Below are positions 1 to 64,000 of a stretch of DNA of 64,000 nucleotides, one piece after another. The notes beneath the pieces are model-generated. The model ran no database searches and was not told the DNA's origin. It saw only the letters and a program-made list of their open reading frames with translations. A program made the position numbers and the translations under genes. The stretch covers positions 1 to 64,000 of the forward strand of contig CANLLN010000026.1 in assembly GCA_947491945.1 (NCBI GenBank). Direction: 5' to 3'. The stretch's first letter is position 1. Every line of letters starts with the position of its first letter. The stretch is from an uncultured Carboxylicivirga sp. Its GTDB lineage: Bacteria > Bacteroidota > Bacteroidia > Bacteroidales > Marinilabiliaceae.

Positions 1-807
1 TGTATTTCATACCTGAAGATACAAAATATCTGATCTCGTGATTCTATAAATAGGAGGTTTTTAGACAGTCTGACGGCTTGCACATATGTTCTACTGAACA
101 GTTTTATGACTGTATAATCAAACTTAATTGTTTTATATTCGTGGATGAAATTGGTACAATCAACTAATCAATCAGATAATCGGCACTAAGCTGTTTATGC
201 GTCATATTCGAAATCATCCATTTTGCAATAACAATATTTCAATTGAGCATTTTAAATCCGACCATACCATTGACTTTTGATACTTTTAACTGACCTCTAA
301 TCATTCCCATAGCTTCACTTTAATTGGGTAATATTTTTTACAGTTTAATAACACGCTATAAATTATATGCAAAGGTTATTTCACCCGGAAACTTTATCTT
401 TGATTCTTTACTATTTGTATCCAGCTTTCAATCTGACGTTTCGTTTTCTTAGCATTTATCTAAACATACATGCAAGCCTATGAAACTTCTTCAGTGCAGA
501 TATGTTATTTTTTGCAAAACACAATTTAAATTCTTTAATAAGGGTCATTATTCAATTCATAACAGGTCCTTTGTATTCAGTTTGTTTTTTATGTACTTAC
601 GCATTGTATGAATAGTATTTCTATTTACAGGTGTCCAATATAATAAATAGCAACACCTTGAGTCGTTTATTTTGTCAGGTATGGAGAAGCTAAACGCCTG
701 GAGAACAGTTGTTATATCTGATATGAGAAAGAAAATTCAAGTGTAGAAATAATAAAGCTATCTAAAAGTTTTTTTCTAAAAGTGCCTACTTAATTATAAA
801 TAATATC
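1..807. other. Decayed AT-rich region without a supported gene
   Basis: No open frame of useful length is present on either strand. On the minus strand around 180-310 a short stretch reads like degenerate coding sequence interrupted by stop codons, but I cannot assign it to a family. The DNA is very AT-rich and resembles eroded mobile or intergenic sequence next to the IS982 relic. Confidence 0.5.
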
Positions 808-1836
808 AATCAAGGGTTGAATTAATAAGTAAAAAAGTGACGTAAAAGTTTGATAATCAGAGTATTTAAATCGGCTAAACTCTTGAATTTCAGTACCTTA
901 GGATTGTTTCCGAAGCAGCTTTTAGATATGATTCTCAAGGATAAGGACCACAATTTAATAAGAATATACAACTTAGTCTGTGACTATTTTGACGAATTAT
1001 GATATGACTGTGAACAGTTCAGCAATAATAACAAACCAGAGTTTACTGACCAGGAGGTAATGACGATATACCTTTTCGGTATCCAATATCAAGGATAAAC
1101 CAAAATAAAGCAGATTCACAAATTTGCTTGTGATTACCTATCGGATTGGTTTCCTAAGCTAGGTTCTTACCAGGCATATAACAATCGCTTAAATCGATTG
1201 GATGGTGCATTTTCCAGGTTGTCAGAGTTATTGTTTAGGGATTTCCAACCTGATGATTGCATAATCAACCAGAATTTACTGGATTCTATGCCAATCAATA
1301 CTTGTTCGGGTAAACGAAATGGGAAGGTAGCACGGGAAATAACAGACAAAGGATATTGTTCCACAAAAGGGCTATACTACTATGGTATGAAGTTACACAT
1401 GTTGGGTTTCAGAAGACAAGGAACTTTGCCGTTCCCTGAGCAAATACTTTATACTCCGGCATCAGTAAACGATATTAATGTCTACAAGGAAGCTTGGTCA
1501 CAAATGTATGACCGGACTTTCTTTGGCGACAAAATATACATGAATCATGTATTTAATGAGCGAATGAAAATAATGTATAATTCAGAAATGTTGACTCCGA
1601 TTAAGGCTGTAAAAGGCATGTCCGATATCATCAAGCAAAGGATAAAAGCTGCAGATGATTTATTTTCTACAGCTGCTTCCAGAGTGAGGCAGCCCATCGA
1701 AGCCATGTTCTCCTGGCTTATTGAGAAAACAGATATCCAGCGAGCAAGTAAGGTTAGGGCAACCAAAGGCCTGATAGTACATGCCTTTGGGAAGCTATCT
1801 GCTGCGTTTCTTAATTATGCTTTTTAACCCTTGATT
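808..1836 (+). mobile_element. Relic IS982-family element with terminal inverted repeats
   Basis: An 11-bp perfect inverted repeat bounds a unit of about 1.03 kb: AATCAAGGGTT at 808-818 and AACCCTTGATT at 1826-1836. This is the size expected for an IS982-family element. The transposase inside carries two in-frame stops, so the copy should not move by itself. I see no convincing target duplication at the exact borders; the true inverted repeat may be a few bases longer. A second, inverted and more damaged relative lies at 15.8-16.4 kb. Confidence 0.7.
928..1827 (+). pseudogene. IS982-family transposase, broken by two stop codons
   Basis: The frame opens with ATG at 928 and reads as an IS982-type DDE transposase to the stop at 1825-1827. 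It is interrupted by TGA at 1000-1002 and TAA at 1096-1098, both in frame, so the lesions are nonsense changes and not frameshifts. The longest intact remnant begins at 1198 (209 residues). It keeps the motif REITDKGYCSTKGLYYYGMK and the late RQPIEAMFSWLIEK segment typical of the catalytic half. The N-terminal part matches the minus-strand copy near 16 kb (CDYFDEL, NNKPEFTDQE), which confirms that this is one interrupted gene. Confidence 0.85.
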
Positions 1837-1848
1837 CGAATAAATATT

Positions 1849-1856
1849 TAATTTTG
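1849..1856 (+). promoter_or_regulatory. Possible -7 element for the sigma factor gene
   Basis: TAATTTTG fits the Bacteroidota -7 consensus TAnnTTTG and lies 13 bp outside the right end of the IS982 relic, 23 bp before the proposed sigma coding start. No TTTG is seen 19-21 bp upstream; that position falls in the IS end. Any promoter here would therefore be a hybrid of IS and chromosomal DNA. Confidence 0.35.
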
Positions 1857-1878
1857 CACACAACAGTGTTTTTGATGT

Positions 1879-2448
1879 ATTATCTTAACAGAAGATGAAT
1901 TCAGGAAATTCAAATCGGGCGAAACACAATTATTTAAGCAGGTTTTTGATAGCTTTTATAAAGGCTTATTTTTATTTGCTAAAAAGTATATTCATGATGA
2001 TGTCGCCATTGAAGACCTTCTGCAAGAGGTTTTTACCATGCTGTGGGAGAAGAAGAACACCTTAAATGATGTTAATTCAGTGAAAGCTTTTTTGTATGTC
2101 AGTGTTCGTAATAAGGCGCTTAATACATTACGCCATCAAAAGGTAGTAGATGAACATCAACGAGAAATGATTCAAGTATTGCAAGGTGAAGACTTTTATA
2201 AGAATAATTTGATTGAAGAGGAAACTTATCGATTATTATTGGCAGCCATAGATTTGCTTCCCGAACCAACTCTGCAAATTTGCAGGATGGTAATGAATGG
2301 AGTTCGGAATGTTGATATAGCTGATGAATTGGAAATTTCTACTAGTACTGTGAAATATCATAAACGGCAGGCATTTGCTTTTCTTCGAGAAAAATTAGGA
2401 GAACAAGTGTTTTTGTTGGCCTTCCTAATAAGTTTATTTGAGAATTAA
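1879..2448 (+). CDS. ECF RNA polymerase sigma factor (FecI-like), unusual start
   Basis: This is a group-4 sigma factor of about 189 residues that would pair with the FecR anti-sigma factor downstream. Region 2 is clear (FYKGLFLFAKKYIHDD, then IEDLLQEVFTMLWE), and region 4 carries a helix-turn-helix near the C-terminus (VDIADELEISTSTVKYHKRQ). The first in-frame ATG is at 2038, inside region 2.2, so it cannot be the native start. Homologous sequence continues upstream to an in-frame TGA at 1873-1875, with no ATG, GTG or TTG between. The likely start is therefore ATT at 1879 (giving ILTEDEF) or an adjacent codon. An out-of-frame ATG at 1874 reads only seven codons. The IS982 relic ends 42 bp upstream and may have damaged the original 5' end. 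The gene could be functional at low level or a decaying gene. Confidence 0.8.
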   Translation: MILTEDEFRKFKSGETQLFKQVFDSFYKGLFLFAKKYIHDDVAIEDLLQEVFTMLWEKKNTLNDVNSVKAFLYVSVRNKALNTLRHQKVVDEHQREMIQVLQGEDFYKNNLIEEETYRLLLAAIDLLPEPTLQICRMVMNGVRNVDIADELEISTSTVKYHKRQAFAFLREKLGEQVFLLAFLISLFEN

Positions 2449-2702
2449 GTACTTAATAATTATTGGCTTTGGTGATTTATTCTTGTAAAATACATAGAGT
2501 CAAGTCAGAAGCTTGGTGCTTGGTTGGATGGTATATGCGATTGTTGGAAATTTATTTTAAGAAATGTTTGCAAATACCTACTGTTTTAGAGGGATAATGA
2601 TATCAATTGTTCTCCATTCATTAAAGACACTCTAAAAAAAACTACATATTCATTGACCCTTTTTAGTTTTCAGGGTTCTTAGTAACTGAACAAGATATAT
2701 AA

Positions 2703-3917
2703 ATGGATAGAACAAAACAATATATTAGAATATCAGCCTTACTTGCCAAACGACAATCCAATGCCATTACCAAAAATGAAGAACAGTATTTGAAGGCATG
2801 GGTAAAAGAGGAAGAGAGCAATAAAAGCGCTCACGATTCATTTTTGTCTGATTTTAACCTGGAAAAAAAACAACAAGCTTACGATCAAATTGATGCAGAT
2901 AGAGTCTGGGAGCGCATAAAAGATGAACTTCCAACAGGCTTATTTTATGTGCAAACAAAAAACATTGAGTTATGGAAGCATGTTAGCCGTATTGCTGTGG
3001 TTGTATTAATAACTTTTGGAATAGGACTTAGTATTTACATGCTTGATAAAAGATTGAGTAGTCAGGGGTATCGCTTGGCAGAACAATTGGAACCTGGCAC
3101 AGAAAAAGCAATTCTGGTTATGGAAGACGGAGCAATGCATGATCTGGAATTGATGACGGATACAACATTGACTCAAAAAAATGGCTTGGCAGTATTAAAT
3201 TCTAGTAAGAAGCTTTCTTATGATTTTAAACCAGAACATCAGATTAAAGAAGAAAAAATGGAGTGGCATAAGTTGATAGTTCCTCGAGGAGGTATGTATC
3301 AATTAAAATTAGCAGATGGTACAAATGTATGGTTGAATGCTGATTCTGAATTAGAGTTTACGAATTATTTTACAGGTGATGTTCGTAAAGTTAAGTTGAA
3401 AGGAGAAGCCTATTTTGAGGTATCAAAAGACTATACAAAGCCATTTGTTGTAGAAACACAAGCCATGGACGTTAGGGTATATGGTACTCAATTTAATATT
3501 AAAGCCTATGATGAAGAAAAAATAACTGAAACAACATTGTTAGAAGGTAGTGTAAAGGTTTTTTTGAAGAATGCAGGAGGCGTTCTTGATGAGCAAATGC
3601 TTAAGCCTGATATGCAGATGCATTTTGCACATGGGCAGACAAAAGGAGATATAAAAACAGTGAAGTCAGGTAATTATGCCGCATGGAAAGATGGTATGTT
3701 TCGTTTTAACAATGAGGAGTTAGGTAGTATTATTAGCCAACTGTCGCGTTGGTATAGTATTGATGTTTTTTACCAAGAACAGGATATTAAAGAAATACGC
3801 TTTACTGGCGAAATGAAACGTTTTGAGAATTTGAATACAATATTAAATCTATTAGAAATTGGCTCTGGAATTGAGTTTCAAATTGATGACAGAACATTAG
3901 TAGTGAGTAAAAAATAA
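2703..3917 (+). CDS. FecR-family anti-sigma factor
   Basis: This 404-residue inner-membrane protein would hold the upstream ECF sigma factor inactive until signalled by the SusC receptor. Residues 1-90 form the cytoplasmic sigma-binding part (with DADRVWERIKDEL). A single transmembrane helix spans about 95-114 (IAVVVLITFGIGLSIYML). The FecR domain lies at about 190-290 and includes GTNVWLNADSELEF and KLKGEAYFEV. The C-terminal DUF4974 domain covers about 325-404 (DGMFRFNNEELGSIISQLSR). Length and architecture are normal for the family. It is separated from the sigma gene by 254 bp and is followed by a hairpin before susC. Confidence 0.93.
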   Translation: MDRTKQYIRISALLAKRQSNAITKNEEQYLKAWVKEEESNKSAHDSFLSDFNLEKKQQAYDQIDADRVWERIKDELPTGLFYVQTKNIELWKHVSRIAVVVLITFGIGLSIYMLDKRLSSQGYRLAEQLEPGTEKAILVMEDGAMHDLELMTDTTLTQKNGLAVLNSSKKLSYDFKPEHQIKEEKMEWHKLIVPRGGMYQLKLADGTNVWLNADSELEFTNYFTGDVRKVKLKGEAYFEVSKDYTKPFVVETQAMDVRVYGTQFNIKAYDEEKITETTLLEGSVKVFLKNAGGVLDEQMLKPDMQMHFAHGQTKGDIKTVKSGNYAAWKDGMFRFNNEELGSIISQLSRWYSIDVFYQEQDIKEIRFTGEMKRFENLNTILNLLEIGSGIEFQIDDRTLVVSKK

Positions 3918-3938
3918 AGTAATAAACTTAATAATAAA

Positions 3939-3972
3939 AACCCGGAGCGATGCGCCAACAACATTCCGGGTT
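3939..3972 (+). terminator. Hairpin between fecR and susC
   Basis: AACCCGGA (3939-3946) and TCCGGGTT (3965-3972) form a perfect 8-bp stem with an 18-nt loop, 22 bp after the fecR stop. No long T run follows, so it is more likely an mRNA processing or attenuation structure than a strong terminator. Confidence 0.5.
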
Positions 3973-4022
3973 AAAACTGAATACGAATGTATTCAATGTT
4001 GAATTTAATTCATTACAAATTT

Positions 4023-7000
4023 ATGGAAAAAAAAATGAATTCGAACTTCCTATGGTATAATTGGAAGTATCGGAAAATCTATTGGATTATGAACAATGTG
4101 TTTATTCTTTTATTTGCGTTTCAGTTGAGCGTCTTTGCCAAAGGAATTTCTCAGGAAGTGAAAAAAGCAAGTTATAAGAATGCTACCTTGGTTGAGGTGT
4201 TTGAAGACCTTAAGGATCAATCAGGCTATGGTATACTTTACCGAATGAATGATTTATCGCCTGATGTGAGAGTAAATTTTTATAAGGAAAATTCAACAGC
4301 TACTGAGGTTCTCAATGAAGCCCTTAAGGGAACAGGTTTGAATTTCCGTGTGCAGGATGATGTTATTGTAATTTATAAAGATGCTGTTAATGCAGGTGTT
4401 CAGAATGAAAAAGTAGTAACAGGTAAGGTAACCGATGCAAGAGGCGAACCAATACCTGGAGCTAACGTTATTCTTGAAGGGTATAACACAGGAACAATCA
4501 CGGATAGTAATGGTAATTTTAATCTAAAGGTATCTGAGAATACTGGAGTAATTAGAGTTTCTTTTATAGGCTTTAAAATCGAAAAAGTAAATTACCAGCT
4601 TGAAGTACCTGTGAATATTATTTTGACAGAAGACTTTGCGGATATTGGGGAAGTCCAAATCGTAGCTTATGGGGAGCAAAAGAAAAAATTAGTGTCAGGG
4701 TCTATATCTTCCATTAAGGCTGATGCTTTGGAAAATGTGCCAAGTGCGGATATTGCCTCAATGTTGCAAGGCCGTGTTGCTGGATTAGATATTCAGAATA
4801 TTGGAGGTGCTCCAGGTGCTGCGCAAGTACAAACGACCATTAGAGGATATAACGACCTGCTTCGAAACGAAGGTGTTGGTTCTAAGCCATTATGGGTAGT
4901 TGACGGAATACCAATTGAAGATTTAGAAAATAGTACTTCAGGGACTAATTTTCTGAGCGAAATTGACCCTAATATGATCGAAAGCATCGAGGTGTTGAAG
5001 GATGCATCTGCCGCTTCTTTATATGGTTCACGTGCTGGTAATGGTGTGATTTTGGTTACTACCAAAACAGGTAAAAAAGGACGTACGCGCTTAACTGCCA
5101 ATGTTTCTTACACACATAGTTATCGTCAGCAGTCGCCTCCTGCTTATGGCGGTGCATTGCAACGCGAGTATTATGAATTCATAAATAGAAACAATACACC
5201 GGCATGGTATAATAATACCACTGGTGAAGTAGGTTATGCGGAAGGCTACTATGATGCCTATGAAAAGGCTCATGGGCCTGATGGCTATATGTTCAGTGAT
5301 TTGATTTACGATAGTTTTTGGGGGAACGGAAGAAGCTATACCGCTATAGACAGTCCCGTTTATCAGGATTCATTGAATACATTTTACAATAATGCCACTA
5401 ATTGGTATGATGCCTATGATCAAAGTGGACGCGTAGTTAATGCTAATATGCAGGCTAGCGGAGGAGGTGAGACAGTGTTGTACAATATAGGTATTGGATT
5501 TTACGATGAAGAAGGAGTTGTTGTTAATACAGGGTTTACTCGTGGTAACTTAGTTTCTAATTTTACAGTTAAGCCGACCGAGAAGCTACAACTTATTTTG
5601 CGTAATAATTTAAGTTATAATCAGGTAATGGCTAATGGTGTTAATAACATTGGTATTATTGACCCATCTTTGTTAAATCAGACTCCTTATTATCCCGGAC
5701 CCGGAACAAGTTTCTACAAAAGTAAAACCGATGAGTCTTTTGGGCAGGATATGAATAACGAGAATTTTACCATTCGTACCAGTTTGACCTTTCAATATGC
5801 CCTGAATGAGAATTTATCTTTTACCTCGCGTAACGGTTTTGTACTAAACTATTCTAATAATCATGGTTTTATAAACACAAGACATAATCCTTATAAAGAG
5901 TCTACTATTATGGACTACATTTCCATAAATAGGAATATGCTAACAGAGAACATGTTGAACTATACTCGATCGTTTAACGATATGCATAATTTAAGTGTAT
6001 TGGCAGGGGTGACATATGAGGAACTAATTGCTAAGACCTATGCAACCAATGTAACAGGGGGTTCCAGTGATTATGTGCAATGGGTTGTTAGTAATTGGCC
6101 TGGATGGATAGATCGTGGTAATGCCACACATTCGCAAATACAATCGCTGATGTCTGTTAAAACAAACAGAACAGATGCCATTACAATAGGTTATATAGGG
6201 CGATTGAATTACGATTATTTGGAGAAGTATTTGTTTTCATTTAGTTTGCGTCGTGATGGAAGTAGTAAGTTTGGTAAGGCTATTCCATGGGGAACCTTTC
6301 CGGCAGCGAGTGTAGGTTGGATTGTGACGGAAGAGGGGTTTATGTCTGGCCTTTCATACGTCGATTTTCTTAAAATGCGTGCCTCTTATGGAGTAAGCGG
6401 GCAAACCTATAAGCAAGCGTACCTGGCATATGGTTCATATCAAGGTGGCGTAACATTTAATAATAAGCAAACCAACAATATTGTGTCAATGTATAACCCA
6501 GATCTAAGTTGGGAAAGAACTTCACAATGGGATGTTGGTTTTGACGCTGACCTGTTTAATTATCGCTTGGGTTTAACTTTTGATTATTATCTGAAAGAAA
6601 CCACTGATATGATTATGCCCGTAATTACATCGGGGAATCACTCAGCTTTTGAAAAAGTATTCAGAAATTCTGCAGGTATACGTAATTCTGGTGTTGAGTT
6701 AACTTTGAAATTTGACATTTTGCGTGAGGGTGAATTTAACTATGGTTTAACAGCAAATGTGGCGCGCAACTGGAACAAGTTATTGGAAACGTTTGATGGG
6801 CGTGATTATGAAGATAAAATCATTGGTAAGCCTGTATTAGGATTATGGGGTTACGAAGAAGTAGGAATTGCTCAATCCTATGATGATATTCCTTATTGGT
6901 ATGATAATTTAGGAGTAAAGCGTTATTTACAGGCAGGTTCCTCAAAGCCGATGCAGCCCGGTGATATGATTTATGAAGACCAAAATGGAGATAACCGGAT

Positions 7001-7547
7001 AAATTCAGACGATCTGGTTTATTTGGGTTCATCTTTACCAACTTTGGTAGGTGGGTTTGTTCATGAAGTTAGCTATAAAAATTGGGATTTAAGTGTTTTA
7101 ATGAATTATAGTCTGGGACGCAAAGGGTTCGAAACCATTGGACTAGGTGGGCTCAGTCCACGTTTATTAAATATGTCGCAGGTATTGAGAGTAGATCCAA
7201 CAGGTGCTGATTTCTGGACGCCTGAAAATACTAATGCAACATTACCATCTTATTATAAAACGGCATCACCATACAACTATGGAACGTTTACGACAAATGA
7301 TGTAGCTAATCTGGATTATTTCAAAATTAAAACTATCACCTTATCGTATAATTTCGATAAAAAGATGTGTGAAAGCATGGGCTTAGGTGGGCTAAAGGCT
7401 TTTTTTACAGCAGATAATGTGTATTCGTTTCATAATTTGCCACGTTATATTGATCCAGAAAATATTAATCCGCATAGTAACACCTATACATTTTCTAATT
7501 ATCCTTTCCCTACTAAATTAACACTTGGATTAACGGCTAATTTCTAA
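4023..7547 (+). CDS. SusC/RagA-type TonB-dependent receptor with STN signalling domain
   Basis: This is an outer-membrane nutrient importer of about 1174 residues using the ATG at 4023 (MEKKMNSN). An in-frame ATG at 3987 would add 12 residues. A hydrophobic signal segment (NNVFILLFAFQLSVFAKG) is followed by an STN domain (TLVEVFEDLKDQSGYGILYR through FRVQDDVIVIYKD). A carboxypeptidase-regulatory-like domain follows (VTGKVTDARGEPIPGANVIL), then the plug (ADIASMLQGRVAGLDIQN, GNGVILVTTKTGKKG) and a large beta-barrel ending in a terminal Phe. The STN domain is what contacts FecR in trans-envelope signalling, so receptor, anti-sigma and sigma gene form a coherent regulatory set. Cargo cannot be read from sequence. 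The M16 peptidase at the end of the locus points to peptides more than glycans. Confidence 0.95.
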   Translation: MEKKMNSNFLWYNWKYRKIYWIMNNVFILLFAFQLSVFAKGISQEVKKASYKNATLVEVFEDLKDQSGYGILYRMNDLSPDVRVNFYKENSTATEVLNEALKGTGLNFRVQDDVIVIYKDAVNAGVQNEKVVTGKVTDARGEPIPGANVILEGYNTGTITDSNGNFNLKVSENTGVIRVSFIGFKIEKVNYQLEVPVNIILTEDFADIGEVQIVAYGEQKKKLVSGSISSIKADALENVPSADIASMLQGRVAGLDIQNIGGAPGAAQVQTTIRGYNDLLRNEGVGSKPLWVVDGIPIEDLENSTSGTNFLSEIDPNMIESIEVLKDASAASLYGSRAGNGVILVTTKTGKKGRTRLTANVSYTHSYRQQSPPAYGGALQREYYEFINRNNTPAWYNNTTGEVGYAEGYYDAYEKAHGPDGYMFSDLIYDSFWGNGRSYTAIDSPVYQDSLNTFYNNATNWYDAYDQSGRVVNANMQASGGGETVLYNIGIGFYDEEGVVVNTGFTRGNLVSNFTVKPTEKLQLILRNNLSYNQVMANGVNNIGIIDPSLLNQTPYYPGPGTSFYKSKTDESFGQDMNNENFTIRTSLTFQYALNENLSFTSRNGFVLNYSNNHGFINTRHNPYKESTIMDYISINRNMLTENMLNYTRSFNDMHNLSVLAGVTYEELIAKTYATNVTGGSSDYVQWVVSNWPGWIDRGNATHSQIQSLMSVKTNRTDAITIGYIGRLNYDYLEKYLFSFSLRRDGSSKFGKAIPWGTFPAASVGWIVTEEGFMSGLSYVDFLKMRASYGVSGQTYKQAYLAYGSYQGGVTFNNKQTNNIVSMYNPDLSWERTSQWDVGFDADLFNYRLGLTFDYYLKETTDMIMPVITSGNHSAFEKVFRNSAGIRNSGVELTLKFDILREGEFNYGLTANVARNWNKLLETFDGRDYEDKIIGKPVLGLWGYEEVGIAQSYDDIPYWYDNLGVKRYLQAGSSKPMQPGDMIYEDQNGDNRINSDDLVYLGSSLPTLVGGFVHEVSYKNWDLSVLMNYSLGRKGFETIGLGGLSPRLLNMSQVLRVDPTGADFWTPENTNATLPSYYKTASPYNYGTFTTNDVANLDYFKIKTITLSYNFDKKMCESMGLGGLKAFFTADNVYSFHNLPRYIDPENINPHSNTYTFSNYPFPTKLTLGLTANF

Positions 7548-7552
7548 TAATA

Positions 7553-9079
7553 ATGAAGAAGTATATAATTTATTTATTTAGTCTGAGTTTAATTCTGTCA
7601 TCATGCACAGATATGCTCGATATTGAGCCTGAAAACTCTATCACTCATTACAATTACTTTAAAAGTGAGAAGGATTTAATGAGTCTGACATACAGTATGC
7701 AAAATCAATTAAAAGAAGCCTATTTCAGTAATATGCGTATTGCTGAACGGGGGATGGTACAAGCGCACCCTAATCAATTGCCAAAGCAAATTGATTATCA
7801 GTTAATTCTAAAAATTGCTCAGTGGAGTGGTATTGAACGTGATCAGCATTGGGGATACTACTACAAAGTGATTGCTACAGCTAACCTTATTATTGAAAAT
7901 GTCGATGCTGTGCCAATGGAAGACAAACGTAAAGAGTTCTACAAAGGTGTAGCACTGTTTACTCGTGGTTTTTCTTATTTTAATCTGGTACGTAGTTTTG
8001 GTGATTGTATCTATATTACTGAGGTAGATGATATTGAATCAAAGAAGTCTACCCCTTGGAGGCATGTTCTGGATTTGGCTATAGCCGACGTGGAAGAAAG
8101 TGCGAAATACCTTGATATCTGGAGTAAACAAGTGGATGAAGTGGGAGCAGCACTAATTACACGCCAGATTCCTGGTGTAGGTGCTGCATATGCTGTATTA
8201 GCACATATGCATGCTTGGATGGCCACCTTTGGTGGGCAAGAAAATGAATATCTTGAAAAAGCGATTGAGTATACAAACTTGGTTATTAACGGAGATGAGC
8301 GGGGACCTGAGTTTGGATTGGAATCAAACTATGAAGATGTATGTCAACAAAGTATGATTGGAAAGGGGTCCGAAGTAGTTTACTTAATTGATACCAATCA
8401 TGAAGATGGATTGTACTTATTCGAGATTCAAGGACTTACGTTAATTGATGATTATACAGCTTATCCTGTTGAGCCATTTAGTAGTCCAAATGATAACGTA
8501 AACTTAAGACGTGGTATCACCAATGCTAAAGTGGCTGAACTATATCCTGATAGAGATGCAAGGGCACATTCTTACTTTTATAAATATGGACAACCCGATG
8601 CTGACATGAATGCATTGGATTTAGCATATGTATACAAACGCCGGGATCCCTTAGTGGTTTTTAATCCTAATTACAATAGCGACCGCTATGTCCGTACAAA
8701 AGGTGATTATCCTGTATTTCGTTTATCAGGCATTATTTTGTTACGAGCTGAGTTACTGGCATTAGCGGGACAAGATGGAGCTGCCATTGAAGATTTGAAT
8801 ACTATCCGTATTCGTGCAGGAATTGATGTATTTAACTCCGGAAATGAAATCTTGGAAGATGCTATTTTTAGGGAAAGAGAGCGGGAGTTATTGCTCGAAG
8901 GCCATCGTTATTTTGACATCTTACGTGGTAAGAGGTATTTTGAATTACTGCACGGAGATATAAAAGATGTAACCGAGCAGGATGTAGAAGACGGCGCATT
9001 ATTCTTTCCCTATAACATTCATGCTACATACAATAATACACTATTAAAACAAATGCCATTCTGGAGTAAATATTTCTAA
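7553..9079 (+). CDS. SusD/RagB-family nutrient-binding lipoprotein
   Basis: This 508-residue surface lipoprotein forms the lid on the SusC barrel. The signal peptide ends in a lipobox (SLILSSC, Cys 18), and the mature start TDMLDIEPENSITHYNYF is typical for the family. A TPR-like N-terminal half (FYKGVALFTRGFSYFNLVRSFGD) and the C-terminal signature (IRIRAGID, ERERELLLEGHRYFDILRGK) identify SusD. It starts 5 bp after susC, so the two are translationally close and surely co-transcribed. Confidence 0.95.
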   Translation: MKKYIIYLFSLSLILSSCTDMLDIEPENSITHYNYFKSEKDLMSLTYSMQNQLKEAYFSNMRIAERGMVQAHPNQLPKQIDYQLILKIAQWSGIERDQHWGYYYKVIATANLIIENVDAVPMEDKRKEFYKGVALFTRGFSYFNLVRSFGDCIYITEVDDIESKKSTPWRHVLDLAIADVEESAKYLDIWSKQVDEVGAALITRQIPGVGAAYAVLAHMHAWMATFGGQENEYLEKAIEYTNLVINGDERGPEFGLESNYEDVCQQSMIGKGSEVVYLIDTNHEDGLYLFEIQGLTLIDDYTAYPVEPFSSPNDNVNLRRGITNAKVAELYPDRDARAHSYFYKYGQPDADMNALDLAYVYKRRDPLVVFNPNYNSDRYVRTKGDYPVFRLSGIILLRAELLALAGQDGAAIEDLNTIRIRAGIDVFNSGNEILEDAIFRERERELLLEGHRYFDILRGKRYFELLHGDIKDVTEQDVEDGALFFPYNIHATYNNTLLKQMPFWSKYF

Positions 9080-9081
9080 TT

Positions 9082-9777
9082 ATGAAAAAGATAGTTTTTT
9101 TGATGCTGTTAGTTGTATTGGTATCATCATGTAAAAAAGATAATTTCCATTACGATAGATTAGCGGAGGCCAAATTCGATGGTAATATAATGGATTACTT
9201 AAGGTCAGATGATTATAACTGGAGCATGACCGTTGAAATGATTGAACGAGCAGCTACAAATCCTGGTGATGAATATTTAATTGATTTGTTTGAAGGAACA
9301 TCAGATTTAGCTGATTCAATTACATTCTTTGGATTTACAAATCATTCAATCCGTCGCTGGATGTATGATCCAAATCCATGGATTATGATTCCTAATGATG
9401 GGGCACCCGGTCGATTTCCTAAGGATGTATACCAAGAAGTTAGTCAAATTCCTGTGGAGTTGTGTGCATACTTTGTCAAATCGCATATATTACTTGGTGC
9501 CCGTAATAAAGGTTCATTTAATAAGGGTTATATAGACTATACAATTGGTGATATTGTTGGCAAAACACAATTAGATATGTTATACGGCAACTCAATCTTT
9601 GCATGGAAAGAGGACCCTAATACAACTGATGCACCTGGGTTATACCCTGTGACCTTAAAAGTAAGAAATGTGTTAAGATACACCGAGGTAGTAATTGCAA
9701 GTGCAGATATTCATCCAAGCAATGGCTATGTTCATTCTTTGTCATATAAATACACTATTGGACAGATAAATTATTAA
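9082..9777 (+). CDS. Lipoprotein with possible fasciclin-like fold
   Basis: This 231-residue lipoprotein (lipobox VLVSSC, Cys 17) starts 2 bp after susD, so it belongs to the same operon. Short motifs recall fasciclin domains: a start like FDGNIMDYLRSDDYNWSM, and an FFGFTNHSIRRWM segment resembling the FaPTN-type motif. The match is weak and I do not assert a function. Its place suggests a surface accessory that helps capture the SusCD ligand. It is otherwise unrecognised. Confidence 0.75.
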   Translation: MKKIVFLMLLVVLVSSCKKDNFHYDRLAEAKFDGNIMDYLRSDDYNWSMTVEMIERAATNPGDEYLIDLFEGTSDLADSITFFGFTNHSIRRWMYDPNPWIMIPNDGAPGRFPKDVYQEVSQIPVELCAYFVKSHILLGARNKGSFNKGYIDYTIGDIVGKTQLDMLYGNSIFAWKEDPNTTDAPGLYPVTLKVRNVLRYTEVVIASADIHPSNGYVHSLSYKYTIGQINY

Positions 9778-9781
9778 TATT

Positions 9782-10531
9782 ATGAGATTTATATATATAA
9801 GCTTGTTTGCATTATTATTTGCATCCTGCGAAGAGATTACCGTTGGTTATCTTGATGCTGAAAATGCCACTTATGGGATCGACAGTTTGGTGATTGATAA
9901 GGCTGCCATTATTAAAATTGATGATGATTTGACTGTGACTTCAGAAATCTATTATGCTGATCTTGTGAGTGAATTTTATCGTTTAATCTATACCGTTGAT
10001 GTATATGATGATTTTGACCAATTAGAAAATGGCTATTTAGAGCTATTAACAAAGACTGACCACCTACTTACACCTGCTGAGTTACAAAATGTAAATGGAA
10101 TTTATTTGGATGTTCTTTATGTGAAAAGCGAGGCTGATAAAGGTAATCCTGATTTGTATAAATACAAGATTAAGAGTTCTTTTAGTTCAATAAGATATTA
10201 TCTTAGCACCTATATCGAAACGCGTTTAAAACGTCATATCAATAATGTGCCATGGGTTACTAATGCCATACAGGGGATTGAAGGAACTTTTCCTTTGCGT
10301 TTTGAAATCGATAATATTCGTTCGGTTGATTATGAAGCAAATGCAAGTGAAATGCTAGATTTATTTGCTGATCCAGATGCTGAAAAATATACCGGCATAA
10401 GGGGGAATGGCAGTATTCAGGTTCCATATCGCACAACATTACCTAATGATACATATGTACTGGATGTTAAAATAAGTAACGAAGGAAGGCAATATGTGCA
10501 AAAAGAAGTGTTAAGAATAATCATAAAATAA
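9782..10531 (+). CDS. Lipoprotein of unknown function in sus operon
   Basis: This 249-residue lipoprotein (MRFIYISLFALLFASC, Cys 16) begins 4 bp after the preceding gene. The mature part is acidic and beta-rich in appearance (EEITVGYLDAENATYGIDSL), with no motif I recognise. By position it is probably a surface-exposed ligand-binding accessory of the SusCD complex, as is common for lipoproteins after susD. That role is inference from context only. Confidence 0.75.
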   Translation: MRFIYISLFALLFASCEEITVGYLDAENATYGIDSLVIDKAAIIKIDDDLTVTSEIYYADLVSEFYRLIYTVDVYDDFDQLENGYLELLTKTDHLLTPAELQNVNGIYLDVLYVKSEADKGNPDLYKYKIKSSFSSIRYYLSTYIETRLKRHINNVPWVTNAIQGIEGTFPLRFEIDNIRSVDYEANASEMLDLFADPDAEKYTGIRGNGSIQVPYRTTLPNDTYVLDVKISNEGRQYVQKEVLRIIIK

Positions 10532-10537
10532 TACTAA

Positions 10538-10567
10538 AGCTGCACAGGAGTGCAGCTCTTTAATTTT
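10538..10567 (+). terminator. Hairpin before the M16 peptidase gene
   Basis: AGCTGCAC (10538-10545), a 4-nt loop AGGA and GTGCAGCT (10550-10557) form a perfect 8-bp stem followed by a T-rich tract. It sits between the last lipoprotein gene and the peptidase ATG at 10573, so it could terminate part of the transcription and lower peptidase expression relative to susCD. Confidence 0.65.
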
Positions 10568-10572
10568 TGTTT

Positions 10573-13329
10573 ATGAAACAACTGTTTTTGTTAATCACCT
10601 CTACTCTTCTTGCCTGGCAAATGCAGGCAAATAGTTCAGGTGATATCATTAAAGGTAAGCTTGATAACGGCTTTACTTACTATATATACAAAACAAAAGC
10701 CAAGCCCGGTAAAGCTACTTTTTATTTTATTCAGAAAGCGGGTGCTATCCTGGAGGAGGATTATGAAGATGGTTTGGCCCACTTTTTAGAGCACATGGCT
10801 TTTAATGGCACCCGGCATTTTGAGGCCAATACCATTGGTAAGCATTTTAGTCAGTATGGCATCATTCGCGGACGTAACATCAATGCGTATACGGGCATTG
10901 ATCAAACTGTGTATTTTGTCAATAATGTACCCACCAATAACGATGCTGCTGTTAACGATGTGTTGAACCTCACCAGTGACTGGTCGGATGCCATATTGCT
11001 CACCGAAAAAGATGTGAATGAGGAACGGGGCGTGATCATCGAAGAGCACCGAAAGGTGATGCGTGGTACTAAAAAAAAGATCAATGCATTTAAGTTGGCC
11101 CGATACAATGATACCCGCTGGAGCCACCGCTCCATTATTGGTAACCTGGCTGTATTGGAGAATTTTAAGGTCGAAACCATCCGCGATTTTTATCAAAAGT
11201 GGTATCGTCCCGATATGCAGAGTCTGGTTGTATATGGTGATGTGAATGTCGGTAAAATAGAGGACGCTATTAAAGCCCGGTTCGAGGCTAAAAAAGTACC
11301 GACTGGGGCACTGGCTATGCCAGTTATTACAGTGCCTGATAACACGGATTTACTGACGGTTACCTACAAGGAAGATGATATTAAGAGTACCTCATATCAT
11401 TACGAGCTTCGGGTTAAGACGCCCTATGAGAAAAGTAGTCTGGATTATAAAAAGTATCTACTGAAGCGAAACTTTTTGAGCAACTTAATAAAAAACGATA
11501 TCTCCAGGATGATTGAAGCCGGTCCTATTCCGTTTACGATGCTGCAAGTAGCTCTGGAAGATTTGAAGGGCGATTATGAAGCCATTCGCTTCTCGATAAT
11601 GCCTAAAGCAGGCAAAGACGCTGAGGCGATGCATTATGTGGCCAGCTATATCAACGCCTTAAAGGACCATCCGTTTACTGAAGAACAATTTGAAATACAA
11701 AAGCAACGCTGGCTGACATACTATGCAACGCAGCTTGAAACTGATGCACCGTTGAGCGAGGAAGCCTTTATGCAAAAAATAAAAGATGAGTTTTTGAATG
11801 GGCAGGTTTTTCAGGATAGCCATACAGAGGCGCGGGAGATGATCGCCCTGATCGAAGCTTTAAGTTTCGATGCCTTGAAGGCTTATGTGGATGCCATTGA
11901 TTATACTAAAAATGCCAGTATTTTGATGGAAGGCAACACTAACGCGACTTTTCTGACCGTAGAAGAGCTGAAAGCGGCTTTGCAGACAGACGAAAAATGG
12001 CAGCGCCCGGCAATTAATTGCAATAAGCCATTGTTGAGTGCGCTGCCGGCTCCTGTTGAATCATTGCAAATGCAGAAAATGGGTAAGTATGGTGCCATCA
12101 AATATATTTTACCCAACAACCTGATAGTACTGTATAAAAAGGATCCTAAAATTGAGGACCGGGTGCTGATTTATGCAAAAAGCCCTGGCGGCACCAGCGT
12201 TATTCCGGAGCAGGATTTACCGGCTAGCTTGCTTATTGATAAACAGCACATGTTTGGGCTGGGGAATTTAAGTACCATTGAATATGCTAAGCTTATTGCG
12301 CAAAAACAGGTTAAAAGTCAGGTTTACCTCACAGAACAAACTGAGCGTTTACAAGGCGGTTGTCATAAAGACAGTCTGGATGACCTGATGCAGGTTATTT
12401 ATGCCCAGTTTGAACAGCCCCGGTTCGACGAAGCAAAGCTACAGGAGTTCATCGCTGCCGGTTTGGCGAGTTTAAAACAAACTAAATCAATTGAAGAGCT
12501 GATGCAGGCTGACTTTAACAGTATACTGCTGAATGGAGATAAACGTTATGTGAAGGCTGACGAGTCGTATTACAATAATTTGAACCTGGCTGCTATTGAA
12601 CGCGTGTACAAAGCGCGCATTGGTGATGCCAGTGACTGGACCTTTTTCATCACGGCCAATTTAAAGCCGGAAGTCATTGAAGGTTATCTTAAAACATACT
12701 TGGCCAATATTACTGACATCGATCGCTGTGATGCGCCGATAGACTATCCGTACCTGTTTCCAAAGGGCTACAATGAAAAAACATTTGAATATGTTACCGA
12801 TCAAAAAGAAGCCATCAATCTGATTGTATACAACAAGCAGGTGGCGTATACCAACCAGGAGCAGATCAGTCATGCCATCATCAAATCCTTTGTGCACAAT
12901 GAACTGGTACGCATCATCCGGGAGAAGGAAGGCGGTACGTATAAGATTTCTGTGGAACAGCGCCATGAAAAGGAGATGGGCAATTGTCTCATGACCTCTG
13001 TACAGTTTCTATGTGCGCCCGAACGTGCGCAGGATTTAAAAGTCAAAGTGGCCATGGTGATGAACGCTATTCTGCAGAGTGGAGTGTCGCCAACTCATTT
13101 TGAGGAGTCGGTTACAAAAATCCGTCAGACCTTGCTAAAAGATCTAAAGTATAAAGATGACTGGATGGTGGATGTAGAGTATGCCTTGAAAGGTGAAAAG
13201 AACACGACGGCTGCCAAGTATAAATTGAAAGTCATTAATAAATTAACCTTGGCTGATGTCAATAAAATAATGCAGAACTATTTTAATGGAGCAGATATAC
13301 TCAATTTGACATTTAAATCGGAAATGTAA
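10573..13329 (+). CDS. Secreted M16-family (insulinase/pitrilysin-like) zinc peptidase
   Basis: The protein has 918 residues from the ATG at 10573; an in-frame TTG 6 bp earlier is less likely. A signal peptide (KQLFLLITSTLLAWQMQA) directs export. The inverted zinc motif is intact (HFLEH, His70/Glu73/His74), with the third ligand expected at about Glu150 in NEERGVIIEEH. The length fits the two-repeat pitrilysin type, with one active and one inactive half. The last gene of the sus-like locus, it probably trims oligopeptides in the periplasm. Base composition is more GC-rich than the susCD genes, so it may have joined the locus separately. Confidence 0.92.
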   Translation: MKQLFLLITSTLLAWQMQANSSGDIIKGKLDNGFTYYIYKTKAKPGKATFYFIQKAGAILEEDYEDGLAHFLEHMAFNGTRHFEANTIGKHFSQYGIIRGRNINAYTGIDQTVYFVNNVPTNNDAAVNDVLNLTSDWSDAILLTEKDVNEERGVIIEEHRKVMRGTKKKINAFKLARYNDTRWSHRSIIGNLAVLENFKVETIRDFYQKWYRPDMQSLVVYGDVNVGKIEDAIKARFEAKKVPTGALAMPVITVPDNTDLLTVTYKEDDIKSTSYHYELRVKTPYEKSSLDYKKYLLKRNFLSNLIKNDISRMIEAGPIPFTMLQVALEDLKGDYEAIRFSIMPKAGKDAEAMHYVASYINALKDHPFTEEQFEIQKQRWLTYYATQLETDAPLSEEAFMQKIKDEFLNGQVFQDSHTEAREMIALIEALSFDALKAYVDAIDYTKNASILMEGNTNATFLTVEELKAALQTDEKWQRPAINCNKPLLSALPAPVESLQMQKMGKYGAIKYILPNNLIVLYKKDPKIEDRVLIYAKSPGGTSVIPEQDLPASLLIDKQHMFGLGNLSTIEYAKLIAQKQVKSQVYLTEQTERLQGGCHKDSLDDLMQVIYAQFEQPRFDEAKLQEFIAAGLASLKQTKSIEELMQADFNSILLNGDKRYVKADESYYNNLNLAAIERVYKARIGDASDWTFFITANLKPEVIEGYLKTYLANITDIDRCDAPIDYPYLFPKGYNEKTFEYVTDQKEAINLIVYNKQVAYTNQEQISHAIIKSFVHNELVRIIREKEGGTYKISVEQRHEKEMGNCLMTSVQFLCAPERAQDLKVKVAMVMNAILQSGVSPTHFEESVTKIRQTLLKDLKYKDDWMVDVEYALKGEKNTTAAKYKLKVINKLTLADVNKIMQNYFNGADILNLTFKSEM

Positions 13330-13362
13330 ATTTTACACAGTCCGAATTATAGAAGTAAAAAA

Positions 13363-13390
13363 CTCCACCCTAAGGGCGGAGCTTTGATAT
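13363..13390 (+). terminator. Terminator after the M16 peptidase
   Basis: CTCCACCC (13363-13370) and GGGCGGAG (13374-13381) pair across a 3-nt loop with one G-U pair, followed by CTTTGAT. It lies 33 bp after the stop codon and just before the IS200 element end. Confidence 0.65.
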
Positions 13391-13464
13391 AACCCCCAAA
13401 GGGGGATGAAATTGCCTTATGCCTCCAAAGGAGGCAAGGCGATTGTCGTCTTCGGTTATTAATA

Positions 13465-13878
13465 CTATTTATTGGGCTCGCGTTCTTCTTGATATTTCAC
13501 ATACTTTCTGATCATTTCCTCGTCCAAACCAACTGTATCAACACAATAACCTCGTGCCCAAAAATGATTGCCCCAATACAGTTTCTGTTTTAATGATTTA
13601 TACTTCTGAAATATACGGATTGAAGTTTGTCCTTTTACTTTAACAACAAATGACGATATGGATACTTTGGGTGGAACACTTGCTAACAAATGGACGTGAT
13701 CTATTTGTACATTGAGTTCATCGACTAACCCTCCCTGTTGTTCCACAAATTGATGAATACTTCGCTCTATATCTGCTTTGATTTCACCCTTTAAGATTCT
13801 ATATCTATATTTGGGTGTCCACACTATATGATAGTTACAATACCATACACTGTGTGATAACTTTTTAAATCTGCTCAT
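13465..13878 (-). CDS. IS200-family transposase TnpA (HUH/Y1)
   Basis: The protein is 137 residues from the ATG at 13878-13876 (MSRFKKLSHSVWYCNYHIVW), matching the compact size of Y1 transposases. A longer reading from 13938 adds 20 residues with no homology to the family. The HUH motif is His61-Val-His63 (DHVHLLASVPP), and the nucleophilic tyrosine is probably Tyr126 in IRKYVKYQ. The enzyme cuts and joins single-stranded ends through a phosphotyrosine link. No internal stop is present, so the protein should be functional. Confidence 0.92.
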   Translation of the reverse strand: MSRFKKLSHSVWYCNYHIVWTPKYRYRILKGEIKADIERSIHQFVEQQGGLVDELNVQIDHVHLLASVPPKVSISSFVVKVKGQTSIRIFQKYKSLKQKLYWGNHFWARGYCVDTVGLDEEMIRKYVKYQEEREPNK

Positions 13879-13925
13879 GACTAGTTTCTTTCTGTTGAAA
13901 ACGACAGACGAAAAGTAGTCATGAG
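13874..13925 (-). promoter_or_regulatory. Inverted repeat folding over the tnpA start codon
   Basis: CTCATGACTA (13874-13883) and TAGTCATGAG (13916-13925) are perfect 10-bp inverted repeats. The downstream arm includes the tnpA start codon (13876-13878, minus strand). The mRNA leader would therefore pair with its own start region and block translation, as known for Salmonella IS200. Confidence 0.6.
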
Positions 13926-13952
13926 TTTTTAACGGCAAAGCCTATATTGGTG

Positions 13953-15653
13953 GAGGGTGTCCAAAAACGGATGCCCTCTTTTGTATTCATAATCAATACG
14001 AATTGTTCCCTTCGCGCCTTGATGAGTTTATTCCCGAGAACGCACCGGTTCGTATAGTCAGTCAAGTAGTGGAAGAGCTCGATATAGACGGTATAGTAAA
14101 GAGTTATAAAGCTGGTGGTTGTAAAGGTTATCATCCACGAATGCTGCTAAAAGTGTTGTTTTATAGCTATCTAAGTAATGTGTTTTCATGCCGTAAGATG
14201 GAGCAGGCCCTAACAGAAAGTATTGCTTATATGTGGCTAAGCGGCAAACAGTTTCCGAAGCATTCGTGCATTAACGATTTTAGAAGTAAGCGCCTGAAAA
14301 AGCACATTCATAAACTGTTTACCCAAGTTGTTCTCATCCTGGTTGATTTGGGGTATGTGAGCCTGGATGTACAGTATATTGATGGTACTAAGATTGAAAG
14401 CAAGGCCAACCGCTATAGTTTTGTTTGGCGCAAGTCTGTGGAAAAGTACAAAGTCAGTCTGGAGAAGAAGATTGCTAACATTCTGGAGCAGATTGAGCAG
14501 GGCATTGCTGACGACAATCAAAGTCATGATGACGAACCTCGCCCCTTTGATTCCAACGAACTCAAAAAGCGGATTGCACAAATCAAGCAGTCAGAGAAAG
14601 CACGGGAAAAACCGGTTAAGAAGCTGGTAAAAGAGTTGGAGAATAAGCACCTGCCCAAGCTTGAAGAATATGAACAAAAGCTCGAAGACATTGGTGACAA
14701 CCGCAATTCCTGTTCTAAAACCGACAAGGAAGCCACCTTCATGCGGATGAAAGAAGACCACATGAAGAACGGCCAGTTAAAGCCGGCTTACAATGTGCAG
14801 ATGAGTACCGAGAACCAGTTTATTACTCATTATGGCATTTATCAGAATCCGACCGACACACGCACCTTTATTGATTATCTCACGGGGTTTCAGACCCGCT
14901 ACAATAAGCAATCTAAAGAGGTTGTAGCCGATAGTGGCTATGGCAGCGAAGAAAACTATGAGCATCTTGAAAAAGAGAAAATTGAGCACTATGTGAAGTT
15001 CAACTATTTTCATGCAGAACAAAAGAAAGCATTTAAAACCAATCCCTATAAAGTAGAGAATCTGCATTACAATACAGTTGGCGATTACTTTGTATGCCCG
15101 ATGGGGCAGCACATGCATTTTGTTACAGAGTACGCAAAACAAAATACCCATGGCTATAAAAGTACACTTAGAAAGTATAGGGCAAAAAACTGCAGTAAGT
15201 GCCACATCAGAGGCCGATGCTTCAAAGGCAAAGGCAACCGCAGCATTGAAGTAAACTTTAGACTGAGAGCTTACAAGCAACAAGCCAGAGAAGCGCTGAA
15301 TAGTGATAAAGGCCTACAACACCGAAGTAAACGCCCCATTGAGCCAGAGGCCGTCTTTGGTCAGATAAAATACAACAAAGGGTTTAATCGGTTTAAATTA
15401 AAAGGGCTCGATGGTGTTGGCCTGGAGTTTGGCCTGGTGGCGATTGCTTTAAATATTAGTAAAATGACCAAAAAGCTGAAGAAAAAGGCTCTAAATGCCT
15501 CTGTTTTATTCATAAAAAGACTATTAGCTATCGTATTAAGCTGTAAACATAAATATCAGTCCGCTCACAACTTCATAGCAGCATAACAATTAGACCAAAG
15601 CAATTTAATTTATAAGCACAAAAAAAGAGGATGTCTCAATTTTGGACACCCTC
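13953..15653 (+). mobile_element. IS1182-family insertion sequence
   Basis: Terminal inverted repeats start with GAGGGTGTCC (13953-13962) and end with GGACACCCTC (15644-15653), enclosing 1.7 kb with a single transposase gene. The repeats extend imperfectly inward on both sides. The element is directly next to the IS200 copy. I see no target duplication. All parts look intact. Confidence 0.85.
14003..15586 (+). CDS. IS1182-family DDE transposase
   Basis: The protein has about 527 residues. The N-terminal segment [20 protein letters not shown] and the downstream [20 protein letters not shown] are hallmarks of the IS1182 family. A cysteine cluster ([16 protein letters not shown]) and the C-terminal [20 protein letters not shown] also fit. 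The start is uncertain: the frame has no ATG near its beginning. TTG at 14003 is usable, but conserved residues (HNQYE) precede it, so initiation may be at the ATT at 13985. No interruption is present, so the element is probably active. Confidence 0.9.
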
Positions 15654-15804
15654 TTTATTTTTGAATAAATATTCATAGGGTTAAGCTTGGTTAGAGCTTG
15701 ACCCTTTATAGTCTACCTTATATTTCGCAGAGTTCTCTTATTGTGAATTATTTCTATATGACATTGTAGCCTAAGGAAATATCATTTAAAGAGGCTGGGG
15801 TTAA

Positions 15805-16375
15805 TTAAATCTGTTCAGGATGTGGAGGTCTGCCTTTGCGACAGCATACAAGAGTATGCAGCTTCATTCCATAATAATACAATCCCTTTGTTGAGCAGAA
15901 TCCCTTATCGGTTATTTCCTGAGCACTTGTCAGAGCATCTAATAATTGGCATTGAATCCAACAAGCTCTGATCAAAAAGTCAATCACTAGGCGCATAGAC
16001 GGTTATTAACAACTCAATCAGTCTAGAGAATGCTTCCTTAATCCTGTTGATGCGATTTATAAATGACTGATAACTTGTTGTTTTGGAAAACCAATCCTTT
16101 AAGTATTCATTTACAAAGCGGTGAATATGTTTGATTGTTGTATGGCCTTTATAACGTATTGCATAAAGATAAAAAGTCATTATCTCTTGATCAGCAAACT
16201 CTGGCTTATTGTTATAATTGAACCGTTCACAGTTATATTGTAACTCTTCAAAATAATCACAGATGAGAAAACATATTCTTACTAGCTTGTCGTCTTTATC
16301 CTTGGAAATCATATCTACAAAAGCTTCTAAATGCAGTTTAAAACTCAGAATATTAATGATATAATAGGATTTCAC
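15805..16375 (-). pseudogene. IS982-family transposase fragment, frameshifted and truncated
   Basis: This is a second copy of the transposase found at 928-1827, now on the minus strand. The N-terminal half reads from 16375 to 15980 (LVRICFLICDYFEELQYNCE, NNKPEFADQEIM). The homology then shifts frame near 15985 and continues (AQEITDKGFCSTKGLYYYGM) until it ends abruptly at PEQI, losing the catalytic C-terminus. Together with the first copy it brackets the sus-like locus in inverted orientation. Confidence 0.85.
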
Positions 16376-16736
16376 TTGTTGTTTTGTAATCGTTTATATC
16401 ATTTTCTTGTAGATTATTTCCCCTATTGATTCGCATAATTAACTCAAATCGAGCTTAGGTTAATCGTTCGAGGAAAAGAAAAGACGAAAACAAAATTTGG
16501 ATCTCAAATCGATAAGTTAATGGGCTACGTCGATTCTAACAATTCAGTATGTAGGCAATGAAATGTAGCCTTATGTTTTAGGGGTTTGCTAAAAGTGAGT
16601 ACATAGAACTTAGTATACAGGTTGAATAGTAAAACTTACTAATTTCGAAAATCATATGAATGAATACAAACAGGTTTACTATCAATTTTATGGCTTTTAA
16701 TACTCAATCAGGAGATTTATTTGATTAAAAAGACGA
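16376..16736. other. Intergenic stretch, nothing recognised
   Basis: This is AT-rich DNA between the IS982 fragment and the BamA-like gene. No frame, tRNA-like fold or strong terminator was recognised. Confidence 0.5.
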
Positions 16737-17912
16737 TTAAAATGCCTCAGTCATATTAAAATAAATGAGGGTTTGATTGGACTTGAATCCACGTCCGACA
16801 TCCAATCGAAAGTTCATACGAGGCTGTAACTCTATGCGTAAGCCAAGTCCAGCATTTGGCAATACACCTTCGATATCAAATGGAGAAGATCCCATAAAGC
16901 CAGCTCCTGCCCACCCAGCAAAACCAATATGTTTCCATAAACGACCAATTTTGCCACTTCCGGTGTTAAACATGTGTCGGTATTCAGCTACGAACACATT
17001 CCCCGCTGCATCACGGAATTGACCGCTGTAATAACCACGCAAATCAAATGGCGTGCCAATGCGCTGCATGCGTGTTGGCGGTACATCACCAAAACTGTAC
17101 TTACTACTGATGTTCCAGGCTAAAATTCTACGCGGTCCGAAAGGCCTTATAGACTGATATTGGCGGTATTCCAACGCATAGGTACCAAATTGCACATCAC
17201 TTCCCAACCAGTTATCTGCATAAGTAACTTTTACATCAAGAAATATCCCTTTGTAGGCATTTGCTGGTACATCCCTGGTGTCATATGAAAGACTAAAGCC
17301 AATGCTATTGGTAGTCATCACATAGCCTGTTTCAGTTCCTCCATATCTCGCGTAATAAGGATCGTCAACTATGCCTTTTGATGGTTTATTTATTTGTTCA
17401 TGCACGAAATCAATCATTGGACCAAGGTAAAAGCGACTGTGCCCTAGCTTCAACAGAATAACTGGGTTGAACTGAAAGAGTATTCCATCAAAAGCGGTTG
17501 TAGAATCACTTCTTATTGTATGAAGAGCGTTCTGGTAACCGACTCCATAATAATGATCAGGGCTTTGTCTATATGATAGCTGGCCTGTAATCCTTAAGCG
17601 ATCAGCGTTAAAAAATAATTGTGGACGGCTTGAAAGAGTTATGCCACCCCCATTTGATAAGATGATGCCAAATGCAAGAGGAACAACTGACCGCGGTTTA
17701 AGAGTATCAAGCCTGTTGATATCAAATGTTGCCAGCATACTACCCCCAATAAGTAAACCGGTTTCCGGAGAATACCCAGGACCACCTAATATACTGAAGC
17801 GTGCATTGCGTTGCTCTTTCCTTGCAAGCCTTAAACTATCCTTTTGTGCAGAAATACTTACTAAGTTTCCATATAGTAAGACGCATATTAGAAAAGCAGT
17901 TAATTGTTTCAA
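16737..17912 (-). CDS. BamA/TamA-like outer membrane beta-barrel protein
   Basis: This 391-residue protein has a signal peptide (MKQLTAFLICVLLYGNLVSISAQ) and ends in Phe, as barrel proteins do. The pattern FSILGGPGYSPETGLLIGGS near the start and the late segment GNVFVAEYRHMF followed by WAGAGFMG resemble the Omp85/surface-antigen C-terminal barrel. There is no room for POTRA domains, so it is a barrel-only relative and probably not an insertase. It is the last gene of a minus-strand operon, 6 bp after the PCMD lipoprotein gene. Confidence 0.85.
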   Translation of the reverse strand: MKQLTAFLICVLLYGNLVSISAQKDSLRLARKEQRNARFSILGGPGYSPETGLLIGGSMLATFDINRLDTLKPRSVVPLAFGIILSNGGGITLSSRPQLFFNADRLRITGQLSYRQSPDHYYGVGYQNALHTIRSDSTTAFDGILFQFNPVILLKLGHSRFYLGPMIDFVHEQINKPSKGIVDDPYYARYGGTETGYVMTTNSIGFSLSYDTRDVPANAYKGIFLDVKVTYADNWLGSDVQFGTYALEYRQYQSIRPFGPRRILAWNISSKYSFGDVPPTRMQRIGTPFDLRGYYSGQFRDAAGNVFVAEYRHMFNTGSGKIGRLWKHIGFAGWAGAGFMGSSPFDIEGVLPNAGLGLRIELQPRMNFRLDVGRGFKSNQTLIYFNMTEAF

Positions 17913-17918
17913 TGCAGG

Positions 17919-19256
17919 TTAATAGATTAATTCAACATTTCTTATTTCTAAGGTTGAACCGTCATGACCTTTTGACGGATTAACTCCGGCTCCTTTATAA
18001 CGATATCCTCCAGCACTTGCCGTAAAATTGAGCGATAAATGTGTTGGTGTATCTGTATTGTTCCCCCATATTTCTAAGATGCGTTGGGTTGTATATTTCC
18101 AATTAGAACTATTGCCTGTTTCCTGTATTGGAGGGCCATTGACTCCAGATTCAGGATCTGTATAGAATTGATGCACCCATATTGGTGCCCAGGGCTTGTT
18201 AATGCCAGCTACACGATATGAAAAGGGATCAGCTTCGATACTATTTTCAATCTCTTGACGTCCATAATAAAATGTTATTTCGTGGCTTCTCCATTCTTCT
18301 ACTGTTTCTGAACTGATAAAGCCCGCTGAACCAATCCGATAAAACTTAGTATTAGCCGGGTTTTGTTGATCGTAAACACGTTTATGAAGAATGGCCCATA
18401 TTTCCATGGAGTCAGTCTCATTTCGTTCTTCAGCGACCCACTTGGTGACACCACTTCCCTGCACCCACTCAACTACCTGTGTGCCCGGCTTATACTTGTA
18501 TTCAAATCGCAATCCCTTAGGTTTATAAACAAACGGTATTCCATGATCTGTATTATTGCGTTGTTTGTCTCGAGGAAGAAAATTAGCACCGTTTGCTCTA
18601 AATGCACCCACAAAAATAGTTGCCGCTGCAATACCTGAACCTACTGTACTTCCTGCAACACCATTATAAAGAGTTGTAAGTGTAACATGGCCGTTAGGAT
18701 ATGGAAATTCAGAGGGAATGCACGTTGCTTTATTAAGAACTGCCGCCACTACATTAGTGTTAGCCCAAGGGGTGTATTGCCCTTCTTCCCCTACTGAAAA
18801 GTAATTGTTACCATCACTAAATTGACCAATTGGAAACCAGTAATTTGTTAATGAACCATATTTAATTTGACGCTCAAACTCACCTACACTCATAGAAACA
18901 TCCAGCTGTCTTCGGTCAATACCATTTTCGGCCACAACCCAAAAGGTTTGAATATCATTGAAATCGTATATCGTTCGATAATCTGGTTCGACCCATGCCA
19001 ATGATGGAATAGTAATACTTTGAATTTGGATGCTATCCAATGAAGAGTTGGGGGGCAAGCTTACAAAAGCCTGATCAGGACTACTTTCGGTGCCATCTCC
19101 CCATTGAATATCTCCCTGTAAAGTGGTTCCTGGATTTATTGGATTTACAACATATATTCCGGTCGGTCTGTTGCGTTTTGATTTCTCAAACACATCTTCA
19201 TCTATACAAGACATCAACCCCAATAAAAATATAGTAACTACAGTAAAGATTTTCAT
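17919..19256 (-). CDS. PCMD-domain lipoprotein (putative carbohydrate metabolism domain)
   Basis: Starting at the ATG at 19256, the protein has about 445 residues with a clean lipobox (MKIFTVVTIFLLGLMSC, Cys 17). A longer reading from 19313 adds 19 residues upstream and spoils the signal peptide. The C-terminal part, including ITFYYGRQEIE, LSLNFTASAGGYRYKGAG and the closing GSTLEIRNVELIY, matches PCMD proteins, which share a galactose-binding-like beta-sandwich. The mature protein is probably on the cell surface. The function of PCMD proteins is poorly known. It lies in an operon with two barrel proteins. Confidence 0.85.
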   Translation of the reverse strand: MKIFTVVTIFLLGLMSCIDEDVFEKSKRNRPTGIYVVNPINPGTTLQGDIQWGDGTESSPDQAFVSLPPNSSLDSIQIQSITIPSLAWVEPDYRTIYDFNDIQTFWVVAENGIDRRQLDVSMSVGEFERQIKYGSLTNYWFPIGQFSDGNNYFSVGEEGQYTPWANTNVVAAVLNKATCIPSEFPYPNGHVTLTTLYNGVAGSTVGSGIAAATIFVGAFRANGANFLPRDKQRNNTDHGIPFVYKPKGLRFEYKYKPGTQVVEWVQGSGVTKWVAEERNETDSMEIWAILHKRVYDQQNPANTKFYRIGSAGFISSETVEEWRSHEITFYYGRQEIENSIEADPFSYRVAGINKPWAPIWVHQFYTDPESGVNGPPIQETGNSSNWKYTTQRILEIWGNNTDTPTHLSLNFTASAGGYRYKGAGVNPSKGHDGSTLEIRNVELIY

Positions 19257-19269
19257 AACAAACGTATAA

Positions 19270-20085
19270 TTAATTATTTCCAAAAAAATAATAAGTAAAT
19301 CCAACTTGTACATTCAGCACACTGATACCATCGCGAAAGGTAAATTTTTTAGAATTACCTTCATCTACTTTGTCTTTTAAAACGTCCTTCCATTTGTATT
19401 CCACCCCAATTGCTCCCAATTGTAATTCAAACGCAAGTTTTGGTGATGTAAAATAGGTGAAACCCAAGCCAACACCTGCACCCATCCCAGATGTTTCTGA
19501 GAAAATAGTAGAAATGCTCTCATCGGCCATGCCAGGATTACGAGTAGCCCGCTGATAACTAGTACTAATACTATAAAATACTGAAGTTTCAGAGGCAACG
19601 TAAAAATTTCCGCTTTTGCCAATTGGTACATAGTTACGCATAAAAATGTGACTTTCATAGCGATCTCTAACCACCTGTGTTCTGTATGTTGTTGCATTAA
19701 ATGAGATATTTAAAAAATCTGCTTCCAGAGTTTGTTGATTCTTCACATAGCTGTATTTTCCTCGATAGCCGAATGAGGTAACGGGATTAATAAAATAACC
19801 ACCAATAAAAGAGACATTAAAATTTTGCTTGTCTACATCAATAAGGTCGACATTAGCTATAATAAAGTCATTTTCACCCTCTAAGCCACCAAAGCTTAAA
19901 TTACCACCTATAAAGAAATCTCCTTTTTCAAATTTAGAATCCTTCTTAATATTAAACTCCCGTAAAGATGCTTTGTGAGTACTATCATTAGGGACTTTGT
20001 ATTGTTCTTGCGAATAACTTGAGTGCAGACTAATCATAAATACCCCAATAATTATTAGAATTCTATAAACAAATTGATATATCAT
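19270..20085 (-). CDS. Outer membrane beta-barrel protein, PCMD operon
   Basis: This 271-residue protein begins with a signal peptide (YRILIIIGVFMISLHSSYS) and shows alternating amphipathic strands (GDFFIGGNLSFGGLEGEN, YFINPVTSFGYRGKYSY, GAGVGLGFTYFTSPKLAFEL). It ends NVQVGFTYYFFGNN. It is the first gene of the three-gene minus-strand operon, 13 bp before the PCMD start codon. OmpA-N/OprF-like small barrels accompany PCMD genes in other Bacteroidota. A specific substrate cannot be inferred. Confidence 0.8.
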   Translation of the reverse strand: MIYQFVYRILIIIGVFMISLHSSYSQEQYKVPNDSTHKASLREFNIKKDSKFEKGDFFIGGNLSFGGLEGENDFIIANVDLIDVDKQNFNVSFIGGYFINPVTSFGYRGKYSYVKNQQTLEADFLNISFNATTYRTQVVRDRYESHIFMRNYVPIGKSGNFYVASETSVFYSISTSYQRATRNPGMADESISTIFSETSGMGAGVGLGFTYFTSPKLAFELQLGAIGVEYKWKDVLKDKVDEGNSKKFTFRDGISVLNVQVGFTYYFFGNN

Positions 20086-20705
20086 GGCGATATAATTTTT
20101 TATTGCAAAAAGTATTTAAAGGCATAAACTTCGTATAAAAAGAAAACAAAGTCAATTTCTAACGCTAGAATCATCGGGGAGTAATATATTGTTAAGGTTA
20201 TTGTAGTGAAGTTGTTTAAGTCTAAAAATAGAGCAAATCATCATTAATAAGCCATGCTTTTTATACATGCTTCAGCAAAGGTGTGACCGGTCGTGGATTG
20301 ATGCAAAAGTTTTCGGCATAAACGCGCCAAAATCACTTAAACACATTTTCTCTCCCACCGCACAGACCCGACAGCAAAAAGCTTGTTATTATTGCGTACC
20401 GCAAAATACAAGTCTTTTGCCTTGTCCGCTCAAAATCTATTTGACATGATTTTTCTTTCCATCGCACGAGGCTTTTTATTCCGCTTCCTTTTGCCAAACC
20501 ATGACCTTGTAAAAGAAGGTGGCTTACGCATGTAAAAAAGCACCAATGTATGTATCGGAAAGAGAAGAAGTTGTATGGTTAGTGAGTAGAAATAGCTTAC
20601 GAGATATTAATGCCTGTTTCTTAAGCGAAGCTATTAGCAAGTTTATGTTTTGGTGCGACCAAAACCATTGAAACATCCCGTTGGTCTATAAGTGTAATAA
20701 TAGAA
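20086..20705. other. Intergenic region beside integrase, no gene recognised
   Basis: About 620 bp between the integrase and the PCMD operon. A patch at 20.27-20.53 kb is less AT-rich than its surroundings, with small frames that show no coding character. It could hold element-border or recombination sequences, but no repeat of the tRNA 3' end was seen. Confidence 0.4.
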
Positions 20706-21920
20706 TTATATCTTCTTTCGCAATTCATTCATATCTCTGCTAACTTTTTCGTTAATTACTTTCGAATAAATCTGTGTTGTACGAATGTTTTTATGTCCCA
20801 ACATAAAGCTGATGGATTCAATTGGAACACCATTAGCCAAAGTAACAGTAGTAGCAAAGGTATGCCTGGCGGTGTGAAAAGTGAGGTTTTTATTAATAGA
20901 TGCCAGGTCTGCTAGCTCTTTAAGGTAAGCGTTAAGCTTTTGGTTGCTGAGGTTTGGTAGAATATGCTCTTCGGTTTTCTTAGCCGGGTAGAACTTGTAC
21001 TTATCTATTATTTCAATTGCCTTGGGCAGTAATGGAACATTTGATGGTACTTTGGTTTTCTGACGTTGAGTGATTATCCAAAGATTACCGTCAATCCCTT
21101 TTCGGATATTGTCCATCGTCAAGTTGGCCACATCAATATAAGCTAGGCCAGAATAGCAGGAGAAGATAAAAATATCACGAACTGTGTCTAAACGGGATAT
21201 ATTTATTTTAAGGTCTTCGAGCTGATGCAACTCATCCTTGCTAAGAAACTCCCGCTTGACTTCAACTAGCGAAGCTTTGTACTTGGCGAAAGGATCCTTT
21301 TCCAGCCATTCATTGCGGATGGCGATATTAATTACCTTCTTAAAATTCTTGATGTATTTATAGGTTGTATTGTTATTGCATTTGCGAACAGTCCTAAAGT
21401 AGTGCTCTAAATCTGTGATAAAAGAAAACTTGAGATGATTAAGTGCGATATCATCCAGCTTGTATTGATGTTTGATAAAGTTCTTAATATGGTCAAGGGT
21501 CGTCACATAGCGTTGAATGGTCGCAGGGGAATAAGAAATGCCGGATAGTTCAGATAATTGCCTGTTGTGATATTCAAAAACCTCCAATAGCGTTCTTTTG
21601 TCTTCTTCGATGCCAAGAAAGCGATTTTTTAAAGTTTTAGCAGAAATGTGTTCCCCTTTCTTCACCATGTCCGTGTGGTGGTCAAAAATGCCATTCTTCA
21701 ATACATCCAGGAATTGATTTATCTGTGTTCCACCTTTCCTTTTAGGATAGGCCTTATTTAATTTCCCATTCCAGCTTAAAGCATTGATGTATCGGCCTGT
21801 TGTAATCTCAGTCCGCCCCTGGTCAATGGAAATGCGCATGTAAATTGGAGCTTCACCATGTTTATTAGTCCTATTCTTTCGTATCAGGAAACTAACTTTT
21901 AGAACAGAAAATGTATTCAT
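20706..21920 (-). CDS. Tyrosine site-specific recombinase (integrase)
   Basis: The protein has 404 residues from the ATG at 21920 (NTFSVLKVSFLIRKNRTNKH), which matches the usual start of Bacteroidota integrases; an upstream ATG at 21992 adds 24 unrelated residues. An Arm-DNA-binding segment, a SAM-like core-binding domain (TLDHIKNFIKHQYKLDDIAL) and the catalytic domain are present. Catalytic residues seen are His and Arg of HTARHTFAT, LGH, and the Tyr of TTQIYSKV. The first catalytic Arg is replaced: CYSGLAYIDVAN has Ala where TGLR is expected, a substitution common in Bacteroidota enzymes. It lies next to the 3' end of tRNA-Ser. Confidence 0.93.
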   Translation of the reverse strand: MNTFSVLKVSFLIRKNRTNKHGEAPIYMRISIDQGRTEITTGRYINALSWNGKLNKAYPKRKGGTQINQFLDVLKNGIFDHHTDMVKKGEHISAKTLKNRFLGIEEDKRTLLEVFEYHNRQLSELSGISYSPATIQRYVTTLDHIKNFIKHQYKLDDIALNHLKFSFITDLEHYFRTVRKCNNNTTYKYIKNFKKVINIAIRNEWLEKDPFAKYKASLVEVKREFLSKDELHQLEDLKINISRLDTVRDIFIFSCYSGLAYIDVANLTMDNIRKGIDGNLWIITQRQKTKVPSNVPLLPKAIEIIDKYKFYPAKKTEEHILPNLSNQKLNAYLKELADLASINKNLTFHTARHTFATTVTLANGVPIESISFMLGHKNIRTTQIYSKVINEKVSRDMNELRKKI

Positions 21921-22172
21921 AACAGACGTTTTAGAACGGTTTAATACACTTTGGCAAATGCAAGAAGATTTGAAATATCCAAAAGTGTTCACTCAATTTA
22001 CAAAAACACTGTAATTACGTCAAGAGCATTAGGGCTAGAAAATAATTTCAATGCATTTTGATTCAATTTGTTACGGAATATTCAGTGAACATGAATGAGA
22101 AAGGATTCGTTCACCAGAGAGCTCTCTTAACTTTTATATAAATATGGGAATATATGATTTCAGAACAAATGA

Positions 22173-22206
22173 AAAAGGCTGTAAATCATTTGATTTACAG
22201 CCTTTT
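22173..22206 (-). terminator. Strong terminator after tRNA-Ser
   Basis: A perfect 16-bp stem, AAAAGGCTGTAAATCA at 22173-22188 and its complement at 22191-22206, has a 2-nt loop. On the minus strand it ends in a T run and lies 24 bp past the tRNA 3' end, so it terminates the tRNA transcript. It can work in both directions and insulates the integrase. Confidence 0.85.
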
Positions 22207-22229
22207 GATGTAATTTGACTTTTGCAATG

Positions 22230-22314
22230 CGGAGAGAGAGGGATTCGAACCCCCGGTACCTCGCGGTACAACGGTTTTCAAGACCGCCGCATTCGACCAC
22301 TCTGCCATCTCTCC
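22230..22314 (-). tRNA. tRNA-Ser (UGA anticodon)
   Basis: This 85-nt type II tRNA starts with GGAGAGA, pairs with TCTCTCC at the 3' end and has discriminator G at 22230. The anticodon UGA is at 22280-22278 within CTTGAAA. A long variable arm (GTTGTACCGCGAGGTACC region) and the T-loop GGTTCGAATCC are present. CCA is not encoded. The integrase gene begins 309 bp beyond its 3' end, the usual arrangement for tRNA-targeted integration. Confidence 0.97.
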
Positions 22315-22481
22315 AGTAAATAATGATATGCATTTCCTTCAATGCGGGTGCAAATATAGACATTTAATCATTCACACCAACACTTTCTCGAAAAAAATAT
22401 TGCAATTAGCCACGAATAAATACTGATGAAGATAATATGTCTTCTAATGAATCATTTTTATCTCACTTTTTATGCCGAACA

Positions 22482-22512
22482 TTTGGTAAACATGGGAAAT
22501 ACTCTATATTTG
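22482..22512 (+). promoter_or_regulatory. Housekeeping promoter of the HU gene
   Basis: TTTG at 22482-22485 and TATATTTG at 22505-22512 are separated by 19 bp, an exact fit to the Bacteroidota sigma-ABfr consensus. The ATG of the HU gene follows 51 bp downstream. Confidence 0.8.
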
Positions 22513-22563
22513 TAGAGGAAAGTTTAAGAATTAAATTAGTTAACCCTAAAATTAAGGAGTATT

Positions 22564-22836
22564 ATGAACAAGGCTCAATTAATTGATGCGATTGCTGGTG
22601 AAGCAGAATTAACAAAAGCAGATGCTAAAAAAGCGTTGGACGCATTTATTAAAGTAACTGGCGATGCATTAAAAGACGGTGGTCGTGTTGCTTTAGTAGG
22701 ATTTGGTTCTTTTGGTGTTTCTGAAAGAAGCGCTCGTACCGGTAGAAACCCGCAAACCGGTAAAGAAATTGAAATACCTGCTAAAAAAGTTGTTAAATTT
22801 AAAGCCGGTAGCGAACTCAGCGACGCTATCAACTAA
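22564..22836 (+). CDS. HU-family nucleoid DNA-binding protein
   Basis: This 90-residue histone-like protein bends and compacts DNA. It contains the beta-arm signature [20 protein letters not shown] followed by [19 protein letters not shown], with full family length. AAGGAG lies about 6 bp before the ATG, a stronger ribosome site than most genes here. It has its own promoter and terminator. A paralogue lies at 63.2 kb. Confidence 0.97.
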
Positions 22837-22861
22837 AAAAAAACAACTGTAAGATATTAAG

Positions 22862-22888
22862 GAGAGTGCTCGTGCACTCTCTTTTTTT
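22862..22888 (+). terminator. Terminator of the HU gene
   Basis: GAGAGTGC (22862-22869), loop TCGT and GCACTCTC (22874-22881) are followed by a run of seven T. The trmH reading frame opens immediately after it. Confidence 0.9.
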
Positions 22889-22891
22889 TGC

Positions 22892-23605
22892 ATGGATCGG
22901 ACTGAGATAAGCAGAAGCATGATTGAAACATTAATTACCTTTTTAGAACAGTTTTCGACCCCGGATCGGATACAGCAATTACAAACTGTTGCACAGCAAC
23001 GAACACGCTACATAACGGTGGTACTTGAGGATATATACCAGACACAAAATGCCAGTGCCGTACTGCGCTCGTGCGACTGTTTTGGTGTACAAGACGCGCA
23101 CATTATCGAAAATAGAAACACCTTCAACATCAACCCGCAGGTAGTGATGGGTGCCAACAAATGGCTGCACATGCACCGATACGGTGCGACAAGCAACAAC
23201 ACAAAGCAAACCCTACAACATTTAAAGGCACAGGGCTATCGTATTGTGGCCACCACACCCCACCGCAACGATGTAAGTCTCCACGAATTTGACCTCAGCA
23301 AGGGCAAGGCCGCCTTTGTGTTTGGCAACGAACGCCAAGGCATCTCCGACCCTGTGATGCAGGAGGCTGATGAATTTATGAAAATACCCATGCAGGGCTT
23401 TTCCGAGAGTCTAAACATCTCGGTGTGTGCGGCCATCACCCTGCAACACCTGAGTCACCAGCTAAAACAGGGCGATATAGACTGGCCATTATCCACAAGT
23501 GAGTACAACGAACTTTACCTCGAATGGCTTAAACAATCAATTAAACGTAGCGACCTACTTATCGATGAGTTCAACAAAAGAAACAATACCCACTTTAAAA
23601 GGTAA
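22892..23605 (+). CDS. trmH: SpoU-family tRNA ribose 2'-O-methyltransferase (TrmH-like)
   Basis: This is a 237-residue SPOUT methyltransferase that would methylate the ribose of G18 in tRNA using SAM. All three motifs are visible: QNASAVLRSCDCFGVQDAHI (motif 1), AAFVFGNERQGIS (motif 2), and IPMQGFSESLNISVCAAI (motif 3), which form the trefoil knot. The length matches TrmH. The start is either the ATG at 22892, which directly follows the HU terminator T run, or the ATG at 22919; the latter leaves more room for a promoter. The exact RNA substrate is inferred from family. Confidence 0.9.
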   Translation: MDRTEISRSMIETLITFLEQFSTPDRIQQLQTVAQQRTRYITVVLEDIYQTQNASAVLRSCDCFGVQDAHIIENRNTFNINPQVVMGANKWLHMHRYGATSNNTKQTLQHLKAQGYRIVATTPHRNDVSLHEFDLSKGKAAFVFGNERQGISDPVMQEADEFMKIPMQGFSESLNISVCAAITLQHLSHQLKQGDIDWPLSTSEYNELYLEWLKQSIKRSDLLIDEFNKRNNTHFKR

Positions 23606-23669
23606 AATTTTCGGCATGATACAACTATTAGTGACGATATTTTTTTATTTTTGAGGAAAATCAGATTCT

Positions 23670-24383
23670 ATGAATTGCATTATAATCGATGATGACAAGC
23701 TTTCAACAAAGATCATTCAGGAATTTGTTGAAAAAACAGATGACCTAAACCTGTCAGGCACCTTTGATAGTGCCGTCAGTGCCATCAATTTCCTGTCGAA
23801 ACCAGATGCAGCATCAGTCGACCTAATATTTTTAGACATTGAGATGCCCGAGATGAGTGGCATTGATTTTCTAAAATCGTTGGATGAACTGCCGCAGGTT
23901 ATTGTATATTCCTCACAGGAAAAATATGCAATTGATTCCTACGAATATAACGTTACCGACTATCTGCTTAAGCCGGTACAATACGGACGTTTTATCAAAG
24001 CGGTAAAGCGCGCCCTTGAAAGATCTGAAGAAAAAGAGACAGTAACACGTGAGAGTAGCGAAATATTCATCAAAAACAACAGCTCGCTGGTACGTGTTAA
24101 ATACGACGATATATTGTGGATTGAGGCCTTAGAGAATTATGTAGTACTCAACACATTTAAGGATAAGTTTACTATCCACTTTACTATGAAAGCCATCTCG
24201 GAGAAAATGCCGTCAGAGCGTTTCGTACGTGTGCATCGCTCGTTTATCGTTAACATTAACAAGATAAAAGTAATTGAAGACAACTCTGTAGTCATTAACT
24301 ACGAAGGCGGCTCCAAGGTAATCCCCATTGGCAAGTCCTATAAAGACCGCTTAATGGATGACATTAACTTAATCACCCGATAA
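23670..24383 (+). CDS. LytTR-family response regulator
   Basis: This 237-residue protein has a receiver domain with acidic residues IIDDD near the start and the phosphoacceptor Asp56 (LIFLDIEMPEMSG), and Lys in LLKPVQYG. A LytTR DNA-binding domain covers about 140-237 (DDILWIEALENYVVL, RFVRVHRSFIVNINKI). Such regulators usually pair with a 5TM-Lyt or HisKA_7TM-type kinase, but no kinase is adjacent. TATTTTTG at 23646-23653 fits a -7 element, without a matching -33. Confidence 0.93.
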   Translation: MNCIIIDDDKLSTKIIQEFVEKTDDLNLSGTFDSAVSAINFLSKPDAASVDLIFLDIEMPEMSGIDFLKSLDELPQVIVYSSQEKYAIDSYEYNVTDYLLKPVQYGRFIKAVKRALERSEEKETVTRESSEIFIKNNSSLVRVKYDDILWIEALENYVVLNTFKDKFTIHFTMKAISEKMPSERFVRVHRSFIVNINKIKVIEDNSVVINYEGGSKVIPIGKSYKDRLMDDINLITR

Positions 24384-24390
24384 AAACACC

Positions 24391-24416
24391 AAACCGTCTA
24401 AACGACGGTTTTTTTT
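24391..24416 (+). terminator. Terminator of the LytTR regulator gene
   Basis: AACCGTC (24392-24398), a 5-nt loop and GACGGTT (24404-24410) are followed by a T tract. It lies between two convergent genes. Confidence 0.85.
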
Positions 24417-24430
24417 GTTTCCAATAGCAA

Positions 24431-25087
24431 CTAATCATCATCGTCATCGCCAACTTCAAAATCTGTTACATTACTTACGCCGGCATTGTAATAGTAAATA
24501 ATAACGTCGGCTGTATCGCGCAAAAAGTTAATCCGCCCTACCTCAACACGATGAATATCCAGCCCGGTGCGTTCCTTCAGGTCAGCCAGCATCTCGTCAT
24601 AACGAGCTGGTGTTATCAGCTCTATCTTCTCGTAAATAATCAGCTTGCTCGACTCGTGCTTTAACAGCCACAAACGCTCCAGCGCGAAAGTAACGGCAAT
24701 CACCAGCAGGTTGGTTACTACCAGCTCGGCCACACTTACCTTAGAGCCACTCAGCGCATTAATTACCGACACACCAATGGTGATGAACAAATAAGTCATC
24801 TCCTTAATGGGTATCTGAGTGGTGCGATACCTGATAATACCAAAGATTGCAAACAGGCCCAGGGCAAAGCCCAACTGAAGGTTCACATTTTCGAGCAGAA
24901 TACACAATAAGAAAACAATGGTACTGATTAGCAGAAAAGTGAAAAGATAATCTTTACGACGAGTATTCTGATAGTAAAGAATGCGAACCAAAACAAGGGT
25001 AACCAGCAGGTTGAAGGTGAATCGTATAATCAATTGCAGCAGATTATCCACATTCACAAGGTTAAGTTCAGATAAACTAAACGCCAT
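24431..25087 (-). CDS. DUF4956 integral membrane protein
   Basis: This 218-residue protein has four or five hydrophobic segments between about 18 and 135 (FTFNLLVTLVLVRIL, YLFTFLLISTIVFLLCILL, LGFALGLFAIFGIIRY). The core FAIFGIIRYRTTQIPIKEM is characteristic of DUF4956. A soluble C-terminal domain ends in a run of five Asp. The family has no firm biochemical role; members are often near polyphosphate/VTC-like or CotH genes, which are not seen here. Confidence 0.85.
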   Translation of the reverse strand: MAFSLSELNLVNVDNLLQLIIRFTFNLLVTLVLVRILYYQNTRRKDYLFTFLLISTIVFLLCILLENVNLQLGFALGLFAIFGIIRYRTTQIPIKEMTYLFITIGVSVINALSGSKVSVAELVVTNLLVIAVTFALERLWLLKHESSKLIIYEKIELITPARYDEMLADLKERTGLDIHRVEVGRINFLRDTADVIIYYYNAGVSNVTDFEVGDDDDD

Positions 25088-25289
25088 ATAACAGCAATAT
25101 TGAATGATTAAACTTCGTTATTGCAATATCGGGAAAGCAGATTACAATACCATCGATTTTTTATACTATTATTGCGCGTCGGTTTAAAAACAGGGCAGTA
25201 AAACTACCTGACTTAAAAATAAAGCAGCCCCTGCAATGCGGGCATAAGGGCTTAAAACCGTCATTAATGTAGACACAAAACATAAACAA

Positions 25290-26558
25290 ATGAATAAATC
25301 CAAACAATTACTTCCTGCCCTGTGGATACCCTCGGTGTATTTTGCCATGGGGCTGCCTTTTGCACTGGTCACCATGGCTTCGGTACTCATGTATGAAGAT
25401 CTGGGGGTCAGCGATGCCCGGATTACCTTTTGGACCGCATTGATAACACTGCCGTGGACCTTTAAGCCTATCTGGAGTCCGCTACTGGAAATGTTTAAAA
25501 CAAAGAAACACTTTGTATTGGCAACGCAATGGATAACCGGCATCTCACTGGTTTTTGTAGCTTTCTCGCTTCATCTACCGTCCTTTTTTCAGTATTCCAT
25601 CGCCTTCTTTGCCCTGCTGGCCTTTAGCGGAGCCACCCACGACATTGCCACCGACGGCGTGTACATCAGTGCCCTCACTCCTCAGGAGCAAGCCAAATAC
25701 ATCGGATGGCAGGGAGCTGCCTATAACATCGCCAAATTCTTATCCATGTCGGGCTTTGCCTACCTGGCCGGCGAGCTCAGCAAAACCATGGGACCGGCCA
25801 CTGCCTGGATGTGGGCCATGGCCAGCTGCGGTGCTCTGATGATCTTACTGGGCTTCTACCACCTAAAAATGCTACCTTCGGGTGGCAGCTCTACCCACGA
25901 GGTTACCTCACTGAAGGACGGGTTTAACACTTTACTGGAAGTCATCAGAACTTTCTTTCAGAAGAAAATGATCATCTGGCACATTGTATTTATCATACTC
26001 TACCGCTTTGCCGAAGGACTGGCACTAAAGATTGTGCCCCTGTTCCTAAAGGCCTCAACAGCCGACGGTGGACTGGGGTTTGATACCTCTACCGTGGCCT
26101 CTGTCTACGGTGCCGGCAGTATCTCCTTTGTGGCCGGATCGCTTTTGGGGGGTTATTTTATTTCAAAACGAGGGCTGAAACGCTCATTGATGTATCTGGC
26201 ACTGGCCTTTAATGTGCCCTTTGTGTGCTATTTCCTCCTCTCCCTTTTCCGCCCCGATAATATTGCCTGGGTCTATGCCTCGGTATTAACCGAATGGCTG
26301 GGATACGGCTTTGGCTTTGTTGGGTTAATGCTCTTTATGATGCAGCAGGTGGCACCCGGCAAATACAAGATGGCCCATTACGCCTTTGCCTCGGGTATTA
26401 TGAACCTGGGCATTATCCCATCGGGTATGATCAGTGGATGGATGAGCGACTTACTGGGCTATAAAGAATTTTTTATATGGGTGCTCATAGCCACTATTCC
26501 GGCCTTACTGGCCGCACGCTTTGTGCCTTTTGTATATTCTGATGATAACAAGCAATAA
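25290..26558 (+). CDS. MFS transporter (AmpG/SLC33-like), sugar locus
   Basis: This 422-residue inner-membrane protein has about 12 hydrophobic segments. Features include PSVYFAMGLPFALVTMAS near the start and GATHDIATDGVYISALTPQE after TM4, which resemble AmpG-type permeases. It is followed 6 bp later by a GH130 phosphorylase gene, as in known Bacteroides mannoside loci, so it probably imports a mannose-containing disaccharide for phosphorolysis. Muropeptide transport, the role of true AmpG, is less likely given the context. Confidence 0.88.
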   Translation: MNKSKQLLPALWIPSVYFAMGLPFALVTMASVLMYEDLGVSDARITFWTALITLPWTFKPIWSPLLEMFKTKKHFVLATQWITGISLVFVAFSLHLPSFFQYSIAFFALLAFSGATHDIATDGVYISALTPQEQAKYIGWQGAAYNIAKFLSMSGFAYLAGELSKTMGPATAWMWAMASCGALMILLGFYHLKMLPSGGSSTHEVTSLKDGFNTLLEVIRTFFQKKMIIWHIVFIILYRFAEGLALKIVPLFLKASTADGGLGFDTSTVASVYGAGSISFVAGSLLGGYFISKRGLKRSLMYLALAFNVPFVCYFLLSLFRPDNIAWVYASVLTEWLGYGFGFVGLMLFMMQQVAPGKYKMAHYAFASGIMNLGIIPSGMISGWMSDLLGYKEFFIWVLIATIPALLAARFVPFVYSDDNKQ

Positions 26559-26564
26559 AACTAT

Positions 26565-27533
26565 ATGACAATGAAAAATCAAATACCTTGGGAAGAACGC
26601 CCTGCCGGCAACAATGATGTAATGTGGCGTTACTCGAAAAACCCCATTATTGGCCGCTACCACATACCTACGTCAAACAGTATTTTCAACAGTGCCGTAG
26701 TACCTTTTGAGGATGGTTATGCCGGTGTTTTTCGCTGCGACAACAAAGCGGTGCAGATGAATATATTTGCAGGCTTCAGTAAAGACGGTATCAACTGGGA
26801 CATTGAGCATGAGCCCATCGTGATGGAAACTGGTAACACCAATATGATCGACTCGGATTATAAGTACGACCCACGTGTTACCTTTATCGAAGATCGGTAC
26901 TGGATTACCTGGTGTAATGGATATCACGGCCCCACCATTGGCATAGCCTATACTTTTGATTTTAAAACCTTTCACCAGTGCGAGAACGCCTTTTTGCCTT
27001 TTAACCGCAATGGTGTGCTTTTCCCCGAGAAAATAAATGGCCGCTATGCCATGCTGAGTCGCCCCAGTGACAACGGACACACGCCCTTTGGCGATATCTA
27101 CATCAGCTACAGCCCCGATATGAAGTACTGGGGCGAGCACCGCTGTGTGATGAAAGTAACACCTTTTGAGGACAGCGCCTGGCAATGCACGAAGATTGGT
27201 GCCGGCGCCGTACCCATCAAAACAAAGGACGGATGGCTAATCTTCTACCATGGGGTGATTAACACCTGCAACGGATTTCGCTATTCAATGGGGGCTGCCC
27301 TACTCGACCTGGAACAGCCCGATAAAGTGCTCTACCGCAGCCAGCCATATCTTTTGGCGCCGGCCGAGCTTTATGAGCTCACAGGAGATGTGCCCAACGT
27401 AGTATTCCCCTGCGCCGCCTTAAACGACGATGAAAAAGTGGTGGTGTACTATGGAGCTGCTGATACTGTTGTAGGGGTAGCCTTTGGCTACCTTCAGGAA
27501 ATTATCGATTTCGTAAAGAACAACTCGATTTAG
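26565..27533 (+). CDS. GH130 beta-mannoside phosphorylase
   Basis: This 322-residue cytoplasmic five-bladed propeller enzyme uses phosphate to split beta-mannosides, releasing mannose 1-phosphate. Family motifs include [40 protein letters not shown], with Asp102 as the likely general acid by analogy with characterised members, and a late [20 protein letters not shown] second ATG at 26571 is equally possible. Whether the substrate is mannosyl-GlcNAc or beta-1,4-mannobiose cannot be decided from sequence alone. It is co-transcribed with the MFS gene. Confidence 0.9.
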
Positions 27534-27557
27534 TAAAACACTAAAGATAAAAATAAG

Positions 27558-27596
27558 CCGGAAGAGCAAATCAGGTTCAGCTCCTCCGGTTTTTTA
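27558..27596. terminator. Bidirectional terminator between GH130 and GH97 genes
   Basis: CCGGAAGAGC (27558-27567) and GCTCCTCCGG (27580-27589) pair with one mismatch and are flanked by A/T tracts on both sides, serving two convergent genes. Confidence 0.8.
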
Positions 27597-27599
27597 TTA

Positions 27600-29618
27600 T
27601 TATTTTCTTACAAAACGAATGGCCTGCCCTCCGCCTGCTGCCAGCTTAAGTATCAACACTGTTTCGCTGGTCACTTCGTCTTCCTCAATAACATAAGCTT
27701 GCGGGTTCGTTTTCCAATGGGCATCATCGGCATCCGTATAAACCTGAGCAAGGTAACTTGTTCCGGGTGCCAGAAAATCAAGTTTCACCGTCAGCGTTCT
27801 TGCCTCCTCATTGGTAGCGCTGCCCAGAAACCATTCCTCACCGCTCCTGCGAGCAAGGGTGATGTATTGTCCTATTTCACCATTCAACACCCGCGACTCA
27901 TCGCAATCCGCTTCATAATCGGCAATAAACTGAAAAGCCGGATGTCCTTCATAGTTCTTAGGGAGGTCACTGGCCATTTGCAAGGGGCTGTATAAAATCA
28001 CAAAATTAGCCAGCTGCCTTGCCAGTGTGGTGTGGGTACGCGTCATGCTAATATCGTCAGCGTTCCACTTTTCTCGCTTACCGGCATTGGCAAACAACAA
28101 ATCAAAGGTGCCGGGAGTGTAATCTGTGGGGCCGGCAAGCCCTCGTGTAAAAGGTATAATAACGGTGTGCGATGGAGGATTGCCATCACTCCAGGCATTC
28201 CATTCCATGCCCCGCACTCCTTCACGCGTCATCATATTGGGCCAGGTACGTCGTATACCGGTTGGTTTAATTGGCTCATGCACATCCAACATAATCTCAT
28301 ATTTGGCGGCCAGTTCAACTACTTTTCGGTAATGACGAACCATAAATTGACCATGATGGTGTTCTCCGCGGGGATAAATACCACCGGCATAACCGGTTTT
28401 AACAGCATGAATACCCAAATCATGACACATCTTATAAGCGGCTTCCATATACTTTTCGTAGGATTCTATATCACCGCCCGTTTCGTGGTGCCCGATAAGT
28501 TTCACGCCTTTTTCCTGAGCATAAGCAGCTACTTTTTCAAGGTCAAAATCGCGGGCCGGTGTCACATGGTCAAAGGCATCTTTAGCACCCCAGTTCTCCC
28601 ATCCATCGTTCCACCCTTCAATAACAAGCCCTTCAATTTGCTTGGCGGCAGCAAAATCAATATGTGCCAATGCATTTTCGGTTGTGGCGCCATGGCGTGG
28701 CCCGGGATACCAAGTTTCGGTACCCAGGTGCATGCCCCACCAGATACCGATGTATTTCATGGGCTTTATCCAGGAGGTATCGTCAATGCGGCTAGGCTCA
28801 TTGAGGTTAACGATCAGATTACTTTGCACTAAACCAGCAGCATTATCGCTAATTTGAATGGTACGCCAGGGCGTTTTCATGGGGACCGATCCACGTACCT
28901 TATCTCCATTGGCCCATGGCACCAATTCCGCTTCATATATCCCTTTTTCTTTTTGCTTCAGGGTCATGCCCGCATAATCAGTTAATGCCGCCTCGTGGAT
29001 GCTGATATGCACATTATTCTCCCCTTTCATGGTTACCGGGGTAGCTACCCATGAGGCTTCCTCCATTGAGGTTTTCTGATACAGTTTTTCGTAAGTGTTA
29101 TAATCAGCCCATATCCACCAGGTATCCGGATTGCCACTCACATCAAACTGAGTGAGTTCATCCATGATCACAAAATCACTCAGACTGTTCTGCTCCGGCA
29201 GTTCATAGCGAAAGGCAACCCCATCGTTGTAAGCCCTGAAATACAAATTCATGAAACGCTTATGTTCACTTGTTTCCTGCAGGCAAACCACAAGCTCCTG
29301 ATAATGGTTCTGAACCGTTTTATTTTCACCCCAGGGTTGCTCCCACGATAATTGATGTTCAGCTATTTTAGTGCTTAAAATTGTAAAATCACCCGTAAGA
29401 GCCGGTAAATCTTTAAAAGTAAAACCCAATTGAGAGGGATAAATAACAGTATCCTGCTTGAAGGTAACATAGTAGAAAGGTTTGCCATCGTTTAATTCTA
29501 ATGCAATGGTCAGTTGCTGGTCGGGCGAGGTAACTTTATTACCCGCTTCATTTGAACGACAACCATACTGACCCAAAATAATGAGTAAAACGGCTAAAGT
29601 GTAAACGATTGTTTTCAT
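27600..29618 (-). CDS. GH97 glycoside hydrolase, SusB-like inverting type
   Basis: This 672-residue enzyme has a lipobox-like signal (LLIILGQYGC, Cys 20), so it is probably a periplasmic lipoprotein. The N-terminal beta-sandwich, (beta/alpha)8 core and C-terminal sandwich are all represented. In the core, AVKTGYAGGIYPRGEHHHGQ has Gly409 where retaining alpha-galactosidases carry an Asp nucleophile, which matches the inverting alpha-glucosidase class of SusB. DVHEPIKPTG (Glu448) and FTRGLAGPTDYTPG are conserved. Probable activity is alpha-glucosidase; this is inferred. No susCD genes adjoin it, but a membrane HTH regulator gene lies upstream in the same orientation. Confidence 0.9.
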   Translation of the reverse strand: MKTIVYTLAVLLIILGQYGCRSNEAGNKVTSPDQQLTIALELNDGKPFYYVTFKQDTVIYPSQLGFTFKDLPALTGDFTILSTKIAEHQLSWEQPWGENKTVQNHYQELVVCLQETSEHKRFMNLYFRAYNDGVAFRYELPEQNSLSDFVIMDELTQFDVSGNPDTWWIWADYNTYEKLYQKTSMEEASWVATPVTMKGENNVHISIHEAALTDYAGMTLKQKEKGIYEAELVPWANGDKVRGSVPMKTPWRTIQISDNAAGLVQSNLIVNLNEPSRIDDTSWIKPMKYIGIWWGMHLGTETWYPGPRHGATTENALAHIDFAAAKQIEGLVIEGWNDGWENWGAKDAFDHVTPARDFDLEKVAAYAQEKGVKLIGHHETGGDIESYEKYMEAAYKMCHDLGIHAVKTGYAGGIYPRGEHHHGQFMVRHYRKVVELAAKYEIMLDVHEPIKPTGIRRTWPNMMTREGVRGMEWNAWSDGNPPSHTVIIPFTRGLAGPTDYTPGTFDLLFANAGKREKWNADDISMTRTHTTLARQLANFVILYSPLQMASDLPKNYEGHPAFQFIADYEADCDESRVLNGEIGQYITLARRSGEEWFLGSATNEEARTLTVKLDFLAPGTSYLAQVYTDADDAHWKTNPQAYVIEEDEVTSETVLILKLAAGGGQAIRFVRK

Positions 29619-29980
29619 TGTCTATATTTATTTATGAACGATACTTTTTGTATTAGTATAATGCACTACTCCCCTCATCCACCATTTTTGAATGGCATCA
29701 ATGAACCCAGCCCTTTAAAGGTTTGGCTGCACTAAAAAATGAAGGCCATTTAGTATTGCTAAGTTATATCGAACCTAAGCCAAAAGAAACCGATTAAGGA
29801 GAAATACAGGGGAGTGTATAGAAATACAAAACAACAACTCATTACATAACAACAGCTTAATACTATGGATGTACAAGTAAAATGTAAAGAAAATACTGGC
29901 ACAGCAGCATACTTAAATAGAAATAGATTGACCTAAAACAGGCACATAACTGCAATTTATTCCCAAACAATCGGCTTGAA
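29619..29980. other. Intergenic region upstream of GH97
   Basis: A 362-bp gap between the DUF6377-type regulator and GH97 genes, both on the minus strand. It should hold the GH97 promoter, but no consensus element was found. Short open frames of 24-30 codons lack support as genes. Confidence 0.5.
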
Positions 29981-31600
29981 CTAATAGGCAGGTATTGTCA
30001 TCACATATTCTTCAAACTCGCCGGGAGCCATATCTACCTTTGTTTTTATTCGATTGCGATAGGTGTATACCGTATTTCGGGATATGCCCAATATGGAAGC
30101 AACCCGTTCGGCACTGACGATGCCCAGGCGGTGTAGAGCGAAAACACGAATTTCAGCACTCAGGCAAGCATTTGAAGAGCTTGCATCGAGTTGTACCGAA
30201 GGATGCAAAACGGCATTTATAGCCTCAATAAACGTGGGAAATAGTTTGATGAAAAGAGCATCAAATCGTTCAAAAAGCCGCTCTCGATCATCAAGAGCAT
30301 TACTATTGGCCAAATAATCAGCAATTGCATCATACTTCTTTTGCAAGAGCAAGCTTCTGATTTTAGCCTGCATCTTTTCTATTTCGTGAAAATAAATAGA
30401 GCTTAATTCGAAATAATTGGTAAGTGATTCTTCCTTAATTTTATTGGATTCGCTTAGCTGCTTATTTTGATGCGCCAACAAACTGTTCTGTTGATTAATT
30501 TTATCACGGCCACTTTTCACTTCGCGGTGTCTGCGTGCCAGTCGCATCCATAAATAGATAATCACCAATAAGCTTAATAGCACAATGATAAAAACTGATG
30601 ATATGGCGATTACTTTGAGTCGCTGCAAATCTCTTAATTGCATTTCTACAATAGGTACAATATGTGTTATTTCAGCTTTACGCTGACGGGCACCATAAAA
30701 CTCGGCATCCTGAATTGCACGTATCAGAAACTGATGCGCCAGGCGCACCTCTCCATTTTCAAGTAATAATTGAGCCAGTAGACGTCCGGAGGTTGTTTCG
30801 TAGGTTGAAGATCGGATGTCTGATTCAATGCTTTTCAGCAAGTATTGTACCTGCCCCTCCAGGTCACCGAGTTGACGGCAGCTCCAAGCCATGCATGAGT
30901 AGATCATTGCTTTTTCATGCTCTGACACATCCCTTCGTTGCGTAAACTCATTGCACTGGTCAAAGGCCTTTTTCGCTTGCCCTAAGTCAATAAGCCGAAG
31001 TGCTTGTACCATCTGATAGTCCACACTTTTCTTGTTGGCCAGCTGTAAAAGGGAGTCGGCATACAAGTGATTTATTGCTCTGTACTGATGATGGTAATTG
31101 GGTATATCGTTATACGCCATTAAATCACCATGAAGCCTGGTCATTAAACGATAATAATACACCTTTAATTCAGGCGTTGGCATATTGCGAGCCTGAGAAA
31201 TAACCTCAATGGCTTCATGAAATAAACCAGAACATAGCAAAACATCAGTTTTGCACAACAAGGCTTCTGTTTGTTTTTCATCCGATTTTATTTGACCCGC
31301 CAATTCTTCCATTCGGATAGCTACATTAAAAGCTTCTTTGCTTTTAAACGAATACAGTTCCGCAAAAAGTTGTCTATTCAGTGAATAATGTTGTTCCTTG
31401 TTTAAGGTATGATTTTGGTTCAGCTGGGCATTTATTGAGTCAATGCGCCCCTGCTTAATCGCATCAAATATCTTGCGCTGACTATAATTTTGCGCTGTGG
31501 CTTTAATCTCCTCCAGCAAGTAAGCCGGTAAATTATTGGCATAATTACCAAGGCAAACAAATAGGAGCAATAACATTGTTATGCTGTACTTAATCATCAA
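29981..31600 (-). CDS. Membrane TPR/HTH regulator (DUF6377-type)
   Basis: The 539-residue protein has a signal or first transmembrane segment (YSITMLLLLFVCLGNYA), a helical repeat region of about 300 residues in the periplasm, a transmembrane helix at about 334-354 (VIAISSVFIIVLLSLLVIIY), a coiled-coil linker, and a cytoplasmic C-terminal helix-turn-helix (SAERVASILGISRNTVYTYR). This layout matches DUF6377 proteins. It likely senses a periplasmic signal and controls the nearby GH97 gene; that link is inferred from position. Confidence 0.85.
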   Translation of the reverse strand: MMIKYSITMLLLLFVCLGNYANNLPAYLLEEIKATAQNYSQRKIFDAIKQGRIDSINAQLNQNHTLNKEQHYSLNRQLFAELYSFKSKEAFNVAIRMEELAGQIKSDEKQTEALLCKTDVLLCSGLFHEAIEVISQARNMPTPELKVYYYRLMTRLHGDLMAYNDIPNYHHQYRAINHLYADSLLQLANKKSVDYQMVQALRLIDLGQAKKAFDQCNEFTQRRDVSEHEKAMIYSCMAWSCRQLGDLEGQVQYLLKSIESDIRSSTYETTSGRLLAQLLLENGEVRLAHQFLIRAIQDAEFYGARQRKAEITHIVPIVEMQLRDLQRLKVIAISSVFIIVLLSLLVIIYLWMRLARRHREVKSGRDKINQQNSLLAHQNKQLSESNKIKEESLTNYFELSSIYFHEIEKMQAKIRSLLLQKKYDAIADYLANSNALDDRERLFERFDALFIKLFPTFIEAINAVLHPSVQLDASSSNACLSAEIRVFALHRLGIVSAERVASILGISRNTVYTYRNRIKTKVDMAPGEFEEYVMTIPAY

Positions 31601-31754
31601 TGAAACTTTCAGTGTGGCTTGCTAAAGTACAAAATAAACTTTTACCGGGCCTGACTGCTTTTTGCTGAGGAAAAAGTAAACATACCTGATTGCACTGTAA
31701 TCATTACCCGTGACATATTTCATACAATTAAAATTAGTTTTTGCACGCAAAGTG

Positions 31755-31785
31755 TTTTTAAAAGTACTTTTTACTTTTATATTTG
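31755..31785 (+). promoter_or_regulatory. Promoter with internal palindrome before the Nudix regulator gene
   Basis: TATATTTG at 31778-31785 fits the -7 consensus, with an imperfect -33 (TTTT at 31755-31758) 19 bp upstream. Between them, AAAAGTACTTTT at 31760-31771 is a perfect 12-bp palindrome, a good operator candidate for autoregulation. The ATG at 31794 lies only 8 bp past the -7 box, so the mRNA should be almost leaderless. Confidence 0.6.
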
Positions 31786-31793
31786 TTCCTGTT

Positions 31794-32495
31794 ATGGAAA
31801 CAAGCATTTACGAACAATACCAGGGCAATAAGCGCTTTGTGTCAGTCGACTGCGTAATCTTCGGTTATGAAGATGAGCAGTTAAAACTCCTGCTATTTCA
31901 ACGCGCCATAGAGCCCTCAAAAGGTGAGTGGTCCTTACTGGGTGGCTGGGTGAACGCTAATGAAACGAGCGAAGATGCAGCCCGACGTGTGCTAAACAAA
32001 CTAACCGGCCTGGAAGATGTTTACCTCGAACAGGTGCACACCTTTTCCAACCCCAACCGCGACCCCGGAGGCAGCGTTATCACCGTTGAGTATTATGCCC
32101 TCATCAATATTGACGAAAAAGCCAATAACCTGATAAAAGATTATGGTGCCCGTTGGTTTACCATCGATGCCTTGCCCCCACTCATCTTCGACCACGATGT
32201 GCTGGTAGCTAAGGCACTTGAAAAGCTGAGACTGCGCTCGAGCTACGAAATTATTGGCCGCAAATTACTGCCCGAAAAATTTACGATTACCTGCCTACGC
32301 AACCTCTACAATCAGATTTTTCAGCGACAATTTGATCCGGGTAATTTTCGCAAAAAGATTCTATCGCTGAAGATATTGGAGAAACTGGACGAAAAAGATA
32401 TGTCAGAATCCAGAAAAGGAGCCTATCTTTTTAAGTTCAAACCCAAAAAACAAACCGAATTTATTGACCCAATAGTTAAAAGATCATTAAGTTAA
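31794..32495 (+). CDS. Nudix-domain transcriptional regulator (NrtR/AraR-like) of galactose genes
   Basis: The protein has 233 residues from the ATG at 31794 (METSIYEQYQGNKRF); the frame is open further upstream but the promoter lies there. An N-terminal Nudix fold (residues 10-145) is joined to a winged-helix domain (FTITCLRNLYNQIFQRQFDP, then FRKKILSLKILEKLDE). The Nudix box is degenerate: Gly51, Glu57 and Arg65 remain, but the three acidic residues of REUxEE are Val66, Lys69 and Leu70. The domain should therefore bind a sugar or nucleotide effector without hydrolysing it. Placement 24 bp before galT suggests control of galactose use, by analogy with the Bacteroides arabinose regulator AraR. 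Confidence 0.88.
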   Translation: METSIYEQYQGNKRFVSVDCVIFGYEDEQLKLLLFQRAIEPSKGEWSLLGGWVNANETSEDAARRVLNKLTGLEDVYLEQVHTFSNPNRDPGGSVITVEYYALINIDEKANNLIKDYGARWFTIDALPPLIFDHDVLVAKALEKLRLRSSYEIIGRKLLPEKFTITCLRNLYNQIFQRQFDPGNFRKKILSLKILEKLDEKDMSESRKGAYLFKFKPKKQTEFIDPIVKRSLS

Positions 32496-32519
32496 CAAAC
32501 TGCACAATACATACTTATT

Positions 32520-33566
32520 ATGGAACAATTTGAATTTACAGAACACTCGCACCGTCGTTATAACCCCCTCACCGGTGACTGGGTGCTGGTTTCACCTCAT
32601 CGCACCAAGCGTCCATGGCAGGGTAAAGTTGAAAAACCGGCCATTGAAGAGCGTCCGCAATACGACGAAAAATGTTATTTATGTCCGGGTAACGAGCGCG
32701 TTGGCGGCCATATGAACCCTGATTACAAGGATGTTTTTGTGTTTCAGAACGACTTCAGTGCCTTGGTGCCCGATATTCCGGAAGGTAATTACACCAAGGG
32801 TGAGTTATTTAGAGCCGAAAGTGAGCGCGGTTTCTGTAAAGTTATCTGTTTTTCACCTCGCCATGACTTAACCATCCCCGAGATGGAGGTGAGCAACATT
32901 AAAAAAGTAGTTGACCTGTGGTGCGAGCAGTATCAGGAGATTGGCGCCCTCGACTATATCAAGCATGTTCAGATATTTGAAAACAAGGGTGACATCATGG
33001 GCTGTAGCAACCCACACCCCCACGGCCAGATATGGGGACAGTATTCGGTACCCGTGGAGCCGGCTAAAGAAGCCATCAAGCAAAAGGAGTACTTTGACAA
33101 GCACGGCAAGACCCTACTGGAAGATTATGTGGCTGACGAGCTGGAATCGGGCGAACGTATTCTGGTTGAGAATGAGCATTTCGTAGCCCTTATCCCCTTT
33201 TGGGCAACCTGGCCTTTCGAAGCCATGATTGTGAGTAAGCGAGCAGTAGCCAATATTACGCAACTGAGCGATGATGAGCGCCTGGCGCTGGCCGATGCCT
33301 ATAAGAAACTAACGGTAATGTACGATAATCTGTTTGAGGTTTCTTTCCCCTACTCGGCCGGTATGCACCAGGCACCTACCGATGGTGAAGAGCACCCCGA
33401 ATGGCATCTTCACATGCACTTTTACCCACCTTTGTTGCGTTCGGCAACTGTGAAGAAGTTTATGGTGGGCTATGAAATGATGGCCAATGCACAGCGCGAC
33501 ATTACGCCCGAACAGGCGGCTCAGCGTCTGCGCGACCTACCAGCAGTGCACTATAAAGCAAAATAA
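32520..33566 (+). CDS. galT: Galactose-1-phosphate uridylyltransferase
   Basis: This 348-residue Leloir enzyme exchanges UMP between UDP-glucose and galactose 1-phosphate. The active-site motif [11 protein letters not shown] supplies the nucleophilic His168 (the second His of HPH). Zinc ligands Cys52 and Cys55 (KCYLCPG) and His115 (SPRHDL) are present. The C-terminal HIT-like half ends with [10 protein letters not shown]. Length and motifs are normal. It is followed after 64 bp by galK. Confidence 0.96.
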
Positions 33567-33630
33567 TATAGTCAATGCCCATTTTTATTCGACATTGGCT
33601 TGATATAATAACACTTAATTCAGTTGAAAT

Positions 33631-34905
33631 ATGCAAATTACAAGTTTAATTGAAAAGATAAACGGTGGCAACAATCCGTTTTTCAAAGAGATTTATGGTA
33701 ACGACGAAGTCATTTTAAAAGAACAGGCAGATCGTTACATCAAATACATGAATGAGTTCAAAAGCATTTATGGCACCGATGATGTAATGCTATTGAGCTC
33801 ACCGGGTCGTACCGAGGTTGGTGGTAACCACACCGATCACCAGTTAGGTCGTGTATTAGCCGGTGCTGTTAACCTTGATAATATCGCGGTAGCCGCCCCT
33901 AACAGCAGTGATAAAGTGCGCATCACATCGGTTGGTTTCGAGCCCTTCGAAGTGGACTTAAACACCCTTGAGGTAACTGAGTTTAAGCTGACACCCGGAA
34001 ATATTGTGCGTACCATTGCCAAGGAAATTAAAGCTTTAGGTTTTGAAATTGCAGGTTTCGACGCTGTCATACACGGTTGCGTGCCCGAAGGTTCAGGCTT
34101 GAGCTCATCGGCATCGTTCGAGGTACTGATTGGTGCTATTTTCAGCAACCTGTTTAACGAGGGTAAGCTTGATCCGGTTGACAATGCCAAGATTGGTCAG
34201 AAGGCAGAGCATGCCTGCAAGAAGTTCTGTGGACTGATGGATCAGACAGCCTGTGCCGTGGGTGGTTTCATCACTATTGACTTTGCCGACAAAGCCAACC
34301 CCGTTGTGAAAGCACTGGATTTTGATTTTGCCAAAACAGGCTATTCACTGGTGATTACCAATACAGGTGGTAGCCACGGTGGTCTTGACGAGGAATACAA
34401 TGCTTTGCCCGGCGAGATGAAGGCCGTTGCCAAAGAGCTGGGACAGGAAGTGTTGCGTCCACTGTCGATGGAAGATGTAGTGAAAGGCATTCCAAATATC
34501 CGCGAGAAAGTAGGCGACCGTGCCTTGTTGCGCTCTATCCACTTCCAGGCCGATAACGAACGTGTGGTTTATCAGGTAGAAGCCCTGGAAGGTGGACAGT
34601 TTGATAAATTTCTGGAGCTGGTAGTAGAGTCGGGCTTTAGCTCGTACATGTACAACCAGAACATCTTTGTGGGTGGCGAAACCAAGCATCAGAATGTGGC
34701 ACTGGCACTGGCCCTATCAGAATTAGTGCTGAAAGGCAAAGGTGCATGGCGCGTGCATGGTGGCGGATTTGCCGGTACCATCCAGGCTTTTGTGCCTAAC
34801 GACTTGCTGGATGACTACATCACTACCCTTGAGTCGGTATTTGGTAAAGGCAACTGCCATAAGCTGTTTATCCGCTCTAAAGGAGCCGTAGAAGTAGCCT
34901 TATAA
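33631..34905 (+). CDS. galK: Galactokinase
   Basis: This 424-residue GHMP kinase phosphorylates galactose with ATP to galactose 1-phosphate, the galT substrate. The N-terminal galactose-binding signature appears as SSPGRTEVGGNHTDHQLG (57-73), the ATP loop as PEGSGLSSSASFEVL, and the third GHMP motif as VHGGGFAGTIQAF. Full length, with no oddities. Confidence 0.95.
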   Translation: MQITSLIEKINGGNNPFFKEIYGNDEVILKEQADRYIKYMNEFKSIYGTDDVMLLSSPGRTEVGGNHTDHQLGRVLAGAVNLDNIAVAAPNSSDKVRITSVGFEPFEVDLNTLEVTEFKLTPGNIVRTIAKEIKALGFEIAGFDAVIHGCVPEGSGLSSSASFEVLIGAIFSNLFNEGKLDPVDNAKIGQKAEHACKKFCGLMDQTACAVGGFITIDFADKANPVVKALDFDFAKTGYSLVITNTGGSHGGLDEEYNALPGEMKAVAKELGQEVLRPLSMEDVVKGIPNIREKVGDRALLRSIHFQADNERVVYQVEALEGGQFDKFLELVVESGFSSYMYNQNIFVGGETKHQNVALALALSELVLKGKGAWRVHGGGFAGTIQAFVPNDLLDDYITTLESVFGKGNCHKLFIRSKGAVEVAL

Positions 34906-34918
34906 AACAAAATTAGGT

Positions 34919-34946
34919 AAAGCGGATATCAATCCGCTTTATTTTC
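34919..34946 (+). terminator. Hairpin between galK and galM
   Basis: AAAGCGGAT (34919-34927), loop ATCA and ATCCGCTTT (34932-34940) are followed by ATTTTC. It lies 14 bp after the galK stop and may partly terminate transcription so that galM is expressed less. Confidence 0.7.
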
Positions 34947-34965
34947 ACCTTTAAGACCAATAATT

Positions 34966-35988
34966 ATGAAAGCATCTGATGTATTTACTTTAAAAAATAA
35001 TAACCAGGTTGAAGTCACTTTTATTGCACGTGGCGGCCAGATAACGGGTATTAAAGTGCCCAATGCACAGGGCGAAATTGCCGATGTGGTGATTGGCTAT
35101 AACAGTGTAGATGAGGCGCTGGCCGGCGATGCCTATTTTGGTGCTCTCTGCGGACGCTATGCCAACCGTATTGTGAAAGGTCAGTTTGAGCTTAATGGTG
35201 AAACCATACAGCTCGACACCAACAACGGCCCCAATCATCTGCATGGCGGTCACGAGGGTTTCAACCAACGTGTGTGGGACGTAGAAGAAGTAGAGTTGCC
35301 ACAATTTGCTCAGGCCTACAAGCTGATGCTGGTAAGCCCCGATGGTGATCAGAACTACCCAGGTGAGCTGACTACAGTGGTTATCTATGGCCTTACCGAT
35401 GATAATGAATTGGTGATAGAGTACGATGCAGTTTCCACCAAGGACACGATCATTAACCTTACTTCGCATGCCTATTTTAACATGGCAGGCGCCGGCACGG
35501 GCACCATTGCCGATCATGAACTAACCATCAACGCCAACAAATTTACGCCCATTGACGGTGCCATTGGTACAGTAAGTGGTGAAATTGCCGAAGTAAAAGG
35601 TACGGCAATGGATTTCACTACCTGTAAAAAGATTGGTGAAGCCCTTGAGGCTGACTGCCCGCAGGTGAAGCTGGTGGATGGTATCGACCATAATTTTGTG
35701 ATCAACGGATATGATGGTAGCCTGAAGTTGGCAGCGCGACTGGAGAACAAGGATGCCGGACGTTGTCTGGAGGTATACACCGATCAGCCGGGTGTGCAGA
35801 TTTATACAGGCAGCCACTTTGACGGCACTGAAACCGGTAAACTGGGTAAACCCATTGAAAAATGGGCCGGACTGGCGCTGGAGACACAGATATTCCCCGA
35901 CTCGCCCAACCACGAGCATTTTCCAAATGCGGTGCTAAAAGCAGAAGAAAATTACAAGCACACCTGCGTGTATAAGTTTGTTTTCTAA
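34966..35988 (+). CDS. galM: Aldose 1-epimerase (mutarotase)
   Basis: This 340-residue enzyme interconverts beta- and alpha-galactose ahead of galactokinase. Catalytic candidates are His93 in NHLHGGHEGFN and His168 in LTSHAYFN, with the base Glu in ALETQIFPDSPNH near the end. No signal peptide is visible, so it is cytoplasmic. Third enzyme of the gal operon. Confidence 0.95.
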   Translation: MKASDVFTLKNNNQVEVTFIARGGQITGIKVPNAQGEIADVVIGYNSVDEALAGDAYFGALCGRYANRIVKGQFELNGETIQLDTNNGPNHLHGGHEGFNQRVWDVEEVELPQFAQAYKLMLVSPDGDQNYPGELTTVVIYGLTDDNELVIEYDAVSTKDTIINLTSHAYFNMAGAGTGTIADHELTINANKFTPIDGAIGTVSGEIAEVKGTAMDFTTCKKIGEALEADCPQVKLVDGIDHNFVINGYDGSLKLAARLENKDAGRCLEVYTDQPGVQIYTGSHFDGTETGKLGKPIEKWAGLALETQIFPDSPNHEHFPNAVLKAEENYKHTCVYKFVF

Positions 35989-36022
35989 GACGATAGTAGG
36001 GTACTAAGCCCTAAAATAATAT

Positions 36023-36063
36023 AAAAGGGTATGAAAAACCAATTGGCTTTTCATACCCTTTTT
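36023..36063 (+). terminator. Terminator of the gal operon
   Basis: AAAAGGGTATGAAAA (36023-36037) pairs with TTTTCATACCCTTTT beginning at 36048, followed by more T. The stem is long and perfect, 34 bp after the galM stop. Confidence 0.9.
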
Positions 36064-36133
36064 ATTTGCACCTTATTATTTGAATGCGACTAGACTTGAT
36101 GCTTAAGCCATGGCGCTAATCATTCGGTATGTT

Positions 36134-36202
36134 ATAAAAAACTCCAATTAAAGGGTTCACACAAGATGTTGAAAGGACGGTGATACCTGTTTAATTGGAG
36201 TT
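36134..36202 (-). terminator. Likely terminator of the chemoreceptor operon
   Basis: AACTCCAATTAAA (36140-36152) and TTTAATTGGAGTT (36190-36202) are perfect 13-bp inverted repeats with a 37-nt loop. Read on the minus strand, the stem ends in a run of six T, about 100 bp after the chemoreceptor stop. The loop is unusually large for a simple terminator. Confidence 0.6.
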
Positions 36203-36304
36203 ATCGTAGTAATCTGTATTAATAGAGCCTTCAATAGCCTATATGGAACAGTTCTGTAAATGCTAATTTAACATGAAACTTTCAAAACTGAATACCAATA
36301 ATAC

Positions 36305-38251
36305 TTACTCTTCCTTTAAGTTAAAGAAAGCAATCATATCTTTGAGTGCTTCGGCCTGTGCCGACAACTCTTCGGCACTGGAAGCCAGCTCCTCAGCCGA
36401 TGCCGAGTTTTGCTGTGTTACATTACTCAGCTCCATAATGGCGGCGTTTACTTGCGCCGTAGCACTATTTTGCTCATTACTGGCTGCAGCAATCTCATCC
36501 ACCAACTGAGAGGTCTTACCAATTTCTGGAATAATAGTCGACAACATCCCACCAGCTGTTTCCGCTAAGTCGAGGCTATTTTGTGTGCGTGCCACAATTT
36601 CATCGGCTGCCTGACGGCTATTCTCGGCAAGTTTACGCACCTCGGCAGCCACAACGGCAAAGCCCCTGCCATGCTCACCGGCACGGGCAGCTTCCACGGC
36701 GGCGTTCAGCGCCAGTATATTGGTTTGAAAAGCAATATCATTAATAATAGATATTTTTTCGGCAATTATACGCGTTGCCTCCACACTTTGCGAAGCCTTA
36801 TCCCCAACTTCCTTCATGCCTTTTAATACCTTACCGGAAATTTTACTGGTGGTTGAGGCGTTATTGGCATTCTGCTCAATATTAGCAGCAATCTCCTCGG
36901 TTGTAGATGATATTTCTTCCACTGAGGCCGCCTGCTCATTAGCACCCCCGGCAATCTGCTGCGATGAAGAGCTAAACTGATGACTGGCAGCTCCAATATT
37001 ATCGGCACTCTCCTTAATACCATTGACAACTCCCTTTACTTTTTCTACCATGGCCTGCATAGCATGCTCAAGGATGCCCAACTCATCGTTCCGCTTCGAT
37101 TCGATAAATCTTATTCCCAGATCGCCGGCAGCAATACGGCTCATCTGGCCGGCAATTTTTTCAACGGGTCGTGTAATACTTCGGGCAATAAAGTACACAA
37201 CTGTAATCATGGCAATAACTCCGGCCAAAGCAATCCACAGCGTTACAAAGGTCATTTTTTTAACATCGGCCAGTATCTCACTTCCGGGGATTTCAATCAT
37301 CACCGACCAGGACTTATTGGAATTACCCAACTCAATGGGAGTAAAAACACGCGCCACCTGCGTATTCAAATGTTCTGAATGCGCCTGTTCTATCAAAAAA
37401 CGGCCTTGTCGAATGGCTTCGGACAACTCGGGGGAATAATCGGCAAGCAGAGTGTCGATGGATGCCCCCACATAATCAGTATTGGGGTGTGCTGCCACCA
37501 CTTCACTATTAGTAATAATGGATGCATAACCCGTTTCATACACTTTTACCTGATTGCTTAATTTCATTAATGTTTTAAAATCAATATCAATACCTGCAAC
37601 CCCCAGGAAAACACCTTCTTCGATAATGGGTGTAACAATAGAAACTACTACCTCCATGTCTTCGGCTAGTCCAGTAAAACTATACTGAGAAGGATCATCG
37701 ATATACTGACGCTTAGTTTGCTTGGGCATGGCATAATACTCTGCCTCGTATTCCGCGATATCATCGCCGCTCCAATAATTAACTATCTCTTCACTGCCAT
37801 AGTTCTGAAATGCCAATTTATCATTTTCTCTATAACAGGAAGCGGTAAAAAACCCATTTTTCTGATCATATTTCTCTGCGTAAGCAGCATCCAGTCCATC
37901 AAAGGCATTAGGCTCCCAAATAGTCCATACGCCAAAGAAATGATCGTTACCAGCCATACAATTTTTTAACATGCTCAACACCAGTTCGCGATCAGTATAG
38001 CCCGTTTGTTTCAAGCTTAACATCGACTCCGCAAGGGTCTTACTCGTGCTCAAAGCCTGTTCAAAATAACCCTCAATAAGTGCTGCTTCCTTGCGTCCTG
38101 CACTTTCTGAATAAAGGGCTGAATCGAGCTTCGCCTTATCCAGAGTGTTATAAACAATAACAGCAATAACAACACCAAAAATCAACATAAACACCGATAT
38201 GATGTACATATTGAGCTTAGCATTCAACTTCAAATTCTTGAAAATATTCAT
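36305..38251 (-). CDS. Methyl-accepting chemotaxis protein, Cache sensor
   Basis: This 648-residue receptor has a transmembrane helix at about 15-36, a double-Cache-type periplasmic sensor (about 40-325, including [20 protein letters not shown] and [12 protein letters not shown]), a second helix at about 334-356, HAMP ([20 protein letters not shown]), and a signalling domain whose hairpin tip reads [20 protein letters not shown]. It would signal to a CheA/CheW array. No che gene is in the window. Last gene of a minus-strand group with a porin-like and a receiver-only gene. Confidence 0.95.
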
Positions 38252-38284
38252 AACTATAAAAATAATTTTTTAAAAAACTTTCAA

Positions 38285-39016
38285 TCAAAAGGATAACCCG
38301 GCCACTAAAAACACACTATCACTACTTGGGTTTACGGCAAAAGTGGCGCTGATGGGCACAGTAAAAACATCGCTCATTTTTAAACTACGACAGCCTGTAA
38401 TGCCCACGTTTACAAAGCCAAACTTATCGGCATAAGCACCTTCAGCGGGGCTGAAACCGGCAAATACCATCAACTCATTGTCGCCCATCGAAAAGCTATA
38501 CTGCGGCTCGATGTAAGCAGAGTAATATTGCTTACCCTCGTCATTCTTGTCGTCACCATACAAAAACAAGCCGGCTTCCAGCGAAAATGGAGTTCCAAAA
38601 ATGTCCCAAGCCTCAAGTATCGCCTCTAATGTATGCGCAGTGCCATGACTATCCCAATCGAAGTATTGATGTGATACGTCCAGCGAGTCGGTAAAACTGA
38701 AGTAATCATATACCGCTAGACTTACATTACCAAATTCATAAGCTAGGTACAGATCAATCTCCTGATAGGGTTCCTTCGAGAAGGAATAAGAGCCCCATGC
38801 ACCGGCCGTAAACCCGCCAATACTATACTCAATGCAAGGCTGAATAGCCGGAGATGTGCTTAAGGCCATCCCCCGCCAATAGTAACGCGACATCAGGTCT
38901 GCACCCACATGCCACGACCCTTTTGAGGGAGCATCCTGGCCCATTACACTGCCAATATTTAACAATAGCAGTACCGCACCCACCATGAGGCAGGCATTCA
39001 TTTTTTTAATAATCAT
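38285..39016 (-). CDS. TorF-like outer membrane protein
   Basis: This 243-residue protein has a signal peptide (NACLMVGAVLLLLNIGSVMG) and beta-barrel character ending in Phe (VFLVAGLSF). The segment SRYYWRGMALSTSPAIQPCI resembles the start of TorF-type putative porins. It lies 33 bp upstream of the chemoreceptor gene in the same direction, suggesting that the porin and receptor handle the same compound. Confidence 0.8.
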   Translation of the reverse strand: MIIKKMNACLMVGAVLLLLNIGSVMGQDAPSKGSWHVGADLMSRYYWRGMALSTSPAIQPCIEYSIGGFTAGAWGSYSFSKEPYQEIDLYLAYEFGNVSLAVYDYFSFTDSLDVSHQYFDWDSHGTAHTLEAILEAWDIFGTPFSLEAGLFLYGDDKNDEGKQYYSAYIEPQYSFSMGDNELMVFAGFSPAEGAYADKFGFVNVGITGCRSLKMSDVFTVPISATFAVNPSSDSVFLVAGLSF

Positions 39017-39061
39017 AAGTGCTTATAATTTACATTCCCTAAAATCAAAGCCTGGAAATTC

Positions 39062-39499
39062 TCAGACCGAAGAACTTCCTTTCGTCACATTCATACAACG
39101 CGGGAAAGCATATTTTTGGGCAACAACGGTGCGTAATACTTCCTCAAGCGACTCTACAATAGATTGCTTATCCACAAACCCTCTGAAGCCTGCCGCCACC
39201 AATTCTTCAAGAAATACTTGCTCTCTGTTAAGCGTGATCGCCACCAACTTAATATCAGGATACATAAAATTAACCTGCCGGCCGGCTTCAATGCCATTGA
39301 GCAATGGCATGTTTACATCCATCAGAATTATATCACACAGATGCAACATTTCATGATCGATAACATCGGTTCCATCGTGCACCACATCCAATACCTTGAA
39401 GTGCGGAAAGGCCTCCATAAAAAGCTTCAGCCCCTGCGTAAACTCAACGCTATCATCAACAATAATCACATTATATTCTCTCTGTGCTGTCATCCCCAT
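39062..39499 (-). CDS. Receiver-only response regulator
   Basis: Using the ATG at 39499 the protein has about 145 residues (GMTAQREYNVIIVDDSVEF); the frame stays open further upstream to 39658 without homology. It is a single receiver domain with Asp pair VDDS, phosphoacceptor Asp61 (IILMDVNMPLLNG), Thr and Lys (VDKQS) in place. There is no output domain. It lies 45 bp before the TorF-like gene and could act in phosphorelay or chemosensory output with the chemoreceptor, or take phosphate from the kinase at 40.3-41.9 kb. Confidence 0.85.
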   Translation of the reverse strand: MGMTAQREYNVIIVDDSVEFTQGLKLFMEAFPHFKVLDVVHDGTDVIDHEMLHLCDIILMDVNMPLLNGIEAGRQVNFMYPDIKLVAITLNREQVFLEELVAAGFRGFVDKQSIVESLEEVLRTVVAQKYAFPRCMNVTKGSSSV

Positions 39500-39691
39500 A
39501 ACATTGCTTAAAAGCCTCATAATCTGAAAAGGAACTGAATACAACTGCATACCCAAGGTATCAGCTCCCTCATAAGCTTCCCCATTTTGTATGCTAGTAA
39601 ACGCAGATCGAATTATTTGGTTTCGGTAAAGGCCCTTGAAAAACCGGGGGGTAATCACTATATTTTAAAGGGTTTTCCCTGTGAAAAAAAC

Positions 39692-40342
39692 TTAAATATC
39701 AACTACGTTATTTTTAATGGCCCATACGATGAGTCCGGCATTATTTTTTGTATCAGTCTTGCGCATCAACTTTGTTTTCTGACTCTCAATGGTTTTTACA
39801 CTTAAAAACATTTTCTCTGCCAGCTCTTTATTAGTGTAACCCTGACAGATATTATTGAGCAAGTGTACCTCATTCGCATTTAAGTTGATCGGATTATTGG
39901 TTTGCCGCTGATCAAAGTCATGCTGATGCTTAAGATTGCTGGCCAACGATTTTAAAAACTCGTCGGAAAAATATGTATTGCCCACACTTACTTCACGAAT
40001 GGCGGCAGCCAGATGATTAACACTCCGATCCTTAGCCACATAACCGCGGGCACCCTTAATAAAGGCTTCACGAAAAAAGTTGGCAGTACGGTGCATCGTT
40101 AGCATAATAATACGATGCGATGGATCAGATTGCTGCGCCTTATCCAGGGCTTCGAGCCCTGACATACCCGGCATATCAATATCAAGGAGAGACACGTCGT
40201 ACTGATGACTTTGTAAACTAGCCAGCCACTCCTCCCCCGAACTGAATTCGGCCACTACTTTTATATCCTCCCACTGATCAATCAGCACCTTCAGTCCCTC
40301 CCGCACCATTTGGTGATCCTCTACAATTGCTATCTGTATCAT
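39692..40342 (-). CDS. NarL/LuxR-type response regulator
   Basis: This 216-residue protein has a receiver domain with phosphoacceptor Asp54 (SLLDIDMPGMSG) and a C-terminal LuxR helix-turn-helix (EVHLLNNICQGYTNKELAEK, then FLSVKTIESQKTKLM). It is encoded 3 bp after its cognate histidine kinase gene, so the two form a two-component operon. Confidence 0.95.
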   Translation of the reverse strand: MIQIAIVEDHQMVREGLKVLIDQWEDIKVVAEFSSGEEWLASLQSHQYDVSLLDIDMPGMSGLEALDKAQQSDPSHRIIMLTMHRTANFFREAFIKGARGYVAKDRSVNHLAAAIREVSVGNTYFSDEFLKSLASNLKHQHDFDQRQTNNPINLNANEVHLLNNICQGYTNKELAEKMFLSVKTIESQKTKLMRKTDTKNNAGLIVWAIKNNVVDI

Positions 40343-40345
40343 ATG

Positions 40346-41932
40346 TCAATTCTCATTTGCATCAAACACCATGTCTACCTTCACTCCTTCTCCAGGACGC
40401 GTTTTCATAATAAACTCTCCCCCTATGGACTCTACGCGATTAATCATATTAGAAAGGCCAAAACCTTTATTTCTCTCCTCATCAAAATTAAAGCCCTTGC
40501 CATCGTCCCAATAAGTCACATATAACTGCTGTTTATCAGCCTTTAATTCAATATTTATATGCGCTGGTGAACCATACTTTATGGCATTATTAATCAATTC
40601 GGTAAGCGAACGATAGCAGGCCAGCTCAACAATGGATTTTGCTTTACACAGGCGTTTTTCCTGCACACTAATTACCACGTCGACCACCGCCATAATATTA
40701 TCGGCAAATGCCTCTAAAGCAGCTGTTAAACCATATTTTTGAAGTATTTGGGGGCTTACATTATTAATTGTATTGCGTAGCTCTTTTATGGAGTTATCGA
40801 GCAACTCGCTTAATTTAGTACCAAAACTAAGCCGAGCCGTATGATCGCCCGCCTGCGTTAAAGTATGTGCGTATATTTTTGCTGTTGACAACAATGGACC
40901 CACCCCATCATGCAAATCGCGGGCAATGCGCTTTTTCTCCTGCTCCTCGGCCTGCATCGCCGTTTCTACGATAAGACGGCGCTGCCTTCGGCGGTCAGTT
41001 ATATCGATAAAAGCACATACAGCCACATTATCCACAAAAGTATAATGCACCTCGGCGCTTCGTAAACCTCCATATCTGGTTTTAAAATCGAAATACTCAA
41101 TGGGCGTATGGCGGCGTTCGCGAAAACCCTTTTCCATGCCCCTATGCGTATAAGAAAGCACTCTACTCCGTATTAGATCATTGGGATAAACTAGCTCCAT
41201 CCAATGCTCTAAAGTCGGCACCTCATTACTTTTAAATCCGAAATAACGATAAAAGACATCGTTAGTATAAGTTATTTGTTCATCGTGTGTTATGACGGCA
41301 ACAGGAATGGGCAGGTTATGCAATGTATACTTAAACTGCCGCTGGGTTTCTATTTTCTCCTTCCCCTTCTGCTGATAGGCCTTAAAGGTAAGATGCAGGG
41401 CATAAACCATAATAAACACGATTAAAACCATCATATTAAAATCAGCTATCCAAAGCGCTGCACTTGAACTAATTAATTCAAACACAGAACGATGCACTAT
41501 TACCCCACTCATATACAAATACATATACAAGAAGTAGTAAGCCACCAGTAGGACAGTTATTAAAATGGCTGTACGGCGTTTAAAGTAAAAAATAAGAAGA
41601 CCAAAGGTCATGATCATAAAATACTGCGCCCCACCAACAAAGCCCAAATGATAGGTAGTGAAAACATTACCATAGCCAAGGATAAAAAGAAGGATATACT
41701 TTTTGAGGTTCAACTGAATGCTTACTCCCGATAAACTAAACACAAGTAAAAAAAACAGGATAAACAGATTAATGCCCCACATAATATCCTTATCCTCCCA
41801 GCCATCATACAATCCATAGGCATACAAGGGTCCCAAAAGAAGCGTTATCATACGCAAACTAAAGTCAATCACCCTATTCTTAACACTCTGAAACGACTCT
41901 ACTATCTCTCGAAATGTCTCATCTTTTTGCAT
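40346..41932 (-). CDS. PAS-containing sensor histidine kinase (HisKA_3)
   Basis: This 528-residue protein has about six transmembrane helices in the first 185 residues, a PAS domain at about 200-312 (YTLHNLPIPVAVITHDEQIT), then a HisKA_3 dimerisation domain with His341 in RIARDLHDGVGPLLSTAKIY and a HATPase with N box (LTELINNAIKYG) and DDGKGF. The input signal is not evident. It is transcribed with the LuxR-type regulator that follows. Confidence 0.95.
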   Translation of the reverse strand: MQKDETFREIVESFQSVKNRVIDFSLRMITLLLGPLYAYGLYDGWEDKDIMWGINLFILFFLLVFSLSGVSIQLNLKKYILLFILGYGNVFTTYHLGFVGGAQYFMIMTFGLLIFYFKRRTAILITVLLVAYYFLYMYLYMSGVIVHRSVFELISSSAALWIADFNMMVLIVFIMVYALHLTFKAYQQKGKEKIETQRQFKYTLHNLPIPVAVITHDEQITYTNDVFYRYFGFKSNEVPTLEHWMELVYPNDLIRSRVLSYTHRGMEKGFRERRHTPIEYFDFKTRYGGLRSAEVHYTFVDNVAVCAFIDITDRRRQRRLIVETAMQAEEQEKKRIARDLHDGVGPLLSTAKIYAHTLTQAGDHTARLSFGTKLSELLDNSIKELRNTINNVSPQILQKYGLTAALEAFADNIMAVVDVVISVQEKRLCKAKSIVELACYRSLTELINNAIKYGSPAHINIELKADKQQLYVTYWDDGKGFNFDEERNKGFGLSNMINRVESIGGEFIMKTRPGEGVKVDMVFDANEN

Positions 41933-41955
41933 GTCAACCCTTTAAAAACAGGCTG

Positions 41956-41988
41956 CAAATCTAGTACATTGAAGCCAATTTTTGCAAG
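41956..41988 (-). promoter_or_regulatory. Promoter of the kinase/regulator operon
   Basis: On the minus strand, TAGATTTG (41963-41956) fits the -7 consensus. CTTG (41988-41985), 21 bp upstream, is a three-of-four match to -33. The coding start is 23 bp downstream. Confidence 0.5.
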
Positions 41989-42019
41989 TTAATATGTACT
42001 TATATATGTTTGTATATCC

Positions 42020-42052
42020 AAAAACAGCCGGCCATTCAATGACCGGCTGCGA
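42020..42052 (-). terminator. Terminator of cassette B
   Basis: CAGCCGGCCATT at 42025-42036 and AATGACCGGCTG at 42038-42049 pair with one mismatch; on the minus strand a T run follows. The same structure ends cassette A at 52556-52580. Confidence 0.75.
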
Positions 42053-42094
42053 AAATATTCTGCTCAAAAAAGCACGAATATCAGACCCAAGGCA

Positions 42095-42529
42095 CTAGTT
42101 AATAACAATGGCAAATACAAAGCCCTCGCTTTTATTGCCTGTTTTATCCTCCACGGTAAAAGTCACCTCGTATTCGCCCGACATGATTTCCATGGGTATG
42201 GCTTCTCCAAAGAGTTGCTGACCTGACATTTCCATGCGCTTACCCGCCAAAGGAATGACTTCTTCAGCCGTCCAGGGTGTGTCCCAGCCTTTTAGACCTG
42301 AAACATTGGCGATGGATACATGCAGCTGCGACAGTTCGCGGTCGTCTTCAAATACGGCATCGCATATTAAAGATTGTCCCCGCTGATAAACAGCTGCCTC
42401 GGCAGGTGCTGTAAAGCTGGCCTGCGGTGCACTTGTATCTGCCGGATCGTCATCGTCGGAGCAACTCACTACCAACAGGCCCGACAATACCACCAGCAGC
42501 ACGCCTATTTTCGATATATACTTCTTCAT
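42095..42529 (-). CDS. DUF4625-type lipoprotein, cassette B
   Basis: Using the ATG at 42529 this is a 144-residue lipoprotein (KKYISKIGVLLVVLSGLLVV, Cys 23) with a Ser-Asp-rich stretch after the Cys that can favour surface export. The remainder is an Ig-like sandwich (APQASFTAPAEAAVYQRGQS, and MEIMSGEYEVTFTVEDKTGN) resembling DUF4625. The ATG at 42595 would add 22 residues that read as conserved leader, not protein. It lies 79 bp after the giant protease gene. Its product is nearly identical to the cassette A copy. Function is unknown. Confidence 0.85.
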   Translation of the reverse strand: MKKYISKIGVLLVVLSGLLVVSCSDDDDPADTSAPQASFTAPAEAAVYQRGQSLICDAVFEDDRELSQLHVSIANVSGLKGWDTPWTAEEVIPLAGKRMEMSGQQLFGEAIPMEIMSGEYEVTFTVEDKTGNKSEGFVFAIVIN

Positions 42530-42608
42530 TTGTCTAATTTTATTGTTTCGTGGTAAAATCATGGGCGGCACTATCACCGCACCATGATTTCTCACTATTA
42601 AAACCTTA

Positions 42609-45600
42609 TTACTTCTTAATCAACTTGTAAACATTAGTACGATCGCCAAAGTATATCTCAACAAGATAAACTCCATTGGGCAGATCCTCAATGTCGATGC
42701 GCTGCTTTTGAGCTGCACTCCAAGGATACTCTCCATCTTTTACAAGTGCACCGGTAGCATTCATCAGGCGCACGCGCACATTCGCTTCAGCTACATTGCC
42801 TTCAACATAGACAAAAGAACTGGCCGGGTTCGGATAAACCGACCATTGCTTGTTATCATGATCGTTAAGTCCGGTTCGATGCTCTATTTTAACATTGAAA
42901 ACCTGCTCGGCAACAGCGCCTTGCTCATCGCTGGCAATTACGGTAACATCAATACCTTCTTTGCTTACCATCAAAGGCTCCAACTTTAACTTATTGCCTG
43001 ATAAGAAAACAGCCAGTGTTTCGTTGTCCGCACTCATCACCTCATAAACAAGAGCTTCACCATCAGGATCAGCAAAATGAGTGTCCAGATCAATATCAAC
43101 GATGCCACTCTCCCATATCAGCAAATGATCTTCAATGGCAACACTGATCATTGGTACGCGGTTCACATTAATCACTTCCACCGGGATTTCAATTACGGAG
43201 GCATTGTCATGCGCATCAATTCCAGTTATTGAAATTACCTGTGTGCCGGCCGATGCATAATCGGGTGAATACGTAACGGTAATCACATTGTCAGCCACAC
43301 TCAGTGATACTAGCTCATTGGCATCTGTCAGGCCAAATGTGCAGTCATCACCTTCATAATCACTAGCCATCACATCAAAATTCAAAATAGCATTCTCCTC
43401 CACAGAAAGAACAGCTTCCGGATCAAAAGTAAATGACGGGCCTTGATTGATGCGCAGATTAAGTGCATGTTTCACAATGGGATTCAGCGGATCATTGCTC
43501 TCAAGCACTAATTGCGCTTCATTATCGATTTCCAGAACACCTGTAGCATTAAATTCCATATCGACACTTATAGACTGTCCGGCCTCAACCTGTCCGGCAG
43601 CGGGGCTTAACAATTTCACCCAGGCCGATGTGCTGTGCTCTTTCTCTAAGGCCTTTATCATCCATGCGTAATTTTGCAACTCGGGCACCTGCACCACATC
43701 CAGCCATCCGTTATCGGCCGGGAAGTAATAACGACCTGCCACAGCCTCGTCCAGCAGAGCTGTTCCTTGCGGGAAATCAGCCATAAATGGATAGGCCACT
43801 ACCACATAAAACTTCTCATAAGGATAAAACTGTTGTGGCTCGTCCAGCTCAATGGTAACAAAGCTGCCACCATCGACGGGTTGGCTTACCTTATGCGTAT
43901 AACTTTGCTCGGTTAACAGCTGTGCATCTTCAAAGCCGTTACCTCCGGCCATCACGTACACCGTAATGTCTGACGAAAGTATGTCTTTGGGATTGTACCA
44001 GGTTTTTACGTGCGACAGTCTGAATCCTTCGGCAGGAGCGGTAAACACAATACCGGGAGTAAAGGCCTGACCCGCACCATAACCGGTAAAAATATCAGGT
44101 GCAGTGCGGGTATCGTATTCCAGCGTGGCATTAAAGCCATCGGTAGCCGGAGCATAGGTTCCAGCCGGGGCTGCTGTATTGCTAAGGCTTTGCACTTGTG
44201 TGGAACCACCTTGCATCATTTTTTCCTGAGCGACGGACTCCCCCCCGCGTCTGTATCGGATAGCCAAGGAATAATCCAATGGCCCTTGTCCTCCAGCATT
44301 TGAAAGCAGCACACTGCGCGTTTCCTTGTGCGTTGGTGTATTGGCAATAATACTAATGACCTCGCCCTCGATAGCGGCTGATGGTGCTTTTGCAACGCTT
44401 GCTCTGATCGGGATCTTATAATCACCATCAGGCAGATTACCCACAAAAACCAACTCAGAACTTATTGTTGACACATCACCACTTGGCGTCAGACAAATCC
44501 TTAACTTTTTAGACTCACCAGGCTTCAGTTCAAAAGGATCCCAAGGACTAAATGACGGTGGCACATTCACCCACATCCACATACCACGCATATTAATATA
44601 CCATTCAACTGTTAGCTCGGTATTATCCGTAAGGGTAAGTGAAGAAAAATTAAGGTTAGCACGTCCGGTGTTAAGCACCTCAAACTCCTGATAATAGGAT
44701 TTGGGTGATAACCAACCCCAGTCATCCAATGCCTCATAGGCCATTACTTCACCAAAGACAACTTCTTGCGGTGCTGCCATGGCCGGCTCGCCACTCACTG
44801 TTAAATTAACCGGAATGTGCGCTGTGGGTTGATCAGGCACATTGGTAATCAGCTTCACATCGCCCGAATAAACACCATCATTCAAGTAGCTGGCATCCAT
44901 GGCAATGTTAAAAGTAGTGGAACCTTTGGCCGGAATCACTTTCTTTTCAGCTGGTGTCAGCACAATTGCGAAATCATTCTTTAGGAAAGTCTGATAACCG
45001 GAAACCATTACCCCTTCGGTACCGTCATGGTTTTCCAGACCAACAACTCCCAGATGCAGCCAAGTATTAAAATCAGCGGCTTTATACTGATACTTAATAA
45101 CACCATTGGTGTAAATAATAGCCTGGAAGCTATAGTTTTGACCCAAACCATACATATCGTAACATTCGTTCCACTGCACAACAATACGATCCTCAAAAAA
45201 CTTATGATACACACCTGATACCTCGGCTTCTTCGGGGGTTCTTTCATATTGATGAATAGCAAAGTAAGGAGCTATTAAACTATTAGGCTCACCTGTTGAA
45301 GGCAACATATCGGGCAGCATATACGGCGGGTTAATCCTTGGCTCCACAGTTGTTATCAAACCCTGCCAACTAATCCATAAGGTGCTGGTTGGCTTATTAA
45401 ACAACTCAATTTCAAAGGGTAGCTCAACGGCTTTCCATAGCTCCTGATTACCGTAATACCAGCTCATCGAAGTCTTTGTTCCCTCTTTGACAATATCCTC
45501 CCAGTTAAACTCGGCACCCTCCATATCATCAGAAGTTGAATAAGAATAGGTAAAGTCCGGCAAAGTCAAGGGAGCAACAGACTCATCCAAATACAACCAA

Positions 45601-48600
45601 TCGTTACCACTAATCAGTAGCTCCAATGGATTATCACCAGGGTTACTGATAGTGATTGGTTGAACCACTTTGCTGCCGGCCTCCACCATTTCATCGAAGG
45701 CGGCTACATCTATTTCTATTTGAGGCGCAGCAATCACCTCCCCACTAAGCTGCACGGTAAAAACTGTACCATCAGCCAAAGTAATAGTCAACACATCCTT
45801 ATAGGAACTAATAGCATCCGTAAACATACGAATAGGAATGTAGGCCGATGTTTTGGCCTTTAGTAACTTAGGATACACATCCTCAATACTAAAGCCGCTA
45901 CCGCCCAGTGTCACCGAGCTGATCTCCACATCTTTAGTCCCGGTGTTGACCAATGTCAATAGTTGCTCGGCCTGTGCTCCTACAAATTGAGTACCAAAAT
46001 CCACTATTTCACGATCGATGGCCGGCTTGGCTTCTCCACCTCCTGTAATATTCACACTTACCTTAAACGGTGTGGCCGACGAAAAGGGATCGTTACTCAA
46101 AACGGAGATATTCTGATAAAGAGATCCTTCACAAACATTGGCCGTATTAATGATCAAATCAATTTTTTCCGATTCGCCCGGCGCTATATAGCCCGTTGTT
46201 TTTGAAACGGATTCAACCAGCGATGCACCCGGATGCTTCACCTTAAAAATGGTTTCGTTACTTTGTAATATTCCATAACGGTCGTACCCGTATAGAAAGT
46301 CGGCACCACTAATACGGAACTCATCCTTATAATGTGGGTCACCAACACCAATAAGCGCCTGATAAGTATCCAGGAAGTCCATGTTTTCAACATCCAAATA
46401 TCTGAAATCAATGTCTCCATTACTATACAAAACAATCTGGAAAGTACCGGAATAATAAGTAGGTACTTCCTCGAAGAATACATTTGTGTATTGGATAATC
46501 ACGCGATCCGACTCCTTTTTATAATGTATCTGGCCTTGACGGTTAATATCAAAAGGCCATCCCATAGCTGATATGGCGCCCTTGGGTCCACAGCGTGGAT
46601 CAAAATTCGGTGGCGAACAGTTTCCAAAAGGCCCTTCTTTATCGAAGGTAAGCATACCATATCGCGTGATGAACAAGCGACTCACTAACTGATCGTAGAA
46701 AGGAAATTCAAAGCCCAGCTCAAGCTCTTTATAGGTATGACTTGGGTGAATATTCTTAAAGAACTCAGATATATCTGTTCCTGTACTGCTAATATCGTCC
46801 CATTCGAAAGGCACAACAGTATTTCCATTGATATTGCTCTCGTAAGTGTATCCAAACTTATGACGCAGGCTATCCTGGCGTGTCAAAGGTGCCTCATCAA
46901 AGGCCGGTATTTTGTACTGTAAAGGATATTCACCCGTATTGCTTATAGTAAATGATGCCTCAGCCGTTTGACCAATATGCATATCCGGCAAGACATGCTG
47001 GGCAGGAGAAAGCGCTATCTTGGCAGGCTTGCTGCCCACTCCAAACAGTCGTATCGCATGGCTGTTGCCTTTATCGTCACTGAGTGTCAATACGGCATTA
47101 TCATTTCCCGTTCCATCGGGTGTGTACTTCACCTTCACGTATCCATAGTCACGGGCATTAATCTTCCAATCACTTTGAATTACTTCAAACTGCGCGTCTG
47201 ACACTACCGTTTCAATACCATAGAAGTTACCATAACCAAAATTCGTTACCGGAATTATCAGTGTTTTGCTTAAGCCATGAAACACGCTACCAAAGTCAAT
47301 GACATCCACATTTCGTAAATCCGGCTTTTGGTCGGCTACGGTAAGATTCACATCAAGACGTGTCTCTTTTTCGTCCGAGTCATTTGCTTTAATAAGCACA
47401 TTGCCGGTATAGCTGCCGTTAATCAGTTGAGTGGCATCAACCTTCAACTGCACCGTTTGGCTTTGGTTAGCAGAAACGTTGCCCGACTGCGGCATTAAAG
47501 TGATGTACTCGCCCACATATTTACTGTTACTAACGGCCTTGGTAGACCAGGTGTAATAATCATCAATCACACTACTCAGTGGCAACCAGTTGGCGCCCAT
47601 ATCAAAGCTCATAAAGCTATAATCAGAAAAATGGGGTTCCAGTTCCACTATGGCACCCAGGCAATAAGTATTACCGGTGGGCACATGAAACACAATCCAG
47701 AAGGTTTCGCCATAAGGAAAATACAACTGCTCATTGAGCTGCACCTTGCACTCATAAGGATCGGCCGAATAACTTTCTACCTCCTGAGCATACACCAGGT
47801 CAGCAGCGGGCAAGTCCTCACCTTTATACACTTCAATAACCATAGGGCCTGTTTCGGGGATGTGACGCACAAACATCTCCACATCAGTAAGGTTAAAACC
47901 CTCCTTTCGATCTACAAAAAACTTAGTGGCCGATGAATTTGTCAAGGTCTCATCGCTATCTCCAATAATATAAAGATTCCCCTCACCGTACTTAATATCA
48001 TCTCTAAAACCGCTTAACTCAACCGATTTAACTGTTGCCTTTTTCGATAGTGACTGAGCCGGTACTTTTCGTACATTGGGCTTTAGCATTGTCGCCGAGG
48101 CACCCGACTTGGGATAATTTATTTGCGAGGAATACGAATCCAGGAAATGATATTTGTGACGCATGATGCCTTCCCACTTCAGTAATCCCTCATCGAGGTT
48201 TTCTATTTCGAAGCTGCCCTGTGTTACATAGTTATTGGCCAGATTCAGGTCAAAACTAAGCGGAGCTGTGGGGATATTAATATCGGGTCCGGCATTGGTT
48301 TGCCCTGATACATTGTCCGAAAGCGCCGATTTATTGGCCCATCGATCCATAGAACGCACCGCAAAATAATAAGTTGTTAATGGCTCCAGACTACTTATCT
48401 CGGCCTGCATGTAGGTACCGGCCACTTCATTATTGTTAACACTCAGAAGTTGTGCCTGTGCCAGGTTGGCTTCGGTGATGGCCTCAGTATGATAGTAAAG
48501 CTGGAAAACGGAAGGGTAGCTATCATCGCCATCCGCCGGCACTGTCCACGATAGTGTGGCAAAATCCTGCGCAATACCTTCTAAAGAAAGATCTGTCACC

Positions 48601-50126
48601 GCATCCGGTGTCAGTCCTTCATTCTTTTTAAGCACCATAGCGGCGTCAATATACCCCACACCCAGCTTACCGGCAAAATCGGGATTCAATTGATCCACAT
48701 CATGAGTTGAACTCTCAAGGTACAAACGTAACTCTTCCGCTGTAAAATCAGAACCTCCGTGCTGCGACACTGCTAAAGCAGCAATACCTGACACATGTGG
48801 ACAAGCCATGGACGTGCCCTGCATATAGCCGTAGGAATTATTAGGTGTAGTACTTAACACGCCAGCCACCGGGCTCAACATCAAATCACCACCAGGAGCC
48901 GAAATATCCACCCAGCTACCGTGGTTAGAGTAGTGGGTAATCTTATTTTCCGGGCCTAGCGCTGCCACACAAAAAGTTTTATCGTAATAACCGGGGTACA
49001 TCTCGGCATCCACAAAGTCGTTACCGGCAGCAAAAATAACAATACCACCTTTCATGGGACTGCCCTCATACATACCCGCTTCGGCCACAAAATAGTCGAT
49101 GGCATCCAATACAGTTTGCTCATACACACCGGCCGCCTTATATCCCCATGAATTTTGAGAAATAACGGCACCGTTATCGGCACCATAAACAATGGCCTGC
49201 GCGAAACCACCGGCGCCACCGGCAGAAGTAAATACCTGCGATGACATCAGACGGGCGCCGTCGTTGTTGCCGGTACCACCAGCCACACCGGCCACGCCTA
49301 TACCGTTGTTATTAACAGCGGCCACGGTACCGGCCACGTGGGTACCATGGTCGTGTGCAGTGATGGTTCCTGTTACATCGGCAAAGTTAAAACCATGTAT
49401 ATCGTCAATATAACCATTGCCATCATCATCTTCACCGGCTACCCCATTCAACTCTGCTGTGTTAACCCACATATTGGCCTCCAGATCGGCATGTTCCACA
49501 TCAATACCACCGTCCACAACGGATACAATAACATTGGGTTGTCCGCTCTGCGTCTTCCAGGCCTCAAAAGCATTAATGTCGGCACCTGCCACACTTGGCT
49601 CCAGGCTGCCATCATTATTGTAGTGCCACTGATCAGCTAAAAACTGATCATCAAATGGTAAGTTGGCGGTACTTTTTAATACAGAGCCTTCAAAGGGAAG
49701 CACCTGACCTTTTATATGTGATTTCTCGTAGATAGGCTCTACAAGATCTACTTCATTACTTGCTTGGTAGGCAGAAACAGCCTGAAGCGGGCTCACTGAC
49801 ATATCAAAAGTAACTTCATACCACAGGTCGAGTCCATGCTTGCGGTGTTTGGCATCATGCTTGGCTGAATAGGGGAATACGCGCTTCATATTTTTTGCCA
49901 GCACTTGCTTACTGGCCGCATCAAACGTGGTGATGCCCGTGGACAAGACACCGGCACTGCGGGTGGTTTGCATTGTTTTGAGTGTAGCTGAGAGTGAGCG
50001 TTTAAACTTGACTCTCACAACACCTTCGTGCATACCCTTCACCGAGACCTGTGCCATCATACTGCTTAACAGCAGCAGACTGAGTCCCAAGAGTATGCCT
50101 CTTTTGAAATGTAGTGACTTCATCAT
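42609..50126 (-). CDS. Giant S8 subtilisin-like secreted protease, cassette B
   Basis: This 2505-residue protein has a signal peptide (GILLGLSLLLLSSMMAQ), an N-terminal propeptide-like region to about 190, and an S8 catalytic domain at about 195-500 with Asp205 (VVDGGIDVEHADL), His260 (DHGTHVAGTV), oxyanion Asn369 and Ser439 (QGTSMACPHVSG). A calcium-type loop DDDGNGYIDD follows the Asp. Next come a fibronectin type III domain (about 505-610), several ASH/choice-of-anchor-D-like modules, two internal modules with an FPFY-type strand followed by a W/Y-G-hydrophobic turn, and cadherin-like repeats. The C-terminus is a T9SS sorting domain (VYPNPASSFVYVEG to VYKLIKK). It is exported and probably surface-attached. 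Paralogue of the protease at 53.1-60.8 kb. Confidence 0.93.
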   Translation of the reverse strand: MMKSLHFKRGILLGLSLLLLSSMMAQVSVKGMHEGVVRVKFKRSLSATLKTMQTTRSAGVLSTGITTFDAASKQVLAKNMKRVFPYSAKHDAKHRKHGLDLWYEVTFDMSVSPLQAVSAYQASNEVDLVEPIYEKSHIKGQVLPFEGSVLKSTANLPFDDQFLADQWHYNNDGSLEPSVAGADINAFEAWKTQSGQPNVIVSVVDGGIDVEHADLEANMWVNTAELNGVAGEDDDGNGYIDDIHGFNFADVTGTITAHDHGTHVAGTVAAVNNNGIGVAGVAGGTGNNDGARLMSSQVFTSAGGAGGFAQAIVYGADNGAVISQNSWGYKAAGVYEQTVLDAIDYFVAEAGMYEGSPMKGGIVIFAAGNDFVDAEMYPGYYDKTFCVAALGPENKITHYSNHGSWVDISAPGGDLMLSPVAGVLSTTPNNSYGYMQGTSMACPHVSGIAALAVSQHGGSDFTAEELRLYLESSTHDVDQLNPDFAGKLGVGYIDAAMVLKKNEGLTPDAVTDLSLEGIAQDFATLSWTVPADGDDSYPSVFQLYYHTEAITEANLAQAQLLSVNNNEVAGTYMQAEISSLEPLTTYYFAVRSMDRWANKSALSDNVSGQTNAGPDINIPTAPLSFDLNLANNYVTQGSFEIENLDEGLLKWEGIMRHKYHFLDSYSSQINYPKSGASATMLKPNVRKVPAQSLSKKATVKSVELSGFRDDIKYGEGNLYIIGDSDETLTNSSATKFFVDRKEGFNLTDVEMFVRHIPETGPMVIEVYKGEDLPAADLVYAQEVESYSADPYECKVQLNEQLYFPYGETFWIVFHVPTGNTYCLGAIVELEPHFSDYSFMSFDMGANWLPLSSVIDDYYTWSTKAVSNSKYVGEYITLMPQSGNVSANQSQTVQLKVDATQLINGSYTGNVLIKANDSDEKETRLDVNLTVADQKPDLRNVDVIDFGSVFHGLSKTLIIPVTNFGYGNFYGIETVVSDAQFEVIQSDWKINARDYGYVKVKYTPDGTGNDNAVLTLSDDKGNSHAIRLFGVGSKPAKIALSPAQHVLPDMHIGQTAEASFTISNTGEYPLQYKIPAFDEAPLTRQDSLRHKFGYTYESNINGNTVVPFEWDDISSTGTDISEFFKNIHPSHTYKELELGFEFPFYDQLVSRLFITRYGMLTFDKEGPFGNCSPPNFDPRCGPKGAISAMGWPFDINRQGQIHYKKESDRVIIQYTNVFFEEVPTYYSGTFQIVLYSNGDIDFRYLDVENMDFLDTYQALIGVGDPHYKDEFRISGADFLYGYDRYGILQSNETIFKVKHPGASLVESVSKTTGYIAPGESEKIDLIINTANVCEGSLYQNISVLSNDPFSSATPFKVSVNITGGGEAKPAIDREIVDFGTQFVGAQAEQLLTLVNTGTKDVEISSVTLGGSGFSIEDVYPKLLKAKTSAYIPIRMFTDAISSYKDVLTITLADGTVFTVQLSGEVIAAPQIEIDVAAFDEMVEAGSKVVQPITISNPGDNPLELLISGNDWLYLDESVAPLTLPDFTYSYSTSDDMEGAEFNWEDIVKEGTKTSMSWYYGNQELWKAVELPFEIELFNKPTSTLWISWQGLITTVEPRINPPYMLPDMLPSTGEPNSLIAPYFAIHQYERTPEEAEVSGVYHKFFEDRIVVQWNECYDMYGLGQNYSFQAIIYTNGVIKYQYKAADFNTWLHLGVVGLENHDGTEGVMVSGYQTFLKNDFAIVLTPAEKKVIPAKGSTTFNIAMDASYLNDGVYSGDVKLITNVPDQPTAHIPVNLTVSGEPAMAAPQEVVFGEVMAYEALDDWGWLSPKSYYQEFEVLNTGRANLNFSSLTLTDNTELTVEWYINMRGMWMWVNVPPSFSPWDPFELKPGESKKLRICLTPSGDVSTISSELVFVGNLPDGDYKIPIRASVAKAPSAAIEGEVISIIANTPTHKETRSVLLSNAGGQGPLDYSLAIRYRRGGESVAQEKMMQGGSTQVQSLSNTAAPAGTYAPATDGFNATLEYDTRTAPDIFTGYGAGQAFTPGIVFTAPAEGFRLSHVKTWYNPKDILSSDITVYVMAGGNGFEDAQLLTEQSYTHKVSQPVDGGSFVTIELDEPQQFYPYEKFYVVVAYPFMADFPQGTALLDEAVAGRYYFPADNGWLDVVQVPELQNYAWMIKALEKEHSTSAWVKLLSPAAGQVEAGQSISVDMEFNATGVLEIDNEAQLVLESNDPLNPIVKHALNLRINQGPSFTFDPEAVLSVEENAILNFDVMASDYEGDDCTFGLTDANELVSLSVADNVITVTYSPDYASAGTQVISITGIDAHDNASVIEIPVEVINVNRVPMISVAIEDHLLIWESGIVDIDLDTHFADPDGEALVYEVMSADNETLAVFLSGNKLKLEPLMVSKEGIDVTVIASDEQGAVAEQVFNVKIEHRTGLNDHDNKQWSVYPNPASSFVYVEGNVAEANVRVRLMNATGALVKDGEYPWSAAQKQRIDIEDLPNGVYLVEIYFGDRTNVYKLIKK

Positions 50127-50186
50127 AGATTTTAAGTTAATTGAACAAATATGACTGCTGTCCTCTCGGACATATTATTCTTTGGG

Positions 50187-50324
50187 TTAATTATCTTTTT
50201 TTTGTTGTTTGCCATTTGCTGCCCGACGAGCCTCGATGGCAGTCAATATCTTTTTGAGTGCTTCACTCTCCAGGCGTTTTCGATCGATTAACTGCTTAAT
50301 CTCCCGATCTGATTTGCTCTCCAT
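50187..50324 (-). CDS. Small basic helical protein, cassette B (45 aa)
   Basis: ATG at 50324 to TAA at 50187 encodes 45 residues, mostly a predicted amphipathic helix (EIKQLIDRKRLESEALKKIL) with a Lys/Gln/Asp tail. It lies 60 bp before the protease gene. A homologous frame occupies the same position in cassette A: KQLIDRK...ESEALKKIL aligns with EQLMAEN...RLKALKKLL. Conservation between diverged copies argues that it is a real gene. No signal peptide and no known family. A cytoplasmic role in the cassette is inferred only. Confidence 0.65.
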   Translation of the reverse strand: MESKSDREIKQLIDRKRLESEALKKILTAIEARRAANGKQQKKDN

Positions 50325-50715
50325 ACTCCATTTATAATTTGCTGATTTAAAAAATTGGGTACGCTAATATATTTACAGAGAGATTGTGCAAGAAAAAAAG
50401 CAACTACTTAAAACAACTACAAGCAAACATAAGAAACACTCAAAAGCAGCATATCAACCCTACAATGACACTACTATCAGATACACTAATTTGATTATTA
50501 GATAATTAATTCAGATAAAGAAATGTAAGTGAATCCTAAGTGATGAAGGCATCATTGAGACAGATAAACCAATGAATGGAGTAAGTTTTTAAGTATTAAC
50601 TGTGCAATATATGCCCCTGATAATTTAATCGTAAAAAGAAATATAAACTACTAATAAGCCAGTTTCTTCTTAAAGAAAGTGTGAGAACTGAAGCGAGAAC
50701 AAAATTTAAATTCCT
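50325..50715 (-). promoter_or_regulatory. Regulatory region between regulator and small gene, cassette B
   Basis: The 391-bp AT-rich gap should carry the promoter for the small gene and protease. TATGTTTG on the minus strand (50431-50424) fits the -7 consensus but lacks a good -33 at the right distance. No other gene was seen. Confidence 0.4.
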
Positions 50716-52350
50716 TTACATGTCCATTAAAAAGTGAACCAGATTAACCTCTTTATTGGTCAATCGCATCTTTTTTCGAATTCGTGTTCTGGCTACTTCA
50801 ATACTTTTTACGCTTTGTCGGGTAATGGCTGAAATTTCTTTACTGGTCATATTCAGCTTTAAAAAAGTACATATTCTAATTTCACCGGGAGTCAAATCCG
50901 GAGCATGAGCCTTTAATTTTCGGAAATAATCATCGTGTACCTGTTGAAAACGCATCTCAAACTCCTCCCATGCATCCTCTTTGGCTCCTTCCTGTATATC
51001 AAGAATAATCTTTTGAATCGCGTTATGATTCTCAGCCTTCATCCGCTTTTTAAGCAATAATAATCGCTCTGACACATCATTCAATAATTGATTTTTTTTC
51101 AGCAGATATAGCACTGACGATGCTAATTCTTTATCCTTATTTTCAACATCTTGCGTACGAATATCCAAATCCTTTTGTAGATTCTCTTTCTCCAGCCGTA
51201 TGCGCTTGGAACGATTGATGGTAAGCAAATAAAACAGTATCGAAATTATAAGGCTTAATAACAGGAAGGCAATGATCAGTGTGAAATGCAAATTTTTCTT
51301 TTGCTGCTCCACCTGTTTAATTTTTTGCTCCTTCTCATACTCATACTTTATCTGCAACTCGGTTTGTTTTTTTATCGAACTCTCATTCAACAAACTATCG
51401 CTTAGTGATTTATATTGCTTGTACATTACCAAAGCATCTTGGAGAGCTCCCTTTTCTTCTTGTATGAGTGAAATATTTTCAAGAGCCGTGAGACGTGTAT
51501 ACATGGCACCGGACTGATTGGCATAATGCAAGGCCTTTTGGGCGGCATCATAGGCTGCATCAATTCCCTGATGCAAACGATAGTATATAGCCAAATTGTT
51601 ATATGACTTCGCCATACCGTTTAAGTCATTGATGTTTTGCCGGCACTTCAAAGACTGCTGCAAATAATTGTAGGCATCCTCCCACTTTTCCGCTTCCATG
51701 GCTACTTTACCCAGATTATTGAATATGGTACCCAACGCCTGATCATCCTGCTTCTCGGTTGCCATGGCAAGCGCTTTTGTATAATAATCCATGGCTGTTT
51801 GGGCATCCTTTTTCTTATCGTAAATATTAGCAATGCTATTATACAAGGTATAAACACCAGCCATGGCATTGTTTTTTGAAGCGGCATTATTATATACAAA
51901 CAAGGCCTGCTCGTAATAGCGCAAGGCCTGGTCATAGTCATTTAAACGGTCAAATACAACACCCATGTTATGATATAAGGTAAACAACACTGCCTGGTCA
52001 TCTAATTTCTCGGCAAGTACAAGACCGTCCAGGTAATACTTAAGTGCATTACTGTTGTCTCCTCTAAAAACAAGTGCATCCCCCACTTTTTGAAAGGAAA
52101 TGGCTAACAGTCGCTTATCCTTTAACTTTCTGGCAATTACCAATGCCTGCTCAGAATAACGGTACGACTCCCGCAAGTCATCGGCCCAATAATAGTCAGA
52201 AAGCTCCCAAAGGGTTTTTATCTTATCACTGTCCTGCTGCGCATAATTTAGTTGAACCTTAAGACTATCCAATAGCATAACATTCTGCCCCTTAAGCAAG
52301 ATGACTAATAGACACAAGAAAAAAGAAGAGAAAATGCGCAATGAAATCAT
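50716..52350 (-). CDS. TPR/transmembrane/LuxR-HTH regulator, cassette B
   Basis: This 544-residue protein has a signal or membrane anchor (FFLCLLVILLKGQNV), about seven tetratricopeptide repeats at 35-320 (for example ALKYYLDGLVLAEKLDDQAV), a coiled coil, a transmembrane helix near 352-373 (LHFTLIIAFLLLSLIISILF), a cytoplasmic coiled-coil and a LuxR-type helix-turn-helix (SKEISAITRQSVKSIEVART). It likely senses a periplasmic cue and binds DNA from the membrane. It is the first gene of the cassette and the natural controller of the protease. Confidence 0.9.
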   Translation of the reverse strand: MISLRIFSSFFLCLLVILLKGQNVMLLDSLKVQLNYAQQDSDKIKTLWELSDYYWADDLRESYRYSEQALVIARKLKDKRLLAISFQKVGDALVFRGDNSNALKYYLDGLVLAEKLDDQAVLFTLYHNMGVVFDRLNDYDQALRYYEQALFVYNNAASKNNAMAGVYTLYNSIANIYDKKKDAQTAMDYYTKALAMATEKQDDQALGTIFNNLGKVAMEAEKWEDAYNYLQQSLKCRQNINDLNGMAKSYNNLAIYYRLHQGIDAAYDAAQKALHYANQSGAMYTRLTALENISLIQEEKGALQDALVMYKQYKSLSDSLLNESSIKKQTELQIKYEYEKEQKIKQVEQQKKNLHFTLIIAFLLLSLIISILFYLLTINRSKRIRLEKENLQKDLDIRTQDVENKDKELASSVLYLLKKNQLLNDVSERLLLLKKRMKAENHNAIQKIILDIQEGAKEDAWEEFEMRFQQVHDDYFRKLKAHAPDLTPGEIRICTFLKLNMTSKEISAITRQSVKSIEVARTRIRKKMRLTNKEVNLVHFLMDM

Positions 52351-52375
52351 TTAACCAATTGTTATAATATGCTTA

Positions 52376-52383
52376 CAAATCTA
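52376..52383 (-). promoter_or_regulatory. Possible -7 element of the cassette B regulator gene
   Basis: TAGATTTG on the minus strand fits TAnnTTTG and lies 25 bp before the regulator start codon. No proper -33 element was found at the expected spacing. Confidence 0.35.
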
Positions 52384-52548
52384 AAATAATAACACTAAAT
52401 ATGGCACTTTCAAGCAGTGAATATATTTCGTTATGCCTTCATATCTGGAGTATGGCATGCCCAAGCTTAGCAAAGCAGAAAGTTATCATGCCCATTAGTT
52501 TCCTTAAAATATTTTGCAAAAAAATAAACAGCACAACAAAAACTTACA

Positions 52549-53163
52549 CCAAAAACAGCCGGCCATTCAATGACCGGCTGCGAAAATATTCTGCTCAAAA
52601 AAGCAAGAATATCAGACCCAAGGCACTAGTTAATAACAATGGCAAATACAAAGCCCTCGCTTTTATTGCCTGTTTTATCCTCCACGGTAAAAGTCACCTC
52701 GTATTCGCCCGACATGATTTCCATGGGTATGGCTTCTCCAAAGAGTTGCTGACCTGACATTTCCATGCGCTTCCCCACCAAAGGAATGACTTCTTCGTCC
52801 GTCCAGGGTGTATCCCAGCCTTTTAGACCTGAAACATTGGCGATGGATACATGTAACTGCGCCAGTTCGCGGTCGTCTTCAAATACGGCATCGCATATTA
52901 AAGATTGTCCCCGCTGATAAACAGCCGCCTCGGCAGGCGCTGTAAAGCTGGCCTGCGGTGCATTGGTATCTGCCGGATCGTCGTCGTCGGAGCAACTCAC
53001 TACCAACAGGCCCGACAATACCACCAGCAGCACACCTATTTTCGATATATACTTCTTCATCTGTCTAATTTTATTATTTCGTGGTAAAATCATGGGCGGC
53101 ACTATCACCGCACCATGATTTCTCACTATTAAAACCTATTACTTCTTAATCAACTTGTAAACA
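52549..53163. repeat. Near-identical repeat, copy 2 of 2
   Basis: 615 bp matching 42018-42633 at about 97%, including noncoding parts and a terminator hairpin at 52556-52580. It covers the lipoprotein gene and the 3' tip of the protease gene of cassette A. Confidence 0.92.
52626..53060 (-). CDS. DUF4625-type lipoprotein, cassette A
   Basis: This is the 144-residue counterpart of the cassette B lipoprotein, from the ATG at 53060. The lipobox is the same (Cys 23) and only about half a dozen residues differ, for example ADTNAPQ for ADTSAPQ and LAQLHVS for LSQLHVS. It lies 78 bp after the cassette A protease stop and is followed by the duplicated terminator. It is probably displayed with the protease; function is unknown. 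Confidence 0.85.
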   Translation of the reverse strand: MKKYISKIGVLLVVLSGLLVVSCSDDDDPADTNAPQASFTAPAEAAVYQRGQSLICDAVFEDDRELAQLHVSIANVSGLKGWDTPWTDEEVIPLVGKRMEMSGQQLFGEAIPMEIMSGEYEVTFTVEDKTGNKSEGFVFAIVIN

Positions 53164-56100
53164 AAGGACTGCTCGTCTTCGATCAGCTCTACGAAATACA
53201 CACCCGGCGTTAACTTATTAAGCTTAAGATCGTACTGGCTATGCTCAGCCGCATTCACCACCTCATTGGCAATCACCGTACCACCGACAGTTAACAGGCG
53301 AACCTGCACATCCGACTGCACATCATTACCCCATGACACGGTAACATGTGTGGTTGCCGGATTCGGATACAACATCCACTTACCTTTCTCATTGGCGTCT
53401 AAACCGGTGCGGTTGCGCACAGTCACCGTAAACTCCAGGGTAGCGGCAGCACCGTTTGGATCAGTAGCGGTCAGTGTCACCACCGACTCACCGATACCCA
53501 CCGGATTAAGCATCATCTTATTACCAGCCACAAACACCTCTACAACATTGTTATCTGTATGGCTCATTTCGAAGCTCAGCTGCTCAGCATCCGGATCAGT
53601 AATGTAAGCAGCCAGGTCAATATCAACTACGCCATACTCCATAATCACCTCCTGATCTTCAATGGCCATAAGTACTTCAGGCACACGGTTACTGTTCACC
53701 ACCATAATGCTAAGCGGAATCGTGCTGGCATTGCCAAAGGCGTCAGTAGCCACCAGTTTGCAAGCATAAGTGCCCGCTGCATCGTAACCCGGTTCAAGGG
53801 TAATGGTCATGGTGCCTTCAGCAACCTGAGTACTTACAAACTCCGGTGCATCATTCAGTACCAACTCGTAAGTATCCTGCTCATGATCAATGGCGGAAAT
53901 TTCAAGTGTCTGGGTCTCATTCTCAATCACTGAAATGGCTTTACCATCATAAGTAATTTCAGGAGCACGATTACGCAGCAAATGTAAATTAATCTTCTGA
54001 TGCATATTGAGCGGATCGTTGGACGATACGCTTGCCACCGCATAGTTATCGCCCAGTTCGGCATACGCAGCATTAAAGGCAAAGTCGAGACTCAATGATT
54101 CGCCGGCTTTAACGGTTCCTTCCATATTATTATTGTCGGCCAGCTCAACCCAAAGACCCGTTTTATATTCGGCTTCGATGGCGGCTGTCATCCATCCTTT
54201 TGAGGCGAAATCACTACCAGCCAGATCGCTCCAGTCACTACCGGAAGTATACATGAATCGGCCATCAACAGGATCGCCTGTCTCCACCACCCCTTGTGGA
54301 TACTTAACTGCTGTTGGGTAAGTAAACACCACAAAGAAAGGCTCGTTAGGATAGAAAATCTGTGTTTGATCCAATTCAATAGTCAGGAAGTCACCTATAT
54401 GATCAGCTTCGGTAATCACATGCATATAATCCTGCGAATACAGTGCTTCACACTGCGAAATGTAGGGTGATCCTGCCATGATCGTAACCGTTATTTTCGA
54501 CTCCAACCAATCTTCTGGCGCGTACCAGGTGCGCACATGCGTAAGGTTAAAGCCGTTTTCGGGTGCATAATAACGAGTTGCCGAGTTAAACTGATAAGCA
54601 CCACCAAAGCCCAGCTTTGATTCTGGCTCAACAGCCTCTGAATAAGTCAGTACACGGTTGTAGGTATCGCTATAAGTAGTGGCATTCACCTTGTTACCTG
54701 CCTGGAAGGCTTCTGCCTGCAGTGGCTCAGCAGTAACTGCCTGCATGCTCTGTGCCGCTTCCTTAGCATCGGCTCCGGTGTTACGGGTATAGTCCATCAC
54801 GATGTTATAGTGCAAGTCTGAATTGCCCGCTGTATTATCAATCAAAACACTATGGTTTTCAACCACATTGCCATCTTGGGCATACACACTCAGTAAATCT
54901 TCGCTGATGGCCATCACCGGTGGCAACACAGGTTGAGCAGTAAGGGAAACGGCAATAGCAGGATGGTCAGCCAGATCAGTATTGATGATCAGCTTATCGG
55001 CCAATGCTTCAGGTGCAGTACCTTCGGCATTCATTGTGCCATCCGGCATATACACAGCCTTAAATCTAAGCGTTGATTGTGGCTCCACATAAATAGGCTG
55101 CGTTGTACCGGTCATCCAATCGAAGATGGGCAGGTTGTTCAAATCCATCCACTGCATTACCTTGTTACCCATCCAATCAGTAGCTTCAACGTAAGCTCTT
55201 ATACTCTCATCGAAGGACACGGCACTGTTCAGCTGCAATACTTCCGACAGGTCGAAACCTGTGATTTCAAAGCGTGCCGTTCCTTCGTTTTTCAACTCAA
55301 ACTCCATCTCGTAAGTTTGGTGAGTAGGATCATACATGCCGGCATTGGGATTTTCTACCACCATGGGTGCTCCAAAATCTACACTTGCAGGCGCCACCAA
55401 TTTAGCTTCGCCCGTTACCGTTAGTTCAACAGGCACCTCAACCATCGATGTATTGGGGGTATTGTTCAGTATTTGCAGTACTGAAGAGTAAGAACCAGCA
55501 AACAGCTCTTTGGCATTGATAGTAGCCACAAAGTCGCGCTTGGCACCCGGTGCCACCACATATTTTTCAACCGGTGTATATACTACGGCTAAGTCATCAT
55601 GTATTGTACCTTCTTCGTAAGCAGCAAAAGAAACTCCTTCGGTACCGTCGGCATTTTCTAAACCAACCTGCGAGAATTGCGGTACATTTACTAACCAGGC
55701 ATCGTACCATTCATACTGCATTTTAATGGTACCATTGGCATAAAGGATCACTTGCGACGAGGTAGCATCACTCATACCAAAACCATCGATATATTTCTCA
55801 AACTGCACAATTAGCTTATCCTCAAATACCTGATAATAAATACCAGCATCTTCATACATATAGGTATTCGGTCCGTTCAAACCCCACATTACGGCAATCA
55901 GGTTATTGGGTTCTGCCGTATTAGGAATCAGATCGCCTCCGAATGGATATGGATTGGTATAGGTATTAAAACACAATACACCATTGGCACCAATATTGAC
56001 ACTGTTCTGAGGCGCACCATAGAAATCAAAGGTAAATGGCAATTCAATATTACCGGCCCAATAGCTCTCGGCCAACACCTCGTTAGAAATTTGGATGCCG

Positions 56101-59100
56101 CTCTCACGGATGTCTTCCCAGCGGTACTCCGGCCCGTTTTCATCATCACTGCTAACAACATGGTAGGTGAAGTCCTTAATTGCTGTGCTCTGGGGTGCTA
56201 TCATTTCCTGCACAGTCATCCATGGCGTACCAATGGGTGCTACCTCCAGATTGTTACCACCGTTATTCGTAACCGAGAAAGAAACATCCTTTACAGTACC
56301 CGAGGCTACTGTCTCTGTAATTTCTGCGATATCGAGGTCTATCGTTGGCGCCTCAATCACTTCTGCTTTTAAAGCTACCGTTAACTCTGTGCCATCGCTT
56401 GCCAGTATAGTCACTACATCTTCGTAAATACCTATTTGCGTAGTATTCAAGGTAACATTAAATGGCAACTTACGACCGGGTGTCAGGATCTGTGGTGTTT
56501 CGGCCGCAATGGTAAACACACTGTTGCTATTCTTAACTGAGGTAATATCGGCATCAGCACGTCCACTATTCAGCACCCATAACGGCTGCACTACCTGTGC
56601 CTCCTGGAACACCTTACCAAAATCAAGGGTCGTTTGTGCCAATTCCACTTTTGGCTCTCCGCCTCCGGTAACATTTAAGTCAATTGTGAAAATTCCAGGG
56701 TTATTTTGCGGATCGTTACTCAGTACCGCCAGTTTCTCGCGATGATGCTCCACATTCAGCACTTCGGTTGAGGCTTTAAACGCTACGGTAACCGACTCAC
56801 CCACCTGTACTTTGCCTTTAGGGTTACTTAGTTCGGTAACCAAACCTAAGCCGGGATTCACAAAGCGAACAACCGTTTGATCGCTCACAATCAGATCAGG
56901 CGAATCTATATCGCTAATAAAATAGCCATCATCCTGCTTTTGATCTTCAATAGCGATAAATGCTTTTCTTAAAGCATCACTATTTAACCCACCCAAAGTT
57001 TTGTAAATCAAATCTATGTTTCCATTGCTATGCAACACAATCTGGAAAGTCTGCTCGTGCGGTGTAAATTCACCGGTACCCCAGTCAAAGCCTTCCCATA
57101 TCACTTTATCGTACTGCACTACAAACTTATCGCCAAAGCTCTGGTAGTAGATATTACCCCCGTCATTTAAACGATACTTATTACCCAGAGCCGAGATAAA
57201 GCGGTCGGGGCAATCATCTAGTTTATAGTGCGGAGGCAACACATTAAATACGCTATTCTGATCGAAGGTAATCATACCCCAATCGGTAATGAACAAACTA
57301 TTTTCGCGCTTACCAAAGAAGGGGAAATCAAAATCCAGCTCCACAGGATAATAGAAATAATCTGCGTTAGCATTTTCAGGCACTACCTTTGTTCCGGTCG
57401 CTACAATATCTACCCATTCATAAGCCGGATTGGGCAATGCACCATCTTCGTTAATCTGCGCTGCATAACCAAACAAACAGGTCTTAGGATCCACCTGAAC
57501 ACTCTGATCGAGCTGCACAAATGAAGGAAAGAAGTACTCAAGCGGGTAATTCCCATGGTTGGTAATGGTAAACTCACCACTTACCTCATCGCCGATGTTC
57601 AGGTTATCGAATGAAAGCTCGGCAGGACTGATTTCCATTACCGGTGGCTCGGCCGCCACACCAAACAGATTGAAGGTAAACTCATCACCTTTTCTGTTAT
57701 AAATACGGGCTACGGCATTGGTATTACCGGCAGTAGTAGGATTATAAACTACCTTAAACTGAACACCCGAAAGAGCTGCTATTTGACCCAGATAATTACG
57801 CTTTACGGTAAAGGCAGGATTATCAATCTCAATATAAGCAGAAGAGAAGTTACCCAGACCTATGTTGTCGATGTTAACAGGCATTTCCTTAGTGTTGCCC
57901 AGCACTACACTACCAAAGTCAACAATACTCTCGCCCTGTATCTTATGCGGATGACCGCTTAGCTTTACCTGTGTAGGTACACGCAGCATAGACTCTTCTG
58001 TTTCGTTGGTGTAAACCACAACATTGGACTTGTAAGTACCGTTTACAAGCTGCGACATATCCACACTTACATCAACAGTTGTTGTCTCATTGGAAGGGGT
58101 CTCGCCACTCTCCGGATTGATGCTAATATATTTTTGCTCGGGCTTTAGAGTGCTGACCGGCGTGATGGCCCACACCAGCAGGTTATTATAATACATATCC
58201 TCAAAAAGCGCCCATGTTTCGCCGCCATTAAGGCTCATGTAGCACATCTCAGACAGCTCGGGCTGCATCTCTACACCGGCTCCTATCGGATAACGGTTGC
58301 CTGATGGCACATGTAACACCAGCCAGAAATAGCTTCCCTGCGGGAAATAAAGCTGCTCTTTCAGCTTAATGTTAACAAAATCCCCCCCTTCTGATCCTTC
58401 ATGTTCCTGTGCATAGATAAGCTTTGAATCCAAAATATCAGCACCTTCGCGCACCTCAAATACCAATGGCCCACGTTCCGGGTTGTTACGTACCAAAGCA
58501 TTCAGGTGAGTCATATTAAAACCCTCTTCCTGTGACACATAATAGCGAATGGCAGCTGAGTTGGTATAAGAGGTGTCTTCCTCACCAATATAATACAGTC
58601 CGCTCCACATACTGAAGTAGCTCATCTGATCGGTTGCCGGCTTCTGACGATAGGTATGTATCGGAATATCAAAATTGGCTCCAGTACTTTGTATATTCGC
58701 CTTCCCTGAAAATGCCTGCTGCTTAATTTTTGGATAACGAACATCTGCAATACTGTAAGCATCCATACTTGAAACATGATGGTTCTCAGTAGTCCAGCGC
58801 AACAAACCGGTTCCCACATTCTGAATATTAAAGCTGGCACTTGCTTCCGTTGACTCCGTGGCATCCACCACAAGATTTACGTTTGGCGTAGCTTCGTCAA
58901 TCTGAGCATCAGGCCCTTCGTTGGTTGTTGCACTGAGCTGATTGGAGAAATCGGATTGGTTACCCCAACGGTCGATACTACGCACTGCAAAATAGTATTC
59001 AGTCATGGCCTCAAGGCCTTCCACTTCAAAACTTACTTTTTCACCCACTGCCCAATCATTCTTCAAATTGATGCGACGAGCATATTCCAGAGTTGCAGTG

Positions 59101-60794
59101 CTAATCTCCTTCTTCGAATACAATATCTCAAATTCCCAGGGCTTACCGTCATCTTCATCGGCAGGCACGCTCCATTCCAGCACTGCAAAATCCTGCGCTA
59201 AACCAAGCATGTTTAAATCAGTGATGGCCACAGGTGCCTTGCCTTCGTTATTCTTAAGAGCCAGTACGGCGTCGATGGCACCGGAACCCAGCTTTCCTTT
59301 ATAGGGAGCGTTTCCTTCAATTTGGTAAATATCATTAACCGCTGTAATCAACTGGTTCTTCAATGTAGTATTGGAAAAACCACTATGACCGTGCTGGGAA
59401 ACAACCAAAGCAGCAATACCTGATACATGCGGACAGGCCATGGAAGTACCATCCATATAGCCGTAGGCATTGCCGGCATAACAGCTTAATACCCCGTTTG
59501 AGAAACCAGCCTCCGCTTGGCTATCAGTCATATTGGCATTATCATCAGAGTCGCCACCCGGTGCAGCAAGGTCCACCCAGGTTCCATAGTTGGTATAACC
59601 GGCTCGTTTGTTGCTCGATCCTAAGGCCGACACGGCAATGACCTCTTCGTAACAGCCGGGATAAAACAGCCCCTCGGCGTTGTCGTTACCGGCGGCAAAA
59701 ATAACCACGCCACCCTTCATGGGGCTACCTGCATACGATCCGGCCTCCTGAATGAAATAATCAATGGCATCTAACACAGCTTGTTCCACATAATCAGGAC
59801 GCTTATAGCCCCAGCTATTCTGGGATATAACCGCTCCATTATCAGCAGCATACACAAATGAGGAAGGCAGGTTACCCTGGCTCACACCGCCTAATATTTG
59901 GCAACTCATAATGCGAACTCCATCGTTACTACCAGTACCTCCGGCAACACCCGACACACCAATGCCGTTGTTGTTGATGGCTCCAACCGTACCGGCCACG
60001 TGCGAACCATGGTGTCCGGGCGCAATTTCCCCCATGTTATCACCAAAGTTAAAACCATATATATCGTCTTTATAACCATTGCCATCGTCATCCACATTGG
60101 GCTCGCCATTTAACTCGGCTTCATTCACCCACATGGCCTCGTGCAAATCTTCGTGATTCACATCTACACCCTCATCATGGATGGACACGATCACCTTGTT
60201 GGAGCCTGTGTTGATTTTCCAGGCTTCAAAAGCATTAATATCGGCACCGGGCAAGCCATTGGTCTGTCCTGTGTTATTATAATGCCACTGCATGGGCAGG
60301 TAAGGATCATTAAAAGGCATTTCGCTGGTTGCCTTCAGCACCTGCGACTTATCAAAGGCCTGACTGCTCATGGGATGTATCAACGATATTTCCCGCACGG
60401 GTTCGCAAACATCTACTGAAGCCAGGCTAGCATATGCACTGATAGCACTATGGGTTTTCGCCTCGTCAGTGATTGTTACTTTGTACCACAGATGCAGGCC
60501 ATACTTCTGGTGCTTATCCTCAAATTGCGGCGAATAAGGGAAGATACGCTCCATCTGAACCGCTGAATAACGGCTATTAAGCATATCAATATCGTTCACA
60601 CCGGTGGTCACCGCCTGGCCACCACCTGCACTTTTCACCTGGATGCTTTGCCCCAGGTGGGGCTGCAGCTTAATCCGGAAGGTACCTTGCAGGATACCGT
60701 CTTTATAATTCTGTGCCATACTGCTAAAGCTCAGCAGCAGACCCATTATTATCACCCCTGTGTAACAGGTAAGCGATCGTAGATTTTGTTTCAT
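53139..60794 (-). CDS. Giant S8 subtilisin-like secreted protease, cassette A
   Basis: This 2551-residue protein starts with a signal peptide (CYTGVIIMGLLLSFSSMAQ) and a propeptide-like region. The S8 domain at about 197-515 keeps the triad: Asp207 (SIHDEGVDVNHEDL), His262 (HHGSHVAGTV, with Ser in place of the usual Thr), Asn370 and Ser451 (DGTSMACPHVSG). A calcium-type loop DDDGNGYKDD is present. An Fn3 domain (about 520-630), ASH-like modules, two FPF-strand modules (VELDFDFPFFGKRENSLFIT; IELPFTFDFYGAPQNSVNIG), cadherin-like repeats and a T9SS sorting domain (LYPNPATTHVTVSW to VYKLIKK) follow. The whole architecture matches cassette B, but sequences have diverged. Likely extracellular endopeptidase with unknown target. 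Confidence 0.93.
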   Translation of the reverse strand: MKQNLRSLTCYTGVIIMGLLLSFSSMAQNYKDGILQGTFRIKLQPHLGQSIQVKSAGGGQAVTTGVNDIDMLNSRYSAVQMERIFPYSPQFEDKHQKYGLHLWYKVTITDEAKTHSAISAYASLASVDVCEPVREISLIHPMSSQAFDKSQVLKATSEMPFNDPYLPMQWHYNNTGQTNGLPGADINAFEAWKINTGSNKVIVSIHDEGVDVNHEDLHEAMWVNEAELNGEPNVDDDGNGYKDDIYGFNFGDNMGEIAPGHHGSHVAGTVGAINNNGIGVSGVAGGTGSNDGVRIMSCQILGGVSQGNLPSSFVYAADNGAVISQNSWGYKRPDYVEQAVLDAIDYFIQEAGSYAGSPMKGGVVIFAAGNDNAEGLFYPGCYEEVIAVSALGSSNKRAGYTNYGTWVDLAAPGGDSDDNANMTDSQAEAGFSNGVLSCYAGNAYGYMDGTSMACPHVSGIAALVVSQHGHSGFSNTTLKNQLITAVNDIYQIEGNAPYKGKLGSGAIDAVLALKNNEGKAPVAITDLNMLGLAQDFAVLEWSVPADEDDGKPWEFEILYSKKEISTATLEYARRINLKNDWAVGEKVSFEVEGLEAMTEYYFAVRSIDRWGNQSDFSNQLSATTNEGPDAQIDEATPNVNLVVDATESTEASASFNIQNVGTGLLRWTTENHHVSSMDAYSIADVRYPKIKQQAFSGKANIQSTGANFDIPIHTYRQKPATDQMSYFSMWSGLYYIGEEDTSYTNSAAIRYYVSQEEGFNMTHLNALVRNNPERGPLVFEVREGADILDSKLIYAQEHEGSEGGDFVNIKLKEQLYFPQGSYFWLVLHVPSGNRYPIGAGVEMQPELSEMCYMSLNGGETWALFEDMYYNNLLVWAITPVSTLKPEQKYISINPESGETPSNETTTVDVSVDMSQLVNGTYKSNVVVYTNETEESMLRVPTQVKLSGHPHKIQGESIVDFGSVVLGNTKEMPVNIDNIGLGNFSSAYIEIDNPAFTVKRNYLGQIAALSGVQFKVVYNPTTAGNTNAVARIYNRKGDEFTFNLFGVAAEPPVMEISPAELSFDNLNIGDEVSGEFTITNHGNYPLEYFFPSFVQLDQSVQVDPKTCLFGYAAQINEDGALPNPAYEWVDIVATGTKVVPENANADYFYYPVELDFDFPFFGKRENSLFITDWGMITFDQNSVFNVLPPHYKLDDCPDRFISALGNKYRLNDGGNIYYQSFGDKFVVQYDKVIWEGFDWGTGEFTPHEQTFQIVLHSNGNIDLIYKTLGGLNSDALRKAFIAIEDQKQDDGYFISDIDSPDLIVSDQTVVRFVNPGLGLVTELSNPKGKVQVGESVTVAFKASTEVLNVEHHREKLAVLSNDPQNNPGIFTIDLNVTGGGEPKVELAQTTLDFGKVFQEAQVVQPLWVLNSGRADADITSVKNSNSVFTIAAETPQILTPGRKLPFNVTLNTTQIGIYEDVVTILASDGTELTVALKAEVIEAPTIDLDIAEITETVASGTVKDVSFSVTNNGGNNLEVAPIGTPWMTVQEMIAPQSTAIKDFTYHVVSSDDENGPEYRWEDIRESGIQISNEVLAESYWAGNIELPFTFDFYGAPQNSVNIGANGVLCFNTYTNPYPFGGDLIPNTAEPNNLIAVMWGLNGPNTYMYEDAGIYYQVFEDKLIVQFEKYIDGFGMSDATSSQVILYANGTIKMQYEWYDAWLVNVPQFSQVGLENADGTEGVSFAAYEEGTIHDDLAVVYTPVEKYVVAPGAKRDFVATINAKELFAGSYSSVLQILNNTPNTSMVEVPVELTVTGEAKLVAPASVDFGAPMVVENPNAGMYDPTHQTYEMEFELKNEGTARFEITGFDLSEVLQLNSAVSFDESIRAYVEATDWMGNKVMQWMDLNNLPIFDWMTGTTQPIYVEPQSTLRFKAVYMPDGTMNAEGTAPEALADKLIINTDLADHPAIAVSLTAQPVLPPVMAISEDLLSVYAQDGNVVENHSVLIDNTAGNSDLHYNIVMDYTRNTGADAKEAAQSMQAVTAEPLQAEAFQAGNKVNATTYSDTYNRVLTYSEAVEPESKLGFGGAYQFNSATRYYAPENGFNLTHVRTWYAPEDWLESKITVTIMAGSPYISQCEALYSQDYMHVITEADHIGDFLTIELDQTQIFYPNEPFFVVFTYPTAVKYPQGVVETGDPVDGRFMYTSGSDWSDLAGSDFASKGWMTAAIEAEYKTGLWVELADNNNMEGTVKAGESLSLDFAFNAAYAELGDNYAVASVSSNDPLNMHQKINLHLLRNRAPEITYDGKAISVIENETQTLEISAIDHEQDTYELVLNDAPEFVSTQVAEGTMTITLEPGYDAAGTYACKLVATDAFGNASTIPLSIMVVNSNRVPEVLMAIEDQEVIMEYGVVDIDLAAYITDPDAEQLSFEMSHTDNNVVEVFVAGNKMMLNPVGIGESVVTLTATDPNGAAATLEFTVTVRNRTGLDANEKGKWMLYPNPATTHVTVSWGNDVQSDVQVRLLTVGGTVIANEVVNAAEHSQYDLKLNKLTPGVYFVELIEDEQSFVYKLIKK

Positions 60795-60827
60795 AGTCTA
60801 TTTATTTAAGTTAATAATACGAATGTG

Positions 60828-60989
60828 TTATTCTGTTGATCTTGGGGGATTTTTCTTCTCATTCAGTTTGTTGAGTAGTTTTTTTAAGGCTTTCAAACGG
60901 ACTTCATTCTCTGCCATTAACTGCTCAAAATCATGTGTGCTATCATCTCCTTTTATTATTAAAGATGGCTTTAGGGATTTCTTCTTCAC
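60828..60989 (-). CDS. Small basic helical protein, cassette A (53 aa)
   Basis: The frame runs from a GTG at 60989 (MKKKSLKPSLIIKGDDSTHD) to TAA at 60828, 33 bp before the protease gene. The C-terminal half is a Lys-rich helix (EQLMAENEVRLKALKKLL) that aligns with the 45-residue protein at the same place in cassette B. No ATG is available until codon 25, so the start is uncertain. No known family. Paired conservation and position suggest a real gene co-transcribed with the protease. Confidence 0.6.
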   Translation of the reverse strand: MKKKSLKPSLIIKGDDSTHDFEQLMAENEVRLKALKKLLNKLNEKKNPPRSTE

Positions 60990-61287
60990 CTCATTTTCAT
61001 TTACAATTAGTTAGCATTTTGTTTTCGATTTCTATCAAGACAGAATCAAACAGGCGATTTGGATTATGATAGTTAGCAATTTTTAGCACTGCCCTATTCT
61101 GCTCACCTGTAAAACTAATTATCGAAATGCAGCGATTCAATTATACAACCTCAACATAACTGTCACAAAAACACATTTGAATATCTCAAAAATGATACAA
61201 AGACAATATTGAACCACAACAAGCACTGCACAAATAATTTTATAAGTTTGGTTTTAAGCAGATTAACAAAGAGGTAAAAAAGATGCT
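60990..61287 (-). promoter_or_regulatory. Regulatory region between regulator and small gene, cassette A
   Basis: A 298-bp AT-rich gap that should contain the promoter controlled by the cassette A regulator. No TAnnTTTG element, terminator or further gene was recognised. Confidence 0.35.
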
Positions 61288-62931
61288 TTAAAATTGATTC
61301 AGAAAAGCTACAAGACCTGTATCTGTGTTTGTGAGGTTTAATTTTTTACGCAGGCGCGTACGTGCCACCTCAATACTTCGGATCGTTTGATGGGTGATAG
61401 CAGATATTTCTTTGGAACTCATATTTAACCGTAAGAAAGCTGACAACTTCACTTCATTAGGTGTTAAATCGGGAAAATCACTGCGCAAACGCTCATAAAA
61501 ATCGGAGTGTACCTGATTAAATCGCAGCTCAAACTCCTCCCACACATCGTTGTCGAGCGACTGCTGCAAGTCCATCATCACCCCCTGTATTATCTTCTGG
61601 TTTTGCGGCTTGAACTTGCCCAGGTCATTCATAAGGCGCTGTGCCACTTCTTTAATAAGCTCATTTTTACGCACAAGATACATCACATTGGTGGTCAGCT
61701 CCTTCTTTTTTAGATGCAGATCCTGCTCTAGGTGTTCCTTCTCCAGCACCAGATTCTTCTGCTCAAGCTTTATGCGTTTCATACGAGCCCGCGACAATAA
61801 AAAGAGCAACATTAGGTAGGAAACCACAATTAGTAAAGCGGCACCCACCAGATAATGTAGATAACGCTCTTTGCGCTGCTGCTCTTCCCATTGCTGCTGC
61901 CGTTGTTGCATCTGGTAATCGAACTCAATAGACGCACGCTGTTTCTCTGAGTTCTGCAACATCAGGCTATCGTTATACTGATGATAGGTTTGAAAATATT
62001 CCAGACTCCTTTTATAATCGCCCTGTTGCTTAAAAGTCTGATACAGCTTTTGTGCCGTTTCCGAAATTACCAACCAAGCATTAGCTTTCAGTCCCTGTTG
62101 CAAAGATATCTGATAAGCGTCAATGGCCTTTTTACTGTTATCCTCATCTCGATAATAATCACCTAAAAGACAATAGCTGGAGGCCACCCCAGCTAAATCT
62201 CCAATCTCCTCGCGTATATCGATGGACTCTCTGATAAAAGGTAAGGCTTCCTCCCGCCGATTCACTTCAATATATAAATCGCCTATGTTTTTAGTGATAA
62301 CCCCAAGGTGCTCCTTTGCATCTATTTTCCTCGTCATAACCAAGGCTTCCTTATAATACATCAGAGCCTTGGCATTATCGTTCATATCACCATAAACATT
62401 TCCGATATTATTTTTAATGACGATAATGATTTCCACCGACTTGCGCTCGCTACAATCCACCTTACCGGTTTCTACAAGCTCAAGAGCCTTCATAAAAAAG
62501 GACAGTGCCGTATCTGACTCCTCCAAACTGTAATAGATAGCACCAATATTTGCCAGCAACACCACATGCTTATAAGCCTGCTCCTCTTTATCAAGCTCGG
62601 CCAGCTCATCGTTGAGGCATTGCAAAGCCTCATTGAGCTTACCCTGGCGAATCAGCAAATTGGCCAGGAGAAAATTGCCCTTCGACAGCAAATCATTGTA
62701 ACCCTCCTGCTCTGCCAAACTTCTCACCTTCTCAATATAATCATAGCTCTTGATAACGTCACTATAACCAAAGCAATCGGCCAAGGCCAAATACAACTCC
62801 CCCCGCTGCCGCTTATCCTCCTCGTGCACCAGTCGATTCATCAGACTGTCCACACGTTCCTTATCATGCCCAAAGGCACAAAAACACGAAAAGATATTTA
62901 TGGCAAAAAAAAACGTTTTGAGCGCACTCAT
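61288..62931 (-). CDS. TPR/transmembrane/LuxR-HTH regulator, cassette A
   Basis: This 547-residue paralogue of the cassette B regulator has the same order of parts: membrane-targeting N-terminus, TPR array (EEALPFIRESIDIREEIGDL; KKAIDAYQISLQQGLKANAW), a Gln/Arg-rich coiled coil, a transmembrane helix near 358-380 (YLVGAALLIVVSYLMLLFLL), a second coiled coil and a LuxR helix-turn-helix (SKEISAITHQTIRSIEVART). The HTH is the most conserved part between the two copies, so both may recognise similar operators. First gene of cassette A. Confidence 0.9.
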   Translation of the reverse strand: MSALKTFFFAINIFSCFCAFGHDKERVDSLMNRLVHEEDKRQRGELYLALADCFGYSDVIKSYDYIEKVRSLAEQEGYNDLLSKGNFLLANLLIRQGKLNEALQCLNDELAELDKEEQAYKHVVLLANIGAIYYSLEESDTALSFFMKALELVETGKVDCSERKSVEIIIVIKNNIGNVYGDMNDNAKALMYYKEALVMTRKIDAKEHLGVITKNIGDLYIEVNRREEALPFIRESIDIREEIGDLAGVASSYCLLGDYYRDEDNSKKAIDAYQISLQQGLKANAWLVISETAQKLYQTFKQQGDYKRSLEYFQTYHQYNDSLMLQNSEKQRASIEFDYQMQQRQQQWEEQQRKERYLHYLVGAALLIVVSYLMLLFLLSRARMKRIKLEQKNLVLEKEHLEQDLHLKKKELTTNVMYLVRKNELIKEVAQRLMNDLGKFKPQNQKIIQGVMMDLQQSLDNDVWEEFELRFNQVHSDFYERLRSDFPDLTPNEVKLSAFLRLNMSSKEISAITHQTIRSIEVARTRLRKKLNLTNTDTGLVAFLNQF

Positions 62932-63222
62932 GCTAATTGGGTTGATTTAGGAAGACTTAAAAAAAGCAAATAAATAATTATATTCCTAAAAAACATCTTT
63001 CTTTTTTAATCTACCACTTATCAACATCTCCTTATCAATCACATACAAACTCTAAACCTTATGTATGCTAGCCTAATACAGGATGAAGCGATTGATTTTT
63101 TTTATCTGATAATCTGATAAGTAGCGCTATTCCTCATAAATAAACCATAATTTGATGAATCATTCCTTGCTGTACTTCGGAAAAAAAATATAGTTTTAGC
63201 ATAAATTTAATTTTACATAGAT

Positions 63223-63495
63223 ATGAATAAACAAGATTTAGTTACTGCAATTGCTGAAGAAGCAGGCATTACAAAAGCAGATGCCGAAAAGGCCGTTAAC
63301 GCCTTCGTAGAAACCACCAAGAAAACCCTGGCCAATAAAGAAAGCATCCAACTAATTGGTTTCGGAACCTTCTCTGTATCAGAACGTGCTGCACGCACAG
63401 GTCGCAACCCACAAACAGGTAAAGAAATTCAGATTGCCGCTAAAAACGTTGTGAAATTTAAGCCGGGTAAAGCATTAGACGACAGCATTAACTAA
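63223..63495 (+). CDS. HU-family DNA-binding protein, second copy
   Basis: This 90-residue nucleoid protein parallels the one at 22.6 kb. The DNA-binding arm reads [20 protein letters not shown] and the end VVKFKPGKALDDSIN. Differences are spread over the first helix pair (ITKADAEKAVNAFVETTKKT), so it is an old paralogue. It is divergent from the cassette A regulator gene and has its own terminator. Confidence 0.97.
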   Translation: MNKQDLVTAIAEEAGITKADAEKAVNAFVETTKKTLANKESIQLIGFGTFSVSERAARTGRNPQTGKEIQIAAKNVVKFKPGKALDDSIN

Positions 63496-63520
63496 GACTT
63501 AGCCCATCAGAAAAATAAAA

Positions 63521-63550
63521 AAGGTTACCCCCTTGGGGTAGCCTTTTTTT
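63521..63550 (+). terminator. Terminator of the second HU gene
   Basis: GGTTACCCC (63523-63531) and GGGGTAGCC (63535-63543) pair with one G-U across CTT (63532-63534), followed by seven T. Confidence 0.9.
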
Positions 63551-63614
63551 ACGCCACTTTAAATATTAGATTTGCCTTTTAACAAAAGGCAATAAATTAA
63601 TTTAATCTATTTTC

Positions 63615-64000
63615 ATGACAAAAGGATTTTTTGGATTGTTGGTGTGCCTGTTTGCGCTACATTACGGAGCCTCGGCTCAGCTCGAGGGCTACACCTACGG
63701 AAAATTAGAAGGGCCTAACGGAAAAGAGTGGGAGTCCCCCTCGCACATAGCCCATAATAAAGAACAGCCCCGGGCCACCTTCTACTCATTCCACGATGTG
63801 GAGAATGCACGTAAAGTACTACCGGAAAACTCGGCATATTGGAAAACACTTAACGGCAACTGGAAGTTTAACTGGGTCAAGCGCCCCGAGCAACGCCCCA
63901 CAGACTTTTACAAACCAGATTTTGATGTCAGCAAATGGGATGAAATTCCCGTTCCTTCCAACTGGAACGTATATGGCCTGGCCAAGGATGGCGGGCAGAA
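63615..64000 (+). CDS. GH2 beta-galactosidase, 5' part only
   Basis: The gene starts at the ATG at 63615 and runs off the window after about 128 codons. A signal peptide (FFGLLVCLFALHYGASAQ) indicates export to the periplasm or beyond. The first GH2 sugar-binding domain is recognisable in YWKTLNGNWKFNWVKRPEQR and FDVSKWDEIPVPSNWNVYGL. The family is LacZ-like, so the product probably releases galactose that the gal operon can use. The catalytic domain lies outside the window. Confidence 0.88.
   Translation, partial: MTKGFFGLLVCLFALHYGASAQLEGYTYGKLEGPNGKEWESPSHIAHNKEQPRATFYSFHDVENARKVLPENSAYWKTLNGNWKFNWVKRPEQRPTDFYKPDFDVSKWDEIPVPSNWNVYGLAKDGGQ

Follow-up and report, generated by a model that had tools for sequence, protein, structure and literature searches.

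Nutrient loci built on SusC and SusD, namely the polysaccharide utilization loci and RagAB of Porphyromonas gingivalis, resemble the locus studied herein as it occurs in its genus relatives, where a surface enzyme, a surface lipoprotein, SusC, SusD, and a local regulator are clustered. They differ in that the enzyme here is a giant S8 protease of the T9SS and the regulator is a one-component TPR protein with a microprotein partner, and further in that the copy we analyzed has neither SusC nor SusD. PorXY-SigP of Porphyromonas gingivalis, as described in PMC4800418 and PMC7712824, is a two-component control of the T9SS machinery itself; its regulatory theme likewise links the T9SS to a membrane sensor and an ECF sigma factor, with PorA as a surface cargo able to feed back, whereas here a one-component regulator adjoins single cargo genes. 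Finally, among known pairings of a small gene with a TPR regulator, the closest that we found in the open-access literature are the RRNPP quorum-sensing pairs, in which, according to PMC10075063, the regulator sits next to the gene for a protein of fewer than 100 residues. In contrast to those pairs, the regulator here is predicted to span the membrane, and the small protein has a conserved core and no export signal.

The window, a 64,000-nucleotide stretch of DNA from an uncultured Carboxylicivirga sp., holds a tandem four-gene cassette in two adjacent copies, and all eight genes of the initial annotation were confirmed on the minus strand at their positions and lengths. In copy A, the regulator (61288..62931, minus strand, 547 aa) has an N-terminal hydrophobic segment, a TPR array, one predicted transmembrane helix (approximately residues 361-379), a coiled coil, and a C-terminal HTH. 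It is followed by a microprotein with a GTG start (60828..60989, minus strand, 53 aa), a member of an unnamed family with the core A-L/F-K-K-L/I-L, then by a protease (53139..60794, minus strand, 2551 aa) composed of S8_N, S8 (D207/H262/S451), fn3, Ig/ASH repeats, and a T9SS type A sorting domain, and by a DUF4625 lipoprotein (52626..53060, minus strand, 144 aa counted from ATG) whose mature start is CSDDDD. Copy B repeats this order with a regulator of the same layout (50716..52350, minus strand, 544 aa), a microprotein (50187..50324, minus strand, 45 aa), a protease with the same domain order (42609..50126, minus strand, 2505 aa), and a DUF4625 lipoprotein (42095..42529, minus strand, 144 aa counted from ATG). 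The microprotein gene ends 33 or 60 bp before the protease start in the two cassettes. The part identities were confirmed as well: in Pfam, each protease matched S8, S8_N, and Por_Secre_tail, each regulator matched TPR, and each lipoprotein matched DUF4625. We read each cassette as a locally controlled T9SS cargo operon for extracellular protein digestion, in which the regulator and the microprotein would form a portable control module, and we put the probability of this reading at about 0.6.

The exported parts of the cassette resemble known components. Por_Secre_tail scored above the Pfam cut-off in both proteases, as in T9SS type A cargo, so that export is predicted, and both carry HYDIN/ASH Ig-like repeats. 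An N-terminal hydrophobic segment is present in 22 of 22 aligned proteases, and D207, H262, and S451 are invariant across the same 22, as in S8 subtilases; we take these residues to be the catalytic Asp-His-Ser triad, as in subtilisin. The catalytic domain and triad are the same as those of deseasin MCP-01 and mirolase, which are bacterial S8 subtilases with solved chains of 334 and 353 residues, whereas the cassette proteases carry approximately 2000 more in the form of Ig-like repeats and the T9SS tail. Both lipoproteins show the sequence CSDDDD, a lipobox cysteine followed by an acidic export signal, and this N-terminus would suit surface export, matching the SDDDD signal tested in B. fragilis (PMC5080379). 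The structure model of DUF4625 from the two window copies had a mean pLDDT of 47.8, and we found no account of the domain in the open-access PMC literature. As a marker of the unit, the lipoprotein was dropped, with many of its copies sitting in other operons.

By sequence comparison, the regulators and proteases of A and B are old paralogs, and the cassettes are not two equal copies. Compared by BLASTP, the two copies are very unevenly alike, which the initial annotation had missed: the regulators agree at 33%, the proteases at 37%, the microproteins at 27% (over 30 residues), and the lipoproteins at 97.6%. Two genus relatives, G010 and G012, carry the orthologous double cassette, and a third, G013, carries it in pieces. 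Window protease A shares 66% identity with its A counterparts in G010 and G012, and window protease B shares 67% with the B proteases there, while A and B are 37-38% identical within the window, G010, and G012 alike; since orthologs thus stand at 66-67% and paralogs at 37-38%, the A/B duplication predates these species. At the DNA level, recent likeness between A and B is found only in one block of 616 alignment columns that is 97.1% identical (52549..53163 in copy A and its partner at 42018..42633 in copy B, both on the minus strand). The block takes in the last 8 protease codons, the spacer, and the lipoprotein gene and ends, 3' of the latter, in a sequence that by eye is hairpin-like. Lipoproteins A and B are 54% identical in G010 and G012, whereas those of the window are 97% alike, yet 49-53% identical to both of the G010/G012 kinds. 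Because the window pair stands at approximately 97% against 54% in the G010/G012 pairs, the block appears to have been homogenized recently, for which gene conversion or recent copying within the window lineage, probably the former, is the simplest account.

Gene order was read in 60 stretches around DUF4625 matches in the window genome and its relatives, plus 20 around protease or microprotein matches; the DUF4625 places exceeded the 60 stretches read, so that counts per genome are lower bounds. The order regulator-microprotein-protease-lipoprotein was found in at least 9 of 14 genus genomes, that is, the window genome and 13 others (G000, G001, G002, G003, G005, G008, G010, G012, and G013). 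The initial annotation had proposed a recurring unit, to be recognized by the same gene order elsewhere, and this proposal stands: since the order recurs in other species, the cassette is no chance arrangement. Within the genus, the regulator lies in line or divergently, and in some clusters a further T9SS protein (650-800 residues) precedes the lipoprotein. Further, wherever sequence downstream of a genus cluster is in view, SusC comes next, and SusD where the stretch extends so far, with the window as the exception (these genes were called by Pfam on one representative and elsewhere by likeness to it; two stretches, L098 and L099, stop too early to show them). The genus loci often run on into further T9SS cargo besides SusC/SusD. 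The view of the cassette as self-contained, also put forward in the initial annotation, is therefore not supported, and the genus locus with SusC/SusD suggests a protein-foraging locus. The order regulator-microprotein-protease also occurs in other Bacteroidales families, in one further genome from the class, and in one Cytophagales genome. At these loci (L119, L121/L202, L199, and L206), neither DUF4625 nor SusC/SusD was found in the stretch read, and we accordingly confine the foraging part of our reading to the genus.

Just ahead of most proteases of the cassette type lies a small frame, and these frames share a core. Their alignment follows the pattern D-x-x-I-x-x-x-I-x-x-x-x-x-E-N-x-A-L-K-K-L-L, and a search of 60 genomes returned 31 matches at E < 1e-3, all in 10 of the 14 genus genomes and in G026, with no match in the other four genus genomes (G004, G006, G007, and G009). 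In a phylum sample of 395 genomes, only one besides the window genome had the microprotein, by both profiles (G245), and for this reason the family seems concentrated in Bacteroidales; the Cytophagales microprotein, at a locus reached by another route, scored 16 bits with the first profile. Pooled over seven close species pairs, dN/dS was 0.106 (68.7 synonymous changes over 186 sites and 41.3 non-synonymous over 798 sites), which marks the product as a protein under purifying selection. The microproteins are on average 45% charged, and in 42 of 43, no 12-residue stretch exceeds a hydropathy of 1.02, the chosen segment of the one exception overlapping a signal peptide. A Pfam scan of 23 microproteins gave a best E of 0.00044, to a family matched by two members, with no convincing match, and NCBIfam had no match for the two window copies. 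A separate idea, that the microprotein is a copy of the regulator coiled coil, was set aside at a profile comparison probability of 0.24%.

The 20 regulators that we aligned span 520-565 aa. In all 20, an N-terminal hydrophobic segment is followed farther on by a transmembrane stretch that begins at residue 333-386 and has basic residues after it, and on this basis, the TPR array is predicted to be periplasmic and the HTH cytoplasmic, the layout of a membrane one-component regulator. Invariant alignment columns cluster in the cytosolic part that bears the HTH, which itself fell below the Pfam cut-off in regulators A and B (Sigma70_r4_2, E 0.076; GerE, E 0.0045). The model of regulator A (pLDDT 77.8) is helical throughout. 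In the window genome, a regulator relative also lies before a SusC gene (L227), with no microprotein found there. A candidate upstream motif common to the loci, G/T-rich and TGnTGAGGTTTTnT-like, beat crude shuffles; it was rejected as a predictor, since just 5 of 21 loci had their best site in the top 6% of 300-bp windows when a locus's own group was held out.

The regulator and the microprotein also occur together beyond these clusters. Searched with the microprotein alone, 393 genomes of the order gave 27 places in 19 genomes, the window genome included, of which 25 places in 18 genomes are foreign (L102, L103, and L202-L224). A TPR-membrane-HTH regulator of the same family lies directly upstream at 17 of these 25, or at 15 of 22 without the three (L102, L103, and L202) that were query rows. 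For the other eight, the regulator is two genes up in L209, the contig ends in L216, and none is adjacent in L102, L203, L208, L215, L220, and L224; the L224 match, in G576, is itself an ECF sigma factor and looks false. The locus of G245 (L199) and that of the Cytophagales genome (L119) both have regulator, microprotein, and protease. Across 57 tallied microproteins, the regulator lies within 1.2 kb upstream in 44, mostly within 500 bp, in a tally that is not independent, as it includes close orthologs and loci mostly reached via lipoprotein, protease, or microprotein. It covers the window, L039-L118, L119, and L199-L224 and omits L222 and L224 (frames above 200 residues), L121 (the same sequence as L202), and the S8-selected loci except L119. 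Among the 13 microproteins with no regulator in 1.2 kb, two are at the edge of a contig, another two have theirs farther upstream, at 4.6-4.9 kb, three belong to clusters headed by a single regulator, and six have none in view (L053, on a short contig, L102, L203, L208, L215, and L220). As controls, 58 of the 80 loci selected for S8 (L119-L176) showed the regulator, at 100 bits or more, only in L119 and L121, the same two that hold the microprotein, and among 28 stretches with no protease, regulator or microprotein occurred only in L101, which had been chosen for its microprotein, with neither in the other 27. The individual domains of the cassette are all known. The pairing of regulator and microprotein seems new as far as our open-access search reached: no account of it was found among the matches listed, in open-access PMC titles and the starts of abstracts, and a portable regulator-microprotein module in Bacteroidota appears undescribed in that literature so far as the searches showed.

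One alternative to the control module is that the microprotein belongs to the cargo, as a leader, a chaperone, or an element like an extended signal peptide that aids the translation of a very large protein or its entry into Sec/T9SS. The next gene on the same strand starts within 80 bp of the microprotein in 55 of 57 cases (L216, with two, and L220 were labeled protease in this tally via shared Ig domains, with no S8 domain in Pfam), and two loci, L214 and L222, carry the microprotein as an in-frame fusion immediately ahead of the downstream surface protein's signal peptide; both findings would suit such a role. Among the foreign places, L202, L206, and L215 have a giant S8 protease next in line downstream, as do L102 and L103, where it is cut by contig ends. 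Ten further downstream proteins are neither sigma factors nor S8 proteases, and Por_Secre_tail is above the Pfam cut-off in seven of these (L209, L212, L216 at 7411, L218, L219, L220, and L223), which again agrees with a cargo-side factor; it is below the cut-off in L217, and none was found in L213 and L216 at 1, both cut by contig ends. At six places, though, the next gene encodes an ECF sigma factor (L203 and L207 by Pfam; L204, L205, L208, and L210 by likeness) and hence no exported protein. The regulator that the initial annotation took to be dedicated to the protease thus precedes, with its microprotein, other T9SS cargo or a sigma factor elsewhere. Tandem variants also weigh against a cargo-side factor in having one regulator and one microprotein for two to three proteases (L048-L049, L050-L051, L056-L117, and L116-L045). 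So does co-divergence. Over 22 hand-picked loci, using the first 1300 protease residues and pairwise distances that ignore tree kinship, microprotein distances correlated with those of the regulator at 0.61 and with those of the protease at 0.50. The partial correlation of regulator and microprotein given the protease was 0.42 (0 of 2000 permutations as high), and that of protease and microprotein given the regulator was -0.05 (1426 of 2000 as high). In this sample, judged from sequence distances, the microprotein diverges in step with the regulator and not with the protease, and we regard a cargo-side role as unlikely. A side observation on the tandem variants is that L048 and L050 look orthologous.

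A second possibility places the small gene in RRNPP-like signaling, with its product yielding a peptide that the TPR array of the regulator senses. The adjacency of a TPR receptor and a gene for 10-100 aa is indeed that of such pairs, and by model comparison, the array of regulator A resembles peptide-binding TPR proteins, LGN/Pins being closest, with Rap and NprR at lower ranks. These TPR matches are generic, though, and the core of the microprotein is conserved between paralogs. Of the five criteria published in PMC10075063, two also speak against such a pair here: the hydrophobic segment expected of a secretion signal is missing from 42 of 43 microproteins, and the aligned regulators, all predicted to span the membrane, exceed the receptor size of 250-500 aa. 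Although the same paper names exceptions to Sec secretion, we judge this possibility very improbable. As for the window copy itself, it might be a remnant that has lost SusC/SusD and now serves as a plain pair of secreted proteases with no dedicated uptake step. The orthologous double cassettes of G010 and G012 precede SusC, SusD, and a Calx-beta protein, whereas in the window no SusC or SusD lies beside the cassettes, and cassette B adjoins genes for a histidine kinase, two response regulators, an unknown protein, and a chemotaxis receptor (MCP). Further, when the relatives' SusC is compared with the window genome, the top match is 37% identical. Nevertheless, there is no sign of decay, as 8 of 8 genes are open and both catalytic triads are complete, and peptides could enter by other SusCD systems, with 46 SusC-like matches in that genome; a remnant is in our estimate rather improbable, and it would be compatible with the operon reading. 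The adjacency of the two copies might also reflect a local tandem duplication with no functional meaning. Given that G010 and G012 share the tandem, with proteases 66-67% identical to those of the window, and that the gene order recurs across the genus and beyond, this account is already contradicted, and we give it almost no credence.

Returning to the locally controlled cargo operon, we propose that the regulator, whose predicted layout has the TPR array outside the cytoplasm and the HTH inside and whose gene is upstream of those for microprotein, protease, and lipoprotein, would sense a periplasmic cue and turn on an operon starting at the microprotein gene. The microprotein, presumably cytosolic, would work with the regulator, most likely in feedback or as a co-regulator and not as a protease chaperone; we place it on the regulator side because of the co-divergence, because clusters with several proteases have a single microprotein for each regulator, and because the downstream genes are exchangeable. 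More tentatively, and at somewhat less than even odds, the membrane TPR-HTH regulator and the cytosolic microprotein may be a portable module that moves between cargoes and governs the adjacent T9SS protein or ECF sigma factor, the microprotein reporting cargo synthesis or export and the signal-peptide fusions being a reporter built into the cargo. T9SS control as described for PorXY-SigP acts on the secretion apparatus as a whole. If the pairing recurs before many unrelated cargo genes, it would offer a searchable signature for cargo-specific T9SS control, and the microprotein, for which Pfam and NCBIfam gave no convincing match, would be a directly testable small protein family. In the genus, the cassette locus would mark a peptide-foraging counterpart to polysaccharide utilization loci. 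Judging from the genus relatives, the T9SS-exported protease would cut protein at the surface, the lipoprotein would hold substrate or product, and SusC/SusD would import the peptides; for the window genome, they would enter via other transporters, since the SusC/SusD pair is missing from the locus. The two specificities suggested in the initial annotation are possible there, as the two proteases are only 37% identical. The two lipoproteins of the window, for their part, are nearly identical.

At six of the foreign places found with the microprotein alone (L203, L204, L205, L207, L208 and L210), the immediate downstream neighbour of this small conserved protein is a gene for an ECF sigma factor, assigned by Pfam in L203 and L207 and by likeness in the other four. 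Two regulators, the membrane TPR-HTH proteins, stand in tandem upstream of the microprotein in L204, L205 and L207, and EamA transporter and S37 peptidase genes lie downstream in L205 and L207. At two further foreign places, L222 (8141-12082) and L214 (607-915), the microprotein sequence is fused in frame to a downstream surface protein, immediately preceding its signal peptide. Within the window, G/T-rich sequence like TGnTGAGGTTTTnT was located before the microprotein genes (60990-61290 and 50325-50625); similar sequence lies ~90-185 bp upstream of the microprotein start at many loci; the signal is weak on held-out loci.

A third regulator relative (577 aa) is encoded in the window's own genome (stretch L227, 1132-2865), where it immediately precedes a SusC gene and where the microprotein was not found. 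Directly after cassette B, window 36305-41932 encodes a histidine kinase, a LuxR-type response regulator, a second response regulator, an unknown protein of 243 aa and a chemotaxis receptor. In L115, from the same-genus genome G013, homologs of four of these (the kinase, the two response regulators and the chemotaxis receptor) separate regulator B from microprotein B. In the genus cluster L056-L117, SusCD is followed by kinase and response-regulator genes.

Other S8 proteases of ~2500 aa form a second group (L104, L105, L106-L107, L108, L124 and L125) in which the gene order is SusC, SusD, ~480-aa gene, protease, with no regulator or microprotein labelled in these stretches. DUF4625 lipoproteins also occur in another recurring gene order (L069, L072, L079-L081, L083, L085, L088, L090, L094, L096 and L097), with companion genes of ~510, 330, 370, 360 and 390 codons. 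Sequence comparison also identified a 240-bp inverted repeat (73% identity) at window 914-1152 and 16088-16328.
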